64,000 nt of DNA, taken from the NCBI GenBank assembly GCA_951799425.1, contig OX637398.1, forward strand, positions 23,694,270 to 23,758,269. The letters run 5' to 3'. The notes beneath the pieces are model-generated. The model made no database searches. It saw only the letters and a list, made by a program, of their open reading frames with translations, and was not told the DNA's origin. The position numbers and the translations under genes were made by a program. This stretch comes from Ilex aquifolium. Lineage: Eukaryota; Streptophyta; Magnoliopsida; Aquifoliales; Aquifoliaceae. Below, in pieces: positions 1-64,000 of the stretch. Position 1 is the stretch's first letter; every line of letters starts with the position of its first letter.

Positions 1-828
1 CAATGTGTTGGTATACGCCCTTCCTAAAGTTGTATATCCTTGAGAGGATTAGGTGTGTCTGTGGGCCAGGATATTCTCGATGTGTTTATTCGTGCGATAT
101 CATACATCATACCTGAGATACAAATTGTGGTTTGAAATACATTGTGAGCTATGGTTTATTGTGCCAATGGTTGGCTATGGTTTATGGTGCCAATGGTTGG
201 CTATGTTTTATAGTGATTTGTTGGAATTGTTCTTTTTGGAAATTGGTTTTACTTCTTCATTTACTTCATTGGTATTGCTTAAACTTGAGATCGGATAAAC
301 TGTCACTGTTTTTCTTTCAAAAGTTATATATGATATTTGTGAAATGAGACCGACTTGTTTTATATGTTTTCCAAACCTTGTTCGAGTTTGGGAGGATTTT
401 CCTACAGAGCTTAGTGCTCACCCCCTTACAAACAACATCTTTTTCAGATTATGGCCTAGAGGAGGAGCTTGGAGTTGATGAGTCGATACATTGGGAAGCT
501 CCCATAGATGGGAACGTGAATCCAGAGGTGGATGTTTAGAACTATATTCTCTTATGTCCTAGACTAGGAAGTTCTTTTTTAGAAAATGTGAAGTCTAATG
601 TCTTTGTTATTCCGCTGCAAGATAATAGTTGATTTTTGGGTGTAATTGCCATGAATGGCATATTCTTTTGAATGTAATGGTCATGGTTTGGCCTATTCTT
701 TTGGCTGACGTTGTAGATATTATGGATGATAAATGAAAGTTTCTTTGTTTATAAATTTATTAGTTACTCTCATGATGTGAATGGTTTTAGATAGTGATGC
801 CGTCCAAGGGGGATTTTGGGGCGTTACA
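1..828 (+). repeat. 3' part of a Tekay type-B LTR
   Basis: This stretch aligns with the last ~830 bases of the solo LTR at 13124-15495. Shared blocks include the opening around 10-30, the GAGGAGGAGCT block near 460 and the terminal GGGGCGTTACA. It ends in CA at 828, where sequence matching the Tekay-2 leader follows almost at once. The start lies outside the window. It is not the same LTR type as the element's right LTR at 42736. Confidence 0.8.
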
Positions 829-1165
829 GCCTAGGTTCTCGATTTACCTATGGCTTGCAAAACATGTGTCTAGGCTATTGCATCCATTGTGCATAACATG
901 TTATGTACTCTAAATGCTACGTGTTATTTGTTATGTGAATAATATGCATGATTAAATGTATATGGAAATGAGACACTAGGATTAGAGAACATAACCTTGG
1001 GGATCGAAAAAATATGGAACAGGAAGGTTCATGGTATAGGTGCCTACTAGTGGGTGGCACACGCCCTACTAGTGAGACAAGGAAAGAAATCTCATTGTTT
1101 TTGACTTTGATCCCTAACTTCGGGATACTAAGTTAGTGCTTTATTGCTATCTGACATGTGTATAG
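829..1165 (+). other. Leader of Tekay-1
   Basis: This is untranslated leader between LTR and gag, and it aligns with Tekay-2 at 50903-51233. A clear tRNA-iMet primer-binding site, present in Tekay-2, is not readable here. I see no gene in it. Confidence 0.7.
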
Positions 1166-1882
1166 ATGGCAAATAGAGGAAGAGGACACCGGAATGGTCA
1201 AAGAGGTGGGCGAAACAATGACCAACCACCACTGGCCTTTGACCAACAAGCCTTCATGGAGGCTATAGGCACAATGGCGCCTACCTTTGCACAAGCTAGC
1301 ACTAACGTGGGCCAATGAGGCTCGAGTAACCTCCAAAAGTTCAAGGCACATAAGCCATCGACTTTCATGGGAGGGGTGGATCCTATAGAGGCCGACTATT
1401 GGTTCCAACAAGTTGATAAGATCTTAGAGGCTATGGAGATTGATTCGCACTTTTTAGTGTGTCTGAATTATATTATTATATTACACCCAAGTATAAGTGG
1501 TCAAATTGTAGTTTTCTCGGTTTTAAGTCCAAGTATCGATCCCACAAAGAGTTTTAGTAATTAGAGGTTAAAGATAAAATAAAAACAATAAAATAAAAAT
1601 AAAGCCATAAAGAGGTTGTTTGGAGTAGTTTGATGTTTGAGAGCTTGTGGTGTGAGCTTAGTCTGTTCAAGTAACTTAACTTAATTAAAAGACGGAATTA
1701 AATTGCAACAATAATGAAATGCGTAAGTAAAGTAGATTAATGGCAGAAATATAAAAGATATCCTTTAGTTCAAGGATCCCACATGTGTTATATTGGTCGT
1801 ATTATGGAATTGCTACCTCACATCAATTAACTTCCATTTTACTGGAAAGCTAACCGGCAGGTCTGATGTATATAAACCATAA

Positions 1883-1999
1883 CACAGCTGCTTCTCAAGC
1901 TACACTGGTGGTAATATATAGCACAGCTGCTTCTTAGGCTACACTGGTGGTAATATATAGCACAGCTGCTTCTTAGGCTACACTGGGCATAGATGTTCC
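1883..1999. repeat. 39-bp tandem repeat, three copies, in the solo LTR
   Basis: Copies start at 1883, 1922 and 1961 with a constant 39-base period. Each carries CACAGCTGCTTCT followed by CTACACTGG. The last two are nearly identical. Confidence 0.9.
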
Positions 2000-2198
2000 A
2001 ATTGACTAATCCAAGTAAAATCCGCAGGTGGTACAGACTATCTTCTGGTGACTTGTCAGGTCAACCGGTGGTAGTTAATCATAATACAGCCGCTTCTTAG
2101 GCTAACTGTATTTAGATATGTCACCCAGAAAGTGAAGTCACTCAAACGGCATACTTGAATTATTCAATAGGTTATCTTGTAATATATATATTGACAGT

Positions 2199-2366
2199 AG
2201 AACTTCCTCAGCGTTCCGGTGGAGGACTAGCCATACCGATAGGATCACCGGGGTTATTCTAGCAGGCAATATTATTATATATAGTAATACTAGGCGTCAG
2301 TGGAACTTCCTCAGCATTCCGGTGGAGGATTAACCATACCGGTAGGAACGCCAGGGTCATTCTAGC
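2199..2366. repeat. Two-copy direct repeat of about 65 bp, period about 102 bp
   Basis: Copies at about 2199-2262 and 2301-2366 share GAACTTCCTCAGC, TTCCGGTGGAGGA and CATTCTAGC-like blocks. The second contains ACCGGTAGG where the first has ACCGATAGG. They lie inside the solo LTR 1441-3176. Confidence 0.85.
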
Positions 2367-2813
2367 TGGCCCGTCTTATATATAATAAACGTATAAATAA
2401 AACATCAGCAATCCCATAAACAGATCAATATTATACAGGTGTTCCCCTCGAACCGGAGGATATACGGAACTACTCACGCTCCATTGCTATAGACAAGCAA
2501 GGAGAGCTAGCAGTTGTCATTACAACAGGAAATAAAAGTACGGAATTTAAATGTCTTTCGCAGGGAACGATTGAAATACAACCACTCTTATGATCGATTA
2601 AGATGAAAAAGTGGCAGCAGTTCAACTATCCGAATGGAAAGATACAACAAAAATATAAACGTACATGACGTAGGACTGAAGTATAACACGGACCGGAGCG
2701 TGCTTTCTCTTTTCTTTTCTCTCTTTTCTTTCTCTCTTTTTCTCTCTTCAGAACTTCTCGGTTTCTCTCGGCTTTCTCTTGTTCCGGCCTTCCTTTAATG
2801 CTGAAGGGGGGCA

Positions 2814-2909
2814 GCCTATTTATAGGCGTGAGGAGCAAGTGGGAGGAAGAGATAAGCTTTGAGCTAGCCTTGAGGACCGTCCGGACGGCAGGCCATCGTC
2901 TGGACGGTG
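2814..2909 (-). promoter_or_regulatory. CCGG palindromes upstream of a TATA box (minus strand)
   Basis: A perfect 12-bp palindrome CCGTCCGGACGG lies at 2877-2888, with a near copy at about 2897-2909. On the minus strand a CCTATAAATAGG box lies at 2814-2826, about 50-60 bases downstream of the palindrome. The order palindrome then TATA matches that of the Athila-1 LTRs and its internal promoter. The promoter role is inferred from position. Confidence 0.65.
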
Positions 2910-4055
2910 AAACCTTGCTGGAGATGCAAGTTGCATGTTATGACTTATCCTTGTGATGAAAATACGCTTTGGTCCTTTGTCCTTTCAAGCTTTGACACTT
3001 TGTACTTCCTATCTTGTAGTATTCCTGCATTAAACATGAAACTTTGGACGTAAAATGTAAAAACTTTTAATTTACATACAAATTATAATTCATAATATTT
3101 ACTACTTTTTAGTTATTTTATTACACTAATTCGACTTTATTAATAACTTTAATTTACAATAAATTGATGTCAATCAGAGATCACGTCTGATGCCACTAAG
3201 ATAAGGTTAGCTGCGTTCCAGCTTGAGTGAGAGGCCCATCTATGGTGGGATTGAGCAAAGACCTCAATGAACCTAGAGGCAATGACATAGGGAGAGTTCC
3301 GTGAGCTCTTCATGGGCAAGTATTTTTCGTTGGCTATTCAGAAAGCGAAGGCCCAAGAATTCTTGGTATTAAAGCAGGGGACTATGACAGTGATGCAATA
3401 CGTGGCTAAGTTAACTGAGTTAGCCTGTTTTGTCAATGATTATGTGGCTACAAACTTGGCCAAAGTGAGGAGGTTCAAGGATGGTCTGAAGTTGTCCATC
3501 CAGGGGGAAATTGTGGGCCATCGCCTACAAGATTTGAACTCAATGGTCGAGAAGGCCATGGCCATTGAGAGAGAAGTAGAAGATGGCAAGAGCATCCGGG
3601 AGACGGATGTTAAGGATAAGAAGAAGGAGGTCTAACCTTTTTCTTCTAGTTTGGGGAAGAAGCAAGGCAAAGGCCAAGGTCAATCCTCCCAAGGCGGGAG
3701 AAACTTCAGGGCTTCCTACCAGGCAGGCCAAAGGACTTGTTTCATATGCCACCAGTCGGGTCACATGAAATGGGATTGTCCTTAGAGGTAGGGATCCCAG
3801 AGTTATGGGGCATCTCAGTCCCAATCATCGGTGGGGCATCCACAGACATTCTTCATTTCTCCCTACCCCACCATGGGCCAGGGAAGTCAGTTCCAGGGTG
3901 CTACACAGGCCTCTACTACTTCATGAGCAGGGACTCCGCAATTAGGCCAAATGGGCCAGGGCATGGGCTGAGGCCGAGGACAGGGCTTACAGGCCAGAAC
4001 TTCAGGGACCTAGGGGCGAGTCTACGTCATCACTACTCAGATTGAGCCAGTAGAC

Positions 4056-5607
4056 CAGTCGGTGATTCAGGGTAGATTCTTACTTTCCTGCTTATGGGCA
4101 AGGATGTTGTTTGATTCTGGCGCATCACATTCATTTATAGTTGAATCATGTGTAAAGGGTTTAGGCTTAGAGGTTGAGACCTTGGAAGAGCCATTGCATG
4201 TGAGTTATCCCCTAGGAGCTAGGGTATGCATTGATCAAATATGTCGAGGGTGCGAGCTAGAGATCTCAGGGATTCTACTCACCGTGGACCTTAGGGTTAT
4301 GAAAATGTCAGAGTTTGTTGTCATCGTCGGGATGGATTGGTTGGCGGCACACCGAGTCGTCATTAATTGTGATCGAAAGAGGGTCACTGCCTATACACCG
4401 AGGGTGTCTGTTTCAAGTTTCAGGAGAAAAGCATAACGCTTTACCCTAAGCCGTGTATGATTCCCGTTGGCACAAGCAGTTTTTGGGTTGTCTTGCGAGC
4501 CTTACACTTGAGGAAGAAGTGAGACATAAGTTAGGTCTACCTCAGGTGGTTTGTGAGGATGCGGATGTTTTTTCAGACGAGTTACCGGGATTACCTCCAC
4601 ATCGGAATGTAGACTTCACCATTGAGTTACAACCCGGTGCATCCCCTATTTCTAAAACTCTGCATAGAATGGCACCTGCAGAGTTGTAAGAACTCAAAGT
4701 CCAATTGCAAGAACTGTTGGATAAGGGTTTCATTAGGCCGAGTACTTCACCTTGGGGTGCTCTGGGGCTATTTTCCAAGAAGAATGACTTGTTTGATCAA
4801 CTGAGGGGGGCACGGGTCTATTTCAAGATAGATCTGCGCACAAGATACCATCAGTTGAGAATTAGGGAGGCAGATATCCCTAAGACAGCGTTTAGGACAC
4901 GATATATGCATTTTTGAGTTCACTGTGATGCCATTTAGATTGACGAATGCCCCGGCGGCATTCATGGACCTTATGCATAGGGTGTTCCAACCCTATCTTG
5001 ATCAGTTTTTCGTGGTCTTCTTTGATGACATCCTAATCTACTCCAAGTCTGAGGAGGAGCATGAGGGTCACTTGAGGATTGTTCTTCAGACCTTGAGAGA
5101 CCACCAGTTGTACGCCAAGTTAAACAAATGCGAACTTTGGCTGACGGAGGTGAAATTTCTTGGACACGTGGTGTCAGCTTCAAGTGTATCCGTGGATCCG
5201 GAGAAGGCTGAGGCGGTTATGATTTGGGAGAGGCTTAATTCAGTCTTCGAGATACGTAACTTCTTGGGATTGGCGGCATATTATATTGAAGGTTTATTGA
5301 GGACTTCTCCCGACTAGCTGCACCTATGACTAGATTGACTAGGAAGGAGGCCAAGTTTCGGTGGGATGACTCGTGTGAAAGGACATTCTAGAAATTGAAG
5401 AGGAGACTTACTTCAGCTCATATTCTAATAGTTCCGAAGAGGGGACAGAGGTACATGGTGTATTGTGATGCCTCGAAGGGCGGACTTGGATGTGTATTTA
5501 TCAGACCGGGAGGGTGGTGGCTTCTGGTTCTCGGCAGTTAAAGATCCACGAGTAGAACTACCCAACTCACGACATGGAGTTGGCGGTCGTTATCTTTGCC
5601 TTGAAGG
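4056..5607 (+). pseudogene. Tekay-1 protease, reverse transcriptase and start of RNase H
   Basis: This is the first half of pol. The aspartic protease motif LFDSGASHSFI is encoded near 4105-4140. Reverse transcriptase runs from about 4560 to 5330 with the catalytic motif FFDDILIYS near 5017. RNase H starts near 5450 with the YCDAS motif and is cut by Athila-1 at 5608; the rest resumes at 41000. Order and motifs match Tekay-2 at 52440-54100. The region is broken in several places. Confidence 0.8.
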
Positions 5608-5713
5608 TATGACAAATAAAAGATGAATTGTACTTATTTTGCAGGAAATTAGATGAAAATTGGAGGAAATAAAGTAAAAGGAGAAGAGTAGCTGAAGAGG
5701 AGTTTACTAGAAG

Positions 5714-5914
5714 GCGCATCTAGATGGTGGAATGCCTTGCGTCCGGATGTGAGGAACAGAATGTATAAGCCGAAGAGTTCGAAGACATGAATAGTCTGCC
5801 AAGTGCATCCGGACGGAAGAAAGCACGCGTCCGGACACGTGTCGCCAGTTTGCCAATGCCAGTAGCAGAATTTTAATTCAATTAGATCTTTTTCCCAAAT
5901 AATCCTATAAAAAG
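5714..5914 (+). promoter_or_regulatory. CCGG palindrome array plus TATA box, Athila-1 5' LTR
   Basis: TCCGGA-cored sites lie near 5741, 5808-5816 and 5828-5836 (the last reads CGTCCGGACAC), with a decayed member GCATCTAGATGG near 5716. A CCTATAAAAAGG box follows at about 5904-5915. The same order occurs at 40011-40197 and inside the element at 36662-36937. Confidence 0.7.
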
Positions 5915-6254
5915 GAGATCATGGCTGTGTATAGGGAACCCTTCTGGCAGTAGTATTTTATTTTATTTTATTGTTATTCTTCTGGTTTAATTTCATCATG
6001 TCTGGCTAAGTGATTAGCACAAAATATTGCATATTTTGTATGTGGTTATACCCTTTTATACTTGCTTTTGTTGTGAATTTGGAAGGAAATGCAGTTAACC
6101 TACCTTTTAATGAAGTTTTGTGTGAATATAGGTGAAAAGTTGTAAATGGCTTGAGTTAAGCTCCCATCGTAGTGTTTAAAGTCAATGAAGCCGAGGGGAT
6201 AGCTTAAAGGAAGGATTGGAAGGTGAAGAAACCAAGAAAAAGGCAAATTGGATG

Positions 6255-6472
6255 AAAACCTTTTGAAAGGTTTGGCTATAAACCGTCCGTAAGGTTTGCA
6301 CTTGGTCTGCCTATTCACTGTCAAAACCTTCCGGAAGGTTCTGTCTACTGGAATGAACCTTTCAAAAGGTTTTCATCGAACTTCTAGAAGGTTAAGCTCA
6401 CTGGACTATTGTTTTAACTGTTCCTGCACAAACCTTCCGGAAGGTTTGCATCGACCTTCCAGAAGGTTTTGC
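6255..6472 (+). promoter_or_regulatory. CCGG palindrome array, AACCTTCCGGAAGGTT spelling
   Basis: Perfect 16-bp palindromes AACCTTCCGGAAGGTT lie at 6325-6340 and 6431-6446. Decayed members include AACCTTTTGAAAGGTTT (6258), AACCTTTCAAAAGGTT (6356), CTTCTAGAAGG (6381) and CTTCCAGAAGG (6456). Spacers include CTACTGGAATG and CACTGGAC. The spelling is unlike the other Athila LTRs in the window but has the same CCGG core and place in the LTR. Confidence 0.85.
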
Positions 6473-7107
6473 CAAAAAGCCCAGACAGCCTGCAACTCAA
6501 GTTCTGCCATTTTGGGGCCCCACCTATGCTTCTCCCACTTTTCCCCTGACATCTCTTACACACATACATGCCTCCCTTTGCCTAAGCTTGGACTTTGGGC
6601 GCCCAAACATTAATGAAGAAGAGAGAGAAGAGGCAAGCCAGGGAAGTTGCAGGCTAGGCTTGTCCTAGCCTGCCATAACCATCAACTCAGCCTCCTATGG
6701 ATGGGAGGCCTATCACACAGCAGAGAAGACCTCCATGGACGAAAATGCAAGCATCACTTTAGATTATTCAGGTTGTAGAGCATTGTAGAGGGAGAAGCTC
6801 AAGGAGGAAGACATATTTTTAGAGAGAGAAATTAGATTTTTGCATTTCTTCTACCCATTTCACTTGTAATCTTATGTAAGAGTCGTGTAAGCTTCATTTA
6901 TTGCAGTTAATGTTATTTATTTCAAGTGTATTGCAAGTTTGGTCAAGTAACTTTCAATCTACCATTGTTACATTCAAGTTTTATATTTCAAGCTTTTTTA
7001 GTTGGGTATTAAATGCACTTATTTTTCTAGTTTCACTTCTCTTCACTTCAATACAAGTTTAACTTCCATTTCAATACCATGTCTCTTAACACATTGTATG
7101 TTCTGGC

Positions 7108-9592
7108 TGTGACGCCCCTAAAACCGAGGGTCATTTATAAGTCCGTTGATCAACCATCAACCCGCGAAAATACCCGTGGATACCGGTTAACCCGACACCG
7201 CGGCACCACATCCCCTTTACCGGGATAAAAAAAAATATAAGGTCTATATGTTTTTGATTGATTGACCCATCCGAGGTCCAATGTACCACCATTGGTACTC
7301 TATTATTGTCCATTTATAACATTGGAAGGAAGGAATACATGGCCCAAAAGCTTAGCAAAACAGTTTGAAATTTTCTGATTTTTGGAAAGCGTACCGGTAC
7401 GGCGTACCGGTACGCTGTACCTACTGGACCCCGCTGTACCGGTACGCCGTGTCCAGTTTTGCCTGTTTCACCTGTTTTTCATTTCCAATGCATTCCAAAC
7501 CTTTCTACAATCATCCAACACATGTTTAATGAAGATTTTCATATTACACAAGGTCCATACCAACTCTATTACATAAATTTACATACCAAAACTAAGTTTT
7601 CATAATAATTTTACAAAAACTCAAAATAAAGCCACATTCCGGCTTTCTTCATCCATGGGGCTCGAACTGGGAGCCATCCACCAGCGTATATCCCGCACCT
7701 GAAATATTTTTCCCGTATAGGGTGAGCCGCGCTCAATGAGTATCTCCTAATGAGGCTACTCCCCAACCTAGATGCTTATGAAATGTTCACATGCCAAAAA
7801 TCAACAATTCATAACATTCCAATTTAGAATATGCATTCTATGTTGAAGTTTACCATGTCATACCATGAAATGAGATGAAACTCACTCACGCACATCATCC
7901 CGAGCTCTTCCCAGCTCCTCAACACATGCAAGTGCCAATATGTATGAATCCGTCATCTATGATCACATCAAATGACATTTACCAATCTAGGGTCTTTGTA
8001 AAGGTGGATGTTCATGGACTCACACCAAAGGTCACCCAACCTACACGGAATTTACGGACTTCCACCGAAGGTTCCGCGTACACCTACACACTTCATGGGC
8101 CGAGCCAAAGGAGTGCGTATCCCAATCACCGGCCCTTGCACCCGAGGGATCTTCCAGCCCTTCTTGCTAACCCCCAACCTTATTAACCATGCAAACCGTG
8201 AGACTCGGCCAGGTCTTCGACCAAGCTTACTCGAGCCCACCCGTCATCCACCAAGTGTGGTGTTGACAACAACCATGCACACACACCCACAAAATGCGAT
8301 GTTCCCGTGCACATGCGATATGATGTCTCATTGCAACAATGACACCATGTTCAATATGCTATGAATGACATATGAACTATTTCAACGCATTCCACATATC
8401 CCATGGCAAATTATATCATAAGCATATAATTCTCATACTTCTTTACAACGTCAATATATCAATATGTACATATTAACATTGTATCTAGAAACAACACCAA
8501 AGCATGTCATCACATAATCAAGCAATAACACACTTAATTCTCAAGGCATAATGTAAACACATAACATGCCCATAATTCACATCATTCAAGAATCACATTA
8601 GGTTGATCTTACATACCCAATTCTAGAAATCACAACTAGCAATTTCTAATTACCAATCCAAGCTAGAATTGATTTTACCCCATTTTAATACCCATTTCAC
8701 CAAGTAACCAAAAATAAACAAGTGATATATATAATTCTATCAACCTACCTATTTCACTAAAGCATTCTAGGTCTATTCCCTACTCGTTTTCCATACCCAT
8801 TTTACCAATTCCATCACAATAGGCAAGCGATATATGATTCTATCAACCTACCCATTTCACAAAAACATTCTAGGTTTGGAATAAACCTAAATAGGAGGGA
8901 ACCCTACCTCTTGAAGCGTAAAACGACGTTGAGAAGATTCAAGAACCCGATTCAAGCTAGAATCTTCACTTCCCCAAAATCCCTTCCTTGGAATCTCGTC
9001 CAAACCCGACCTCCTTGGTATGGTTTTGTAGCCCTTGGTGAGGAGAACAAGTTTTGTTCTTGGCCCGAGTGGATTCGAGCACCTGATCTCTGTAGATCGT
9101 AGAGAGAAGATGGAGAACTCAAGCTTTTTCCCTCTCTTCTTTCTCACGTTGGAACCGGCAGAAGAAATGGGGAGAAAATCAGATTTTCTCCCCTTTAAAT
9201 ACCCTTTAATTGCTTGGTCGACAATACGTCACACGGCCCTCCTTTCCCGGGTCCGTTTTCGGCCCGAAACGATTAAATTTCGCTCCGGTTCAAGTTCAAA
9301 ATATTTTTTTTTTAACTTGCCTTCATTTATTTCCCAAACTTTAAAAATTTATAAAAAAAATTCGTTTTTGGGGTCACCCGAGGCCCGACCGCCTCATAAA
9401 ACGCGAAAAATTCGACTATCTCATAATTCAAACAAATTTTATAGAATAACTAGATTTCGCGAGAGGAATCCAACGGTGAGGTCCGTTTCATCATCCGAGC
9501 TCTAGAAAAATTCAAGTTTGCAACCCGTACCGTAGTGGCAAATTACCGTTTTGCCATTTTTCACAAAAGTTCAAATTTACCCGGGTTTTACA
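7108..9592 (-). repeat. Tekay type-A solo LTR, minus strand
   Basis: It reads TGTGACGCCCC to GGGTTTTACA on the plus strand, the reverse complement of TGTAAAACCC to GGGGCGTCACA. It is flanked by ctggc (7103-7107 and 9593-9597) and is 2485 bases long. In reverse it matches the solo LTR at 16928-19366 throughout. No coding remnant is present; open frames within it, such as 9035-9505, are chance. Confidence 0.95.
7391..7446 (-). promoter_or_regulatory. CCGG palindrome array in Tekay type-A LTR
   Basis: GTACCGGTAC occurs at 7391-7400, about 7404-7413 and about 7436-7445. The last two are separated by GCTGTACCTACTGGACCCCG. The TACTGGA linker also separates the palindromes in the young Athila LTR. 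Confidence 0.85.
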
Positions 9593-10932
9593 CTGGCATT
9601 AACTATGAGTAGCTAAGCTTTAAGTTGGATAATCCAAGGGAGAATTCCTCTTGGGTATGCTAAATCCACTCTTTTTCATTCCTCCTCATAGTGTAAGACG
9701 GTTGGTTTGACTAGGTTGATTGTGGACGTAGTTGTGAGTTCTTGATACACCGTAGACTTGTCACGGGGTATGCTTGAATCCTCACCTCCATTTAAGTCCT
9801 GTGCTTCCTACGAATCAATCAAACGTCTAGGCACCATTGGAAGAATGTCTTGAGTTGATTTGGCATTCCCATTGGAATGACCTCTTTGGATTAGCCAACA
9901 CTTGTATCCATTTCATTTTCATCAAGAACACAATTCACCAAAACTCAAACTCAAAGATTTTTACACTTTCCCTTTTCCACCAAAATCACCTTATACACAA
10001 TTCATCTTCCTTCCCTGAGAAGACGACCTTGGAATACCAATTTCAAGTAAACCAAGAAACTGAAAGTCTCTCTGCGCTTGGAGAGCACTTTTGTACACAC
10101 ACACACATTTTTCATCCCACACACACGTTTACCCCATTTCTTACATCATTCCGATGGAGAGTTACACTCACCTATCCATATAAGCCATACACATATTACG
10201 GGATGACATTCAGAGATTAGGGTCAACGAAAATAAGTCAAGCACTAAGAGGTTTAGCTAGGGCTAGGGAAGAACATATCAATGAAGTACGGTAATGTTAT
10301 TGACTTATGAGCTTAATGGTATGTACATTTTGCTAATTCAAATTTTGATTTGTAGTAAAGTTTTTGCTCTGTAAAAATTCTTGAGTCATTGTGCCTTATA
10401 CCTTGGTTACTTCAATTTCCCTGTGAGTCAAATAACTTGTTGTTCCACGCTTAAGTTGATTACAATTGTTTCACATAATAATATAATTGAAGGATTACTC
10501 AAGTAAGTCGTGAATTTGAATGTTAGGAGAGTTTGATTTATTGTAGACTCCGGGCACAGTAAATACTTATGATCAGCAATTAGTTCATCGATTTTCCTAG
10601 ATAAGCTTTTGGTTATAAACAAAGGTGTTTTCTCATTCTTATTGCTAAATTTGGTGACTTGAGTCAATCGACAATTGATTCTTGTCTAGGTTTGAAAACT
10701 AAGTCTTTAATCATTATTATATGGATTTGAAAGGGAGTACCTGATGCTCTAGTACATTTTACCAATTCAAATACTCTTTTAAAACAAAACATCTTCTCAA
10801 ACTTTTTAAAGAATTTAGTGTGGTTTCGGGTACTTTCACAATTCCCTGAGGGTTCGACCTCCGTCTTCTGAGTTTATATTACTTCGCACAACCTGCACTT
10901 GGGTTTACATATTTGAAGTTTTAGCAAGTTTT

Positions 10933-10950
10933 TGGTGCCGTTGCTGGGGA
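10933..10950 (+). promoter_or_regulatory. Primer-binding site of Athila-1
   Basis: TGGTGCCGTTGCTGGGGA begins six bases after the LTR end. It is a slightly diverged form of the tRNA-Asp complement seen intact at 24710. Confidence 0.8.
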
Positions 10951-11112
10951 ACTGTTGAAAGACAAGGAGTCGCCATCACATTTATTGAGGTTTTCTGTAT
11001 TTACAATTCGTCGGAGATCCGGTAACTTTGTTCCATTTTTATTTTGCTAAAATTTATTTTATTTTTGTCATTTAATTTATTTTTTGTTTTATTAATTTAT
11101 TTTAATTGTTTT

Positions 11113-13056
11113 ATGAGTTCTTGGCATCGTGATTTGAGTGATCATTTAATAAGAGAAGATTTAGATACTCTGTTTGAAAACTTTTTTGATTCATCTGATT
11201 CAAATCATACTTCTCATACAATGGTTGCAGATCTGAATAATAGGAGAAATAATTTTCCTGAACTTGAGGATCATGAAGATAGAATAAGTATGAGAATGAT
11301 GTCGATAATCTGAATGCTAATCATGGGCGGACTTTGCATGAATATTTGCAACCTGCACGTCACATTGCACCCTCATGCATCATCTTTCTATTAAATGCCA
11401 CAAATTTTATTTTTAAACCTGACATGATCACGTTGTTTCCAAAATTTCATGGCATAGAATCAGAAAACCCTTACTTGCATATTAAAGACTTTGAGGAGGT
11501 TTGTGCCACATTTCATGATCAGACTGTGTCTGTGAATATAATCAGGTTGAAACTTTTTCCTTTTACATTAAAGAAAAAAGCTAATACTTGGTTGCATTCC
11601 CTCCGACCTAGGTCTATAGGCACATGGCCAGAGATGCAAAACGAATTTTTGAAAAAAAAATTTCCCACACATCGCACAAACTCTTTTAAAAGGCAAATTA
11701 TGAATTTTTCTCAGAAAGAGTCTGAAAATTTTTACCAAAGTTGGGATAGATTTAAAGACCTTCTTGCATCTTGCCCACATCACGATTATGAAAGCTGGCG
11801 TGTGCTAAGTTTCTTTTATGAATGTCTAACCCCATAAATGCGTCAGTTTATAAAAATGATGTGTAACGGTGAATTTATGAATAAGGAACCGGATTAGACC
11901 TTTAATTTTTTAGATCGTTTAGCCGAGAATGCACAATCTTGGGATACCACATCCCAAGAATCTCCCAAGAGTAAGAACACACAATCTTCATCAAGTGGGG
12001 GTAAGTATCAGTTGAGGGATGAGGATGACCTATGGGCTAGAATTGCTACATTGGCTAGGATGGTTGAGGCTATGGAGTTTAAAAAGATTAATGAAATTGA
12101 CACTGTCTTTATCGAGGAAATTTGTAGCATTTGTGAAATCCCTGGGCTCCCCATAAAGGAGTGTCCAACAATTCTTGTTCTAAAGAAGTTCTCCATGATC
12201 AAGCAAATGTTACAAACACTTTTTCAAAGCCTTATAATAACCCATATTCTAATACATACAACCCTAGGTGGAAAACTCATCCAAATTTTAGTTGGAAATG
12301 TGATAATCATGCATCACAAATACCTCAGCAAAATTCCTCTAATTTTGTTCCCTACACTCCACCCTCAAAGAGAAATTTTGAAGAGGTATTGTCACAATTC
12401 ATGCAGAGTCAGACCAATTTTAATAATCAAACTACACAGGCTATAAATGATATCAGAAGTACACTCACTAAATTGACCACTGCCCCTTGCCACCAAGAGA
12501 AAGGTAAGTTTCCAGCCCAACCCCAACCAAATCCGTAGGGTCAATTTAATGTGAATAAGACTAGCACATCTAACACTATCCATGAGAAGGTAAAGTCTAT
12601 CACCACACTTCGTAGTGGAAAGTAATTGACAAAACTATTCCTACTAAAGTTCAAGAATCTTATGAAATTTCAAAACCTACAGAGAGTGGTGATAGACTTG
12701 ACCATTCTGAAATCATTAAGCCTGAGAGGTATTCGACATCTACACCATTCCCGCAGAGATTACTTACATCTGTCAAGCCAAACAAGTACAATGATATGTT
12801 AGAAATTTTTAAGCAGGTGAAGATCAATATCCCCTTGTTGGATGCCATAAAACAGATACCTTCTTATGCAAAGTTTTTGAAAGATTTGTGTACTGTCAAA
12901 AGGAAATTAAATGTGCAAAAGAAGCATTTTTGACTGAACAAATATCTTCCTTCATACAACATAGGAATCCACCAAAATATAAAGACCCTGGTTGTCCTAC
13001 CATCTCATGTGTTATAGACAACCATAAAATTGAACAGGCTTTATTAGATTTGGGAG
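11113..13056 (+). pseudogene. Athila-1 gag and start of protease
   Basis: The start at 11113 gives MSSWHRDLSDHL. The gag core (about 11420-11960) encodes YLHIKDFEEVCATF and WLHSLRPRSIGTWPEM, homologous to the Athila-2 core at about 25375-25860. A zinc-knuckle-like CSICEIPGLPIKECP stretch is near 12125-12168. Protease homology begins near 12960 (PGCPTISCVI) and is cut by the solo LTR at 13057. The region is broken in several places. Confidence 0.75.
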
Positions 13057-13057
13057 T

Positions 13058-13094
13058 GATTAGCACAAAACTTTGCATATTTTAGGTGCTAATC
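13058..13094. repeat. Terminal hairpin of Athila LTR
   Basis: GATTAGCAC at 13058-13066 pairs with GTGCTAATC at 13086-13094, a 9-bp perfect stem at the extreme LTR start. Athila-2 LTRs keep an 8-bp version (23081-23088 with 23112-23119, and 34646-34653 with 34677-34684). Confidence 0.8.
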
Positions 13095-13123
13095 AGCATA
13101 TTTTCAATTGCTTCTGGGGGTTA

Positions 13124-15495
13124 TGTAACACCCCGCATTTTATTTTATATATGTATATAGATATATAGTAAATAATTGATGTAAAAATGTGGATATGTGT
13201 AGTGACGGTAAGAATAAAAACAAAAACTAGAGATTCAAATTGATTGGGGAGTTAGGTTTCGAAAGGTGTAAACTGGAGAGGAAGGATTATGGAAGTTTCT
13301 AAATATTTTTAGGTCAAAATAAGTTCTCCATTGAATCCGGAAGGTCGAAAAACATTGGGAGAGGTAATATGGGGCGTATTGGAAGCTAGGAAGTATTCCG
13401 GAGTGAAAACACACTTAGAAAGAATTTGGGTAAAAAGAGATCTTGGACACTGCTTAGTATTTTGGTCATAAATTTTTATAATTATATCCAATTAATCTGA
13501 AATTTGGACAGTAGATAGTAGACATCTAGGGCTACAAAAGTGTATCTCATGAAAATTTTCCAATTCGACCTCTAAATGGGTCAAAACTTCCCTGGAAGTC
13601 GGACCAAAAAAATCTGTCAAACCGTACCGGTACGCCCGACTCCAATAGCTTTGGAGTACCGGTACTGAGTACCAGTACGGTACCGTACCGGTAGGATTTT
13701 CTCTGACACTCGCCGAACAGTTAAAAAGTCAGGATTTTTGGGTTTAAAACACCACCTCAAGCCCTCATTTGCCCCATTCTTCACTCCACTCTCATCCCAA
13801 ACATCTTAGAGCCCTAAGAGAAGAGAAAAGGAGAGAAAAACACAAAGATCTTGAGAGAGTTACCCCTTATAGAGATCAAAACCGAAATTCCTCAAGAACA
13901 CCATTCTTCTACTCTCTTATTCTACACTTTCACTACACCCTTACCCACACCTCTTGGAATCCTAGAGAGAGTCTTAGAAAAGAATAAAGAAGGAGAAAAC
14001 ACAAGATCAAAAGGGAAAAACAAAGGATTTAAGGGTGATTCAAGATTCAAGCCCTAGATTTCAAGAACACCAAGGTAGGGGATTTCTTCTCTTTCTCTTA
14101 CATTGAGGTTAGGGCTTATGTATATATGTATGTTTTGCTCTAAATGTTATACATATGATATGAAATCATCATCTCTTAGTCTTTTGGGCAAAGATTACAT
14201 GTTTTTAACAAAGTTAGGGTTGAATACCCATGAAATCTCTTTTTGTGTTTCAAAACCCTAGTTTTTGGAGATTGATGGATTTTCTTCTTAAATTCTTCCT
14301 TTATTATTGATTTGGAAATCATAGTGCTTTGTGTTGAGTAATAAAATGATGTTGTGGTGATCTCTTGTATTTTTGTAATTGTTTATTGAAATTGTCATGT
14401 GATAAATTTGGGGGTTTTTAAGATATACTTGTAAATTGTGAAATTGGGTTTGGTATTGTATCTCTTATGAGTGTGGGATGACCATGGGTGGCCTTTGACG
14501 AGATATCGTAGAGTGGGTAGACGGGTTGCTTGCTCCGTGTGGGTTGGCATTTTTCCTACCACTCGTAGTGGGGTTAGTGCTTTGGTAAGACTAAACCGCT
14601 ATTGCTCACGGGTGCCGTGTCAGAGGGTTAGTATACTAATGCCTGGGTAGGATACGTCACTGCCATTGGTATGGCATACGCCCTTCCTAAAGGATGGATA
14701 TCTTTGATAAGATTTGTGTGGGTGTGTGTGTGTGAGCTAGATATTACTCAATGTGTTGATTCATGGGGTTTGCCTTACATCATGGTGGAGATACATGTTT
14801 ATAATGTTGATACGAATGAAATGGTTAGTATTTGTTCATTCTACCAGATACGGTTTCTACAAGAGTTTTGGGAAGTATGGGATTCCGCAAGAACTTGTGA
14901 GAAACGGTTTATGGTGGAATGTATTATTAATTGTGTAATTAGTTTCATTTATTCATTAAATTACTGTTGTTACCTAAACTTGAGATGTATTGAAATGCCC
15001 TTGCTTTCTTTCAAAATTGATATATGATATTTGCGAAATGAGACCGGCAATTTTATATGCTTTTATAAACCTTGTTCGAGATTGGGAGGAATGTTGCTAC
15101 AGAGCTTAGTGCTCACCCCCTACAAACAACATATTTCAGGTCTTTGTCTAGAGGAGGAGCTCGGAACTGACGAGCCGGGACGTTGGGAAGCTCCCATAGA
15201 AGGGAACGTAGATCCCGAGGGAGACGCTTAGTGTTCTATTTTCTTTTGTGATAAACTAGGAAGTTCCTTTTGAGACAATGTAAAGTCTAACATTATTTTG
15301 TTATTCCGCTGCTAAGTTACGTTTAATTCTTTTGGGATGTAATTGTCATGATTTGGCTTATTCTTTTGGGATAATGCTATGGACATGATATATGATGAAT
15401 GAAATTTCTTTATTGATAGAATTTATTTAGTCACTCTCATGTTGTAAATGGTCTTAGATAGTAATGTCGTCCAGGGTGAATTTTGGGGTGTTACA
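13124..15495 (+). repeat. Tekay type-B solo LTR
   Basis: It starts TGTAACACCCC and ends GGGGTGTTACA, flanked by ggtta (13119-13123 and 15496-15500); 2372 bases. Its end matches 1-828. It differs from type A over most of its length but has the same terminal style and a shared CTCACCC/TTTCAGGT module near 15111-15141. Confidence 0.92.
13621..13693 (+). promoter_or_regulatory. CCGG palindrome array in Tekay type-B LTR
   Basis: ACCGTACCGGTACG (13621), GAGTACCGGTACTGAGTACC (13655) and TACCGTACCGGTAGG (13681) lie within 75 bases, about 500 bases from the LTR start. One diverged member reads GTACCAGTAC. Confidence 0.85.
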
Positions 15496-15680
15496 GGTTA
15501 ATTGACTGGAGTTAGATTAGTATTGTGTTTAATGATGATTCTTGGTGTTTTCAGAAAAAGAGCGCTAAATGAGGCTTCTTAAAGCCTTCCCAAAGGAGTT
15601 CAAGTGAATGAGGATGAAAGAGTGGCTAAAGAGTGTCTCAGGAGTGAAGAAATCAGAAAAATTAGACAAAACAGCAGAAG

Positions 15681-15785
15681 TGTACCGGTATGTAGTACCG
15701 GTACGGTTTGGCCACTGGAACATAGTGTACCGGTACGCAGTACCGGTACGGTCCAGCCTCTGGAGTTCGGGGTACCGGTACGGTC
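15681..15785 (+). promoter_or_regulatory. CCGG palindrome array in Athila solo LTR 13057
   Basis: Five TACCGGTA cores lie near 15683, 15695, 15727, 15740 and 15772, most of them extended to GTACCGGTAC. Spacers include CCACTGGAACATAG and CCTCTGGAGTTC. The array is followed by the GGGGCCCTCC block that also follows the array in other Athila LTRs. Confidence 0.85.
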
Positions 15786-16927
15786 TGCTATTCCTGCCCC
15801 AGTCTCTGCAACTCAAGCCAGCCATTTTTGAGGGGCCCTCCAATCATTCCCTCACTCGTCTCTGACTCCTCCTGCACGTTGTACCACCCTCACTTTGACT
15901 TGGAAAGCTGGAAGGATAAATGAAGAGAGAGAAGAAGAAGGCAGCTGGGTGTGCAGGCTAGCTCTGCACTACCTTGTCTAGGTTGTCCCCCTTGACCCCT
16001 AAGGATTGAGGATCACATCAAGGAGCTACAGAGCAGACTAGGGGACGTTTTTGGAGGGAAAGAGCTCGCCAGCATTAGGGATTCAGTATTGGTTACAGAT
16101 ATAGAGTGATATAGAGAGAGAGTCTGGAGAAGATGATGAATAGTGTTCTAGAGAGATAAACTTGAGATTTTCACATTTTCTTCATTACATTGTCTTGTAA
16201 TCTTCTGTAAGAACCTTTAAAGCTTCATTTAATGCTATTAATGCTAGTTCCTAGAAGTTCATTGCAAGTTTAATTCTCTTTTAAAGCTTTTACCATCAAT
16301 GCATCAAAGTTCTTCCTTTTCTTACTTTTAAAATGGGTTTTCATTGCTTTCACTTATAGCTTATGTTGGTGTGCATTTAGTTACTCAAGAACTTCATTTA
16401 TTTGCAATGCATTTTCATTACATTGTTAATTTCATCTCAAGCATGAGTAGCTAAAATCTTTTAGTTGGCAAAACCAAGGGGAACCTTCACTTGGGTATGC
16501 CATTTCAACTCATTCTCCTCCCTTTTTCAGAGTTCAATGGTTCGGTTTGACTAGGTTGAGGGTGGATAAATTGGTGAGTCTTTGATATTCCGCAGGCCTA
16601 GTCACGGTTTATGCTTAGATACTCACCCTTCTTATCCTTAGCTTCCCACGAATCAATCGTTCATTCATGCTCTATTGGAGAGGGATTCGAGTTGAAATGG
16701 CATTCCTAGTGGAGTAACCTCTTGGGTTTGCCAACATTTGTTTATCATTTCAGTTGCACCAAATCACACTTCACTAAACAACTTTCAACAAACAAAAGAT
16801 TTTACATTTTCTTTCACCCAAAAATCACTTTTCCCTTGGTTTACTTCCTTCCCCGTGGAAACGACCTTGGAATACCTCCAAGTAAAACACGATCCACAAA
16901 AGTCTCCTTGCGCTTGGGGAGCATTTT

Positions 16928-19366
16928 TGTAAAACCCGGGTAAATTTGAACTTTTGTGAAAAATGACAAAATGGTAATTTGTCACTACGGTGCAGGTTGC
17001 GAACCTGAATTTTTCTAGAGCTCGGATGACGAAACGGACCTCACCGTTGGATTTGTCTCGCGAAATCTAGTTACCCTGTCAAATTTTGTTGAATTCCGAG
17101 TTAGTCGAATTTTCATGTTTTACGAGGCGGTCAGGCCTCGGGAGACCCAAAAACGAATTTCTGAATAAAATTTTAAATTTTGGGAAATAAATGATGGCAA
17201 GTTAAAATAAAAATATTTTGAACTTGAACCGGAGCGAAATTTAATCGTTTCGAGGCTAAAACGGATCCGGGAAAGAAGGGTCGTGTGGCGCATTGTGGAC
17301 CAAGTATTTAAAGGATATAAATAGGGGAGAAAATCATATTTCTCCCCATTTTTGCTTCATCCATTCAACGTGAGAAAGAAGAGAGGGAAAGAGCTAGGTT
17401 CTTCACACCTTCTCTCTACGATCTACGGAGATTGAGAGCTCAAATCAACTCGAGCCAAGAGGAAAAGTTGTTCTCCTCTCCAAGGGCTACAAAACCATAC
17501 CAAGGAGGTCGGGTTTGGGCGAAATTCCAAGGACGGGATTTTTGGAAGCTAGGGCTTTGGGCTAGAATCGGGTCTTGGAGGCTTCCTACGGTTGTTCTTT
17601 GCGCTTCAAGAGGTAGGGTTCCCTCCTACTAAGGTTTATTCCAAGCCTAGTATGTTTTGTGAAATGGGTAGGTTGATAGATTATATATATCACTGGCCTA
17701 TTGTTGTAAATTGGGTGAAATGGGTATTGAAATGGGTAAAGATAAATCCTAGCTTGGATTGGTAATTAGAAATTGTTAAATGTGATTTCTAGAATTGGAT
17801 ATGTGAAATAGATCCAATGTGATTCTTGTGTTATATGAATTTGTGGGCATGTTATGTGTTTACATTATGCCTTGATGAATATGGGGTGTTGGTAGCATGA
17901 TTATGTGATAACACTCTTGGAAATTGAGTTGTGTAAATGGTTGATATATATACATGCTTGCGATATATTAACTTTGTAAAGAATTATGGTAATTATATGC
18001 TTATGATATAATTTTGTTCATATGTCATTCATAGCATATCGAACATTGTATCATTGTTGAAATGAGGCATTACACTGCATTGTGCACGGGAACATCGCAT
18101 ATATGGGTGTGTGTGCATGGTTGTTGTCAACACCATACTTGGTGGATGATGGGTGGGCTCATGTAAGCTTGGTCGAAGACCTAGCCGAGTCTCACGGTTT
18201 GCATGGTTGATAGGGTTGGGGTAGCAAGAAGGGCTAGAAGATCCCTCGGGTGCAAGAACCGGTGATTGGGATACGCACTCCCTTGGCTCGGCCCATGAAG
18301 TGTGTGGGTGTACGCGGAACCCTCAGTGGAAGTCCGTCAATTCCGTGTGGGTTGGGTGACCCTTGGTGTGAGTCCATGAACATCCACCCCTATAAAGACC
18401 CTAGATTGATGTGTCATTTAATGTGCAACATAAATGACTGATTCGTACACATTGGCACTTGCATGTGTTGAGGAGCCGGGAAGGGCACGGGATGATGTAC
18501 GTGAGTGAGTGAGTCTCATTTCATGGCATGGCATGGTAGATTCCAACATGGAATGCATATTCTAAATTGGAATGTTGAGAATTGTTGGTTTGTTGGCATG
18601 TGAACATTTCATATGCATATAGGTTGGGGAGTAGCCTCTTTAGGAGATACCCTATTGAGCGTGGCTCACCCTTCGTGGGAAAAACATTTCAGGTGCGGAA
18701 TATACGCCGGTTGATGGCTCCCAATTCGAGCCCCGTGGATGAAGGAAGCCGGAATGTGGCTTTGTTTGAGTTTTTATAAAACATTTATGAAAACTTAGAT
18801 TTTGGCATGTAAAATTATGGAATGAAATGTAATAGAGTTGCTATTAACCTTGTATATTATGAAAATCTTCATTATGCATGTGTCGGATGAGGTTTGGTAA
18901 GATTTGGAATGGATTGAAAATGGAAAACAGGTGAAATAGGCAAAACTGGGCAGAGAGTACCAGTACAGTGTACCAGTACGCTGCTGTCCCGAAGGCAAAG
19001 CGTACCGGTACTCTCGGAATAGCGTGCCGGTACACCCGAAACCAGTGAGAAAATAGTACTGTTACTCAGTACCGGTACACTCTTCAAAAACTTCAAATTT
19101 TAAAACTGTTTTGCCTTGTTTTCGGCCTATGTTTCCCTTCCTTTAAATGTTACAAATGGACAATAATGGACTACCAATGGTGGTACGTTGGACCTCGGAT
19201 GGGTCATCTGATTAAAAGTAAATATACTCTCTTTTTTTTCTTTTATAATACCGGTTAAGGGTATGCTATTGATGTGGTGTCGGGTTGTGCGACAATCACG
19301 GATACTTCCGCGGGTTGATGGGTTATCAACGATGAATAAAGGACCCCCGGAAATTGGGGCATCACA
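16928..19366 (+). repeat. Tekay type-A solo LTR
   Basis: It starts TGTAAAACCCGGG and ends GGGGCATCACA, flanked by atttt (16923-16927 and 19367-19371); 2439 bases. A TATA box (GATATAAATAGG) lies near 17316. It aligns with 48289-50888, 55941-58360 and the reverse of 7108-9592. Confidence 0.95.
18957..19079 (+). promoter_or_regulatory. CCGG palindrome array, partly decayed, Tekay type-A LTR
   Basis: Intact TACCGGTA cores lie near 19003 and 19070. Diverged relatives are GTACCAGTAC (18958, 18970) and GTGCCGGTAC (19024). An ACCAGTGAG spacer (reverse of CTCACTGGT) is present near 19040. Confidence 0.8.
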
Positions 19367-19539
19367 ATTTTTGTTCATACACATAACACATTTCCACCAT
19401 CCCATTTTCCCATCTCCTTGCCCTTTCTTTTGACACTACTCCAAAGGGAGTGTGACACTCCCATCCATCCCTATACATTACATTTTGATGGAGGATATTT
19501 AGGGGTTAGGGATAACAAGGAAAAACACCAAGTAGGGAG

Positions 19540-22500
19540 CTAGTGTGAATTTGCTCCCTTACTCAGTTTATGAGCAATTAGGGTTGGGGGAGTTGAAACC
19601 CACTTTGGTGACATTACAGTTGGCTGACCGATCAGTTAAAATACCAAGGGGTATGGTGGAAGATGATTTGGTACAGGTTGATAATTTTTACTTTCCTGTA
19701 GATTTTATAATTTTGGATACTCAACCTGTGGTAAGTTCTAATGCTCAAATTCTTGTAATATTAGACAGATCATTCCTTGCTACTTCAAATGCTCTAATTA
19801 ATTGCAGGAATGGTGTGATGAAGTTATCTTTTGGTAATATGACATTAGAACTTAATATTTTTAATGTTTGCAAACAGCTAGGGGATGTTGATGAGGATGT
19901 GCATGAGATTAATATGATTGAGTCTATTGTTCCAAGTAGAGTATATGATTCTTCTTTGTTTGATCCACTTGAAGCTTGTTTGCTGGAACAACATTATTTT
20001 TTAGAGATGAGTGAAGAAAATTATGAAATTAGTGAATTGATTGATTTGTTGAATTCTTCACAGGTTCTTGAAGTAAAGGATTGGAGACAGAAATTTGAGG
20101 AGCTACCATCAAGAACCAATCCACCAGTTCCATCAAGTGATAAAGCTCTCAAGCTTGACTTGAAACCATTACCGATAGATTTAAAGTATGTATTTTTAGG
20201 AGATGATGAGACATTCTCGATAATAATTTCTTCTCAATTAAGTTCGGCACATGAAGGTATGTTACTACAACTTCTTAGACAACATAAGGATGCTATTGGT
20301 TGGACTCTAGCTGAGATAAAAGGGATTAGTGCATTGGTTTGCACTCATGAGATATACTTAGAGGATAATGCTAAAACATCTAGGGAGATGCAAAGGAGAC
20401 TTAACCCACATATGAAAGAAGTTGTAAGAAATGAGGTGCTGAAATTATTAGATGTAGGAATAATTTACCCTATTTCAGATAGTAAGTGGGTAAGTCTTAC
20501 ACAGGTAGTCCCCAAGAAATCAGGTGTCACTATAGTTGTCAATGATAATAATGAACTTGTACCAACTAGGACAATAACTAGTTGGAGGATGTGCACAAAC
20601 TACAGGAAATTATATTATGTGACTAGAAAAAATCACTTCCATTTGCCTTTCATGGATCAGATTTTGGAAAGGGTGGCATCACATGTTTGGATGGTTATTC
20701 GGGGTATAACCAAATTGAAATTGCCCTAGAAGACCAAGAGAAGACCACATTTACTCGTCTTTTTAGTACATTTGCTTATCAAATGATGCCCTTTGCACTT
20801 TGCAATGCACATGCGACCTTTCAAAGGTGTATGCTAAGTATTTTTAGTGATATGGTTGAGCATTTTCTTGAAGTATTTATGGATGACTTTACTATTTTTC
20901 GTGATTCATATGATGACTACCTTTTAAATCTTGAGAAAGTGCTAATTCGATATGAATAAAAAAAACCTTGTACTTAATTCGAAAAAATGCCGCTTTAAGG
21001 TTTGAAAGGGAATTGTCCTTGATCACATTGTTTCTTCCGAGGAAATTCAGGTTGATAGAGCTAAAATTGAATTAATTGATAATTTACCTACTCCCAAAAC
21101 CATTAAGGATGTTAGATCTTTCTTGGGTCACGCTGATTTTTATAAGAGGTTTATAAAAGATTTTAGTTCTATATCTAGACCACTTTGCCACCTCCTAGGG
21201 AAAGACACACCTGAGTGGAATGAGTCGTGCCAAGAAGCTTTTGATAAGCTGAAAGGCATACTCATCACTACTCCAATTATGCAACCCCCAAATTGGAGTC
21301 TTCCCTTTGAAATCATGTGTGATGCCAGTGATTACGCCGTAGGGGCAGTTTTAGGACAACGTAACGAGAAAAAGTTACATGTCATATACTATGCTAGTAG
21401 GACCTTAAATAATGCACAAATGAATTATTCTACTACAGAAAAGGAATTACTAGCAGTAGTGTTTGCCCTAGACAAGTTTAGGTCTTATTTAGTCAGATCC
21501 CCTATTTTTATTTTCACAGACCATGCAGCTCTTAAATATCTGTTAACTAAGAAAGATGCAAAACCAAGATTGCTTAGGTGGCTCCTCCTACTCCAAGAAT
21601 TTGACTTAACAATCAAAGATAAAAAAAGGAGTAGAGAATGTAGTGGCTGACCACTTGTCTAGACTTGTGAGGGACGTACCAATAGAGACAATGTCGATCA
21701 AGGATACACACCCCGATGAACAATTGTTGGCTATTTTCTCATTACCTTGGTTTGCTGACATTGTGAATTTTCTTGTTACGGGTAATATGCCACCATCTTG
21801 GACTACTTTGGATAAGAAGAAATTTTTGGTTGAAGTAAGAAATTTTTTCTGAGATGATCCATATCTTTTTAAATATTGCTCAGATCAAATTATCCGGATA
21901 TGCGTACCTGATGATGAGTTAAGTAGTATTCTATCTTTTTGTCACTCAGGAGCATATGGAGGCCACTTTTCAAAGAAGAAAACCGCTTCAAAAGTTTTGC
22001 AGTGCGGGTTTTATTGGCCAACAATTTTTAAAGATGCATATAATTTTTGTAAGGTACGCGAGCGTTGTCAAAGACTAGGGGGATTAATCTGTAGAAATAT
22101 GATGCCTCTAAATTTGATTTTGATAATAGAAAATTTTGCCTGTTGGGGAATTGATTTCATGGGACCTTTTCCCTCATCTTTTGGACACATGTATATTTTA
22201 GTGGCGGTAGATTATGTTTCTAAATGGGTCGAGGTTGTACCATGTCGGACAAATGATCATAAAGTTATTTCAAAATTTTTAAAATAAAATATTTTGTCCA
22301 GATTTGGTATACCTCGAGCCATTATTAATGATGGGAGACGACATTTTTGCAATAAAACTTTTGAATCATTAATGAAAAAATATGGTGTAACACATATAGT
22401 TGTAACCCCCTATCACCCACAGACAAGTGGTTAAGCAAAGCTAGCCAATCGAGAGATTTCTTATATTTTAGAAAAAAATGGTTAACCCTGACCGTAAAGA

Positions 22501-22987
22501 TTGGTCATTACAACTAACTGATGCGTTATGGGTATAACGTACTGCTTATAAAATCCCGATTGTCATGTCTTCATATAGATTGGTGTATGAAAAAGTTTGT
22601 CACTTACCTGTGGAGTTAGAACATAAAGTATATTGGATCATTAAAATGTTTAATTTTAGTCTTGACAAAGCTAGCGCCCTACGAAAATTACAGCTAAATG
22701 AGCTTGAGGAAATCTGAAATGAGGCTTATGAGAATTCTAGAATCAGCAAAGAGAGAATGAAGGTGTTTCATGATAAAAATATTTTTCATAAAACTTTTAC
22801 ACCTTCACAAAAAGTTTTTTTGTATAATTCTAGATTACATATCTTCAAAGGAAAACTTCGAACCCAATGGAGTGGCCCATATATTGTTAAAGAAGTTTTT
22901 TCTTATGGAACAGTGGAGATAGAAAATCTCAAGAATGGGAATACATTTAAAGTTAATGGACAAAGATTGAAACCATTCTTGGAATGA
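19540..22987 (+). pseudogene. Athila-1 protease end, reverse transcriptase, RNase H and integrase
   Basis: Protease continues after the solo LTR (NLLPYSVYEQLGLGELKPT). Reverse transcriptase lies at about 20160-20960 with the catalytic VFMDDFTIF near 20874. RNase H is at about 21310-21650 ([16 protein letters not shown]). Integrase lies from about 21900, with the [13 protein letters not shown] core near 22150 and the C-terminal part ending [11 protein letters not shown] at 22984. All domains pair with Athila-2 pol in the same order. The region is broken many times. Confidence 0.85.
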
Positions 22988-23074
22988 GGTATAGTAGAAG
23001 TGGAATCTATCGGGTTGGTGGATCCCCACTATGAATAATTCATCTCTAACAGTTAAACCAAATTTTTGTATATT
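22988..23074 (+). other. Athila-1 sequence just after pol, before the Athila-2 insertion
   Basis: A short tail corresponding to the end of pol in Athila-2. The duplication attgc (23075-23079) follows, and the sequence resumes at 36276. Confidence 0.7.
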
Positions 23075-23079
23075 ATTGC

Positions 23080-24705
23080 TGATTAGCACACAACTTTGTA
23101 TATTTTTAAGATGCTAATCAACTCATTTCACTTACTTTTGAGCTTTAAATTGTCTAAGTTATGACGATTGAAGTCTTAACATCAATTTGTTGTTTTGTAG
23201 TTGAATGAAGCTAAATGTGGCCTTTAAAGACCCTCCCATACCACTTGGGATGAAAGGAGTTGAAATGATAGTTTGAGGATAGATCGGGAGCAAAGAAATC
23301 AAGAAATTCAGAAAAGGATGCATAACAGTACCGGTACCCAGTACCGGTACTGAAAATCTACTGGAATCGCAGTACCGGTACCCAGTACCGGTACTGATTT
23401 CCTGATGTACCCAAATTCTGCAGATCTGCTCAGCTGTCTTGTGGACCCCTCCATGCTTTTCTCTGACACGCCCACCTTACTATTCATCATGATTCACACT
23501 CCCTTCTAGACTTGTAGAGTGAAGGCATTGAATGAAGGGGGAGAGGATGGGATGTGCTGGGTGTGCATACATGCTCTGCCACTCCCTGTCTTTCCCTGGC
23601 TGCTGCATACCTATGAAGGAGAATCACATCTGTAGACCCATCTCTCTCTCCAGGCACGTTTTTGGAAAAGGAAGAGTCTCCTAAAGGGGGGTATTCATGT
23701 ATTACATTAGATAGTTTTAGAGAGAGAAGCTCTAGCGAGGAAGATAATGAATAGTAGATTCTAGAGAGAGAAAGTTGTAATTTTCACTTATTTTTCCAGT
23801 ACATTGCCTTGCATTCTTCTCTAAGACTCTTTAGAACTTCTTTTAATGCCATTAATGTAAGTCATTTCATGCTTTACACTAGTTTAATGTTCTCTTCCAC
23901 TTTCTACCATTAATGAATGAAAGTTCTTCATTTTCACAACTATGTAATGGTTTTAAATGCATTTTCTTGTAGCTTATGAATTATTGTACTTTGTAGCTTT
24001 AGAAGTTCATAGATTTGCAATGCACTTTTATTACATAGTTATTTCCATTCCAAGTATGAGTAGCTAAACACTTTTTGTTGGCAAGACCAAGGGAAATCCT
24101 CATTTGGGTATACCATTTCAACTCTCTCTACACCCTCCCTTTAGAGTCCCATGGTTCGGTTTTGCCGGATTGAAGGTGGATGAATTGGTGAATCTTTGAT
24201 AAACCGTAGGCCTAGTCACGGTTTATGCTTAGGCATTCACCAACATCATCCTCGGCTTTCCGTGAATCAACCGTTCATTCTTGCTCAATCGGAGGAGTGA
24301 TTTGAGTTGAGATAGTATACCTATTGGAGGGACCTCTTGGAATTGCCAACGCTCGTTCTCTCATTCTAAGTTCATCAAAACACACTTCACCAAACAATTT
24401 CCAACAACAAGAATTTTACACTTTCTTTTGCACTAAATCACTTTCACATTTGCTCACTTCCTTCCCTGTGGAATCGACCTTGGAATACTTTCCAAGTAAA
24501 ACACAACTCACGAAAGTCTCCTTGCGATTGGGGAGCATTTTTGTGCATACACATTCCATATCTACATCATCCCATTTCCCTTTCCTATTGCCCTTTCTTT
24601 TCACACTATCCCAAAGGGGGAGAAATCCTTCCTTCCGCTCATACATTGCATCATTTGAAGGATAGTAGTTAAAGGGTTAGGAATAGGATTGTTTTTGCTC
24701 AATCA
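23080..24705 (+). repeat. 5' LTR of Athila-2
   Basis: It runs TGATTAGCACAC to TTGCTCAATCA and is 1626 bases long, the same as the 3' copy. It begins with an 8-bp stem hairpin. No convincing TATA box follows its palindrome array, unlike Athila-1. Confidence 0.97.
23328..23394 (+). promoter_or_regulatory. GTACCGGTAC array (2+2 layout), Athila-2 5' LTR
   Basis: Perfect copies lie at 23328-23337, 23341-23350, 23372-23381 and 23385-23394. They form two pairs separated by TGAAAATCTACTGGAATCGC. The sister LTR has a 3+1 layout (34893-34959). Confidence 0.95.
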
Positions 24706-24709
24706 TTTT

Positions 24710-24728
24710 TGGCGCCGTTGCCGGGGAA
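24710..24728 (+). promoter_or_regulatory. Primer-binding site of Athila-2 (tRNA-Asp)
   Basis: TGGCGCCGTTGCCGGGGAA starts five bases after the LTR. It is complementary to the 3' end of plant tRNA-Asp (ending CCCCGGCAACGGCGCCA), which would prime minus-strand synthesis. Confidence 0.9.
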
Positions 24729-24864
24729 GGCTAGTGTCAAATCAAGGAAGTGATTTCCGAACAACGGAGGTAAGTCCCGTGATCTTCATCACGGGCTGAG
24801 GTACGTTGTTTCGTGTAAATATTCTTGTTTGTTTACAATTTCATTTGTATAGATATCTTGTTGC

Positions 24865-26400
24865 ATGTGGGGAAGGGACGACTATCACCGATTAGTTAGA
24901 CAACCCTTAGGCCCCAACATGAACATCGACCAAGACCCACCCGAGGATGCGGGTGACAATTTCGAAAATGTGGATGTCAACCCAAACATCCAAGGGGGTG
25001 GAAATTTTGACAATGTCGGGGTGAATCCAAATGCTCAAAGGGGTGGGGGGTTACCCGAAAATAGGATGCCTAACCCAAGAATGCAATATCCCCCTCCCGA
25101 TGCTTTTGATAATGAGGATGCTAACCCGAATAGGCAAATGGGTGGGGGATTCCAACAACCTAGGATGCCCAACCCACGAGTGCAATTTCCCCCACCTAGG
25201 AATGAAGGGAACATCCAACTTGACCCTCCACCAAGGACAATGCGGGAGTTCTTTCAACCGACCCGTAGCTCCACACCATCATGCCTTGTCCTTCCTGTCC
25301 AAGCACATCTCTTTGTAATCAAACCATGGATGTTGCAACTACTCCCTAAATTCCATGGGGTTGAGAAGGAAAACCCTTATAGTCATCTAAAGTCTTATGA
25401 GGAAATAGTTGCAACCTTTATCCCAAATTACAACATGGAAGAGATTGCAAGGATGAAACTTTTCTCTTTTTCCTTGGAGGGTAAGGCAAATATTTGGTTT
25501 GATTCCATGAGACCTCGGACCATGCTATCTTGGGACCATATAGTTTCATTCTTTTTGAAAAAGTTTTTTCCGGTTCATAGAACCACTTCATTGAAAAAAG
25601 ACATTCAAAACTTTTTTGAAAAACCCAATGAACAATTCTATCAGTGTTGGGAGCGATATAGAGATTTGATTCAATCCATACCACATCATGGTTTTAAATC
25701 GTGGCAATTGGTGAGTTTCTTCTATGAAGGAATCTCACCAAACCATAGGCAATTTATTGACATGATGTGCAATGGTGAATTTTTGAACAAAGACCCTGAC
25801 GAGGCCCTTGATTACTTTGGTACCTTGGCCGAAAATGCACAATCGTGGGATGTTAGGGATCCAAGTGATGTACCTAGGACAATGCCAGTGAGTAGTCAAC
25901 CACCACGGGGAGGGATGTATGACTTAAAAGACCGTGAGGATCTACTTTCCCAAATTTCCAAGTTGTCTAGGAAAGTGGATAGCCTTGAGGTGGAAAGGAG
26001 ACGAGAGGTGTCTCATGTGTCAAGAGCCGAGGAGGCTTGCTCTATTTGTGGGGGTGTCGATCATTCCACGTCGGAATGTCCGAGCATTCCGGCACTTAAA
26101 GAGACATACCATGAACAGGCCAATGCCTTCAACCAACCGAGGCAATCATTTCCTCAAAATTCCAACACTTACAATTCAGGGTATCGTGATCACCCTAATT
26201 TCAGTTGGAGGAATGAGAACCCCATTCCTTATGGGTCAAACACATATACACCTCCCGCACCTCCTAGGCAAGGCCAATTTCAATCCCAGGGTCAAGGGCA
26301 AGCCTCTAACTCCCAATACCCACGGTCTAATCCGCAAGGGTATCAATCCAATCCTCCCCCATAAAATTTCTCCCAACAAGGTCCGTCTAGTTCTTCCATC
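24865..26400 (+). pseudogene. Athila-2 gag
   Basis: Structural protein of the particle. The first ~130 residues are rich in Pro, Asn and Gly with repeated VNPN and RMPNPR segments. The Retrotrans_gag core lies at about 25375-25860 (YSHLKSYEEIVATF, IWFDSMRPRTMLSWD, FYQCWERYRDLIQSIPHHGF). A zinc knuckle CSICGGVDHSTSEC (C-X2-C-X4-H-X4-C) is encoded near 26038. The tail is rich in Gln, Pro and Asn. It lies in the same frame as pol. The start is chosen as the first ATG after the leader, at 24865. Confidence 0.9.
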
Positions 26401-26899
26401 TACCAACCCCCTCATAAGAAGAATTTGGAAGATATGCTCCACAATTTCATTCAAACCCAGACCACCCTCAATCAAACCTTCACTAATTTCATGCAAAGCC
26501 AAACCACCTTCAATAAGGACATTTCGGCCCAACTCACCAAGATCACCAATGCCATTGGGTTGTCTCAACAAGAGAAGGGAAAATTTCCCTCTCAACCCCA
26601 ACAAAATCCCAAAGGTCAAAATGTGGTTGAGTTGGCCGAGACTTCCCAGGAGGGTTTTGAGCAACTCAAAGCTGTCACCACACTTAGGAGTGGTAAACAA
26701 ATTGAAAAGATGGTGGTGCCAAAGTTGACACCAAAGGCCGCATTGCCAAAAGAAAAAGAAATTGATAGTGAGGCCAAAGAAAGTGAGGCCAAAGAAAGTG
26801 TGGTCGACAAGGGCGAGTCGAGTGAAAAGAGTGAGAGAGATGGGGTTGATAAAGAACATGTGATTGATTATGGTTTATGCTTTCCTTCTATGTCCGCCC

Positions 26900-29800
26900 C
26901 TTTTCCCCATCGTTTGAAGCCACCCGTCAAGGTGGCTAATTATGCTGACATTCTTGAGATTTTCAAGCAGGTAAAGATAAACATCCCGCTCCTGGATGCC
27001 ATCAAGCAAATCCCCTCTTGTGCAAAGATCTTAAAGGACTTGTGCACAGTGAAAAGAAGGCTAAATGTCCACAAAAGAGCATTCCTTACCGAGCAAGTGA
27101 GCTCAATTTTGAGGACTAACACTCCTCCCAAGTTTAAGGATCCCGGCTGCCCCACCATTGCCATAACCATTGGAGATTGCCAGGTGGAACAAGCCTTGCT
27201 TGATTTAGGTGCTAGTGTGAACCTCCTCCCCTACTCTGTGTATCAACAACTTAAGCTGGAGGAACTGAAGCCTACTTCAATCACGCTTCAACTGGCGGAC
27301 CGCAGTGTTCGCACACCAAGGGGAGTAGTTGATGATGTTTTAGTCCAAGTGGACAAGTTTTACTTTCCTGTTGATTTCATTGTGCTTGATACTCACCCTG
27401 TTGCTAACCTTAGCTCTCAAATCCCTGTGATACTAGGTAGACCTTTCCTTGCTACATCTAATGCTGTGATTAATTGCAGGAATGGTCTTATGAAGCTGGC
27501 ATTTGGAAACATGACAATGGAGCTTAATGTGTTCAACCTATGCAAGCAACCGGGAGATGATGAGGATGCACATGAGGTAAATCGGATTGATACTTTGGTG
27601 GAAGAGCACATGGAAGTGATGAGCACTTTGAGTTTGAAACATGAAGAAGTGGTTGAGCATGAAGAAGTGGAAAGCTTGAAAGGGGTGGATAAGTGGATTC
27701 CTACATTTGAAAGACTCCCACACCAAGAAAAGAAGATATTCCTATCTGATGTACAAAAACCTACCTTAGAATTGAAGCCTTTACCTTCCCATTTGAAATA
27801 TGCATATCTTGGGGAAGATGAATCGTTCCCGGTGGTGATTAGTTCTACATTGGATGTAAAGCAAGAGGGAGAACTCTTGGAGGTGCTGCGGAGACATAAG
27901 GGAGCAATTGGTTGGACAATTGCGGATATAAAGGGGATCAACCCTACCATTTGCACACACCGGATCTACCTTGAAGAAGATGCAAAACCATCCCGCCAGC
28001 CACAAAGAAGATTAAATCCAATCATGAAAGATGTGGTACGGGATGAAGTTCTAAAGCTACTTGACGTGGGCATTATCTTTCCAATTTCCGACAGTAAGTG
28101 GGTTAGTCCCACGCAAGTAGTCCCCAAGAAGTCGGGTGTGACTGTGGTGGAAAACGAGGAGAATGAGCTTATTCCAACAAGAGTAATCACTGGGTGGAGA
28201 GTGTGTATTGATTACCGGAAGCTCAACTTGTGCACAAAGAAAGACCACTTTCCAATCCCATTCCTCGATCAAGTGCTAGAACGGGTAGCGGGGCATCTTT
28301 TCTATTGCTTCTTAGATGGATACTCCGGCTACAATCAGATAGAGATTGCCCTTGAAGACCAGGAGAAAACCACCTTCACTTGCCCCTACGGTACCTTTGC
28401 GTATCGTCACATGCCTTTCGGGCTATGTAATGCTCCTGGAACATTCCAACGTTGCATGATGGGGATTTTTAGTGATATGGTGGAGAAGATTGTTGAGGTG
28501 TTTATGGATGACTTCTCAGTCTTCGGGGATTCTTTTGAGGGGTGTTTGGAAAATTTGGAGAAGGTGTTGGAGAGATGTGAGGAGAAGAATCTTGTGCTGA
28601 ATTGGGAGAAGTGTCATTTTATGGTGACGGAAGGGATCGTGTTGGGTCACATAGTGTCGGCAAGGGGCATCGAAGTTGACAAATCCAAGGTGGAGGCCAT
28701 CTCCAACCTTCCCACGCCGACAACTATCAAGGGTATCCGGTCATTTCTGGGCCATGCAGGTTTCTATCGCCGATTCATTCAAAATTTTAGTGCATTGGCC
28801 CGACCCCTGACCAATTTATTGTCTAAGGAGATTCCTTTTGAGTGGTCGAATGAGTGTGAGGCATCATTTAAAAAATTAAAAAGCATGCTTGTCACGCCTC
28901 CGATCATGCGACCACCCAATTGGGATCTACCTTTCGAGCTTATGTGCGACGCGAGTGACTACGCGGTTGGCGCAGTGCTTGGTCAGAGGAAGGACAATCG
29001 ACCGCATGTTATACACTACGCTAGCAAGACACTTAATGAGGCACAAATGAATTACACTACCACTGAAAAAGAATTGCTAGCTGTAGTGTTTGCTCTTGAT
29101 AAATTCCGTTCATATATCATTGGTTCACCTATTGTTATCTTCACTGACCATTCTGCTTTAAAGTACTTGTTATCTAAGCAGGATGCGAAGCCAAGACTCA
29201 TTAGGTGGATCCTCCTCCTACAAGAATTTGACTTGATCATTAAAGACAAGAAGGGAGTTGAGAATGTCGTGGCGGATCACTTATCCCGACTGGTGGCACA
29301 AGAGACAAATGAGCACATCCCTATCCCAGACTCCTTCCCTGATGAGCAATTATTGTCCATTCATTCTCATTGTCCTTGGTATGCTGACATTTGCAATTAT
29401 CTTGCAACAGGACAAATCCCACCACACTGGAGCCCTGAGGATAAAAGGAGATTTATGGCCGACGTGAAGTACTTCTACTTCGATAATCCGTATCTGTTCA
29501 AGTATTGTCCGGACCAGATCATGAGGTGATGCGTGCCTGAAACCGAACAGCGGAACGTCCTGGCCTTCTGTCATTCCCAAGCCTGTGGTGGGCATTTCTC
29601 TGCTAAGAAGACCTCAGCCAAGATTCTACAATCAGGTTTCTATTGGCCTTCTCTGATTAAGGATTGCATTTCATTTTGTAAAGAATGTGATATATGCCAA
29701 CGTTTGGGTGGCGTGACCCGAAGGAATATGATGCCCCTCTCCCCTGTACTTGTGATAGAAATATTCGATTGTTGGGGCATCGATTTCATGGGTCCCTTCC

Positions 29801-30681
29801 CTATGTCGTTTGGCTATCTATACATTCTGCTGGCAGTGGACTACGTGTCCAAATGGGTGGAAGCTATCCCGACAAAGACTAATGACCACCGGGTTGTAGT
29901 CAAGTTCTTGAAAGAGAACATTTTCTCGAGGTTCGGGATGCCTCGTGCTTTGATTAGTGACGATGGATTACACTTTTGTAACAGGCCAGTTGCATCGTTA
30001 TTGTTTAAATATGGCGTTACACATAAAGTATCCACCGCTTATCACCCACAAACAAATGGCCAAGCTGAGCAAGCCAATAGGGAGATTAAGACCATCCTTG
30101 AAAAAACAGTTAACCCCAATAGGAAGGATTGGTCTGAGAGATTGATTGATGCCCTATGGGCATATCGTACTGCCTACAAGACAGTTTTGGGCATGTCTCC
30201 CTATCGGCTTGTCTATGGAAAGGCTTGCCATCTGCCGGTAGAAATGGAACACAGGGCCTTTTGGGCCATCAAGACTTTAAATTTCAATATGAGAATGGCC
30301 GGTAAACTTAGGATGTTAGAAATGAATGAACTGGAAGAGATTAGGCGGGATGCATACGAGAGTTCAAAAATTTCAAAAGAACGGGCGAAAATCTTTCATG
30401 ATAACTCCATAGTGAGGAAATCATTCGAGCCTGGGCAAAAGGTACTCTTGTATAATTCCCGCCTCTCCATTTTTCCCGGAAAGCTAAGATCCCGTTGGGA
30501 TGGTCCCTACCTCGTCAAGGTGGCCTACCCCAATGGAGCTGTTGAGATCACCAACCTCAAAGATGGCCAAACATTCAAGGTCAATGGCCAAAGACTTAAG
30601 CCATTCTTTGAGGGCTTTGAAAACCAAGTGGTGGAAGAGGAGTTAACCGACCCGGTGTATCCGGAAGTGATTGAGGAATAA
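26900..30681 (+). pseudogene. Athila-2 pol: protease, reverse transcriptase, RNase H, integrase
   Basis: The protease core is near 27190 (LLDLGASVNLLPYSVY). Reverse transcriptase lies at about 27780-28720: WRVCIDYRKLN near 28195, MPFGLCNAP near 28410 and the catalytic VFMDDF at 28498-28515. RNase H is at about 28940-29290 ([26 protein letters not shown]). Integrase has an HHCC-type zinc region near 29560-29710, then the DDE core: D in GIDFMGPF (near 29778), D in ISDDG (near 29957) and E in [11 protein letters not shown] (near 30056). It ends naturally at 30681. Gag-pol carries about two breaks. Everything else, including the catalytic motifs, looks well preserved. Confidence 0.93.
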
Positions 30682-30913
30682 AAATTGGTCCCTTGTTCGC
30701 ATGTACAGTTTCTTTCATTTTAATTATGTCATGTTTTTATTTCATGTCACTTACTTGTGTGTTGGTGTATAGCTTTGTTTTCTTTTGAATCCAGATCTTG
30801 GTGCTTTTGTCGAAAGCGAAATTGCGAGGTGTTCTCTTACCCTATTTATCTTTTTTATTGTCTCCCATTGCATTTTATATCTTTTTGTTGCATTGAGGAC
30901 AATGCATGGTTCT

Positions 30914-30925
30914 AGTTGGGGGGTG
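30914..30925 (+). promoter_or_regulatory. Internal polypurine-tract-like copy after pol
   Basis: AGTTGGGGGGTG here is identical to 34633-34644, the tract that directly precedes the 3' LTR. It follows a CATTGAGGACAATGCATGG motif; Athila-1 has a matching CATTGGGGACAATG and GGGGGGTGAG at 36398-36430. It could be a second plus-strand primer or a relic of an older LTR boundary. Confidence 0.55.
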
Positions 30926-30999
30926 AGGTGCACCATTTGTATGATACACCAAGGTTGTCTGAATTTTTTTTTTATTTTTGCTTGCAATTGTGAAAAATA

Positions 31000-32640
31000 G
31001 GTGAAATTTTTGAAAATTTTGATGAAAAATACCTTTAAGTTGATCTGTATTCCCTTATGAAGTGAGTATGAACTGGATGACATGTTGATTGTTGCTGTGA
31101 ACCTTGTGCACATGAGCTTACTATAGAAATGGATCTTATGCATAAGTATCACATATGTATTGATTTTTCGAACTCATCTGTATGTGATTTATGAATTTGT
31201 AATTTCAGTGATTTACAGGTTGGATTCATGTTTTAAGCTTGACATAAGTAGTGGAGATGAGTAAGGACCCATGAGAGTTTTAGTGCCAAACCTTTTTGGA
31301 GGGAACTTACGTTTACTCAAAGAAAAATTTTTGATATCAAGTTTGTTCAATAGTCTCATTATGCTTACTTTGGTTAGTTGCATTTGGTTAGTAGACTGAT
31401 TTGTCTTGATCATGTAATGCTCTCCCCATGTGGACCTGGAAGTGATCTTAGGCCATTGTTGAATACTTTGAGCCTTAGCCCTTTTTCTTGAGAAAATTTT
31501 ATCCCTAGTGCCGTGATTGAGCCCATTTTAAAATTCGTTTCTATGCCACACATTTGACCAAGCCAATGCAAAATGATAAAATCTATCTCACCTTGGTTGT
31601 TCCTAGAGCTGAATATGAGTGAGTGCAAAAGAGAAGGAAGTGTGGTGTGGAAACTCCAACAAAAGGGATGAATAATTTGAAACTCAAAGAGTTGAATGAA
31701 AATCCAAGAAAATGAGAAAAAGGGATGAAAAGAATAAAGAGTGATCAAAAGAAAAGGAAGATGTTAAGAAGAGTTAAGAAAATAAACAAGGGGTGTGGTG
31801 ATGGTGAGAAAATCAAAATCCCATGAAAAGGAAGTGTTTTTCCAACATTAAAGTCTCTCACTCGGAACAACCCTCTTTGTTGTCCTTTTTCCTTCATTTC
31901 TTTTACCTAGATATCACCCCAAGGCCCCATTACAACCCTTAAAGCCCTAAGTGATCTAGAGAAGCATGGGAGAAGCATATTTGTTAAAGAAATGATAAGT
32001 TTAGTCTTACTACCTAATGCACTAATATTCCATTCATGAGACTATGTCAAGGTTGCCTCATTTTCATATATGAACTTCATTTTTGGATTACATGTGAGCA
32101 CTTTGTTTTGAACACAAGATTCCATATCACATGTACACATGGAGTGCATAACAGTAAAACGTGAGTGCAGTTATTGCTTAAGAGTGTCCCTTGGTGAGTT
32201 TTGCATTGAAACTGAGTTTGTCTAGCCTGTCGAATGTGAATTCTGTTTCGTAAATGCCCAAATTACTTGTTTAAATTCACATGCACACGAGTTGAAAATT
32301 AATTGGTAGGTGCATACTTCTGACTAGCATTGGGGACTATGGTTTTGCTCATGTGCATCTAGTTCGTTCAATTAAGAAATTTGTTAAAAAGCTCCATGCT
32401 TAGAAGAATGAGGGAATATTTCTCAAGTTATTGATATTGACATATTTTAGGAATGAATTGATTCTGAACCTTATGATGTTTATTTTGGGTGCTCATTTTG
32501 ATAGTTGAGAACAGAATTTGAATTTTTGTATGATGAATGTTCATAGGTTTAAATCACCTTGCAATTTCAATCATAAAGTGAGCATGATGGTTCGAGTTGT
32601 GGTTTATAATTGGAATATATCTTTTCGAATGGAGTTGGAG
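31000..32640 (+). other. Noncoding block conserved between Athila-2 and Athila-1
   Basis: I see no credible gene. Blocks shared with Athila-1 at 38330-39560 include TATCCCTAG followed by CGTGATTGAGCC (31500; 38620), CAAGGCCCCATTACAACC (31920; 39095), CATGAGACTATGTCAA (32034; 39218), ACATGTGAGCA (32090; 39270) and AAAAAGCT followed by CTTAG (32387; 39535). In Athila-2 the block precedes the downstream ORF; in Athila-1 it follows it. Confidence 0.7.
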
Positions 32641-32736
32641 TTAGAAGTAATGTGATGAAGTGTCTAGGAAGGGCCTAAGTTGATTTTGATTGAAGGAATG
32701 TTTCAGCAGGAGTAGTTTGGCGGACAAAGCAGAACA

Positions 32737-33032
32737 GTACCGGTACCAAAAACCTACTGGAATCGCAGTACCGGTACCGAGTACCGGTACCGTCTGCCTG
32801 ACGAAAAAAAAATTAGGGCTTTTAATTTCAAAACATAAATTCAACCTTTCATTTCCCTCATTTACTCCTTCCCTACCTACTTCCCCCTTACCCGAAGGCA
32901 CTCCAAGGGTCAAGAACCCTTTCTCTCTCCCTCTTCACTCTCCTCATTTACTCCTCCCCTTCCTTCTTCCCCCCTACCCGACGGCACTCCAAGGGTCAAG
33001 AACCCTTTTTCTTCCCCCTCAGTCTATAAAAT
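32737..33032 (+). promoter_or_regulatory. Internal promoter candidate of Athila-2: GTACCGGTAC array plus TATA box
   Basis: Perfect GTACCGGTAC lies at 32737-32746, 32768-32777 and 32781-32790. The first two are separated by a spacer containing CCTACTGGAATCGCA, as in the LTR. A pyrimidine-rich stretch (about 32850-33020) contains two direct copies of a segment ending CACTCCAAGGGTCAAGAACCC. A TCTATAAAAT box lies at 33023-33032, about 98 bases before the ORF start. The array spelling equals that of this element's own LTRs. Promoter function is inferred. Confidence 0.65.
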
Positions 33033-33129
33033 TCCCTTGAGCTAGATTATTTCCACAAGTCCTCTTCCATTTTACCCTACCCTTATAGCCGAATCTCAAG
33101 TTCCTCCTATTCTCTCCATTCATTACACA

Positions 33130-34326
33130 ATGCCTCGCACCAAGATGGTCGGATCAGGACCAGAGCCCAGTTCTCCTCCTGCCATGGGTTCTGCCAGCCG
33201 CAAAAGAAGTGGAGAAGGCTCGAGTGGGGACCTTGAGAAGCAGAGAAAGAAGGCCAAGAGGGATGCTCGACGCCAGTTGATTGACGGTAAGAATGTGACC
33301 TGTGAACGTTTTTTGGATAGGCCTTCCCTTTCCCCCATTCATCCCGCTGTGAAAATCATTGAGGGGCATGGGATGCATTTCTGGTTTAAGGAGGTTGTGG
33401 GATATAATTTGGCTTTGGTGAGGGAGTTTTACCGTTCACTAAATTTCATTGAGGATGATGATGAGGGAGTGTTGAGAGCAAATGTCAGGGGTAAGATTAT
33501 TGTGGTGACCGCTGATGTCATAGCCACATGCCTTGGGGATTACCAGAGACCCCCATCCAGACCACCCTTTTATCCTCGCAAAATGGGTAAGCCGAAGACC
33601 AAAGAGGAGCTTGTCAAGTTGATGTATGAGGATCCTGCTACGTTCAGGGGAACCTTTCAGAGTGGGGGGTTGAAGCATGTTTATGGGATTCTTAACAAAC
33701 TCCTTCACTATAATCTTTACCCAAAATTCGCAGAGAAGAAGCCCAATGTGGAAAAGTTGAACCTTCTGGATACCGTTGTGTCGGGCAAAACAATGGATTT
33801 TGCCCTTATCATTTGGGATGTGATGAAGGACTTTGCCACCACTGAGAAGTCGATGGCCAATCTACCATACGGAAGCTTGGTCACCCGACTTTGTGACCAT
33901 GCTAAGGTTAAGGGCTATGGACTGGAAAAACTGACCCCCCCTGAGTTTGGAGCTATTGGCAGGGCCAGCAGTCAGAAAAGGAAGGCCATGAGCCGTGGGG
34001 ATCGGGCTCAATCTGATTCTGAAGAGGATGTTGCACCTGCTGTGCCCACCATGCCATTCAAGCCTGTTGTGAAACGCTCAACCCATCAGAGACTTAGTGC
34101 CCTGGAAAAGACAGCGCATGAAATTAAGACCTCAGTCCAGGAAATGGCAACAATGTTGAAGGAGATGTATGTACACACATTTCCTGAGAAAGCTGTCCCA
34201 GAAGTTCCGGCTGCTCCTTCAACCTCCAGAATGGATGTGGAGGAGGAAGATTCTGAGGCTGAAGATGATGAAGAAGATGAGGAGGGGGATGAATTTGAGG
34301 GTGATGATGAGAGCGATGGAGAGTAG
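33130..34326 (+). CDS. Athila-2 downstream ORF, putative plant transposon protein domain
   Basis: Open for 398 residues, starting MPRTKMVGSGPEP. The N-terminal 60 residues are basic (KRSGEGSSG, KQRKKAKRDARR), which would suit nuclear entry. Residues about 60-280 resemble the domain called putative plant transposon protein in plant databases (FLDRPSLSPIHPAVKIIEGH, LALVREFYRSLNF, NVRGKIIVVTADVIATCLGD). A predicted helix near residues 315-350 (RLSALEKTAHEIKTSVQEMA) could form a coiled coil. The last ~30 residues are almost all Asp and Glu. I see no signal peptide or membrane segment, so an envelope role is not supported. It lies between its own promoter candidate and the 3' LTR. A degraded counterpart is in Athila-1 at 37028. 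Function is unknown; DNA or chromatin binding is a guess from charge layout. Confidence 0.8.
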   Translation: MPRTKMVGSGPEPSSPPAMGSASRKRSGEGSSGDLEKQRKKAKRDARRQLIDGKNVTCERFLDRPSLSPIHPAVKIIEGHGMHFWFKEVVGYNLALVREFYRSLNFIEDDDEGVLRANVRGKIIVVTADVIATCLGDYQRPPSRPPFYPRKMGKPKTKEELVKLMYEDPATFRGTFQSGGLKHVYGILNKLLHYNLYPKFAEKKPNVEKLNLLDTVVSGKTMDFALIIWDVMKDFATTEKSMANLPYGSLVTRLCDHAKVKGYGLEKLTPPEFGAIGRASSQKRKAMSRGDRAQSDSEEDVAPAVPTMPFKPVVKRSTHQRLSALEKTAHEIKTSVQEMATMLKEMYVHTFPEKAVPEVPAAPSTSRMDVEEEDSEAEDDEEDEEGDEFEGDDESDGE

Positions 34327-34644
34327 TTTGTGTTTGGGATTTCTGTGCTTTGTTTCTTTTTGTTTTGGGTTTAGGTGAAGTTGAGGAGGGGAGATTAGGT
34401 TTTTCTTTTGATTGTTCTTTTCAATGTCCTACTCCGTTTTGTACTCCAACTTTGTTCACAATTAATGAATCCACAGTTGTTCCTTTTTGCTCATTGTTTA
34501 TGTTGTTAATTGCATTTGGATTTTTACTTTTCATTTGACTGAATGGTTGTTTAAATTGATTGATTGTGTGATTTATGGTTGCTTTGGTTGTGCTGGGAAA
34601 TGAACATTTTGCTAAGGGACTAGCAAAACTTAAGTTGGGGGGTG
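34327..34644 (+). other. 3' untranslated stretch and polypurine tract of Athila-2
   Basis: T-rich sequence after the ORF ending in TTGGGGGGTG (34635-34644) directly before the 3' LTR. The tract would prime plus-strand synthesis. I see no gene. Confidence 0.85.
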
Positions 34645-36270
34645 TGATTAGCACACAACTTTGTATATTTTTAAGATGCTAATCAACTCATTTCACTTAC
34701 TTTTCAGCTTTAAATTGTCTAAGTTATGACGATTGAAGTCTTAACATCAATTTGTTGTTTTGTAGTTGAATGAAGCTAAATGTGGCCTTTAAAGACCCTC
34801 CCATACCACTTGGGATGAAAGGAGTTGAAATGATAGTTTGAGGATAGATCGGGAGCAAAGAAATCAAGAAATTCAGAAAAGGATGCATAACAGTACCGGT
34901 ACTCGGTACCGGTACCCAGTACCGGTACTGAAAATCTACTGGAATCGCAGTACCGGTACTGATTTCCTGATGTACCCAAATTCTGCAGATCTGCTCAGCT
35001 GTCTTGTGGACCCCTCCATGCTTTTCTCTGACACGCCCACCTTACTATTCATCATGATTCACACTCCCTTCTAGACTTGTAGAGTGAAGGCATTGAATGA
35101 AGGGGGAGAGGATGGGATGTGCTGGGTGTGCATACATGCTCTGCCACTCCCTGTCTTTCCCTGGCTGCTGCATACCTATGAAGGAGAATCACATCTGTAG
35201 ACCCATCTCTCTCTCCAGGCACGTTTTTGGAAAAGGAAGAGTCTCCTAAAGGGGGGTATTCATGTATTACATTAGATAGTTTTAAAGAGAGAAGCTCTGG
35301 CGAGGAAGACAATGAATAGTAGATTCTAGAGAGAGAAAGTTGTAATTTTCACTTATTTTTCCAGTACATTGCCTTGCATTCTTCTCTAAGACTCTTTAGA
35401 ACTTCTTTTAATGCCATTAATGTAAGTCATTTCATGCTTTACACTAGTTTAATGTTCTCTTCCACTTTCTACCATTAATGAATGAAAGTTCTTCATTTTC
35501 ACAACTATGTAATGGTTTTAAATGCATTTTCTTGTAGCTTATGAATTATTGTACTTTGTAGCTTTAGAAGTTCATAGATTTGCAATGCACTTTTATTACA
35601 TAGTTATTTCCATTCCAAGTATGAGTAGCTAAACACTTTTTGTTGGCAAGACCAAGGGAAATCCTCATTTGGGTATACCATTTCAACTCTCTCTACACCC
35701 TCCCTTTAGAGTCCCATGGTTCGGTTTGACCGGATTGAAGGTGGATGAATTGGTGAATCTTTGATAAGCCGTAGGCCTAGTCACGGTTTATGCTTAGGCA
35801 TTCACCAACATCATCCTCGGCTTTCCGTGAATCAACCGTTCATTCTTGCTCAATCGGAGGAGTGATTTGAGTTGAGATAGTATACCTATTGGAGGGACCT
35901 CTTGGAATTGCCAACGCTCGTTCTCTCATTCTAAGTTCACCAAAACACACTTCACCAAACAATTTCCAACAACAAGAATTTTACACTTTCTTTTGCACTA
36001 AATCACTTTCACATTTGCTCACTTCCTTCCCTGTGGAATCGACCTTGGAATACTTTCCAAGTAAAACACAACTCACGAAAGTCTCCTTGCGATTGGGGAG
36101 CATTTTTGTGCATACACATTCCATATCTACATCATCCCATTTCCCTTTCCTATTGCCCTTTCTTTTCACACTATCCCAAAGGGGGAGAAATCCTTCCTTC
36201 CGCTCATACATTGCATCATTTGAAGGATAGTAGTTAAAGGGTTAGGAATAGGATTGTTTTTGCTCAATCA
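34645..36270 (+). repeat. 3' LTR of Athila-2
   Basis: It runs TGATTAGCACAC to TTGCTCAATCA, 1626 bases, about 99.5 percent identical by eye to 23080-24705 outside the palindrome array. It is followed by the duplication attgc. Confidence 0.97.
34893..34959 (+). promoter_or_regulatory. GTACCGGTAC array (3+1 layout), Athila-2 3' LTR
   Basis: Perfect copies lie at 34893-34902, 34906-34915, 34919-34928 and 34950-34959. Three precede the CTACTGGAATCGC linker and one follows it, against two and two in the 5' LTR. Total span and copy number are the same. Confidence 0.95.
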
Positions 36271-36275
36271 ATTGC

Positions 36276-36660
36276 ATTTTGTTGTATGTTGTTCTTCTCT
36301 TTTATTTTATGAGATATTACACATACACGTGCACAGTATAAATGCATCTGGTATGTCCTTCTTTACTATTAACTGTTCTTATACTGTTTCTCAATACATT
36401 GGGGACAATGTAAACTTTTGAGGGGGGTGAGCATGCTTGCTTTATTGATCATCCATTATGCACATGCATCTACAATAGCTTTATTGATCATCTATTGTGC
36501 ACATGCCTCTACAATAATTTAAAAAAAATAAAAAAAAATTATTAGAATTTTAATTTTTTAGGTTTTTATGAATTTTTAGGATCAAGTTGTGCCATTTTAG
36601 GAGCAAAGTGGTGAAAATTAAAAAAACATTCTAAGTATAAAGGAGGGGAACTATTGGAGT
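36276..36660 (+). repeat. Athila-1 post-pol region with a 39-bp tandem duplication
   Basis: Athila-1 resumes here. A CATTGGGGACAATG motif and a purine-rich GAGGGGGGTGAG lie at about 36398-36430. Two adjacent 39-base copies beginning GCTTTATTGATCATC lie at 36439-36477 and 36478-36516, differing at three positions. An A-rich run follows. I see no gene. Confidence 0.85.
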
Positions 36661-36661
36661 T

Positions 36662-36937
36662 CGCGTCCAGAAGCGCATGGCATAGAGTAAACATCACTGG
36701 AACATGCGTCCGGACGTGAACCAAGGACCTGAGTTCACTGGAACATGCGTCCGGACGTGACTTGATCACGCGTCCGGACACGAAGACCAAACGTTTCGTA
36801 TTCAGAACACGCGTCCGGACGTGACTTGATCACGCGTCCGGACGCGTTATCTTTAAGGCTAATAAAGGCGGTAGTTGACATGCATTCGGACGGGTGAACC
36901 CATGCGTCCGAACGCGAGTGAAAAAATTATAAATAGG
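36662..36937 (+). promoter_or_regulatory. Internal promoter candidate of Athila-1: CGTCCGGACG array plus TATA box
   Basis: CGTCCGGACG or near copies lie at 36707, 36748, 36771, 36812 and 36836. Decayed members are at 36663, 36886 and 36905. Repeated spacers read CACTGGAACATG and TGACTTGATCACG. An ATTATAAATAGG box at 36926-36937 follows, about 90 bases before the ORF start at 37028. The TCCGGA spelling equals that in the LTRs of this same element and differs from Athila-2. Promoter function is inferred. Confidence 0.7.
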
Positions 36938-37027
36938 ATTAGCCTGAACGAATTTTTTCATACTCTCTCCAACCACCTTAGAAACTTCTCCTACCTATTT
37001 CAAAAATCCTTCTCCACCTCTCACTCC

Positions 37028-37920
37028 ATGGCACCTCCATGTGCCTCAACTTCCAAAAGGCCTCATACCGACACTTATGAGACTGAGGAGGAAGACACTA
37101 CTTTCGACCCTCTTCGTTTCGAGACACTTGAGGCTCGAGTAGATTCTTTAAATACTATGCCACAAAGCCGTTTGTATGTGAGAGACAGATAAAGTTTGAA
37201 GATTTTGCAAGACTTGGGGTTTGGGACATTATCTGTTCCAGGAGGTGGGTCGGTTTCATGGGTCGGGAATGGTCGTGTATACCTGTGTTGGCAAGAGAAT
37301 TTTATAGCAATGCTAACGACTGTGGGAACGGTATCTTCCGTACCTACGTTCGGGGTAAACACATTAGAGTGGATGCCACAACCATAGCTCAGTTGACAGG
37401 GATGCTCCAGGCCCGGGTGGCCAACCCAGACTACCCCCAGAATTATTCAGGCGACATAGTTGTGCGAGAGCTTTTGGGAGATGAGGATTTTGTTTGGACT
37501 GCTGAGTTTAAGTTTCTTCAGTAGGGCGACTTGACAAACAAGTATAATATATTGAACCTAATTTCAGTATCAAATATTTCTCCCCTGCTGAGGAACAATC
37601 ACATCTACCCTGACCCAGCTCGTCTTCTGTATGCCATGGGTACCGGGCAATCTATAGACCTCCCTTCACTTATCTTTGCTGAGATGCGGCGAGTTATCGT
37701 AGACCCGAAGAAGAGGTCTCTCCCTTTTGCAGGCCTGGCCACTGCACTTTGCGAGCGGGCAGGGGTAGCGATCGAGGCCACCATGGACAGGGCTAAGAAG
37801 GTAGTGGTGCTCAACTCTGGCTCTCTTCTGAAGATTCAGAGTGTGACTAGGTCGGCAGGAGTCAGGGGGTAGGCCACTGAGCAATAGGGAGAGGCTACAG
37901 CAGAGGAAACAGTGCATGTG
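37028..37920 (+). pseudogene. Athila-1 downstream ORF remnant, same family as Athila-2 33130
   Basis: The start CCATGGC at 37028 gives MAPPCASTSKRPHTD. Homology to the Athila-2 downstream ORF includes PVLAREFYSNAND and VRGKHIRVDATTIAQLTGML (compare LALVREFYRSLNF and VRGKIIVVTADVIATCL) and a later LLYAMGTGQSIDLPSLIFAEM segment. An acidic and Arg/Glu-rich tail continues to about 38110. It is broken in a few places. It lies directly behind its own palindrome promoter candidate. Confidence 0.75.
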
Positions 37921-38130
37921 GAGCAGTGGGATTAGTTCCTCAACCTGGATGAGGATTTTGATTTACCGATTGATGAGGACACTGATCCCAGGACGGATAG
38001 GTAGCTGCTATTTGAGATTCTAAGAGAGTAGAGGGAGATGAGGAGAGAGATGAGAGAAATGAGGTTACAGATGAGGGGGTCGGGGCAAAGTTCTTATAGT
38101 CGAGCAGGCCCCTCATCATAGTCTGTTATG

Positions 38131-39802
38131 GAATCTTCTAGGTCTTGGGAGTTGTCAATTTTTTTTTATTAAATCAAAGCCTATTATATCTAGTAAATTT
38201 TTGTGTAGGCTTGATTTATTTATCTTTTGAAATATGCAATGTATGAAATTCTAATATAAAATGAGATGCTTATTTTGTTCTGATGTGTTATTAAATATCT
38301 GAATAATATTTTTATGCATAAGTTGACATAACAATATGAAAATAATTCACTTAGCCTTAAATTTGCAACTGTTTAAGCACATAGAACTTTATTCTATATT
38401 TTTTGTATCTCATATCATGTTCTTATAAAAACTCACAATTTGTACACTTTAGACTGTACTAAGTTGAAAATTTGTTAGGTATTCAACATCAATATTATGA
38501 ATGATTGCTTGACTTTAAATTATTTGCATGGGAAGTGTGTTATTAATAGCTCTTGAAATATGATTTTAATCCATTTTTGACATTATTTGAGCCTAAGCCG
38601 TATTCCTTGAATATTTGTATCCCTAGAAGTCGTGATTGAGCCTTTGAAGCAAAATTTTATTTCTTATACCCAACATATAATAACCAAGCCAATGAAAAGA
38701 AATAATATCTTTTATATGTGGTTATCCCGAGATTGAGCTTTTTATTGTTTATGTAAATTTGGGAAATGTTGGTTGAGAAAAGGTGATAAAAAAAAAGGTT
38801 TTGCAAACTTGTGAATATCTGCATTAGATGTTTTGCTGAAAAAAGTATATACGTCCAGATGTCTTGCTAAAAAAAAAAAAAAGGACAATATGTCTAGCTG
38901 TGAATAAGAAAATTGAAAAAAAGAGAGAAAAATAGCAAGCATGGTTTTGAAAAAATATGTGCAAGTGTTGTAAATTGTGCGTCTAAAGGGTGAAGAGTGA
39001 AAGGCTATGGAAAGAAGTTTGATTGTGTAATGTACATGTTCTCTCGAGATAGTCTTTTGAATTCCTGAATATACTTCATTTCAAAACCCTAATCCCAAGG
39101 CCCCATTACAACCTTAGATAAAGACCAATTTGATCTCAAGAGTATATTGGTGGATGCATGACTTGTGTGAATAAGGAAGAGAATGGTGATTATTTATTTA
39201 TTGTGTGTTGATTTCCTTTCATGAGACTATGTCAAATCCTTTTCTTTCAAATGACGGTTATTTTAATAGACATGTGAGCATTATTTTATTTTGATTTAAA
39301 TATTTTCTTCTCACATGTGATATTTGAGGGAATAGTCACTATAATCTGAGAGAATATTTTATGAGTAAATTATCTAGTGAGATTTGGCATTGAGACGAAT
39401 AGTTGATAGTTGTAGAGGTGATTACCAGATAAATTATTAATTCACACTATACACGAGTTTATATGGGAACATGATAAGTGCATACATTTATATAACGTAA
39501 AGTTCTATATTTTGCTTTGCATGTGCTTATTAAAAAAGCTTACAGCTTAGAATTTTTATATTGTGATAACAATTTGTGTTATAAAATTTTTATTCAGATA
39601 TTTGATCACAGGATGATGTTTGTGGATATCATCTCTGGATACCCTCACGAGACTATACTCGTCCACTAGGGGGAACCTAGGGGTTTAAAGGCCTATTGCA
39701 TAGGCTAAAAGCAATCGTGAATCCTACGAAAGTGATTTTGTTTTTGTTAGTGCTTTTGTTTTTTTTTTTATCTTTTTTTACCTTACTTGGGACTAGCAAG
39801 TT
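38131..39802 (+). other. Noncoding block of Athila-1 conserved with Athila-2
   Basis: AT-rich, with no gene seen. From about 38330 to 39560 it shares ordered blocks with Athila-2 at 31000-32640 (CGTGATTGAGCC, AAGGCCCCATTACAACC, CATGAGACTATGTCAA, ACATGTGAGCA). Here it lies after the downstream ORF rather than before it. Confidence 0.7.
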
Positions 39803-39817
39803 CTGGGTTGGGAGGTG
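39803..39817 (+). promoter_or_regulatory. Polypurine tract of Athila-1
   Basis: CTGGGTTGGGAGGTG lies immediately before the 3' LTR, the counterpart of 34635-34644. Confidence 0.75.
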
Positions 39818-40999
39818 TGATTAAGATCTCATAATTACATTATTTGATGGAAAAGGCTAGCTATTTATTTGAAAAAATTGGTATTGTGATAATTTAACAA
39901 GGGATTGATGATATGCTAATAAAAGATGAATTGTGTTTATTTTGCAGGAAATTGGATGAAAATTGGAGGAAATAAAGTAAAAGGAGAAGAGAAAAAAGTT
40001 TACTGGAAGGCTCGTCCGGACGGTGGAATGCCTTGCATCCGGACGTGAGGAACAGAATGTATAAGCTAAAGAGTTTGAAGACATGAAACAGTCTGCCAAG
40101 TGCATCCGGACGGAAGAAAGCACGCATCCGAACGCCTGTCACCAGTAGAAGAATTTTAATTCAATTAGATCTTTTCCCAAATAATCCTATAAATAGGAGA
40201 TGATGGTTGTGTATAGGGAACCCTTTTGGCAGTAGTATTTTATTTTATTTTATTGTTATTCTTATAGTTTAATTTCATCATGTCTGGCTAAGAGGTTTAG
40301 CTAGGGTTAAGGGAGAACCTCTCAATGAAGTACGGTAATGTTATTGACTTATAAGTTTAATGGTATGTACACTTTGCTAATTCAACTTTTGATTTGTAGT
40401 AAAGTTTTTGCTCTGTAAAAATTCTTGAGTCATTGTGTCTTATACCTTGGTTACTTGAATTTTCCTACTAGTCAAATAACTGGTTGTTCCACGCTTAAGT
40501 TGATTACAATTATTTCACATAATAATATAATTGAAGGATTACTCGGGTAAGTCGTGAATTTGAATGTTATGAGAGTTTGATTTATTGTAGACTTCAGGCA
40601 TAGTAAATAATTATGATAAGCAATTAGTTCATCGATTTTCCTGGATAAGCTTTTGGTTATAAACAAAGGTGTTTTCTCGTTCTTATTACTAAATTTGGTG
40701 ACTTGAGTCAATCGACATTTGATTCTTGTCTAGGTTTGAAAACTAAGTCTTTAAACATTATTGTATGGATTTTAGAGAGAGTACCTGATGCTCTAGTATT
40801 TTTCATATTGTTTTAATCACTTTAATCAGTTTTACCACTTCAAATACCCTTTTAAAACAAAACATTTTCACAAGCTTTTTACAAAATTTAGTGTGATTTC
40901 TGGTATTTTCACAATTCCTTGAGGGTTCGACCTCGATCTTCCGAGTTTATATTACTTCGCACAACCTACACTTGGGTTTACATATTTGAAGTTGTAGCA
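39818..40999 (+). repeat. 3' LTR of Athila-1
   Basis: It begins TGATTAAGATC and ends GTTGTAGCA, about 1.18 kb, aligning with 5608-6010 plus 10249-10926. Tekay-1 integrase-side sequence resumes right after it. Confidence 0.85.
40011..40197 (+). promoter_or_regulatory. CCGG palindrome array plus TATA box, Athila-1 3' LTR
   Basis: CGTCCGGACGG lies near 40013, CATCCGGACG near 40037 and CATCCGGACGG near 40103, with a decayed CATCCGAACG near 40125. CCTATAAATAGG at about 40186-40197 follows. An ACTGGAAGG spacer precedes the first member. Confidence 0.75.
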
Positions 41000-42650
41000 C
41001 GAGTATTTGGAGGATTATGACTTCACTTTGCATTACCATCCCGATAAGGTAAATGTGGTAGTTGATGCGCTCAGCCGAAAGTCACAGGGAGTCTTAGCTA
41101 GTATAGCTTCCCATGAGTGGCTGATGCTCAAGACTGTGGGGCAGTTCGAGCTACACTATAGGGGTCAGACTCATGGAACTTTGGGGATTCTAGTGGCTAT
41201 GTCTTCCCTACTGAGCAGAGTGATAGAGTCCCAAGGACTGGACATTGTCCATCAGGGACCGAGTACAGTCAGGTACGAGTGACGAGGGCGAGGCCATTCA
41301 CGCAGATGGTAGTCTTCGGTTCAGGGGCAGGGTTGTGGTTCCCCAATCTACGGATCTGAGAGAAGAGATCCTTAGGGAGTTTCATTGCTCCCATTTACTG
41401 TGCATCCAAGAAGCACAATGATGTATCATGATCTTCACCGCCAGTACTATTGGAATGGGATGAAGAGGCACGTTGGAGACTTTGTTAGTCGATATCTCAC
41501 GTGTCAGCAAGTCAAGGCTGAGCACTAGAGACCAGCAAGGTTGCTCCAACCATTGGAGGTGGCTGAGTGAAAGTGGGAGCACGTCACGATGGATTTTGTG
41601 ATCCACTTGCCATGGACTTCGCGTGGACACGACGCGGTATGAGTGATTGTGGAACTGCTTACGAAGTCGACACACTTCTTGGCAGTGCAGATGACCTTCA
41701 TATTGGAGGAATTATGCAGGCTGTGTGTACGGGAGATAGTCTGGTTGCACGGGGTGCCTGTATCCATAATATCGGATCGGGACCCTAGGTTCACGGCTCA
41801 TTTTTGGGAGAGTTTCCAACAAGTCATGGGGACACAACTGATGATTAGCACAACTTTTCATCCCCAGATGAACGGTCAGTCGGAGAGGACCATCCAGACC
41901 TTAGAGGACATGCTACGGGCATACGTCCTTGATCTCAAGGGTAGCTGGGAAGAGCATTTACCCTTAGTGGAATTCACCTACAACAGTTATCAAGCGAGCA
42001 TATAGATGACACCCTATAGGCACTTTATGGGAGGTCGTGCCGTTCTCTGATTTGTTGGATGGAGGTTGGAGAGAGATCCTCTATAGGTCCGAATTTGATT
42101 AGAGACACCTTAGAGAAGGTGGACTTGATACGAAAGAATTTTTTCATGGCTTAGAGCAGGCAGAAGAGCTACGCCGACAGACAGCATCAACCTCTAGAGT
42201 TCGAGGTCGGAGATCGTGTCTTCTTGAAGGTGATGCCTAAGAGGAGAGTGGTCAAATTCGGGAAGATAAGGAAGTTGTCGCCGAAGTATATCAGGCCCTT
42301 CGAGGTACTCAAGAAGGTTAGTGCATTCGCTTTCCGATTGGCGTTACTGCCAAATTTATCTGGTTCATGCGGTGTTCTATGTCTCCATGCTCCGAAAGTA
42401 CACTCCAGATCCTACGCATGTGGTGGATTGGGGTAAACTAGCTATTGATGCAGATGAGACCTTCGAGGAGGAACCGGTGCTTATCATAGATAGCCGAGAG
42501 CAGGTTTTGTGAGCCAATATCGTAAGGCTGGTGAAGGTGTTGTGGCAGCACTGTGGTGTGGAGAAGGCGACATGGGAACGTGAGGACACTATATGTGCCA
42601 GTTATTCGTTCTTGTTCGAGAATGGAGGTACCTTCTTATAGTCATGTAGT
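41000..42650 (+). pseudogene. Tekay-1 RNase H end, integrase and chromodomain
   Basis: RNase H ends near 41090 (LHYHPDKVNVVVDALSRKS). Integrase runs from about 41330 with a zinc-binding part and the core near 41590-42010 ([33 protein letters not shown]). A chromodomain closes it at about 42420-42640 (FEEEPVLIIDSREQV followed by a TWERED segment). In the Tekay lineage the chromodomain directs integration to heterochromatin. The region is broken in several places. Confidence 0.8.
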
Positions 42651-42722
42651 ATTATATGACTTGTTGCATATGCATGTGGTTATGTGTGCATGTATGTGTG
42701 AATTTCGAGGATGAAATTTCTT

Positions 42723-42735
42723 TAAAGGGGAAGAA
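42723..42735 (+). promoter_or_regulatory. Polypurine tract of Tekay-1
   Basis: TAAAGGGGAAGAA directly precedes the 3' LTR and matches the Tekay-2 tract at 55927-55940. Confidence 0.8.
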
Positions 42736-44352
42736 TGTAAAACCTGGAGAAATTTAATTTTTTATGAAAAATGACAAAACAGTAATTAGTTGCTATGGTA
42801 CAGGTTGAAAACCCAAATTTTTTCTAGAACTCGGATGACGAAACGGACCTCACTGTTTGATTCATCTCGCGAAATCTAGTTACTCAGTCAATTTTTGTTG
42901 AATTCCGTGATAGTCGGATATTTCACGTTTTATGATGCGATCAGGTGTCGCATGACCAAAATTAATGCGATCAAGTTTTAATTGCGAAATACGAAAAATA
43001 ATTTAAAGGTGGTTCAAATAAAATATTTTGAATGTAACACAAAACGAGATTTAATTGATTCAGGAAAAAATCGGATGAGGAAAAGACGGGGACATGTGGC
43101 GCATTGTGGGCCAAGTATCCATGGAGTATAAATAGGGTAGAAAAATCATATTTTCTCCCCATTACCCAGCAGATTATCGATAAAGAGAGAGAGAGAGAGG
43201 AAGAAGATAGAGAAATTCAATGGTTCTTCCATCTTCTTCTTGCGATCTAGGACCAACCGTTCGTCGAAACGCTTCGGGCCAAGAACAAAAGTTGATATAT
43301 GCGATGAGAGCTACGACTACGTACCAAAAATCGTGGATTTTGCCGAAATCTCAAGAACGAAATTTTTTGAAATCAAGGTTTGAAACTTGATTTGTGCTTC
43401 TTGGAGTTTCTACCACTCGTATTACGCTTCAAGACGTAGGATTCTTCTCCTATCTAGGTTTATTTTCAATCTAGGGTTTGCGTATGAAATGGGTAGGTTG
43501 ATTAGAGACGTAATCTCTTGTCCAAATTCACTCCTAGTGTAACTAGGGTATGAGAAATGGTATGAGAATGAATAAAACCAATTTTACGTGAATTGAATTG
43601 TTGAGAATTGCTTGTTTGGTAATTTCATGAGAAATTTGATGAATTGGGCATGTTATGTGTTTACATAAAATTTTGTGCCTTTTGGGTGTTTGATAAAATG
43701 TCTTGAATGATATGAGCATGTTATTTGAATGGAATTAATATAACATGTTTTGATGATGTTGTAAATTGTAATTATATGCTTATAATATAATTGACAATTG
43801 AGAATATTGGTTAAGATGGAGTATTGTTCATATTGTGCTCATGAAATACATTACATTGCATATGCACGGGAAGCATCACATTTGTGGGTATGGACATGAG
43901 TGTGGGTGTGTGTATGGTTTTGATCAAACACCATTCTTGGTGGATGATGCATGGGCTCGGGAAAGTTGGACCAAGGTTCGACTAACTCGCATGGGTTGCA
44001 TTGAAAATAGAGTTGGGGTTAGCAGAAAGAGTTAGATTATCCCTCGGGTGTTAGACCCGAAGATTTGAATACGCACTCCGTTGGTATTGAGTCTATAAAG
44101 TGTGTCGTCGTACGTGGAGCCATTGGTGGAAGTCCATAGATGCCATGTCGGTTGGGTACCTGTTGGTGGAAGTCCATAAATAACCACCCCAAGAAAGACC
44201 CAGAATTTATAAATGGTCATTGGATGTGTAACATCAATGGTGGGGGCGTGGAATGCCCGAATACATACTCATGACATTGCATGTATTGTGGGAGCCGGTG
44301 GAGGGCTAGGGTTGCGTTGCATATGTAAGTCTCACTTCATAACACGGCATAG

Positions 44353-46012
44353 TGCTTGTTTACATTCTACCTAATCTCCAAACATGATCCCGACTGTGTG
44401 TATATAGCTTATACGAGTAGGTGAGTGTCACTCTCCCTCGGGTTCAATGCAAGAAATGAAAAAAATTGTGTGTGTGAACAAAAAACGTGTGTGCAAAAAT
44501 GCTCCCCAAGTGAAGAGAGACTTGCAATGTCGTGTTTTACTTGGAATGGGTATTTCAAGGTCGTCTAAGGTCTAATTGTTTTGAAGCAAAATTTATAAAA
44601 GAAATAAAAAGTGTAAAATCTTGTGAATTTCGGTTTGGTGAGTTATGTTTTGATAAGAATGCAAGGTTGGTTAATCCAAAGAGGTCATTCCAATGGGAAT
44701 GCCAAATCAACTAAATTCATTCAACCAATGGAGTCTCGATGTTTGATTGATTCGTAGGAAGTGAGGGACTAATGTGGAGGTGTTGGCCCAAGCATACCCC
44801 ATGACAAGTCTACGATGTATCAAGAGCTCACAACCACATCCGCACTTAACGTAGTCAAACCAAACATTTTACACTATGAGGAAGAATAAAAGAGAGTTGA
44901 TTCACATACACAAGAGAAACTTTCCCTTGGATTAGCCAACTAAAATTCTATCTACTCATAGTCAAAGAAAGAACAACCATAATGTAAAAAGACATGGTGA
45001 TGAAATGAAGCATTAAACTTGTATTGAAGCTAGAAAAGGTTTAGACTACAAGAGTAAATTCATTCATACCCAAAATACAAAGATTGAAGACAAATACCCA
45101 ATTGAAGAAATGGAAATGCTAGAATACTTAACTAAGCTTGATTACAACTTAAATAAAAGAGTTTAGAGTGAAAGAGAGAAAGATTACAAGTAAATTAAAG
45201 CTTACTACATTAAAAATGGTGAAGAAAATGTAAAAAATCAACTTTCTCTCTCTGCAACTTCATCTTCTTCCTTAGAACTTCTCTCTCTAAAAGCTTGTAT
45301 AAAACTGAATAATCGTGTAAGACTTGGTCAAAATTCGTCCATACCCACTCCTTGTTCTGTGAGAACTGAGTTGCAATGAGTGGGAAGAGATTGGACACTT
45401 CAACAAGCAAGGACAAGCCAAGCATGCACCTCCCATGCTTCACCAACCACCCCCTTCTCTCTCTTGCCTCTCCCATGCTTTTCTCTTCTAAAATCAGACT
45501 TTAGGATGTAAGAGACCATCATGGTGTGTCAAAGATATCAGGGTATGGTTGGGATGACAAAAGGTGGGCCCTTGAAGTAGGTGGAGTCATGTGAGCAGGT
45601 TTCTGGCATTTCTGGTCAAAACCTACCGGTAGAACATCAAAAACCTACCAGTAGGTTTTTTCTAGTAAGCATTTTCTATCGGTAGGTTTTTGGCAGGGCT
45701 GCGGTAGAAGAATTCCAGTGCACTTTTCCTACCGGTAGGTTTTGATGAACTTCTACCAGTAGGTTTTCTCCTGTTTTGGAATTTTCTTGGTTTCTTTATG
45801 TCCCGGGTCATCCGTTAAGCCTTCCCTTCTTCTCCATTGCCTTTAAGCACTTGATGGGAGTTTTAATACACGCCCTTACCTGTTCTTTACCTACAATCAC
45901 ATGAATCTCCATTAAATGTGAGTTTAAAAGCATTTCCCCCAATTTTCACCACAAAAACAAGTATAAATGGGTACAAAAAACCTACATGATATGCAATATT
46001 CTATGCTAATCA
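44353..46012 (-). repeat. Athila solo LTR, minus strand
   Basis: It reads TGCTTGTTTAC to ATGCTAATCA, the reverse of an Athila LTR, flanked by catag (44348-44352 and 46013-46017); 1660 bases. The block near 44500-44570 is the reverse of the GACCTTGGAATAC / GGGGAGCATTTTTG region of the other Athila LTRs. Confidence 0.92.
45619..45767 (-). promoter_or_regulatory. CTACCGGTAG palindrome array in the reversed Athila solo LTR
   Basis: AACCTACCGGTAGAAC (45619) and CCTACCGGTAGGTTTT (45728) are the best members. Diverged ones are CCTACCAGTAGG (45644), CTATCGGTAGG (45676) and CTACCAGTAGG (45753). The spelling is a fourth variant on the CCGG core. Confidence 0.85.
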
Positions 46013-46427
46013 CATAGTATTGTGACATTCATTTCTTGAAGTGGTATGTTCTTGGATGAATGCTTGTTGAATTGCATGTGAACATTTTATTTGATCTAGG
46101 TTGGGGAATAGCCTCTTTAGGAGATACCCTATTGAGCGTGGCTCACCCTTTATGGGGACAACATTTTAGGTGCGGGACAAGCGCCGGTGGACGGTCCTCA
46201 CATGGGACTTTATTGAGAAGAAGCCGAAATGTGGCTTTGAACTTGCATTTTGTAAAACAATGGTGTAAATTATTTTGGACTTGTAATATTGTTTAAAGGA
46301 TTGTAAAATGAACTCATATGAACTATATTTTGTGTAAAATTTGATGTTATATGAGTTTGGGTGAATATTGTATGAGATTGGGAGAGTTAAAATTGAAAAA
46401 GGATTCAATTGGGGGAAAACTAGGCCC

Positions 46428-46618
46428 TACTATCAGTAGCAAGTTGATTGGCTACCGATACCATGATTTTAGTGGGCTCAGGTACCGATAGCAAGTCTTG
46501 AGGTACCGGTAGCTCACTGGCAGTGGGCTCAACTACCAGTACCTAGGTTCATAACTACTGGTAGCTCGCTGGCAGAGAGCTCAGGTACCAGTACCAAGTA
46601 CACGCTATCGGTACCTCC
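46428..46618 (+). promoter_or_regulatory. CCGG palindrome array, partly decayed, Tekay-1 3' LTR
   Basis: GGTACCGGTAGCTC lies near 46503. Relatives are CTACCGATACC, GGTACCGATAGC, CTACCAGTACC and CTATCGGTACC. Spacers repeat CTCACTGGCAGTGGGCTCA and GCTCGCTGGCAGAGAGCTC. The place in the LTR matches the other type-A copies. Confidence 0.8.
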
Positions 46619-46845
46619 TCCAAAATTTTCAAAATTTTAAAATAACTTTGCCAAGCTTTCGGGCCTCGAGCCCTTTTGTTCAAATGATGTAAATGGAGTT
46701 ATATGGATGGAAAGTTGATGGATATTGGACCTTAGACGGTCGTATGATGACGTGGTGTCGGGTTACGCGGCATGCACGAGTACTTCCACGGGTTGACAGA
46801 TGATCAACGGGTTAATAAAGGACCCCCAATTTTAGGGGCGTCACA

Positions 46846-48240
46846 AAAGTAAAAAGTAAATATGCGACGTATAGTACATTTAGTGGCTCAAGTGTTCCTG
46901 TAGAGACTCCGGATTGATTATGAAAAAATATACTCACTAGTAATTGATGCAATTATATTTCGGTATGTCTAACAGTCTTAGAAGGACTCGACATGCGTCT
47001 TATGGACATTGTTACTGTATATTTATATGAAAAATAAGATACTGATATTTATATGAAAGTCCCTAAAGGATTGCAATTTCCTGAAGCAAACACATAAAAA
47101 TCATGAAATATATACTCAATTAAGCTGAGACGATCTTTAAATGGATTGAAACAATCTAGAGGAATGTGGTATAACCATCTCAGTGAGTACTTGGTAAAAG
47201 AAGGGTATGTTAATAATCTTATATGCCCATTTGTATTTATCAAGAAATCAGAATCTGAATTTTCCATCATTGCAGTATATGTTAATGATATGAATCTGAT
47301 TGGAACTCCTGAAAAGTTGATAAAAGCTGTTGAATATTTGAAAAATCTCGAAAAAATAAAGAATTGTCTCGGCCTTTAGATCAAGCATACATTAAAGGGA
47401 ATTCTTATCCATCAAACAACCTATATCAAAAAAGTTCTGAAGCGATTTAACATGGATAAAGCATATCCGTTAAGTACTCCAATGGTCGTCCGATCTCTTG
47501 ATATCAATATCCCTTTCGTTCTAAGGAGGAAATTGAAATGTTTCTTGGTCCTAAAGTACCATACTTATATGCAATCGGTGATTTTTTATACTTAGCACAA
47601 TGTACTAGGCCTGATATAGCATTTGCAGTCAACTTATTAGCAAGATTTAATTATGCACCAACTCGACGACATTGGAATGACATAAATCATATCCTACGCT
47701 ACCTTCATGGAATTATAGTTTGAGCTTGTCACACTCAAAACAATCAGCCAATGATTCACATTTAGTCGGTTATGCAGATTCTGGATACCTATCAGATCTC
47801 CACAAGGCTCGTTCACAAACTGGGTATGTTTTCACATGTGGTCATACAATGATCCCATGGCAATCTACCAAGCAGACTTTGATTGCTACATCTTCCAATC
47901 ATTATGAGGTACTTGCACTCTATGAAGCAAGTCGTGTATGTTTGTGGTTAAGGTCTGTGACTTCCTTTAATTATAGATTCAACAACAACCTTATTTGAAG
48001 ATAACGTTGCTTATATTGCACAAATTAAAGGAGGGTTTATCAAATGTGATAGAAAGTGCTGCTACACTCATGAACTCCAACTGAGTCGTGAAATTGAAGT
48101 AAAGCAGATACGATTTAGTGACAATCTTGTAGATATATTCACTAAAGCTTTACAATCATCAACGTTCAAGAAATTGGTATATGGCATCAGAATGCATCGG
48201 GTTTGTGACCAATCTAGTTGATTTCTTATCAGGAGGAGAA
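46846..48240 (+). pseudogene. Copia reverse transcriptase and RNase H
   Basis: The order is typical of Copia: LNGLKQSRGMWYNHLSEYL (near 47135-47190), the catalytic-site segment IIAVYVNDMNLIGTPEKL (near 47265), [17 protein letters not shown] (near 47597), and RNase H with YADSGYLSDLHKARSQTGYV and STKQTLIATSSNHYE (47770-47930). A terminal NLVDIFTKALQSSTFKKLV segment is near 48120-48180. It is broken in several places. Confidence 0.88.
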
Positions 48241-48288
48241 TTTTATTAAGGGGAGTATCCACATCAAGATACAGGACAATATGCACGT

Positions 48289-50888
48289 TGTAAAACCCGG
48301 GAAAAAATTTATTTTTTATGAAAAAGGGCAAAACGATAATATGTTGCTACGATACGGGTTGAAAACCCAAATTTTTCTAGAACTCAGATGACAAAACGGA
48401 TCTTACCGTCAGATTCGTCTCGCAAAATCTAGTTACCCAGTCAATTTTCATTGAATTCTGAGACAGTCGGACTTTTCGCATGTTACTCGACGATTAGGTG
48501 TCACTTGACCAAAATAAACGCGATCGGGAATTTAATTGCGAAAAGTGGAAAATAATTTAAAGTTAGTTCAAATAATAATATATTGAATTTACCTTCCGAA
48601 AAAATAATATATTGAATTTGAAATGGGACAAAATTTAATTAATTTGGGACAAAATCAGACCCGGGAAAAGCGGACGTGTGGCGCAACGAGGGCCAAGTAT
48701 ATAAGGGGTATAAATAGGAGAGAAAACTCAGATTTTCTCCCCATTACCCAACAGATTTTCATTGGAAAGGGAAGAGAAGGAAAATGAAGAGTTTCTTCAA
48801 CTTCTCTCTACAGTCTACGGCTCTCCGTTCGTCGAATAACCTCGGGCCAAGAACAAAGATTGTTCTACATGATGTGGGCTATAAAATCATACCAAAAATC
48901 TAAGGTTTTGATGAAGTTCAAAAGACGGGACTTTGGGAAATCGAGGGCTAGAGATTTGGGTCTTGGGAGGCTTTCTACCACTTGTTTTATGCTTCAAGAG
49001 GTATGGTTCCTTTCCTAATTAGATTTATTTGCAACCTATAGTTGAAATATGAAATGGGTTGGGTGTTAGAGATGTAATTTCATGTATAGCACATACCTGT
49101 GGTAGTTAAAATGTGAAAAATAGGTATAAGAATGGTTAAAATCAATTCTAGCATAAATTGGGTTTGTTAAAATTACTTGTTGTGATTTATTGAGAAATGT
49201 GATGATTTGGGCATATTATGTGTTACATGATTTTATGCCTTGAAGGTGTTTGATGAAATGCCTATGTGGATTAAGTGTGTTATTTGCATTGATTATGTCA
49301 TAACATGCTTGGGATTTGATGTTGGGAAATGTTGGTATATGCATCATGATATATTGAAATTGAGGACTTGGGAATGTTGAAGGAATATTGTTTATATTGT
49401 GCTCATAACATATTGAACTTGATATTGAAAAATACAATTGTACATTACATTTGCATATGCACGAGAAACATCATATTCTTGGGCATATGACATGAGTGTG
49501 GGTGTGTGCATGATCTTAATCAAACACCACTCTTGGTGGATGATACGTGGGCTCGGTAAAGTTGGACCAAGGTTCGAATGACTCGCACGGGTTGCATTGA
49601 AAATAGGGTCAGGATTAGCAAGAAGGGCTAGACTGTCCCTCGGGTGCAAGACCCGATGATTTTGGGTACGCACTTCGTTGGAATCGAGTCCATAAAGTGT
49701 GTCGGCGTACGCGGAGTCGTTGGTGGAAGTCCATAAATGTCGTGTCAGTTGGGTGCCCGTTGGTGTAAGTCCATAAATACCCACCCCAAGAAAGACCCGA
49801 GATTTATAAAATGGTCATTGGATGTGTAACATCAATGGCGGGGGCTTGGAAGGCCCGGATTCATACGCATGGCATTGCATGTGTTATGGGAGCCGGTGAA
49901 GGCTCGGGTTGAGTTGCATGTGTGAGTCTCATCTCATAAAATGGCATGGCATAGAGGATCCATTATGAATTACATATTCTTGAATGGATTATTTGTTGCT
50001 TGTTGAATTGCATATGAATATTTCATATGTATCTAGGTTGAGGAGTAACCTCTTTAGGAGATACCCTGTTGAGTGTGGCTCACCCTTTAAGGGACAACAT
50101 TTCAGATGCGGGACATGCGCCGATGGATGGCTCTCACTCGGATCCTCATTGATGATGAAAAGTCGAGATGTGGCTTTACCTTATTTTTTTGTAAAACTAG
50201 TATGTAATTTAGTTTTGGACATGTAATTGTATGTAGGAGATTGTAATCAAACTCATATGAACTATGTTTAATGTAAAATTCATGTTATATGAGTTTAGGT
50301 TAATGATGTATGAGGTTGGAATGAATTGGAATTGAAAAAAAGATGGAATCGGGGGAAAATTGGAGAGTTCTACCAGTAGAACTTTGGTTATCTGCTGGTA
50401 GAACATTTCCAATAGGCTCTTCTACCGGTAAAACGTCGAGTTTTGCCGGTAGAACATTTCTAGTGAGTTCTCCTACCAGTAGATCACTGATATTCCTACC
50501 GGTAGAAGAATTCAAGAAGGTTTTTCTATCGATAAAACATGGACATCTTCTACCGGTAGGTCCCCTTCAGATTTCGAAAATTCAAATGATCTTGATAGGC
50601 CTTTGGTCCTTAAGTCCATTTGCTTCAAGGAGGTACATGGAGTAATATTAAGAGTAAATTGATGTATATTGGGCCTTGGAAGAGTCACGTGATTGAAATG
50701 TATACAGGTTGTGCGTTTGGGAGTGCCCGGTATAAGGGGAGACTCTGTCCATACGTTGTGTTGCTTATGATCCCCGTGAAGGGGATGTTATTGTCGTGGT
50801 GTTGGGTTATACGATACTCACGGGTACTTTCGCGAGTTAATGGATGATCAACGGTTGACAAAGGACTCCCGATTTTAGGGGCGTCACA
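48289..50888 (+). repeat. 5' LTR of Tekay-2 (type A)
   Basis: It runs TGTAAAACCCGGG to GGGGCGTCACA; 2600 bases. The TATA box GGTATAAATAGG lies at about 48708-48719. It is about 180 bases longer than the 3' copy, almost all of it in the palindrome array. Confidence 0.95.
50370..50562 (+). promoter_or_regulatory. TACCGGTA palindrome array (long form), Tekay-2 5' LTR
   Basis: TCTACCGGTAAAAC (50420), CCTACCGGTAGAAG (50496) and TCTACCGGTAGGTC (50550) are the clearest. Diverged members include CTACCAGTAG, CTGCTGGTAG, TTGCCGGTAG and CTATCGATAA. The same array in the 3' LTR is only about 30 bases long. Confidence 0.85.
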
Positions 50889-50891
50889 GCT

Positions 50892-50902
50892 TGGTATCAG
50901 AG
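50892..50902 (+). promoter_or_regulatory. Primer-binding site of Tekay-2 (tRNA-iMet)
   Basis: TGGTATCAGAG starts three bases after the LTR. It complements the 3' end of plant initiator tRNA-Met, the usual primer of chromoviruses. Confidence 0.9.
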
Positions 50903-51233
50903 TCTAGGTTCTCGATTTACCTAGGGCTTGCGGGGCATATGTTTAGACCATTGCATCCATTGTGCATTACATGTTATGTGCTTTAACTGCTACATGTTAT
51001 GTGTTATGTGAACAATATGCATTAGTAATGTGTGTGGAAAAGAGACACTAGGGTTAGAAAACATAACCTTGTGGGCCGGAAAGAAAAGGAACAAGACGTT
51101 CATGGTATAAATGTCTACTAGTGGGGGGCACATACCCTACTAGTGAGACAAGGAGAGAAATCTCAAAGTTTTTACTTGATCCCTACCTTGGGATACTAAG
51201 TTAGTGCTCTATTGTTATTTGACCTGTGTGTAG
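50903..51233 (+). other. Leader of Tekay-2
   Basis: Untranslated leader matching 829-1165 in Tekay-1. I see no gene. Confidence 0.75.
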
Positions 51234-52430
51234 ATGGCAAATAGAGGAAGATGACAACGGAATGGCTGAGGAGGTGGGCGGAACAACAACCAACCACCAC
51301 CGGTCTTTGACCAACAAGCCTTTATGGAGGTTATTGGCACAATGGCGGCTACCTTTGCACAAGCTAGCGCCAATGTGGGCCAAGGAGGCTCAAGTAACCT
51401 CCAAAAGTTTAAGGCACACAAGTCACTGACTTTCATGGGAGGGGCGGATCCGATGGTGGCCAACCATTAGTTCCAGTAAGTTGATAAAATCTTAGAGGCT
51501 ATGGAGATCACATCCGATGCCACTAAGATAAGGCTAGCTGCATTTTAGCTTGAAGGAGAGGCCCATCTATGGTGGGATTGGGTAAAGGTCTCGAAGAACC
51601 TAGAGGCAACGACATAGGGAGAGGTCCGGGAACTCTTCATAGGCAAGTACTTCTCATCGGCTGTTCGACAAGCGAAATCTCGAGAATTCTTGGATTTGAA
51701 ACAAGGGAGTATGACAGTGATGGAATACATGGCTAAGTTCACCGAGTTAGCCCGTTTTGTCAATGACTATGTGGCCACAGACTTAGCCAAAGTGAGGAGG
51801 TTCGAGGATGGCTTGAAATTGTCCATCCGGTGGAAGATTGTGGGCCACCGCCTACAAAATTTGGACTCAATAGTCGATACAGCTATAACCATTGAGAGAG
51901 AGATGGAAGACGCAAGGGGCATCTGGTGGGCGGGTGCTAAGGACAAGAAGAAGGAGGGTTAATCCTCTTCTTCTAGTTCGGAGAAGAAACAAAAGACTTC
52001 TACCCCACAAGGGTATCAGGGACAGGGCCACGGCTATCAAGGCCAAGGCCAAGGTCAATCCTCCCAAGGTGGGAGAAACTTCAGGACTTCCTACCAGGCA
52101 GGTCAGAGGACTTGCTTTATATGTCACCAGTCGGGTCACATAAAGCGGGATTGTCCTTAGAGGTAGGGATCCCAGAGTTATGGGGCATTTCAGTTCCAAT
52201 CATCGGTGGGGTATCCACAGACTTTCTTCACTCCTCCTTACCCTACCATGGGCCAGGGAAACCAATTTCAGTTTCAGGGTGCTACACAGGCCCTTACCAC
52301 TTCACGAGTGGGGACTTCGCAATCAGGCAAGATGGGTCAAGGCATGGGCCGAGGCCGAGGACAAGGCTTATAGGCTGGGACTTCGGGGACCCAAGGGCGA
52401 GTCTACGCCATCACTACTCAGACTGAGCCA
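51234..52430 (+). pseudogene. Tekay-2 gag
   Basis: The start at 51234 follows the leader and is shared with Tekay-1. The core encodes LKQGSMTVMEYMAKFTELAR (near 51696) and DYVATDLAKVRRFEDGLKLS. The zinc knuckle CFICHQSGHIKRDC is near 52113-52156. The tail is rich in Gln, Gly and Ser. It is broken in several places. Confidence 0.8.
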
Positions 52431-52439
52431 GTAGATCAG

Positions 52440-55400
52440 TCGATTATTCAGGGTACATTTCTACTCTCTACCTTATGTGCAAGGGTGTTATTTGACTCTG
52501 GTGCATAGCATTCATTTATTTCTGCATCTTGTGTAAGGGATTTGGGCTTAGAGGTTGAGACCTTGGAAGAGACATTGCATGTGAGTTCTCCTCAAAGAGT
52601 TAGGGTATGCATTGATCAAATATGTTGGGGTTGTGAGTTAGAGATCTCGGGGATTCTACTCACCGTGGGCGTGGACTTTATGGTCATGGACATGTCGGAG
52701 TTTGATGTCATCCTTGTGATGGATTGGTTGGTGGCATACCGAGTTGTCATTGATTGTGATCGGAAGAGGATCACTACCTACACACCGGAGGGTGTTTGTT
52801 TCAATTTTCAGGGGTAGAAACATGATGTTTTACCCTCAAGTAGTGTATGATTCCCGTTAGCATGGGCAATTGATGGGCTGGCTTGTGAGCCTTATCCTGG
52901 AGGACAAGGTGAGACAGTAGTTGGGTCTACGTCGGATGATTTGTGAGTATACGGATATTTTTTCGGACGAACTATTGGGATTACCTCCACATAGGGATGT
53001 AGACTTCACCATTGAGTTGCACCCTAGTACATTGCCCATTTCTATGACTCAGCATAAAATGGCACCTGTAGAATTACAAGAATTCAATACCCAATTGCAA
53101 GAATTGATGGACAAGGGCTTCATTAGACCGAGTAACTCACCTTAGGGTGCTCTGGTATTGTTTGTCAAGAAGAAGGATAAGACCCTTCGGCTATGTATAG
53201 ACTACCGGTAGTTGAACTAAGTTACCATCAAGAATAGGTACCCCTTACACAAATTGATGACTTGTTTTATCAACTGAGAGGGACGCAGGTCTACTCCAAG
53301 ATAGATTTACACACGGGTTACCACCAGTTGAGGATTAGGGAGGCAGATATCTCTAAGACGGTGTTTAGGACGCGATATGGGCATTTCAAGTTTACTGTGA
53401 TGCCTTTTGGATTGACGAATGCCCCAGTGGCATTCATGGATCTCGTGCATAGGGTGTTCCAACCCTACCTAGATCAGTTTGTCGTGATCTTTGTTGATGA
53501 CATCCTGATCTACTCCAAGTCTGAGGAGGAGCATGAGGGTCACTTGAGGGTTGTTCTTCAGACCTTGAGGGACCATCAGTTGCACACCAATTTCAGTAAG
53601 TGTGAATTTGGGCTGACGAAAATGAAATTTTTGGGACACGTGGTGTCAGATTTGGGTGTTTCCTTGGACTCGGAGAAGGTTGAGGCAGTTATGAGTTGGG
53701 AGAGACCGAAGTCAGTCTTCGAGATACGTAGTTTCTTGGGATTTACGGGGTATTACAGGAGGTTCATTGATGACTTCTCCTGACTAGCTGCACCTATGAC
53801 TCAATTGACCCGGAAAGAGATCAAATTTCAATGGGATGACTCATGTGAGAGGGCATTCCAAAATTTGAAGAAGAGGCTTACTTTAGCTCCGATTATGATA
53901 GTTCCAGAGAGGGGATAGAAGGTACACTGTGTATTATGATGCCTCGAAGGACAGACTTGGGTGTGTTTTAATGTAGTTTGAGAAGGTGGTGGCTTATGGT
54001 TCTCGACAGTTAAAGAGCCACGAGCAGAACCGCCCTACACACGACATGGAGTTGACGGTCGTCGTATTTGCCTTGAAGGCATGGCGCCACTATTTGTATG
54101 GTGAGCAGTTTGAGGTATTTTTGAATCACAAGAGTCTGAAGTACATCTTTACTTAGCAGGACCTCAATATGAGGCAACCCAGGTGGATGGAGTATTTGGA
54201 GGACTATGACTTTACTTTGCATTACTATCCTGGTAAGGCAAACGTGGTGTCTGATGCACTCAGCCAGAAGTTACGGGGAGTCTTGACTAGTGTGGCATCC
54301 AAGGAGTGACAGATGCTCGAGACTGTAGGGTAGTTCGGGCTACACTACATGGGACAGACTCAAGGCACATTGGGGAGTTTAGTGGCTACGCCTTCCCTAC
54401 TGAGCAGGGTGATCGAGTCCTAGGGGCAGGATACAAAGATATTGTCCATCAAGGACTAGGTGTAGTCGGGTACAAGTAACAAGGGTTGGACCATTCACGC
54501 GGATGGTAGTCTTCGGTTCAGGAGAAGGGTTGTGGTTCCCTAGTCTGTAGATCTGAGAGAAGAGATCCTTAGGGAGTTTCATTACTCTCGTTTTGCTGTG
54601 CATCCAGGTGGCACAAAGATGTACCATGATCTTTGTCGACAGTACTATTAGAGTGGGATGAAAAGGCATGTTGGAGATTTTGTTAGTCGATGTCTCACGT
54701 GTCAGCAGGTTAAGGCTGAGTGCCAGAGACCAGCAGGGTTGCTCCAGCCTTTGGAGGTGGCTGAGTGAAAGTGGGAGCACGTCACAATAGATTTTGTGAC
54801 CCACTTGCCATGGACATCGTGGGGACATGACGCGGTGTGGGTGATAGTGGACCGGCTTACGAAGTCGGCACATTTTTTGGCAGTGCGAATGACCTTCACA
54901 CTGGAGGAATTCTGCAGCATGTACATACGGGAAATTGTTCGGCTACATGGGGTGCCCGTATCTATAGTATCGGATTGGGATCCCTGGTTCACGACCCATT
55001 TTTGGGAGAGTTTTCAGTTGGCCATGGGGACACAGTTGGTGATAAGCACAACTTTTCATCCCTAGACGGACGGTTAATCTGATAAGACCATCCAGACTTT
55101 AGAGGACATGTTACAGGCATGCGTCATTGATCTCAAGGGTAGTTGGGAAGAGCACTTACCCTTAGTGGAGTTCGCCTACAACAACAGTTATCAGGCGAGC
55201 ATACAGATGACACCCTATGAGGCACTTTATGGGAGACCGTTTCGTTCTCCGGTTTGTTGGATAGAGGTTGGAAAGAGACCCTCCACTGGTCCATATTTGA
55301 TCAGAGACACCTAGGAGAAGGTGGACTTGATACGGAAGCATCTTCTCACGGCTCAGAGCTAGCAGAAGAGCTACGTTGATAGACGGCGACAACCTCTAGA

Positions 55401-55830
55401 GTTTGGGGTTGGAGATCACGTCTTCTTGAAGGTGATGCCTAAGAGGGAAGTGGTCAGGCTCGGGAAGCGGAGAAAGCTGTCGTCGAGGTATATCGGGCCC
55501 TTCGAGGTACTCGAGAGGGTTGGTATAGTTGCTTACTGGTTGGCATTACTGCCAAATTTATCGGGTGTTCACGCGGTATTTCATGTCTCCATGCTCCGTA
55601 AGTACACTCCAGATCCGTCACATGTGATGGATTGGGGTGAGCTGGTTGTTGATGCGGATGAGACCTTCGAGGAGGGACCGGTGCGTATCATGGATAGCCG
55701 AGAGTAGGTTTTGCGAGGTAAGACCGTGAGGCTGGTGAAGGTGTTGTGGCAGCACCGAGGTGTGTAGGAGGCGACATGGGAACGTGAGGACACTATACGT
55801 ACCAGTTATCCGTTCTTACTCGAAGATGGA
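52440..55830 (+). pseudogene. Tekay-2 pol with C-terminal chromodomain
   Basis: The protease motif VLFDSGA lies near 52487. Reverse transcriptase is at about 52950-53790 ([17 protein letters not shown] near 53390; catalytic [17 protein letters not shown] near 53492). RNase H is at about 53930-54290, integrase at about 54530-55300 (WVIVDRLTKSAHFLAVRMTF near 54839; LPLVEFAYNNSYQASIQMTP near 55158). The chromodomain is at about 55630-55830 (ADETFEEGPVRIMDSRE, then a TWERED segment). Domain order and the chromodomain place it in the Tekay/Del chromoviruses. It is broken many times. Confidence 0.88.
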
Positions 55831-55926
55831 GGTACATTCTTATGGTCAAAAGTGTTAAATGACTTGTAGCATATGCATGTGGTTAAGTGTGCATGTGTGT
55901 GTAAATTTCAGGGACGAAATTCTTTT

Positions 55927-55940
55927 TAAGGGGGGAAGAA
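55927..55940 (+). promoter_or_regulatory. Polypurine tract of Tekay-2
   Basis: TAAGGGGGGAAGAA ends exactly at the 3' LTR start. Confidence 0.85.
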
Positions 55941-58360
55941 TGTAAAACTCGGGAAAAAAATTTAATTTTTATGAAAAAATGCAAAACGGTAATTTGTTGC
56001 TACGGTACGGGTTGAAAACTCGAATTTTTCTAGAACTCGGATGACAAAACGGACCTCACCGTTGAATTTGTCTCGCAAAATCTAGTTACTCAGTCAATTT
56101 TCGTTGAATTCCGAGACAGTCCGACTTTTTGCGTGTTACGAGGCGATCAGGTGTCGCTGGACCAAAATAAACGCGATTGCGAATTTAATTACGAAAAGTG
56201 AAAAATAATTTAAATTTAGTTCAAATAATAATATATTGAACTTGAAATGGGACAAAATTTAATTAATTCGGAACTAAATCGGACCCGAGAATGGCGGACG
56301 TGTGGCGCAACGAGGGTCAAGTACCTAAGGGGTATAAATAAGAGAGAAAACTCAGATTTTCTCCCCATTACCCATCAGATTTTCATTGGAAAGGGAAGAG
56401 CGGTAAAAGGAAGGGTTTCTTCAACTTCTCTCTACGATCTACGGCTCTCCGTTCGTCGAATAACCTCGGGCCAAGAACAAAGATTGTTCTACATGACGTG
56501 AGCTATAAAATCATACCAAAAATCGAAGGTTTTGACGAAGTTCAAAAGACGGGACTTTGGGAAATCAAGAGATAGAGTTTGATTTGGGTCTTGGGAGGCT
56601 TTCTACCACTTGTTTTACGCTTCAAGAGGTAGGGTTCCTTTTCTAATTAGATTTATTTCCAACCTAGGGTCGAAATATGAAATGGGTTGGGTATTAGAGA
56701 TGTAATCTCATGTATAGCACATAACTATGGTAGTTAAAATGTGAAAAATGGGTATAAGAATGGTTAAAATCAATTCTAGCATGAATTGGGTTTGTTGAAA
56801 TTACTTGTTTGTGATTTCTTGAGAAATGTGATGATTTGGGCATATTATGTGTTACATGATTTTGTGCTTTGAAGGTGTTTGATGAAATACCTATGTGGAT
56901 TAAGTGTGTTATTTGCATTGATTACATCATAACATGCTTGGAATTTGATGTTAGAAAATTTTGGTATATGCATCATAATATATTGAAATTGAGGACTTGG
57001 GAATGTTGAAGAATATTGTTCATATTGTGCTCATAACATATTGAACTTGATATTGAAAAATACAATTGTACATTACATTTGCATATGCACGAGAAACATC
57101 GCATTTGTGGGCATGTGACATGAGTGTTGGTGTGTGCACAGTCTTGATCAAACACCACTCTTGGTGGATGATGTGTGGGCTCAGGAAAGTTGGACCAAGG
57201 TTCGACTGAGTAACACGGGTTACATTGAAAATAGGGTCGGGTTAGCAAGAAGGGCTAGACTGTCCCTTGGGTGCAAGACCCGGTGATTTTGGATACGCAC
57301 TTCGTTGATATCAAGTCTATAAAGTGTGTCGGCGTACGCGGAGCCGTTGGTGGAAGTCCATAAATGTCGTGTCAGTTGGGTGCCCGTTGGTGTAAGTCTA
57401 TAAATACCCACCCCAAGAAAGACCCGAGATTTATAAATGGTCATTGGATGTGTAACATCAATGGCGGGGGCTTGGAAGACCCAGATTCATACGCATAGCA
57501 TTGCATGTGTTATGGGAGCCGGTGAAGGCTCGGGTTGAGTTGCATGTGTGAGTCTCATCTCATAACATGACATGACATAGAAGATCTATTATGAATTGCA
57601 TATTCTTGAATGGATTATTTGTTGTTTGTTGAATTGCATGTCAACATTTCATATGCATCTAGGTTAGGGAGTAGCCTCTTTAGGAGATACCCTATTGAGC
57701 GTGGCTCACCCTTTAAGGGACAACATTTCAGGTGTGGGACATGCACCGGTGGACGGCTCTCACTCGGGTCCTCATTGATGAAGAAAAGCCTAGATGTGGC
57801 TTTACCTTATTTTTTTTGTAAAACTAGTATGTAATTTAGTTTTGGACATGTAATTATATGTAAGGGATTGTAATCAAACTCGTATGAACTGTGTTTGATG
57901 TAAAATTTCATGCTATATGAGTTTGGGTTGATGATGTATGAGGTTGGAATGAATTGGAATTGAAAAAAAGATGGAATCGGGAGAAAACTGGGGGGATCTA
58001 TTGGTAGAACTTTGGTTATCTACCGGTAGAACATTTCCTTCAGTTTTCAAAAATTCAAATGATCTTGATAGACCTTCGGGCCTTAAGTCGTTTTGCTTCA
58101 AGGAGGTACATGGAGTAATATTAAGAGTAAATTGATGTATATTGGGTCTTGAAAGAGTCACGTGATTGAAATGTACACAGGTTGTGCATTTGGGAGTGTC
58201 TGGTACAAGGGAGACTCTGTCCAAACGTTGTGTTGCGTATGATCCTAGTGAAAGGGATGTTATTGCCATGGTGTTGGGTTATGCGATACTCTCGGGTACT
58301 TTCACGGGTTGATGGGTGATCAACGGTTGACAAAAGACTCCCGATTTTAGGGGCGTCACA
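55941..58360 (+). repeat. 3' LTR of Tekay-2 (type A)
   Basis: It runs TGTAAAACTCGGG to GGGGCGTCACA; 2420 bases. It aligns with 48289-50888 throughout except for the shortened palindrome array. Confidence 0.95.
57998..58031 (+). promoter_or_regulatory. TACCGGTA palindrome array (short form), Tekay-2 3' LTR
   Basis: One intact TCTACCGGTAGAAC (58019) and one diverged CTATTGGTAGAAC remain between blocks that flank about 190 bases of array in the 5' LTR. Confidence 0.85.
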
Positions 58361-58365
58361 CACGT

Positions 58366-58575
58366 TGTACTCTTTTTCCTTCCTCTAGGTTTTGTCCCAT
58401 TGGATTTTTCCTAACAAGGTTTTAATGAGGCAACATTAGTGCGTCCAATGTTATTCTAAGATTCATTTGAATATGTACTCTTTCTCCTTCGCTGGGTTTT
58501 CTCCCACATGGTTTTCCTAGCAATGTTTTAACAAGGCATAGTATCTTAGCATAGTGATCATTCAAGGGGGAGTAT
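58366..58575 (+). other. Copia sequence ahead of its 3' LTR, with polypurine tract
   Basis: This continues the Copia text interrupted at 48283. It has the T/C-rich repeats around GGTTTTGTCCCATTGG and GGTTTTCTCCCACATGG that are typical ahead of many plant Copia LTRs. AAGGGGGAG at 58564-58572 is the polypurine tract. Confidence 0.75.
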
Positions 58576-58845
58576 TGTAAATATTGTATATACATTGTAG
58601 ATGATCCTCAATCTTCCGATTAGTACCCAAAGTAAATGAGAATTAGTGGGTGTTAGTGCATTAGCCTATAACCCTCTACCCATTGATATACCACTTTTAA
58701 TATTGTATTTGATGGTCATTATATATGGAGGCCTATAAAAAGAGGTATTGGATACATTGAGAAATACATGTTAAGAAGACCAATTCTCTAAAATTTTTTA
58801 TATTTTAGTGTTCATTCATATCTCTATATTTTTAGTTTTATAACA
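58576..58845 (+). repeat. 3' LTR of the Copia element (likely extent)
   Basis: It starts TGTAAATATTG after the polypurine tract and probably ends TTTTATAACA, about 270 bases. The end is chosen by the TG to CA rule; no second LTR is in the window to confirm it. If right, atgtg (58846-58850) is its target duplication. Confidence 0.6.
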
Positions 58846-60211
58846 ATGTGACATTTTTTTCTACCAAGATTATGGAAGATAACACTGTAATGAGAAAGAT
58901 CGATTTCAAGGGTCTGTTAAATGAAATCATAAAAAGATAGATGTAGTCACACCTAAATGAAAAACGATAAAGTCAAATGGTTGAAACCTATTAAACAATG
59001 GAAGATGTACATGCGTTATGGAAATGATTTCCAACAAAAGGAAGATGCAACAAAAAAGAGAGTTGAGCTTTTCGAGATTACTTTGGATTTGAAATTGATA
59101 TTGCTAATTTCAAAGAAAAGGCAACTATATATATATATATATATATATATTTATTTATTTATATCATTTCAATAGAGTTGATCAAATGGTTCAACAGTTT
59201 CTTGAATACTCACCAAATATGATGAAGAATCAATAGATTCAAATGAAAATTAGATTTAATGTTTACCAATTAGGTTAATGGAGCCTTCAAAAAGTGTAAT
59301 GCATCAACTACACTACTATGCTTTCAATAGCATCGTATGTTTTATTCCTCAGTTTTTAAGTTTTTACATTATAATTTATGCTTTTTTTTTTTTTTGCATT
59401 TTGGTTGGACTACTCTATACTAAATGCTGATTTCAATGTAGTTGACTTTGTTATATCCATTTATTTTTTAGCATAATCATGATACACCTATTATTTTATG
59501 CTTAACTTATGATATAAATTCATTGGATATGTTAAAAATATATATTAAAGAGTTAACTAGAGGAGCTCCAATTTTGGTAGTCATCTTCTTTTTCATTTTG
59601 TGTTAGTGGTTTCTTCTAAATTGAACCCTTCGTTATACCAACGATATGATATATTAGTTTTCAATTTCATTTTTTGATATGTTTTACAAGTAGTTGACTG
59701 TTGACACAATACAATATTTCCAATATAATATCATATCATTGAAAAAAAAATCTATGTGCTTGCATTGATAGTCCAGTACTATGGATCAATATGCTTGCAT
59801 TGATAGTCCATTGCCAAGGGTGAGACACAATGTGATGCTTTTGTTCAATGAAATTGTTGCTTGAACATGATTACCCTGAAAAGATGTTAGTGCATGAAGA
59901 TTTAAGTTTTTAGTTGGAATTGAAACATTAAAGATGTATAATTAGTGATTTCTACCTTATAGTGGGAGTGAAGGAAAGATTAGATTGATGTACCTCTGAG
60001 TTAACGAGAAGAAGCCTCTGATATTTCGTTAGGCTTTCTCGTGCACTCTATGGAGACCATTTCTCAAGTATGCAAACTTTTGATTTCCAGTCTTTAATAG
60101 AGCTGGTGATGTTCTTCATAGATATTACTTTATTAGATATCCTATAAATTAGAAAATAAAATTTATGAATTTATTTTAATTGTACAAAGGCTTTTATAAA
60201 ATATGTTAGGT
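58846..60211. other. AT-rich stretch without recognised gene; microsatellite and short repeat
   Basis: I recognise no gene. A TA repeat followed by TTTA units lies at about 59126-59161. A 22-base direct repeat ending TGCTTGCATTGATAGTCCA lies at 59754-59775 and 59789-59810. Short open frames around 58860-59120 (for example at 58957) have no family I know and run into the microsatellite. Confidence 0.6.
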
Positions 60212-60790
60212 CTAGATAATAGCAATGTTACAAGAAATATTAAGGGGAAAACTTTCTGCAAGTACAAGTAATTCTTGATACACAACATTTTTGAGATAAT
60301 TATTATCTATATCATTGTTAGATGTTAGCTCAATAAAAACTTTAACAGTAGTAGCAGTTGTTGCATATAAGAAGGTAACGTATAATGTTTGTAAAGTTTG
60401 TCCTTTTGTTTTATTTATTATCATAGCAAAACATAGCTTTATTGAGAATTGATTTTTTTGTGAATTGGATAAGATATTTATCTTGGATGGAGGGTTATAA
60501 TGGAATTCGTAGTAAAAAAATTAATTTCTCCTTTGTGATCACAACTGCTATTTCTGCGCATATAATCGGTTTGAAATATTGACATATGAATCGTGTTCCA
60601 TTGCAAAGGCCTTGGGGAGAATCTATATTTCTCAAGATCATGATTGTGCTATTAAGTTTCCATGTTAGCTCATGAGGAGGAAGGCCAGCTAGCAATGCAT
60701 AATTTTAAAAATCTTCGTATTACCTTTGTTCAATCGGATCAATAAATTGTTTATCTCATCAACACAATCATTTTTTAGGGTCAATCTACA
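60212..60790 (-). pseudogene. Helitron (RepHel) Pif1-like helicase, C-terminal remnant
   Basis: Read on the minus strand in the usual helicase order. LTLKNDCVDEINNLLI is encoded near 60735-60783. LAGLPPHELTWKLNSTIM and ILRNIDSPQGLCNGTRFIC lie near 60590-60695, then a VFLPRIPL-like LIFLLRIPL near 60500. The motif AMIINKTKGQTLQ is near 60385-60425, and NVVYQELL near 60262. Helitron helicases read ILTPKN-DEIN, GLPPH-LRNID-GLCNGTR and FAMTINKSQGQTL at these places. The remnant has at least one stop and frame change near 60700 and another interruption near 60490. About 15 residues normally present between QGQTL and the LYVA motif (the PVFSHGQ stretch) are missing. The Rep domain and Helitron ends are not seen. 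It is a non-functional relic of a plain DNA transposon. Confidence 0.8.
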
Positions 60791-61284
60791 CACAAATTGT
60801 TTGAACAAATATATGTGCATTGAGAACGAAGAAACCATCGAGTCAATCCCTCAACAAAATAAAGCTCACATTCTTTTGGCTAAAAAAATTCTTTAAATCA
60901 AAGAAATTCCACCATCCCCAACAATGGTAAGGCACAAAATTACAAATTCTTTCAACTGCATATTCATTAAAAATCTCTACATATAACAGAATTGTTTTCA
61001 GAAATCTCACCAAAAGGTCTTGTGGGTTAAAGCAAGCCACCACTCACCGGATGGGCCTTGCAGGCGAGTTTTTTTTTTATATATATACAATTTCATTTAA
61101 AAAGTTTTTAACTTAATATTTATTATTAAAAGTAGAGTTAAAATGAATAAAAAATATTTTTATTTATGAATAAGGGAGGAACTACATCACAATAGAATAA
61201 ACACATCTCAACTAAGTTGACACCTACCCACCTATCTATTATTTGCATAATTCTACCTTTTAAAGTGTGTATCTTTAATGGTCA
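60791..61284. other. AT-rich stretch, nothing recognised
   Basis: It may be further decayed Helitron sequence upstream of the helicase on the minus strand, but I find no motif. Runs of T and TA lie at 61070-61086. Confidence 0.4.
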
Positions 61285-61795
61285 ATTTTTTTTCAATGAT
61301 TGGGTAGAAGGGCAGATGGGCTAGGTTGGGCTGGGCAAGCAGGCTTTTGGGCTGGGTTTTTGCAGGCGGGGGTGATGGGTTTGAGGACAAGCTCAAGTCA
61401 TCTCTTAAAAGGATATTGGGTTCAGGCTCGAACGAGCCAATTATCGGGTCTATTGAATTTCGGACCTATTTTTTTGGGCCGGTTAATGAGACCCGTAGGC
61501 CAACCCGACCCATGAACACCCCTAAGTCCGAGTTTGTCGAACTCATTTTTCTAAACGAGCCTAAAAATTTGTTCAAGTTCGACTAGTTTAGAACTCAAGT
61601 CAAGCCCGAGTAGCTCGACTATTTTACATATAATTGAGCCGAGCTTTGCGAGCTCGAAACAAGCCTTTTAGGCTCGTTTTTCTAAGCGAGCGTAAAAAAT
61701 TGTTCAAGTTTCAACTTGTTTAGAACATGAGTTCGAGCACGAGCCAAGTCTTATTTGAGCCGATCTCGAGTAGCTCTTCTTGATTAACACCTCTA
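61285..61795. repeat. Possible non-autonomous DNA transposon (hAT-like style), degenerate
   Basis: GGGTTGGGC/GGGCTGGG and GAGCTCGA/CGAGCC-rich sequence typical of small plant transposons with CCGACCC and ACACCCCTA ends. Two diverged copies of a ~85-base unit lie at about 61541-61624 and 61672-61775 (each TTTTTCTAA-CGAGC-TAAAAA-TTGTTCAAGTT then TAGAAC and GAGTAGCTC). I cannot define terminal inverted repeats or a duplication. Family placement is a guess. Confidence 0.4.
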
Positions 61796-62258
61796 CAATT
61801 AAGACAGATAATTCTACATACGACTTGTAAATAAGATACAAAAACGACATGAAATTAACAAATTTGAATTTATTTTCAGTGAATTTGGATGCAAATAGGT
61901 GTGTTAGACTCGGCAAGTGAATAGCTCGCCACAAAATCGACTAAACTCGACTAACACATCTTATGCATGATATGAATATAACACAATATAAATATGATTG
62001 TACTCAAATTATATTGGATCGGGTATGAGTTAAAAAAATTTTAACACGAAACGAATGACAGGGTTTAAAAATACGTTATGACCCTAAACTTAATGCGTTA
62101 TGACCATGAATTGATAATTCACTTAATTCAATAGTAAAATCTACTATTAATTTCAAGATCATACTATGTTGAACACTGAAATTATATTTCTGATTGCATT
62201 CTAATAACATTATTCCAAATAAATTCCTCAGTTCTATTCCTTTTTCAGCGAAGAATTT
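61796..62258. other. AT-rich stretch, nothing recognised
   Basis: No gene or repeat that I can support. The last bases, AATTT (62254-62258), are a candidate target duplication for the Tat element that follows. Confidence 0.4.
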
Positions 62259-63052
62259 TGACGAGCCCGAAATTAACTGGGTCAAGCCCAACTTATACGG
62301 ACCAAGAAAGCCCAAAGGAAATCCCGTGCGGAGTTGAATAGCCCGGATTACAAAGGAAGCCCAAGTCAAGGCCCAAATCAAGACAAAGTCCAGAGGCCAC
62401 CCTTGGCCCCGCCCAATGGGGCGCCGCCCATGGGGGCGTCTGCCTTGGTCTCCTCCTCCTTCATGCCTTGGTCTCCTCCTCCCTTGCCTCCTTATTCCAA
62501 TGAAGCCTCCTACGACTCAAGCCTAGTCCACCCCAACTCAAGCCTAGTCCATCTCAGGACCACCTCCGACGGAATAGGAGCACGAGGGAGAAAATATCGG
62601 GATACGCACCGGAGATCTAGTTCTACCATAACTGTACCTACCAAAGTGGTAGAATCCTACCATAACTACACTTACCAAAATAGTGATGACCGCCTCAACT
62701 CACCGCCTTAGTGAACCTATATAATGTAAACTCTCTCCACTTGGAGAGGCATCCGATAATCTACACACACCACACCTCCAATACCTCTACGCATTGCTCT
62801 CTCTCTCTCTCTCCCAAAGCTCTGTAACACTCCGGTGACCCTTATTCATCAATAAAGAACACCGGCCATCGCTGCCATTCCAGAGAGTGGACGTAGGTTA
62901 TCAGAGACCGAACCACTATAAATCCCTGTGTCGATTCTCTGTTTATAGTTTTATTCCTTGATTGCCATCGATTGATTGTTTATTGCTCATTAATTGCAGC
63001 ATAACTCATACTTGACTGTTGATCTTGCCAAAGACAATTTTGTGCATCATCA
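62259..63052 (+). repeat. 5' LTR of the Tat element (likely extent)
   Basis: Starts TGACGAGCCCGAAATTAAC and ends GTGCATCATCA, 794 bases by the TG to CA rule. It contains a CTATATAATG TATA box (62717-62726), a CT microsatellite (about 62795-62813) and the poly(A)-type region CAATAAAGAACACCGG near 62850, as is usual for Tat LTRs. The start is the least certain edge. Confidence 0.65.
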
Positions 63053-63055
63053 GTT

Positions 63056-63073
63056 TGGCGCCGTCTGTGGGAA
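63056..63073 (+). promoter_or_regulatory. Primer-binding site of the Tat element
   Basis: TGGCGCCGTCTGTGGGAA begins three bases after the LTR, the usual site in Tat elements. I do not assign the tRNA. Confidence 0.75.
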
Positions 63074-63116
63074 CCGACGAAGTTCCTATTACTCTATTTC
63101 TCTACTCATTGAATCC

Positions 63117-64000
63117 ATGACAATTACTACGAGATCAAGGTCTCAACAACCCGGGGACAACAACCCGGCTCACCGGGAGGAGGTTTCGCCTCCCCCCGCA
63201 CCTTCGGGACCTTCTGCCACGGCGACCGCCGTCGTCGGACAGCAACAACTCTTGCAGACCATGCAGCTGCTGGTGGAACAGAACCAGCAAATCATCCAAC
63301 TTATGCTCACTCAAGGGGGCATCGCCCCTCAACCTGCAGGAGGAGCACCACTCCCTCCAACAGGGGAGGAGCAGCAACCCTTTCCTTCTGGGCACCAGGC
63401 AGCCCATCGCCATGGGGTCCTCCGCCAGAACGCCTCAAGGCCACAAGGCGCCCCTCGCCCAGTAGTCCCTCCTCAACGCACAGGCAACTCGCGTGTTCCC
63501 CCTCTCTCACACGTACCTGCGCAGGAGGATGAGGACGGTGAGAGTCAATATGGCAACCATCAAAGCCAGTACCGACATCCGACTGAAGACGTCCCCAACC
63601 AGTGGGACGAGAAGATTAGAGAGGTGCAGAACCAGCTTGGTGATGCCCTCAATGCCATCAAGGCACAGGCGCCTGAAACCGTGGACTACCTGGTAAGACG
63701 CACTGATACTCCTTTCATCACTGATATTGTCAATTACCCTCTGCCTTCAAAATTCAAGATGCCCAACATCGAGATCTTCGATGCACCAAAGACCCCCTCG
63801 ACCATCTCGACACGTACAAATCCCTCATGCAACTCCACAACGTGCCTGAGGAGATTATGTGCAGAGCCTTCCCGACCACCCTAAAGGGATCTGCTCGCCA
63901 GTGGTTCTCCAAACTCAGGCCCTCCTCTATCCGTTCCTTCGCAGAGCTTAGCAGAGCCTTCGTCTCCCACTTCATTGGGGGACGACGGCATCAGAAACCG
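63117..64000 (+). pseudogene. Tat element gag, partial
   Basis: Starts MTITTRSRSQQPGDN at the first ATG after the primer site. Proline- and glutamine-rich N-terminal part with QQQLLQTMQLLVEQNQQIIQ (possible helix). The gag core begins near 63705 (PFITDIVNYPLPSKFKMP) and continues to the window edge (SARQWFSKLRPSSIRSF, FVSHFIGG). The core is read in more than one frame, so it is broken at least once. Cut by the window. Confidence 0.78.

Follow-up and report, generated by a model that had tools for sequence, protein, structure and literature searches.

Arrays of CCGG-cored palindromes with a recurring ACTGGA motif in Athila and Tekay LTRs of a plant DNA window

Perfect palindromes with a CCGG core are over-represented in the window, a single stretch of 64,000 nt of plant DNA to which all counts refer, and 35 of the 37 stand in LTRs of retrotransposons or upstream of ORF3 of Athila elements. 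Most arrays share one layout, in which a palindrome is followed by N9 (N8 in T1), ACTGGA or a variant of it, N6-7 and another palindrome. Across the arrays the arms vary, and the CCGG core, the ACTGGA motif and the layout are mostly kept.

Results

Enrichment of CCGG-cored palindromes

The window contains 142 CCGG sites, and 37 of them form the core of a perfect palindrome 10 nt or longer. Dinucleotide shuffling of 4-kb chunks, repeated 100 times, gave an expectation of 1.6 and a maximum of 6. Besides CCGG, no G+C-rich core of the 16 possible is clearly over expectation; the A+T cores ATAT (25 versus 6.9) and TATA (18 versus 5.8) are also above it. The clustering in LTRs and the enrichment over shuffled sequence proposed in the initial annotation are both borne out within the window: 28 perfect palindromes fall in LTRs (0.8 expected, maximum 4, 200 shuffles) and nine in the remainder (1.0 expected, maximum 4, 200 shuffles). 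Seven of these nine belong to two arrays upstream of Athila ORF3; the other two are isolated (21891 and 53201), about the number that chance would give. When perfect and near units are taken together (72 sites), 18 of 51 mismatches are transitions at the central CpG, which fits methylated sites and does not in itself demonstrate a switch.

The positions and four arm types listed earlier stand, except that the palindrome placed at 13621 begins at 13623. The units at 15683, 46503 and 50420, described as perfect, are present with one mismatch each, and the sites at 2877 and 40013 hold one perfect unit each, the others there being near copies.

Athila carriers

23080..36271, plus strand: Athila element Ath1, TSD ATTGC
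23080-24706 and 34645-36271, plus strand: Ath1 LTRs, 97.9% identical
24865-26364, plus strand: Ath1 gag
26425-29529, plus strand: Ath1 AP-RT-RNaseH
29533-30681, plus strand: Ath1 INT
33130..34326, plus strand: Ath1 ORF3, 398 aa, Transposase_32 (PF20167)
23328..23396, plus strand: Ath1 5' LTR array, four perfect GTACCGGTAC units, spacings 13/31/13, ACTGGA at 23360
34892..34961, plus strand: Ath1 3' LTR array, four perfect units, spacings 13/13/31, ACTGGA
32737..32790, plus strand: Ath1 internal array upstream of ORF3, three perfect GTACCGGTAC units and ACTGGA
5602..6010, second part 10244-10926, plus strand: element Y 5' LTR, three near CGTCCGGACG-type units at 5740-5837
36664..36914, plus strand: element Y internal array, four perfect CGTCCGGACG units (from 36707), four near copies, CACTGGAACAT twice
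36928, plus strand: TATAAATAGG of element Y, after the internal array and before ORF3
37029..37869, plus strand: element Y ORF3, ATG at 37029, interrupted by stops, two pieces matching PF20167
39905..41000, plus strand: element Y 3' LTR, ends approximate, TSD not found
40013-40134, plus strand: element Y 3' LTR array, one perfect and three near CGTCCGGACG units, ACTGGA; TATAAATAGG at 40188
6011-7107 and 9593-10238, plus strand: Athila solo LTR AthA, TSD CTAAG
6284..6465, plus strand: AthA array, CTTCCGGAAG type, two perfect and three near units
13057-13123, 15496-16927 and 19367 to about 19534, plus strand: Athila solo LTR AthB
15682..15781, plus strand: AthB array, four perfect and one near GTACCGGTAC unit, spacings 13/32/13/32, ACTGGA
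44353-46012, minus strand: Athila solo LTR Ath45, TSD CATAG
45623..45762, minus strand: Ath45 array, CTACCGGTAG type, two perfect and three near units

Ath1 is assigned to Athila because its pol has the gypsy order and a PF20167 ORF follows the integrase, and the gag and pol pieces of element Y are 44-74% identical to it. Unit order is rearranged between the two Ath1 LTRs, yet each holds four palindromes and one ACTGGA; the predicted RNA fold differs. Ath1 and Y are the two Athila elements for which the window covers internal sequence, and each carries arrays of one palindrome type in the LTR and before ORF3. The internal array of Ath1 is 88% identical to its 5' LTR array over 67 bp, and in element Y TATAAATAGG lies downstream of the array in both places.

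Neither the internal arrays (32737-32790 and 36707-36914) nor the repeated ACTGGA motif figured in the initial annotation.

Tekay carriers and solo LTR S1

7108-9592, minus strand: Tekay solo LTR T4, TSD CTGGC
7390..7445, minus strand: T4 array, three perfect GTACCGGTAC units, ACTGGA antisense to the LTR
16928-19366, plus strand: Tekay solo LTR T3, TSD ATTTT
18957..19078, plus strand: T3 array, two perfect and four near GTACCGGTAC units, antisense ACTGGT
13124-15495, plus strand: Tekay type-B solo LTR TekB, TSD GGTTA
13623..13694, plus strand: TekB array, two perfect and two near units, antisense ATTGGA
48289-50889, plus strand: Tekay T1 5' LTR
50370..50559, plus strand: T1 5' LTR array, two perfect and five near CTACCGGTAG units, spacings 22/30/21/30/23/54
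55941-58360, plus strand: Tekay T1 3' LTR
57998..58030, plus strand: T1 3' LTR array, contracted to one perfect and one near unit
46430..46614, plus strand: array of the TekX 3' LTR (Tekay), seven sites with 1-2 mismatches each, spacings 22/30/21/30/22/50
1441-3176, minus strand: solo LTR S1, TSD GAGAT
2877..2906, minus strand: S1 array, one perfect and one near CGTCCGGACG unit
48709..48718, plus strand: conserved type-A Tekay TATA box, also at 17316 and 43127, with TATAAATAAG at 56333

The name Tekay is that of the first reading of the sequence; RT and INT of T1 were matched to Athila pol by tblastn, and RT-RNaseH lies upstream of the integrase in Ath1 and T1, which is the gypsy order. S1 and the other solo LTRs contain no coding sequence from which this order could be read. 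The T1 LTRs differ in site number, with seven in the 5' LTR and two in the 3' LTR. In S1, TATAAATAGG stands 52 bp downstream of the palindrome on the minus strand.

The flanks had been described as differing by lineage; instead, arm type does not track family, GTA and CTA arms each being present in both Athila and Tekay LTRs. An array mostly has one arm type, TekX being mixed. That LTRs without other alignment share the design is supported by six cross-lineage LTR pairs, of which four match inside the arrays only and two have no match (E 0.01).

Register of the ACTGGA motif

In most arrays the palindromes (or decayed copies) flanking ACTGGA, or a variant of one to two bases, are 30-32 bp apart between centres. 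ACTGGA lies within 40 bp of 9 of the 16 arrays; random placements gave a mean of 0.7 and a maximum of 5, and none of 3000 reached nine. For AYTGGA the count is 11 of 16 (random mean 2.8, maximum 9), and a test on 11 of the 16 arrays gave 7 for ACTGGA and 9 for AYTGGA. A register scan returned 19 rows scoring at least 16, 13 judged genuine and six mirror or overlapping, against 0, 0, 0, 0, 0 and 1 rows in six shuffles; this grammar was first spotted by eye and then tested on the same data, from one window with related copies. The first gap is 9 in 15 rows (11 genuine, four mirror), and other gaps from 2 to 25 occur in 0-5 rows except 22, 23 and 24 (10, 8 and 7 rows), an excess that we ascribe to the tandem steps.

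AthA has ACTGGA twice, each 9 nt past a palindrome or near palindrome, and Ath45 has ACTGGA and ACTAGA, each 9 nt past a palindrome. The T1 5' LTR array has antisense ATTGGA and ACTAGA at N8, and TekX has ACTGCC where ACTGGA would stand. The motif is off-register in element Y (N20-22 before, N5 after), and the exact ACTGGA was not found near the arrays of S1, TekX, T3, TekB, both T1 LTRs and the Y 5' LTR. The motif runs with the LTR in Athila and antisense to it in the Tekay modules. The spacings do not establish helical phasing of the palindromes: at 10.5 bp, R reaches 0.61 over 44 array-unique spacings but only 0.36 with each distinct value taken once (n = 19), and the best spacing period is 9.3 with the 13-bp steps and 10.9 without them.

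TATA boxes and exchange of arrays

TATAWA lies 52-165 bp downstream of the array in the Y 3' LTR, S1 and T4. For AthA, AthB, the Ath1 LTR, Ath45, TekB, T3, TekX and T1, none was found over the roughly 330 bp that follow the array in LTR orientation. Counted from the LTR start, a conserved TATAAATAGG/AAG box stands at 388-420 bp in the type-A Tekay LTRs (T3, TekX and both of T1). It precedes their arrays by about 1.7 kb, so these are probably transcribed leader and not upstream promoter.

Spacer similarity was compared with spacer-shuffled controls, with correction, for eight same-type Athila-Tekay array pairs. Ath45-T1, AthB-T3 and Ath1-TekB were significant (2, 8 and 7 of 5000 shuffles reaching the observed score for Ath45-T1, Ath1-TekB and AthB-T3, respectively). 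AthB-T4 (249/5000), AthB-TekB (139/5000), Ath1-T4 (1743/5000) and Ath1-T3 (919/5000) were not significant after correction, and no spacer similarity was found for Ath45-TekX. Since three of the eight pairs exceed shuffled spacers, the sequences suggest some exchange of arrays between Athila and Tekay, and the earlier proposal of exchange thereby gains moderate support, with five of the eight pairs not contributing.

Discussion

Our preferred reading, put forward tentatively as possible rather than probable, is that the arrays are composite protein-binding modules in regulatory parts of the elements, recognised by a dimeric DNA-binding factor. Each palindrome would be a candidate site of a homodimeric protein reading a CGG half-site and ACTGGA a candidate site for a second factor; both may jointly govern LTR transcription, and in Athila a second promoter driving ORF3 would be under the same control. 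Arm changes would track altered factor specificity or a swap between paralogues, tandem duplication would multiply and shrink the modules, and LTRs of Athila and Tekay may have exchanged some of them. Any RNA hairpins or siRNAs would arise as by-products. For type-A Tekay, the module would have to influence antisense transcription or work from a position beyond the main start site. This reading draws on the enrichment, the ACTGGA register, the place of TATAAATAGG after the arrays of element Y and near that of S1, the four palindromes and one ACTGGA kept by both Ath1 LTRs despite their different folds, and the cross-family spacer similarity. Points against a binding module are the position of the type-A Tekay arrays behind their TATA box, the stable predicted RNA folds of most arrays, the lack of TATAWA near many arrays, the strand flip of ACTGGA between families, the lack of ACTGGA in several arrays and its different register in element Y, the helical phasing not being established, and the five array pairs without significant spacer similarity.

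The arrays might instead be retained or tolerated since their transcripts fold and are then cut into small RNAs, for which palindromes of maize Sirevirus LTRs are a precedent as described (PMC5311732, PMC10760457). We consider this rather unlikely, and it is a serious rival because 15 of the 16 arrays fold well (z below -2; Ath1 LTRs -8.5 and -6.8, Ath45 -6.7, TekX -6.3, T1 5' LTR -6.1, Y internal array -5.0) and the type-A Tekay arrays, probably transcribed, lie downstream of the TATA box. In TekX, single units are no longer perfectly symmetric, yet they pair with each other, a point in favour of reading this array as an inverted repeat or RNA element. However, fold scores are weak evidence because tandem palindromes fold automatically; the Y 3' LTR array (z -0.45) is an exception, fold topology is unlike between the two Ath1 LTRs, and hairpins need neither perfect symmetry of single units nor a constant ACTGGA register. 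We regard it as improbable that symmetric CCGG clusters attract or resist methylation as chromatin elements without a dimeric transcription factor: the central-CpG transitions and the CpG islands reported to be defined by Sirevirus boxes (PMC2829016) agree with it, but arm symmetry of 10-20 nt, ACTGGA and the register are all unnecessary for methylation. Equally doubtful is a functionless, neutral turnover of tandem repeats after chance palindromes, spread by descent. The unequal T1 arrays and the reordered Ath1 units are minisatellite-like, but symmetry is kept in each of four arm types, the palindromes are concentrated in LTRs or before ORF3, and ACTGGA and the register recur across LTR families that otherwise do not align.

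The factor could also be encoded by the elements themselves: the Athila ORF3 protein (PF20167) would bind the palindromes, both at the LTR and at its own promoter, as activator or anti-silencing factor, and Tekay would use it in trans. The LTR-type array before ORF3 in both Athila elements, the basic N-terminus and acidic C-terminal tail of Ath1 ORF3 (by eye), the predicted nuclear location of a sunflower Athila PF20167 protein (PMC11728184) and the binding of VANC proteins to short motifs in non-coding sequence, whose evolution proceeds through tandem repeats (PMC5735166), point in this direction. Against it, DNA binding by PF20167 is only putative, no DUF1985 or DUF287 is among the matches listed for the ORF3 proteins (weak matches mostly filtered), the AlphaFold model of ORF3 is unusable (mean pLDDT 39.9), and the Tekay parts have no ORF3 match (tblastn, E 0.001); we think it quite unlikely. 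A two-promoter circuit of Athila, in which a nuclear ORF3 protein would bind modules at its own promoter and the LTRs and activate or unsilence the element, its specificity shifting with the arms, and in which Tekay would have captured modules to use it in trans, has in our estimate only a small chance of being correct.

Should the layout recur throughout the genome, arrays of palindromic CGG/CCG units would be a device of both plant LTR retrotransposon superfamilies and no peculiarity of Sireviruses, and their definite grammar would make the putative factor searchable. Module exchange between families, if true, would mean that LTRs can evolve by capturing one another's control parts. The matched arrays before ORF3 are a concrete reason for interest in the role of the Athila ORF3 protein.

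The initial annotation knew of no described system of this kind, but Bousios et al. 2010 (PMC2829016) had already reported palindromic CGG-CCG boxes with a proposed regulatory role, both in the LTRs of Sireviruses and ahead of their env gene. Like the arrays described here, these are many short palindromes with CGG/CCG halves in high copy number per LTR, with sequences differing per element and a second cluster upstream of the gene in env position, here before ORF3 in both Athila elements. Sirevirus boxes also stand a little way in front of a conserved TATA box of the LTR; in this respect the arrays here give a mixed picture. The carriers here, by the pol order of Ath1 and T1, are Ty3/gypsy and not Ty1/copia, which is apparently new relative to the Sirevirus precedent, as is the layout palindrome-N8/9-ACTGGA-N6-7-palindrome. 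As far as the description of the boxes goes, the present arrays are further set apart from them by the CCGG centre without intervening bases, by ACTGGA between two palindromes at a recurring register, and by one array type across unrelated LTR families of one genome. The siRNA-related palindromes of maize Sireviruses likewise cluster in the regulatory LTR region, can form hairpins and vary between copies (PMC5311732, PMC10760457); the small-RNA evidence, however, concerns Ty1/copia, and maize Ty3/RLG elements are described as generally without such a peak (PMC10760457). VANC-bound motifs of VANDAL elements are also dense and short, lie in non-coding parts, co-change via tandem repeats and differ between related elements (PMC5735166), and in the present arrays, too, site number or order varies between LTRs of one element and arms are mostly uniform per array. 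In contrast, the VANC21 motif YAGTATTAY is not palindromic, has a single orientation, occurs in DNA transposons and has a known binding protein, which the element itself encodes (PMC5735166). Maize Grande gene23 resembles ORF3 as an additional Ty3/gypsy gene that is located after pol, ahead of the 3' LTR, and has a promoter of its own, that of ORF3 being putative; gene23 is antisense (PMC7264820), whereas Athila ORF3 is sense and has an upstream array matching that of the LTR.

Palindrome arrays in nested retrotransposons

The sample is a single 64-kb window of nested plant-type LTR retrotransposons, which contains 142 CCGG sites. Of these, 37 are the centres of perfect palindromes of at least 10 nt, against 1.6 expected and a maximum of 6 in 100 dinucleotide shuffles. 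The most frequent palindromes are GTACCGGTAC (n = 22), CGTCCGGACG (n = 6), CTACCGGTAG (n = 6) and CTTCCGGAAG (n = 2). The initial annotation had described clusters of CCGG-cored palindromes in the LTRs, and with small corrections this description was right; the excess over dinucleotide shuffles is present in the LTR sequence of this window (28 palindromes in 27.8 kb, 0.8 expected). Its list was incomplete in that the arrays upstream of the Athila gene ORF3 had been left out: the 36.2 kb of non-LTR sequence hold nine palindromes (1.0 expected), seven of them in two arrays at this position and two single. A chance origin is ruled out by the shuffle controls, window-wide as well as by region, and a comparison of cores rules out that the excess is a trait of any palindrome core made of G and C. 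The elements concerned are the following.

Retrotransposon features of the window
1441-3176: S1, solo LTR of another family
5602-6010 and 10244-10926 (near), and 39905-41000: LTRs of Y, an older Athila element enclosing Ath1
11328-13055 and 19536-23032: gag and pol pieces of Y
37029-37869: interrupted ORF3 of Y
23080-24706 and 34645-36271: LTRs of Ath1, a near-intact Athila element with gag, AP-RT-RNaseH, INT and an ORF3 with PF20167
AthA, AthB and Ath45: Athila solo LTRs
T4, T3, T1 (both LTRs), TekX (type-A) and TekB (type-B): Tekay-type LTRs

We infer that the parts of Y belong to a single element; its pol match ends at residue 262 of the Ath1 pol protein (position 13055) and restarts at the same residue (19536). 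In the nest at 5602-41000, Y hosts AthA with T4 inside, AthB with TekB and T3 inside, and Ath1. We could read target-site duplications at AthA, T4, TekB, T3, Ath1, T1, S1 and Ath45. Integration at palindromes, as discussed in the accessible part of PMC6911290, was not adopted; the duplication-bearing insertion sites that were read are outside the arrays. The coding matches seen in T1 are to gypsy-type RT and INT only, and the name Tekay is that of the initial annotation. TekB does not resemble T1 at all, and its similarity to T4 is limited to the array. TekX (1-828 and 42736-46846) has a TekB-like LTR in front of its internal region, unlike the type-A LTR that follows this region, and some 107 bp of target sequence are missing from the account of the Y insertion; the halves of TekX may therefore be separate elements or a recombinant. 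Two direct copies, 87% identical, of a unit of about 86 bp stand between the internal array and ORF3 of Ath1 (32848-33020).

A composite module with ACTGGA

ACTGGA ranks first among the words enriched within 60 bp of the palindromes, outside of them, and occurs near 9 of the 16 clusters. It is found within 40 bp of 9 of the 16 arrays, against 0.7 at random placement (none of 3000 placements reached 9), and AYTGGA is found near 11 (2.8 at random placement). The exact word is absent from S1, the Y 5' LTR, TekB, T3, TekX and both T1 LTRs; variants are present in TekB (ATTGGA), T3 (ACTGGT), TekX (ACTGCC) and the T1 5' LTR (ATTGGA, ACTAGA). A palindrome, 9 nt, ACTGGA or a variant, 6-7 nt and a second palindrome follow one another in AthB, the three Ath1 arrays, T4 and TekB, and the same layout is seen in AthA and Ath45 with the second palindrome decayed. 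The first gap is 8 in T1, and Y is off this layout, with 20-22 nt before ACTGGA and 5 nt after it. A scan for the layout gave 19 rows scoring at least 16, of which 13 were judged genuine and 6 mirror or overlapping, while six shuffles gave 0, 0, 0, 0, 0 and 1; these counts come from the same single window in which the layout was noticed, and its related copies are not independent. The first gap was 9 in 15 rows (11 genuine), and other gaps from 2 to 25 gave 0-5 rows each, except gaps 22-24 (10, 8 and 7).

Centre-to-centre spacings group at 13 (GTA-armed arrays), 21-24, 30-32, 41-44 and 53-54, with 16, 19, 48, 50, 66 and 67 outside these groups. A 10.5-bp phasing over all arrays is not established, because R falls from 0.61 for 44 array-unique spacings to 0.36 for 19 distinct values and the best periods are 9.3 and 10.9.

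Turnover and possible exchange of arrays

Arm type varies within one LTR family, T4 and T3 carrying GTA and T1 and TekX mainly CTA arms; Athila arrays have GTA, CTA, CTT or CGT arms. Both Athila elements that have an LTR array and an ORF3-upstream array use one palindrome type in the two places, and in Ath1 these arrays are 88% identical over 67 bp. When six cross-lineage LTR pairs were aligned, four matched only inside the arrays and two not at all. Inheritance of the entire LTRs from a single ancestor is thereby rejected as the cause of the sharing, as the initial annotation had held.

Raw similarity between arrays tracks palindrome type for the most part and is partly trivial. We shuffled the spacers 5000 times with palindromes and ACTGGA fixed, for pairs chosen mostly for high similarity scores and thus not a random set. 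Spacer similarity went beyond the shuffles in three of eight same-type Athila-Tekay pairs, Ath45-T1, AthB-T3 and Ath1-TekB, in which 2, 7 and 8 of the 5000 shuffles reached the observed score. It was not significant for AthB-TekB (139), AthB-T4 (249), Ath1-T3 (919), Ath1-T4 (1743) and Ath45-TekX, nor for AthB-Ath1, both Athila, and the internal and LTR arrays of Y. The best Athila-Tekay matches are between LTRs in opposite orientation, and ACTGGA, which reads in the sense direction in Athila, is antisense in the Tekay modules. The three pairs give moderate support to an exchange of some modules between Athila and Tekay, inverted relative to transcription; exchange was one of the possibilities named in the initial annotation. 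Arrays expand and contract: T1 has seven sites in one LTR and two in the other, and the Ath1 unit spacings are 13/31/13 in one LTR and 13/13/31 in the other. Perfect symmetry is seen in 35 of the 72 sites that have at most two mismatches; transitions at the central CpG make up 18 of the 51 mismatches, as expected for methylated sites in silent copies.

DNA site or RNA hairpin

Downstream of the internal array of Y stand TATAAATAGG at 36928 and, at 37029, the ATG that opens ORF3; the array of the Y 3' LTR has TATAAATAGG downstream of it at 40188, and in S1 such a box lies 52 bp from a palindrome. T4 has TATAAA 71 bp downstream of its array, which is not conserved in T3. No TATAWA lies within about 330 bp, read in LTR orientation, of the other LTR arrays examined, the Y 5' LTR excluded. 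TATAAATAGG occurs only three more times in the window, at 17316, 43127 and 48709, each time in conserved surroundings 388-420 bp from the start of a type-A Tekay LTR; the T1 3' LTR has TATAAATAAG at the matching place (56333). This conserved stretch is likely the core promoter ahead of a long transcribed leader, and since the type-A arrays lie some 1.7 kb downstream of the box, they are probably transcribed. The box positions support a promoter-proximal role of the arrays in Y and S1, whereas for type-A Tekay LTRs such a role is unlikely in its simple form. For Tekay we also considered antisense promoter activity, which has no clear support: an antisense TATAWA within 330 bp is present in just two of six arrays (T3 and TekB).

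We tentatively regard the arrays as composite protein-binding modules, a possible reading whose weight was lowered by the Tekay TATA boxes and by further folds. The same observations raised the alternative that the arrays serve as templates of RNA hairpins and siRNAs, which we consider less likely but a serious rival. With the arrays folded whole or in their main part, 15 of 16 have a fold z-score below -2 (Y 3' LTR, -0.45), as hairpin templates would, but such folding is automatic for tandem palindromes. Folding differs between the LTR arrays of Ath1, whereas their set of four palindromes and a single ACTGGA is kept in both, an argument for DNA sites. The TekX units, each without perfect symmetry, still pair with each other (z = -6.3), and this pairing between decayed units points to an inverted-repeat or RNA constraint in TekX.

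As to binding factors, LBD/LOB proteins are presumably candidates; a literature search combining LBD and DAP-seq with TCCGGA returned no paper. The AthA palindromes (6320-6470) TTCCGGAA, TTCTAGAA and TTCCAGAA match TTCNNGAA, which we take to be the heat-shock element pattern, and this array might be heat-responsive. That the ORF3 protein itself binds the palindromes is speculation. Its N-terminus is basic and its C-terminus acidic, searches matched the same two ENA proteins each time, its structure model was too poor for a fold search, and a sunflower relative is nuclear by prediction according to the accessible part of the source.

Relation to known systems

A scan of viral contigs for paired GTACCGGTAC gave 26 stretches, none of which matched the retrotransposon proteins of the window. 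Array likeness was confined to one 5.2-kb contig (L020) and came from a tandem repeat of GTACCGGTAC pairs that belongs to the contig itself (4180-4450) and lacks ACTGGA in the stretch inspected.

In the literature searched, which left most subscription journals outside its coverage, neither palindrome arrays in Athila or Tekay LTRs nor the ACTGGA layout were reported. The initial statement that no system of this kind had been described does not hold, as the design is already known from Ty1/copia: according to the accessible part of Bousios et al. 2010, Sirevirus LTRs and the region upstream of env carry palindromic CGG-CCG motifs, which are element-specific in sequence and form CpG islands upstream of the TATA box. 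Maize Sirevirus palindromes are tied to small-RNA hotspots in the accessible parts of PMC5311732 and PMC10760457. For motifs read by an element's own protein, the nearest case in the partial sources at hand is VANC, a feature of VANDAL elements.
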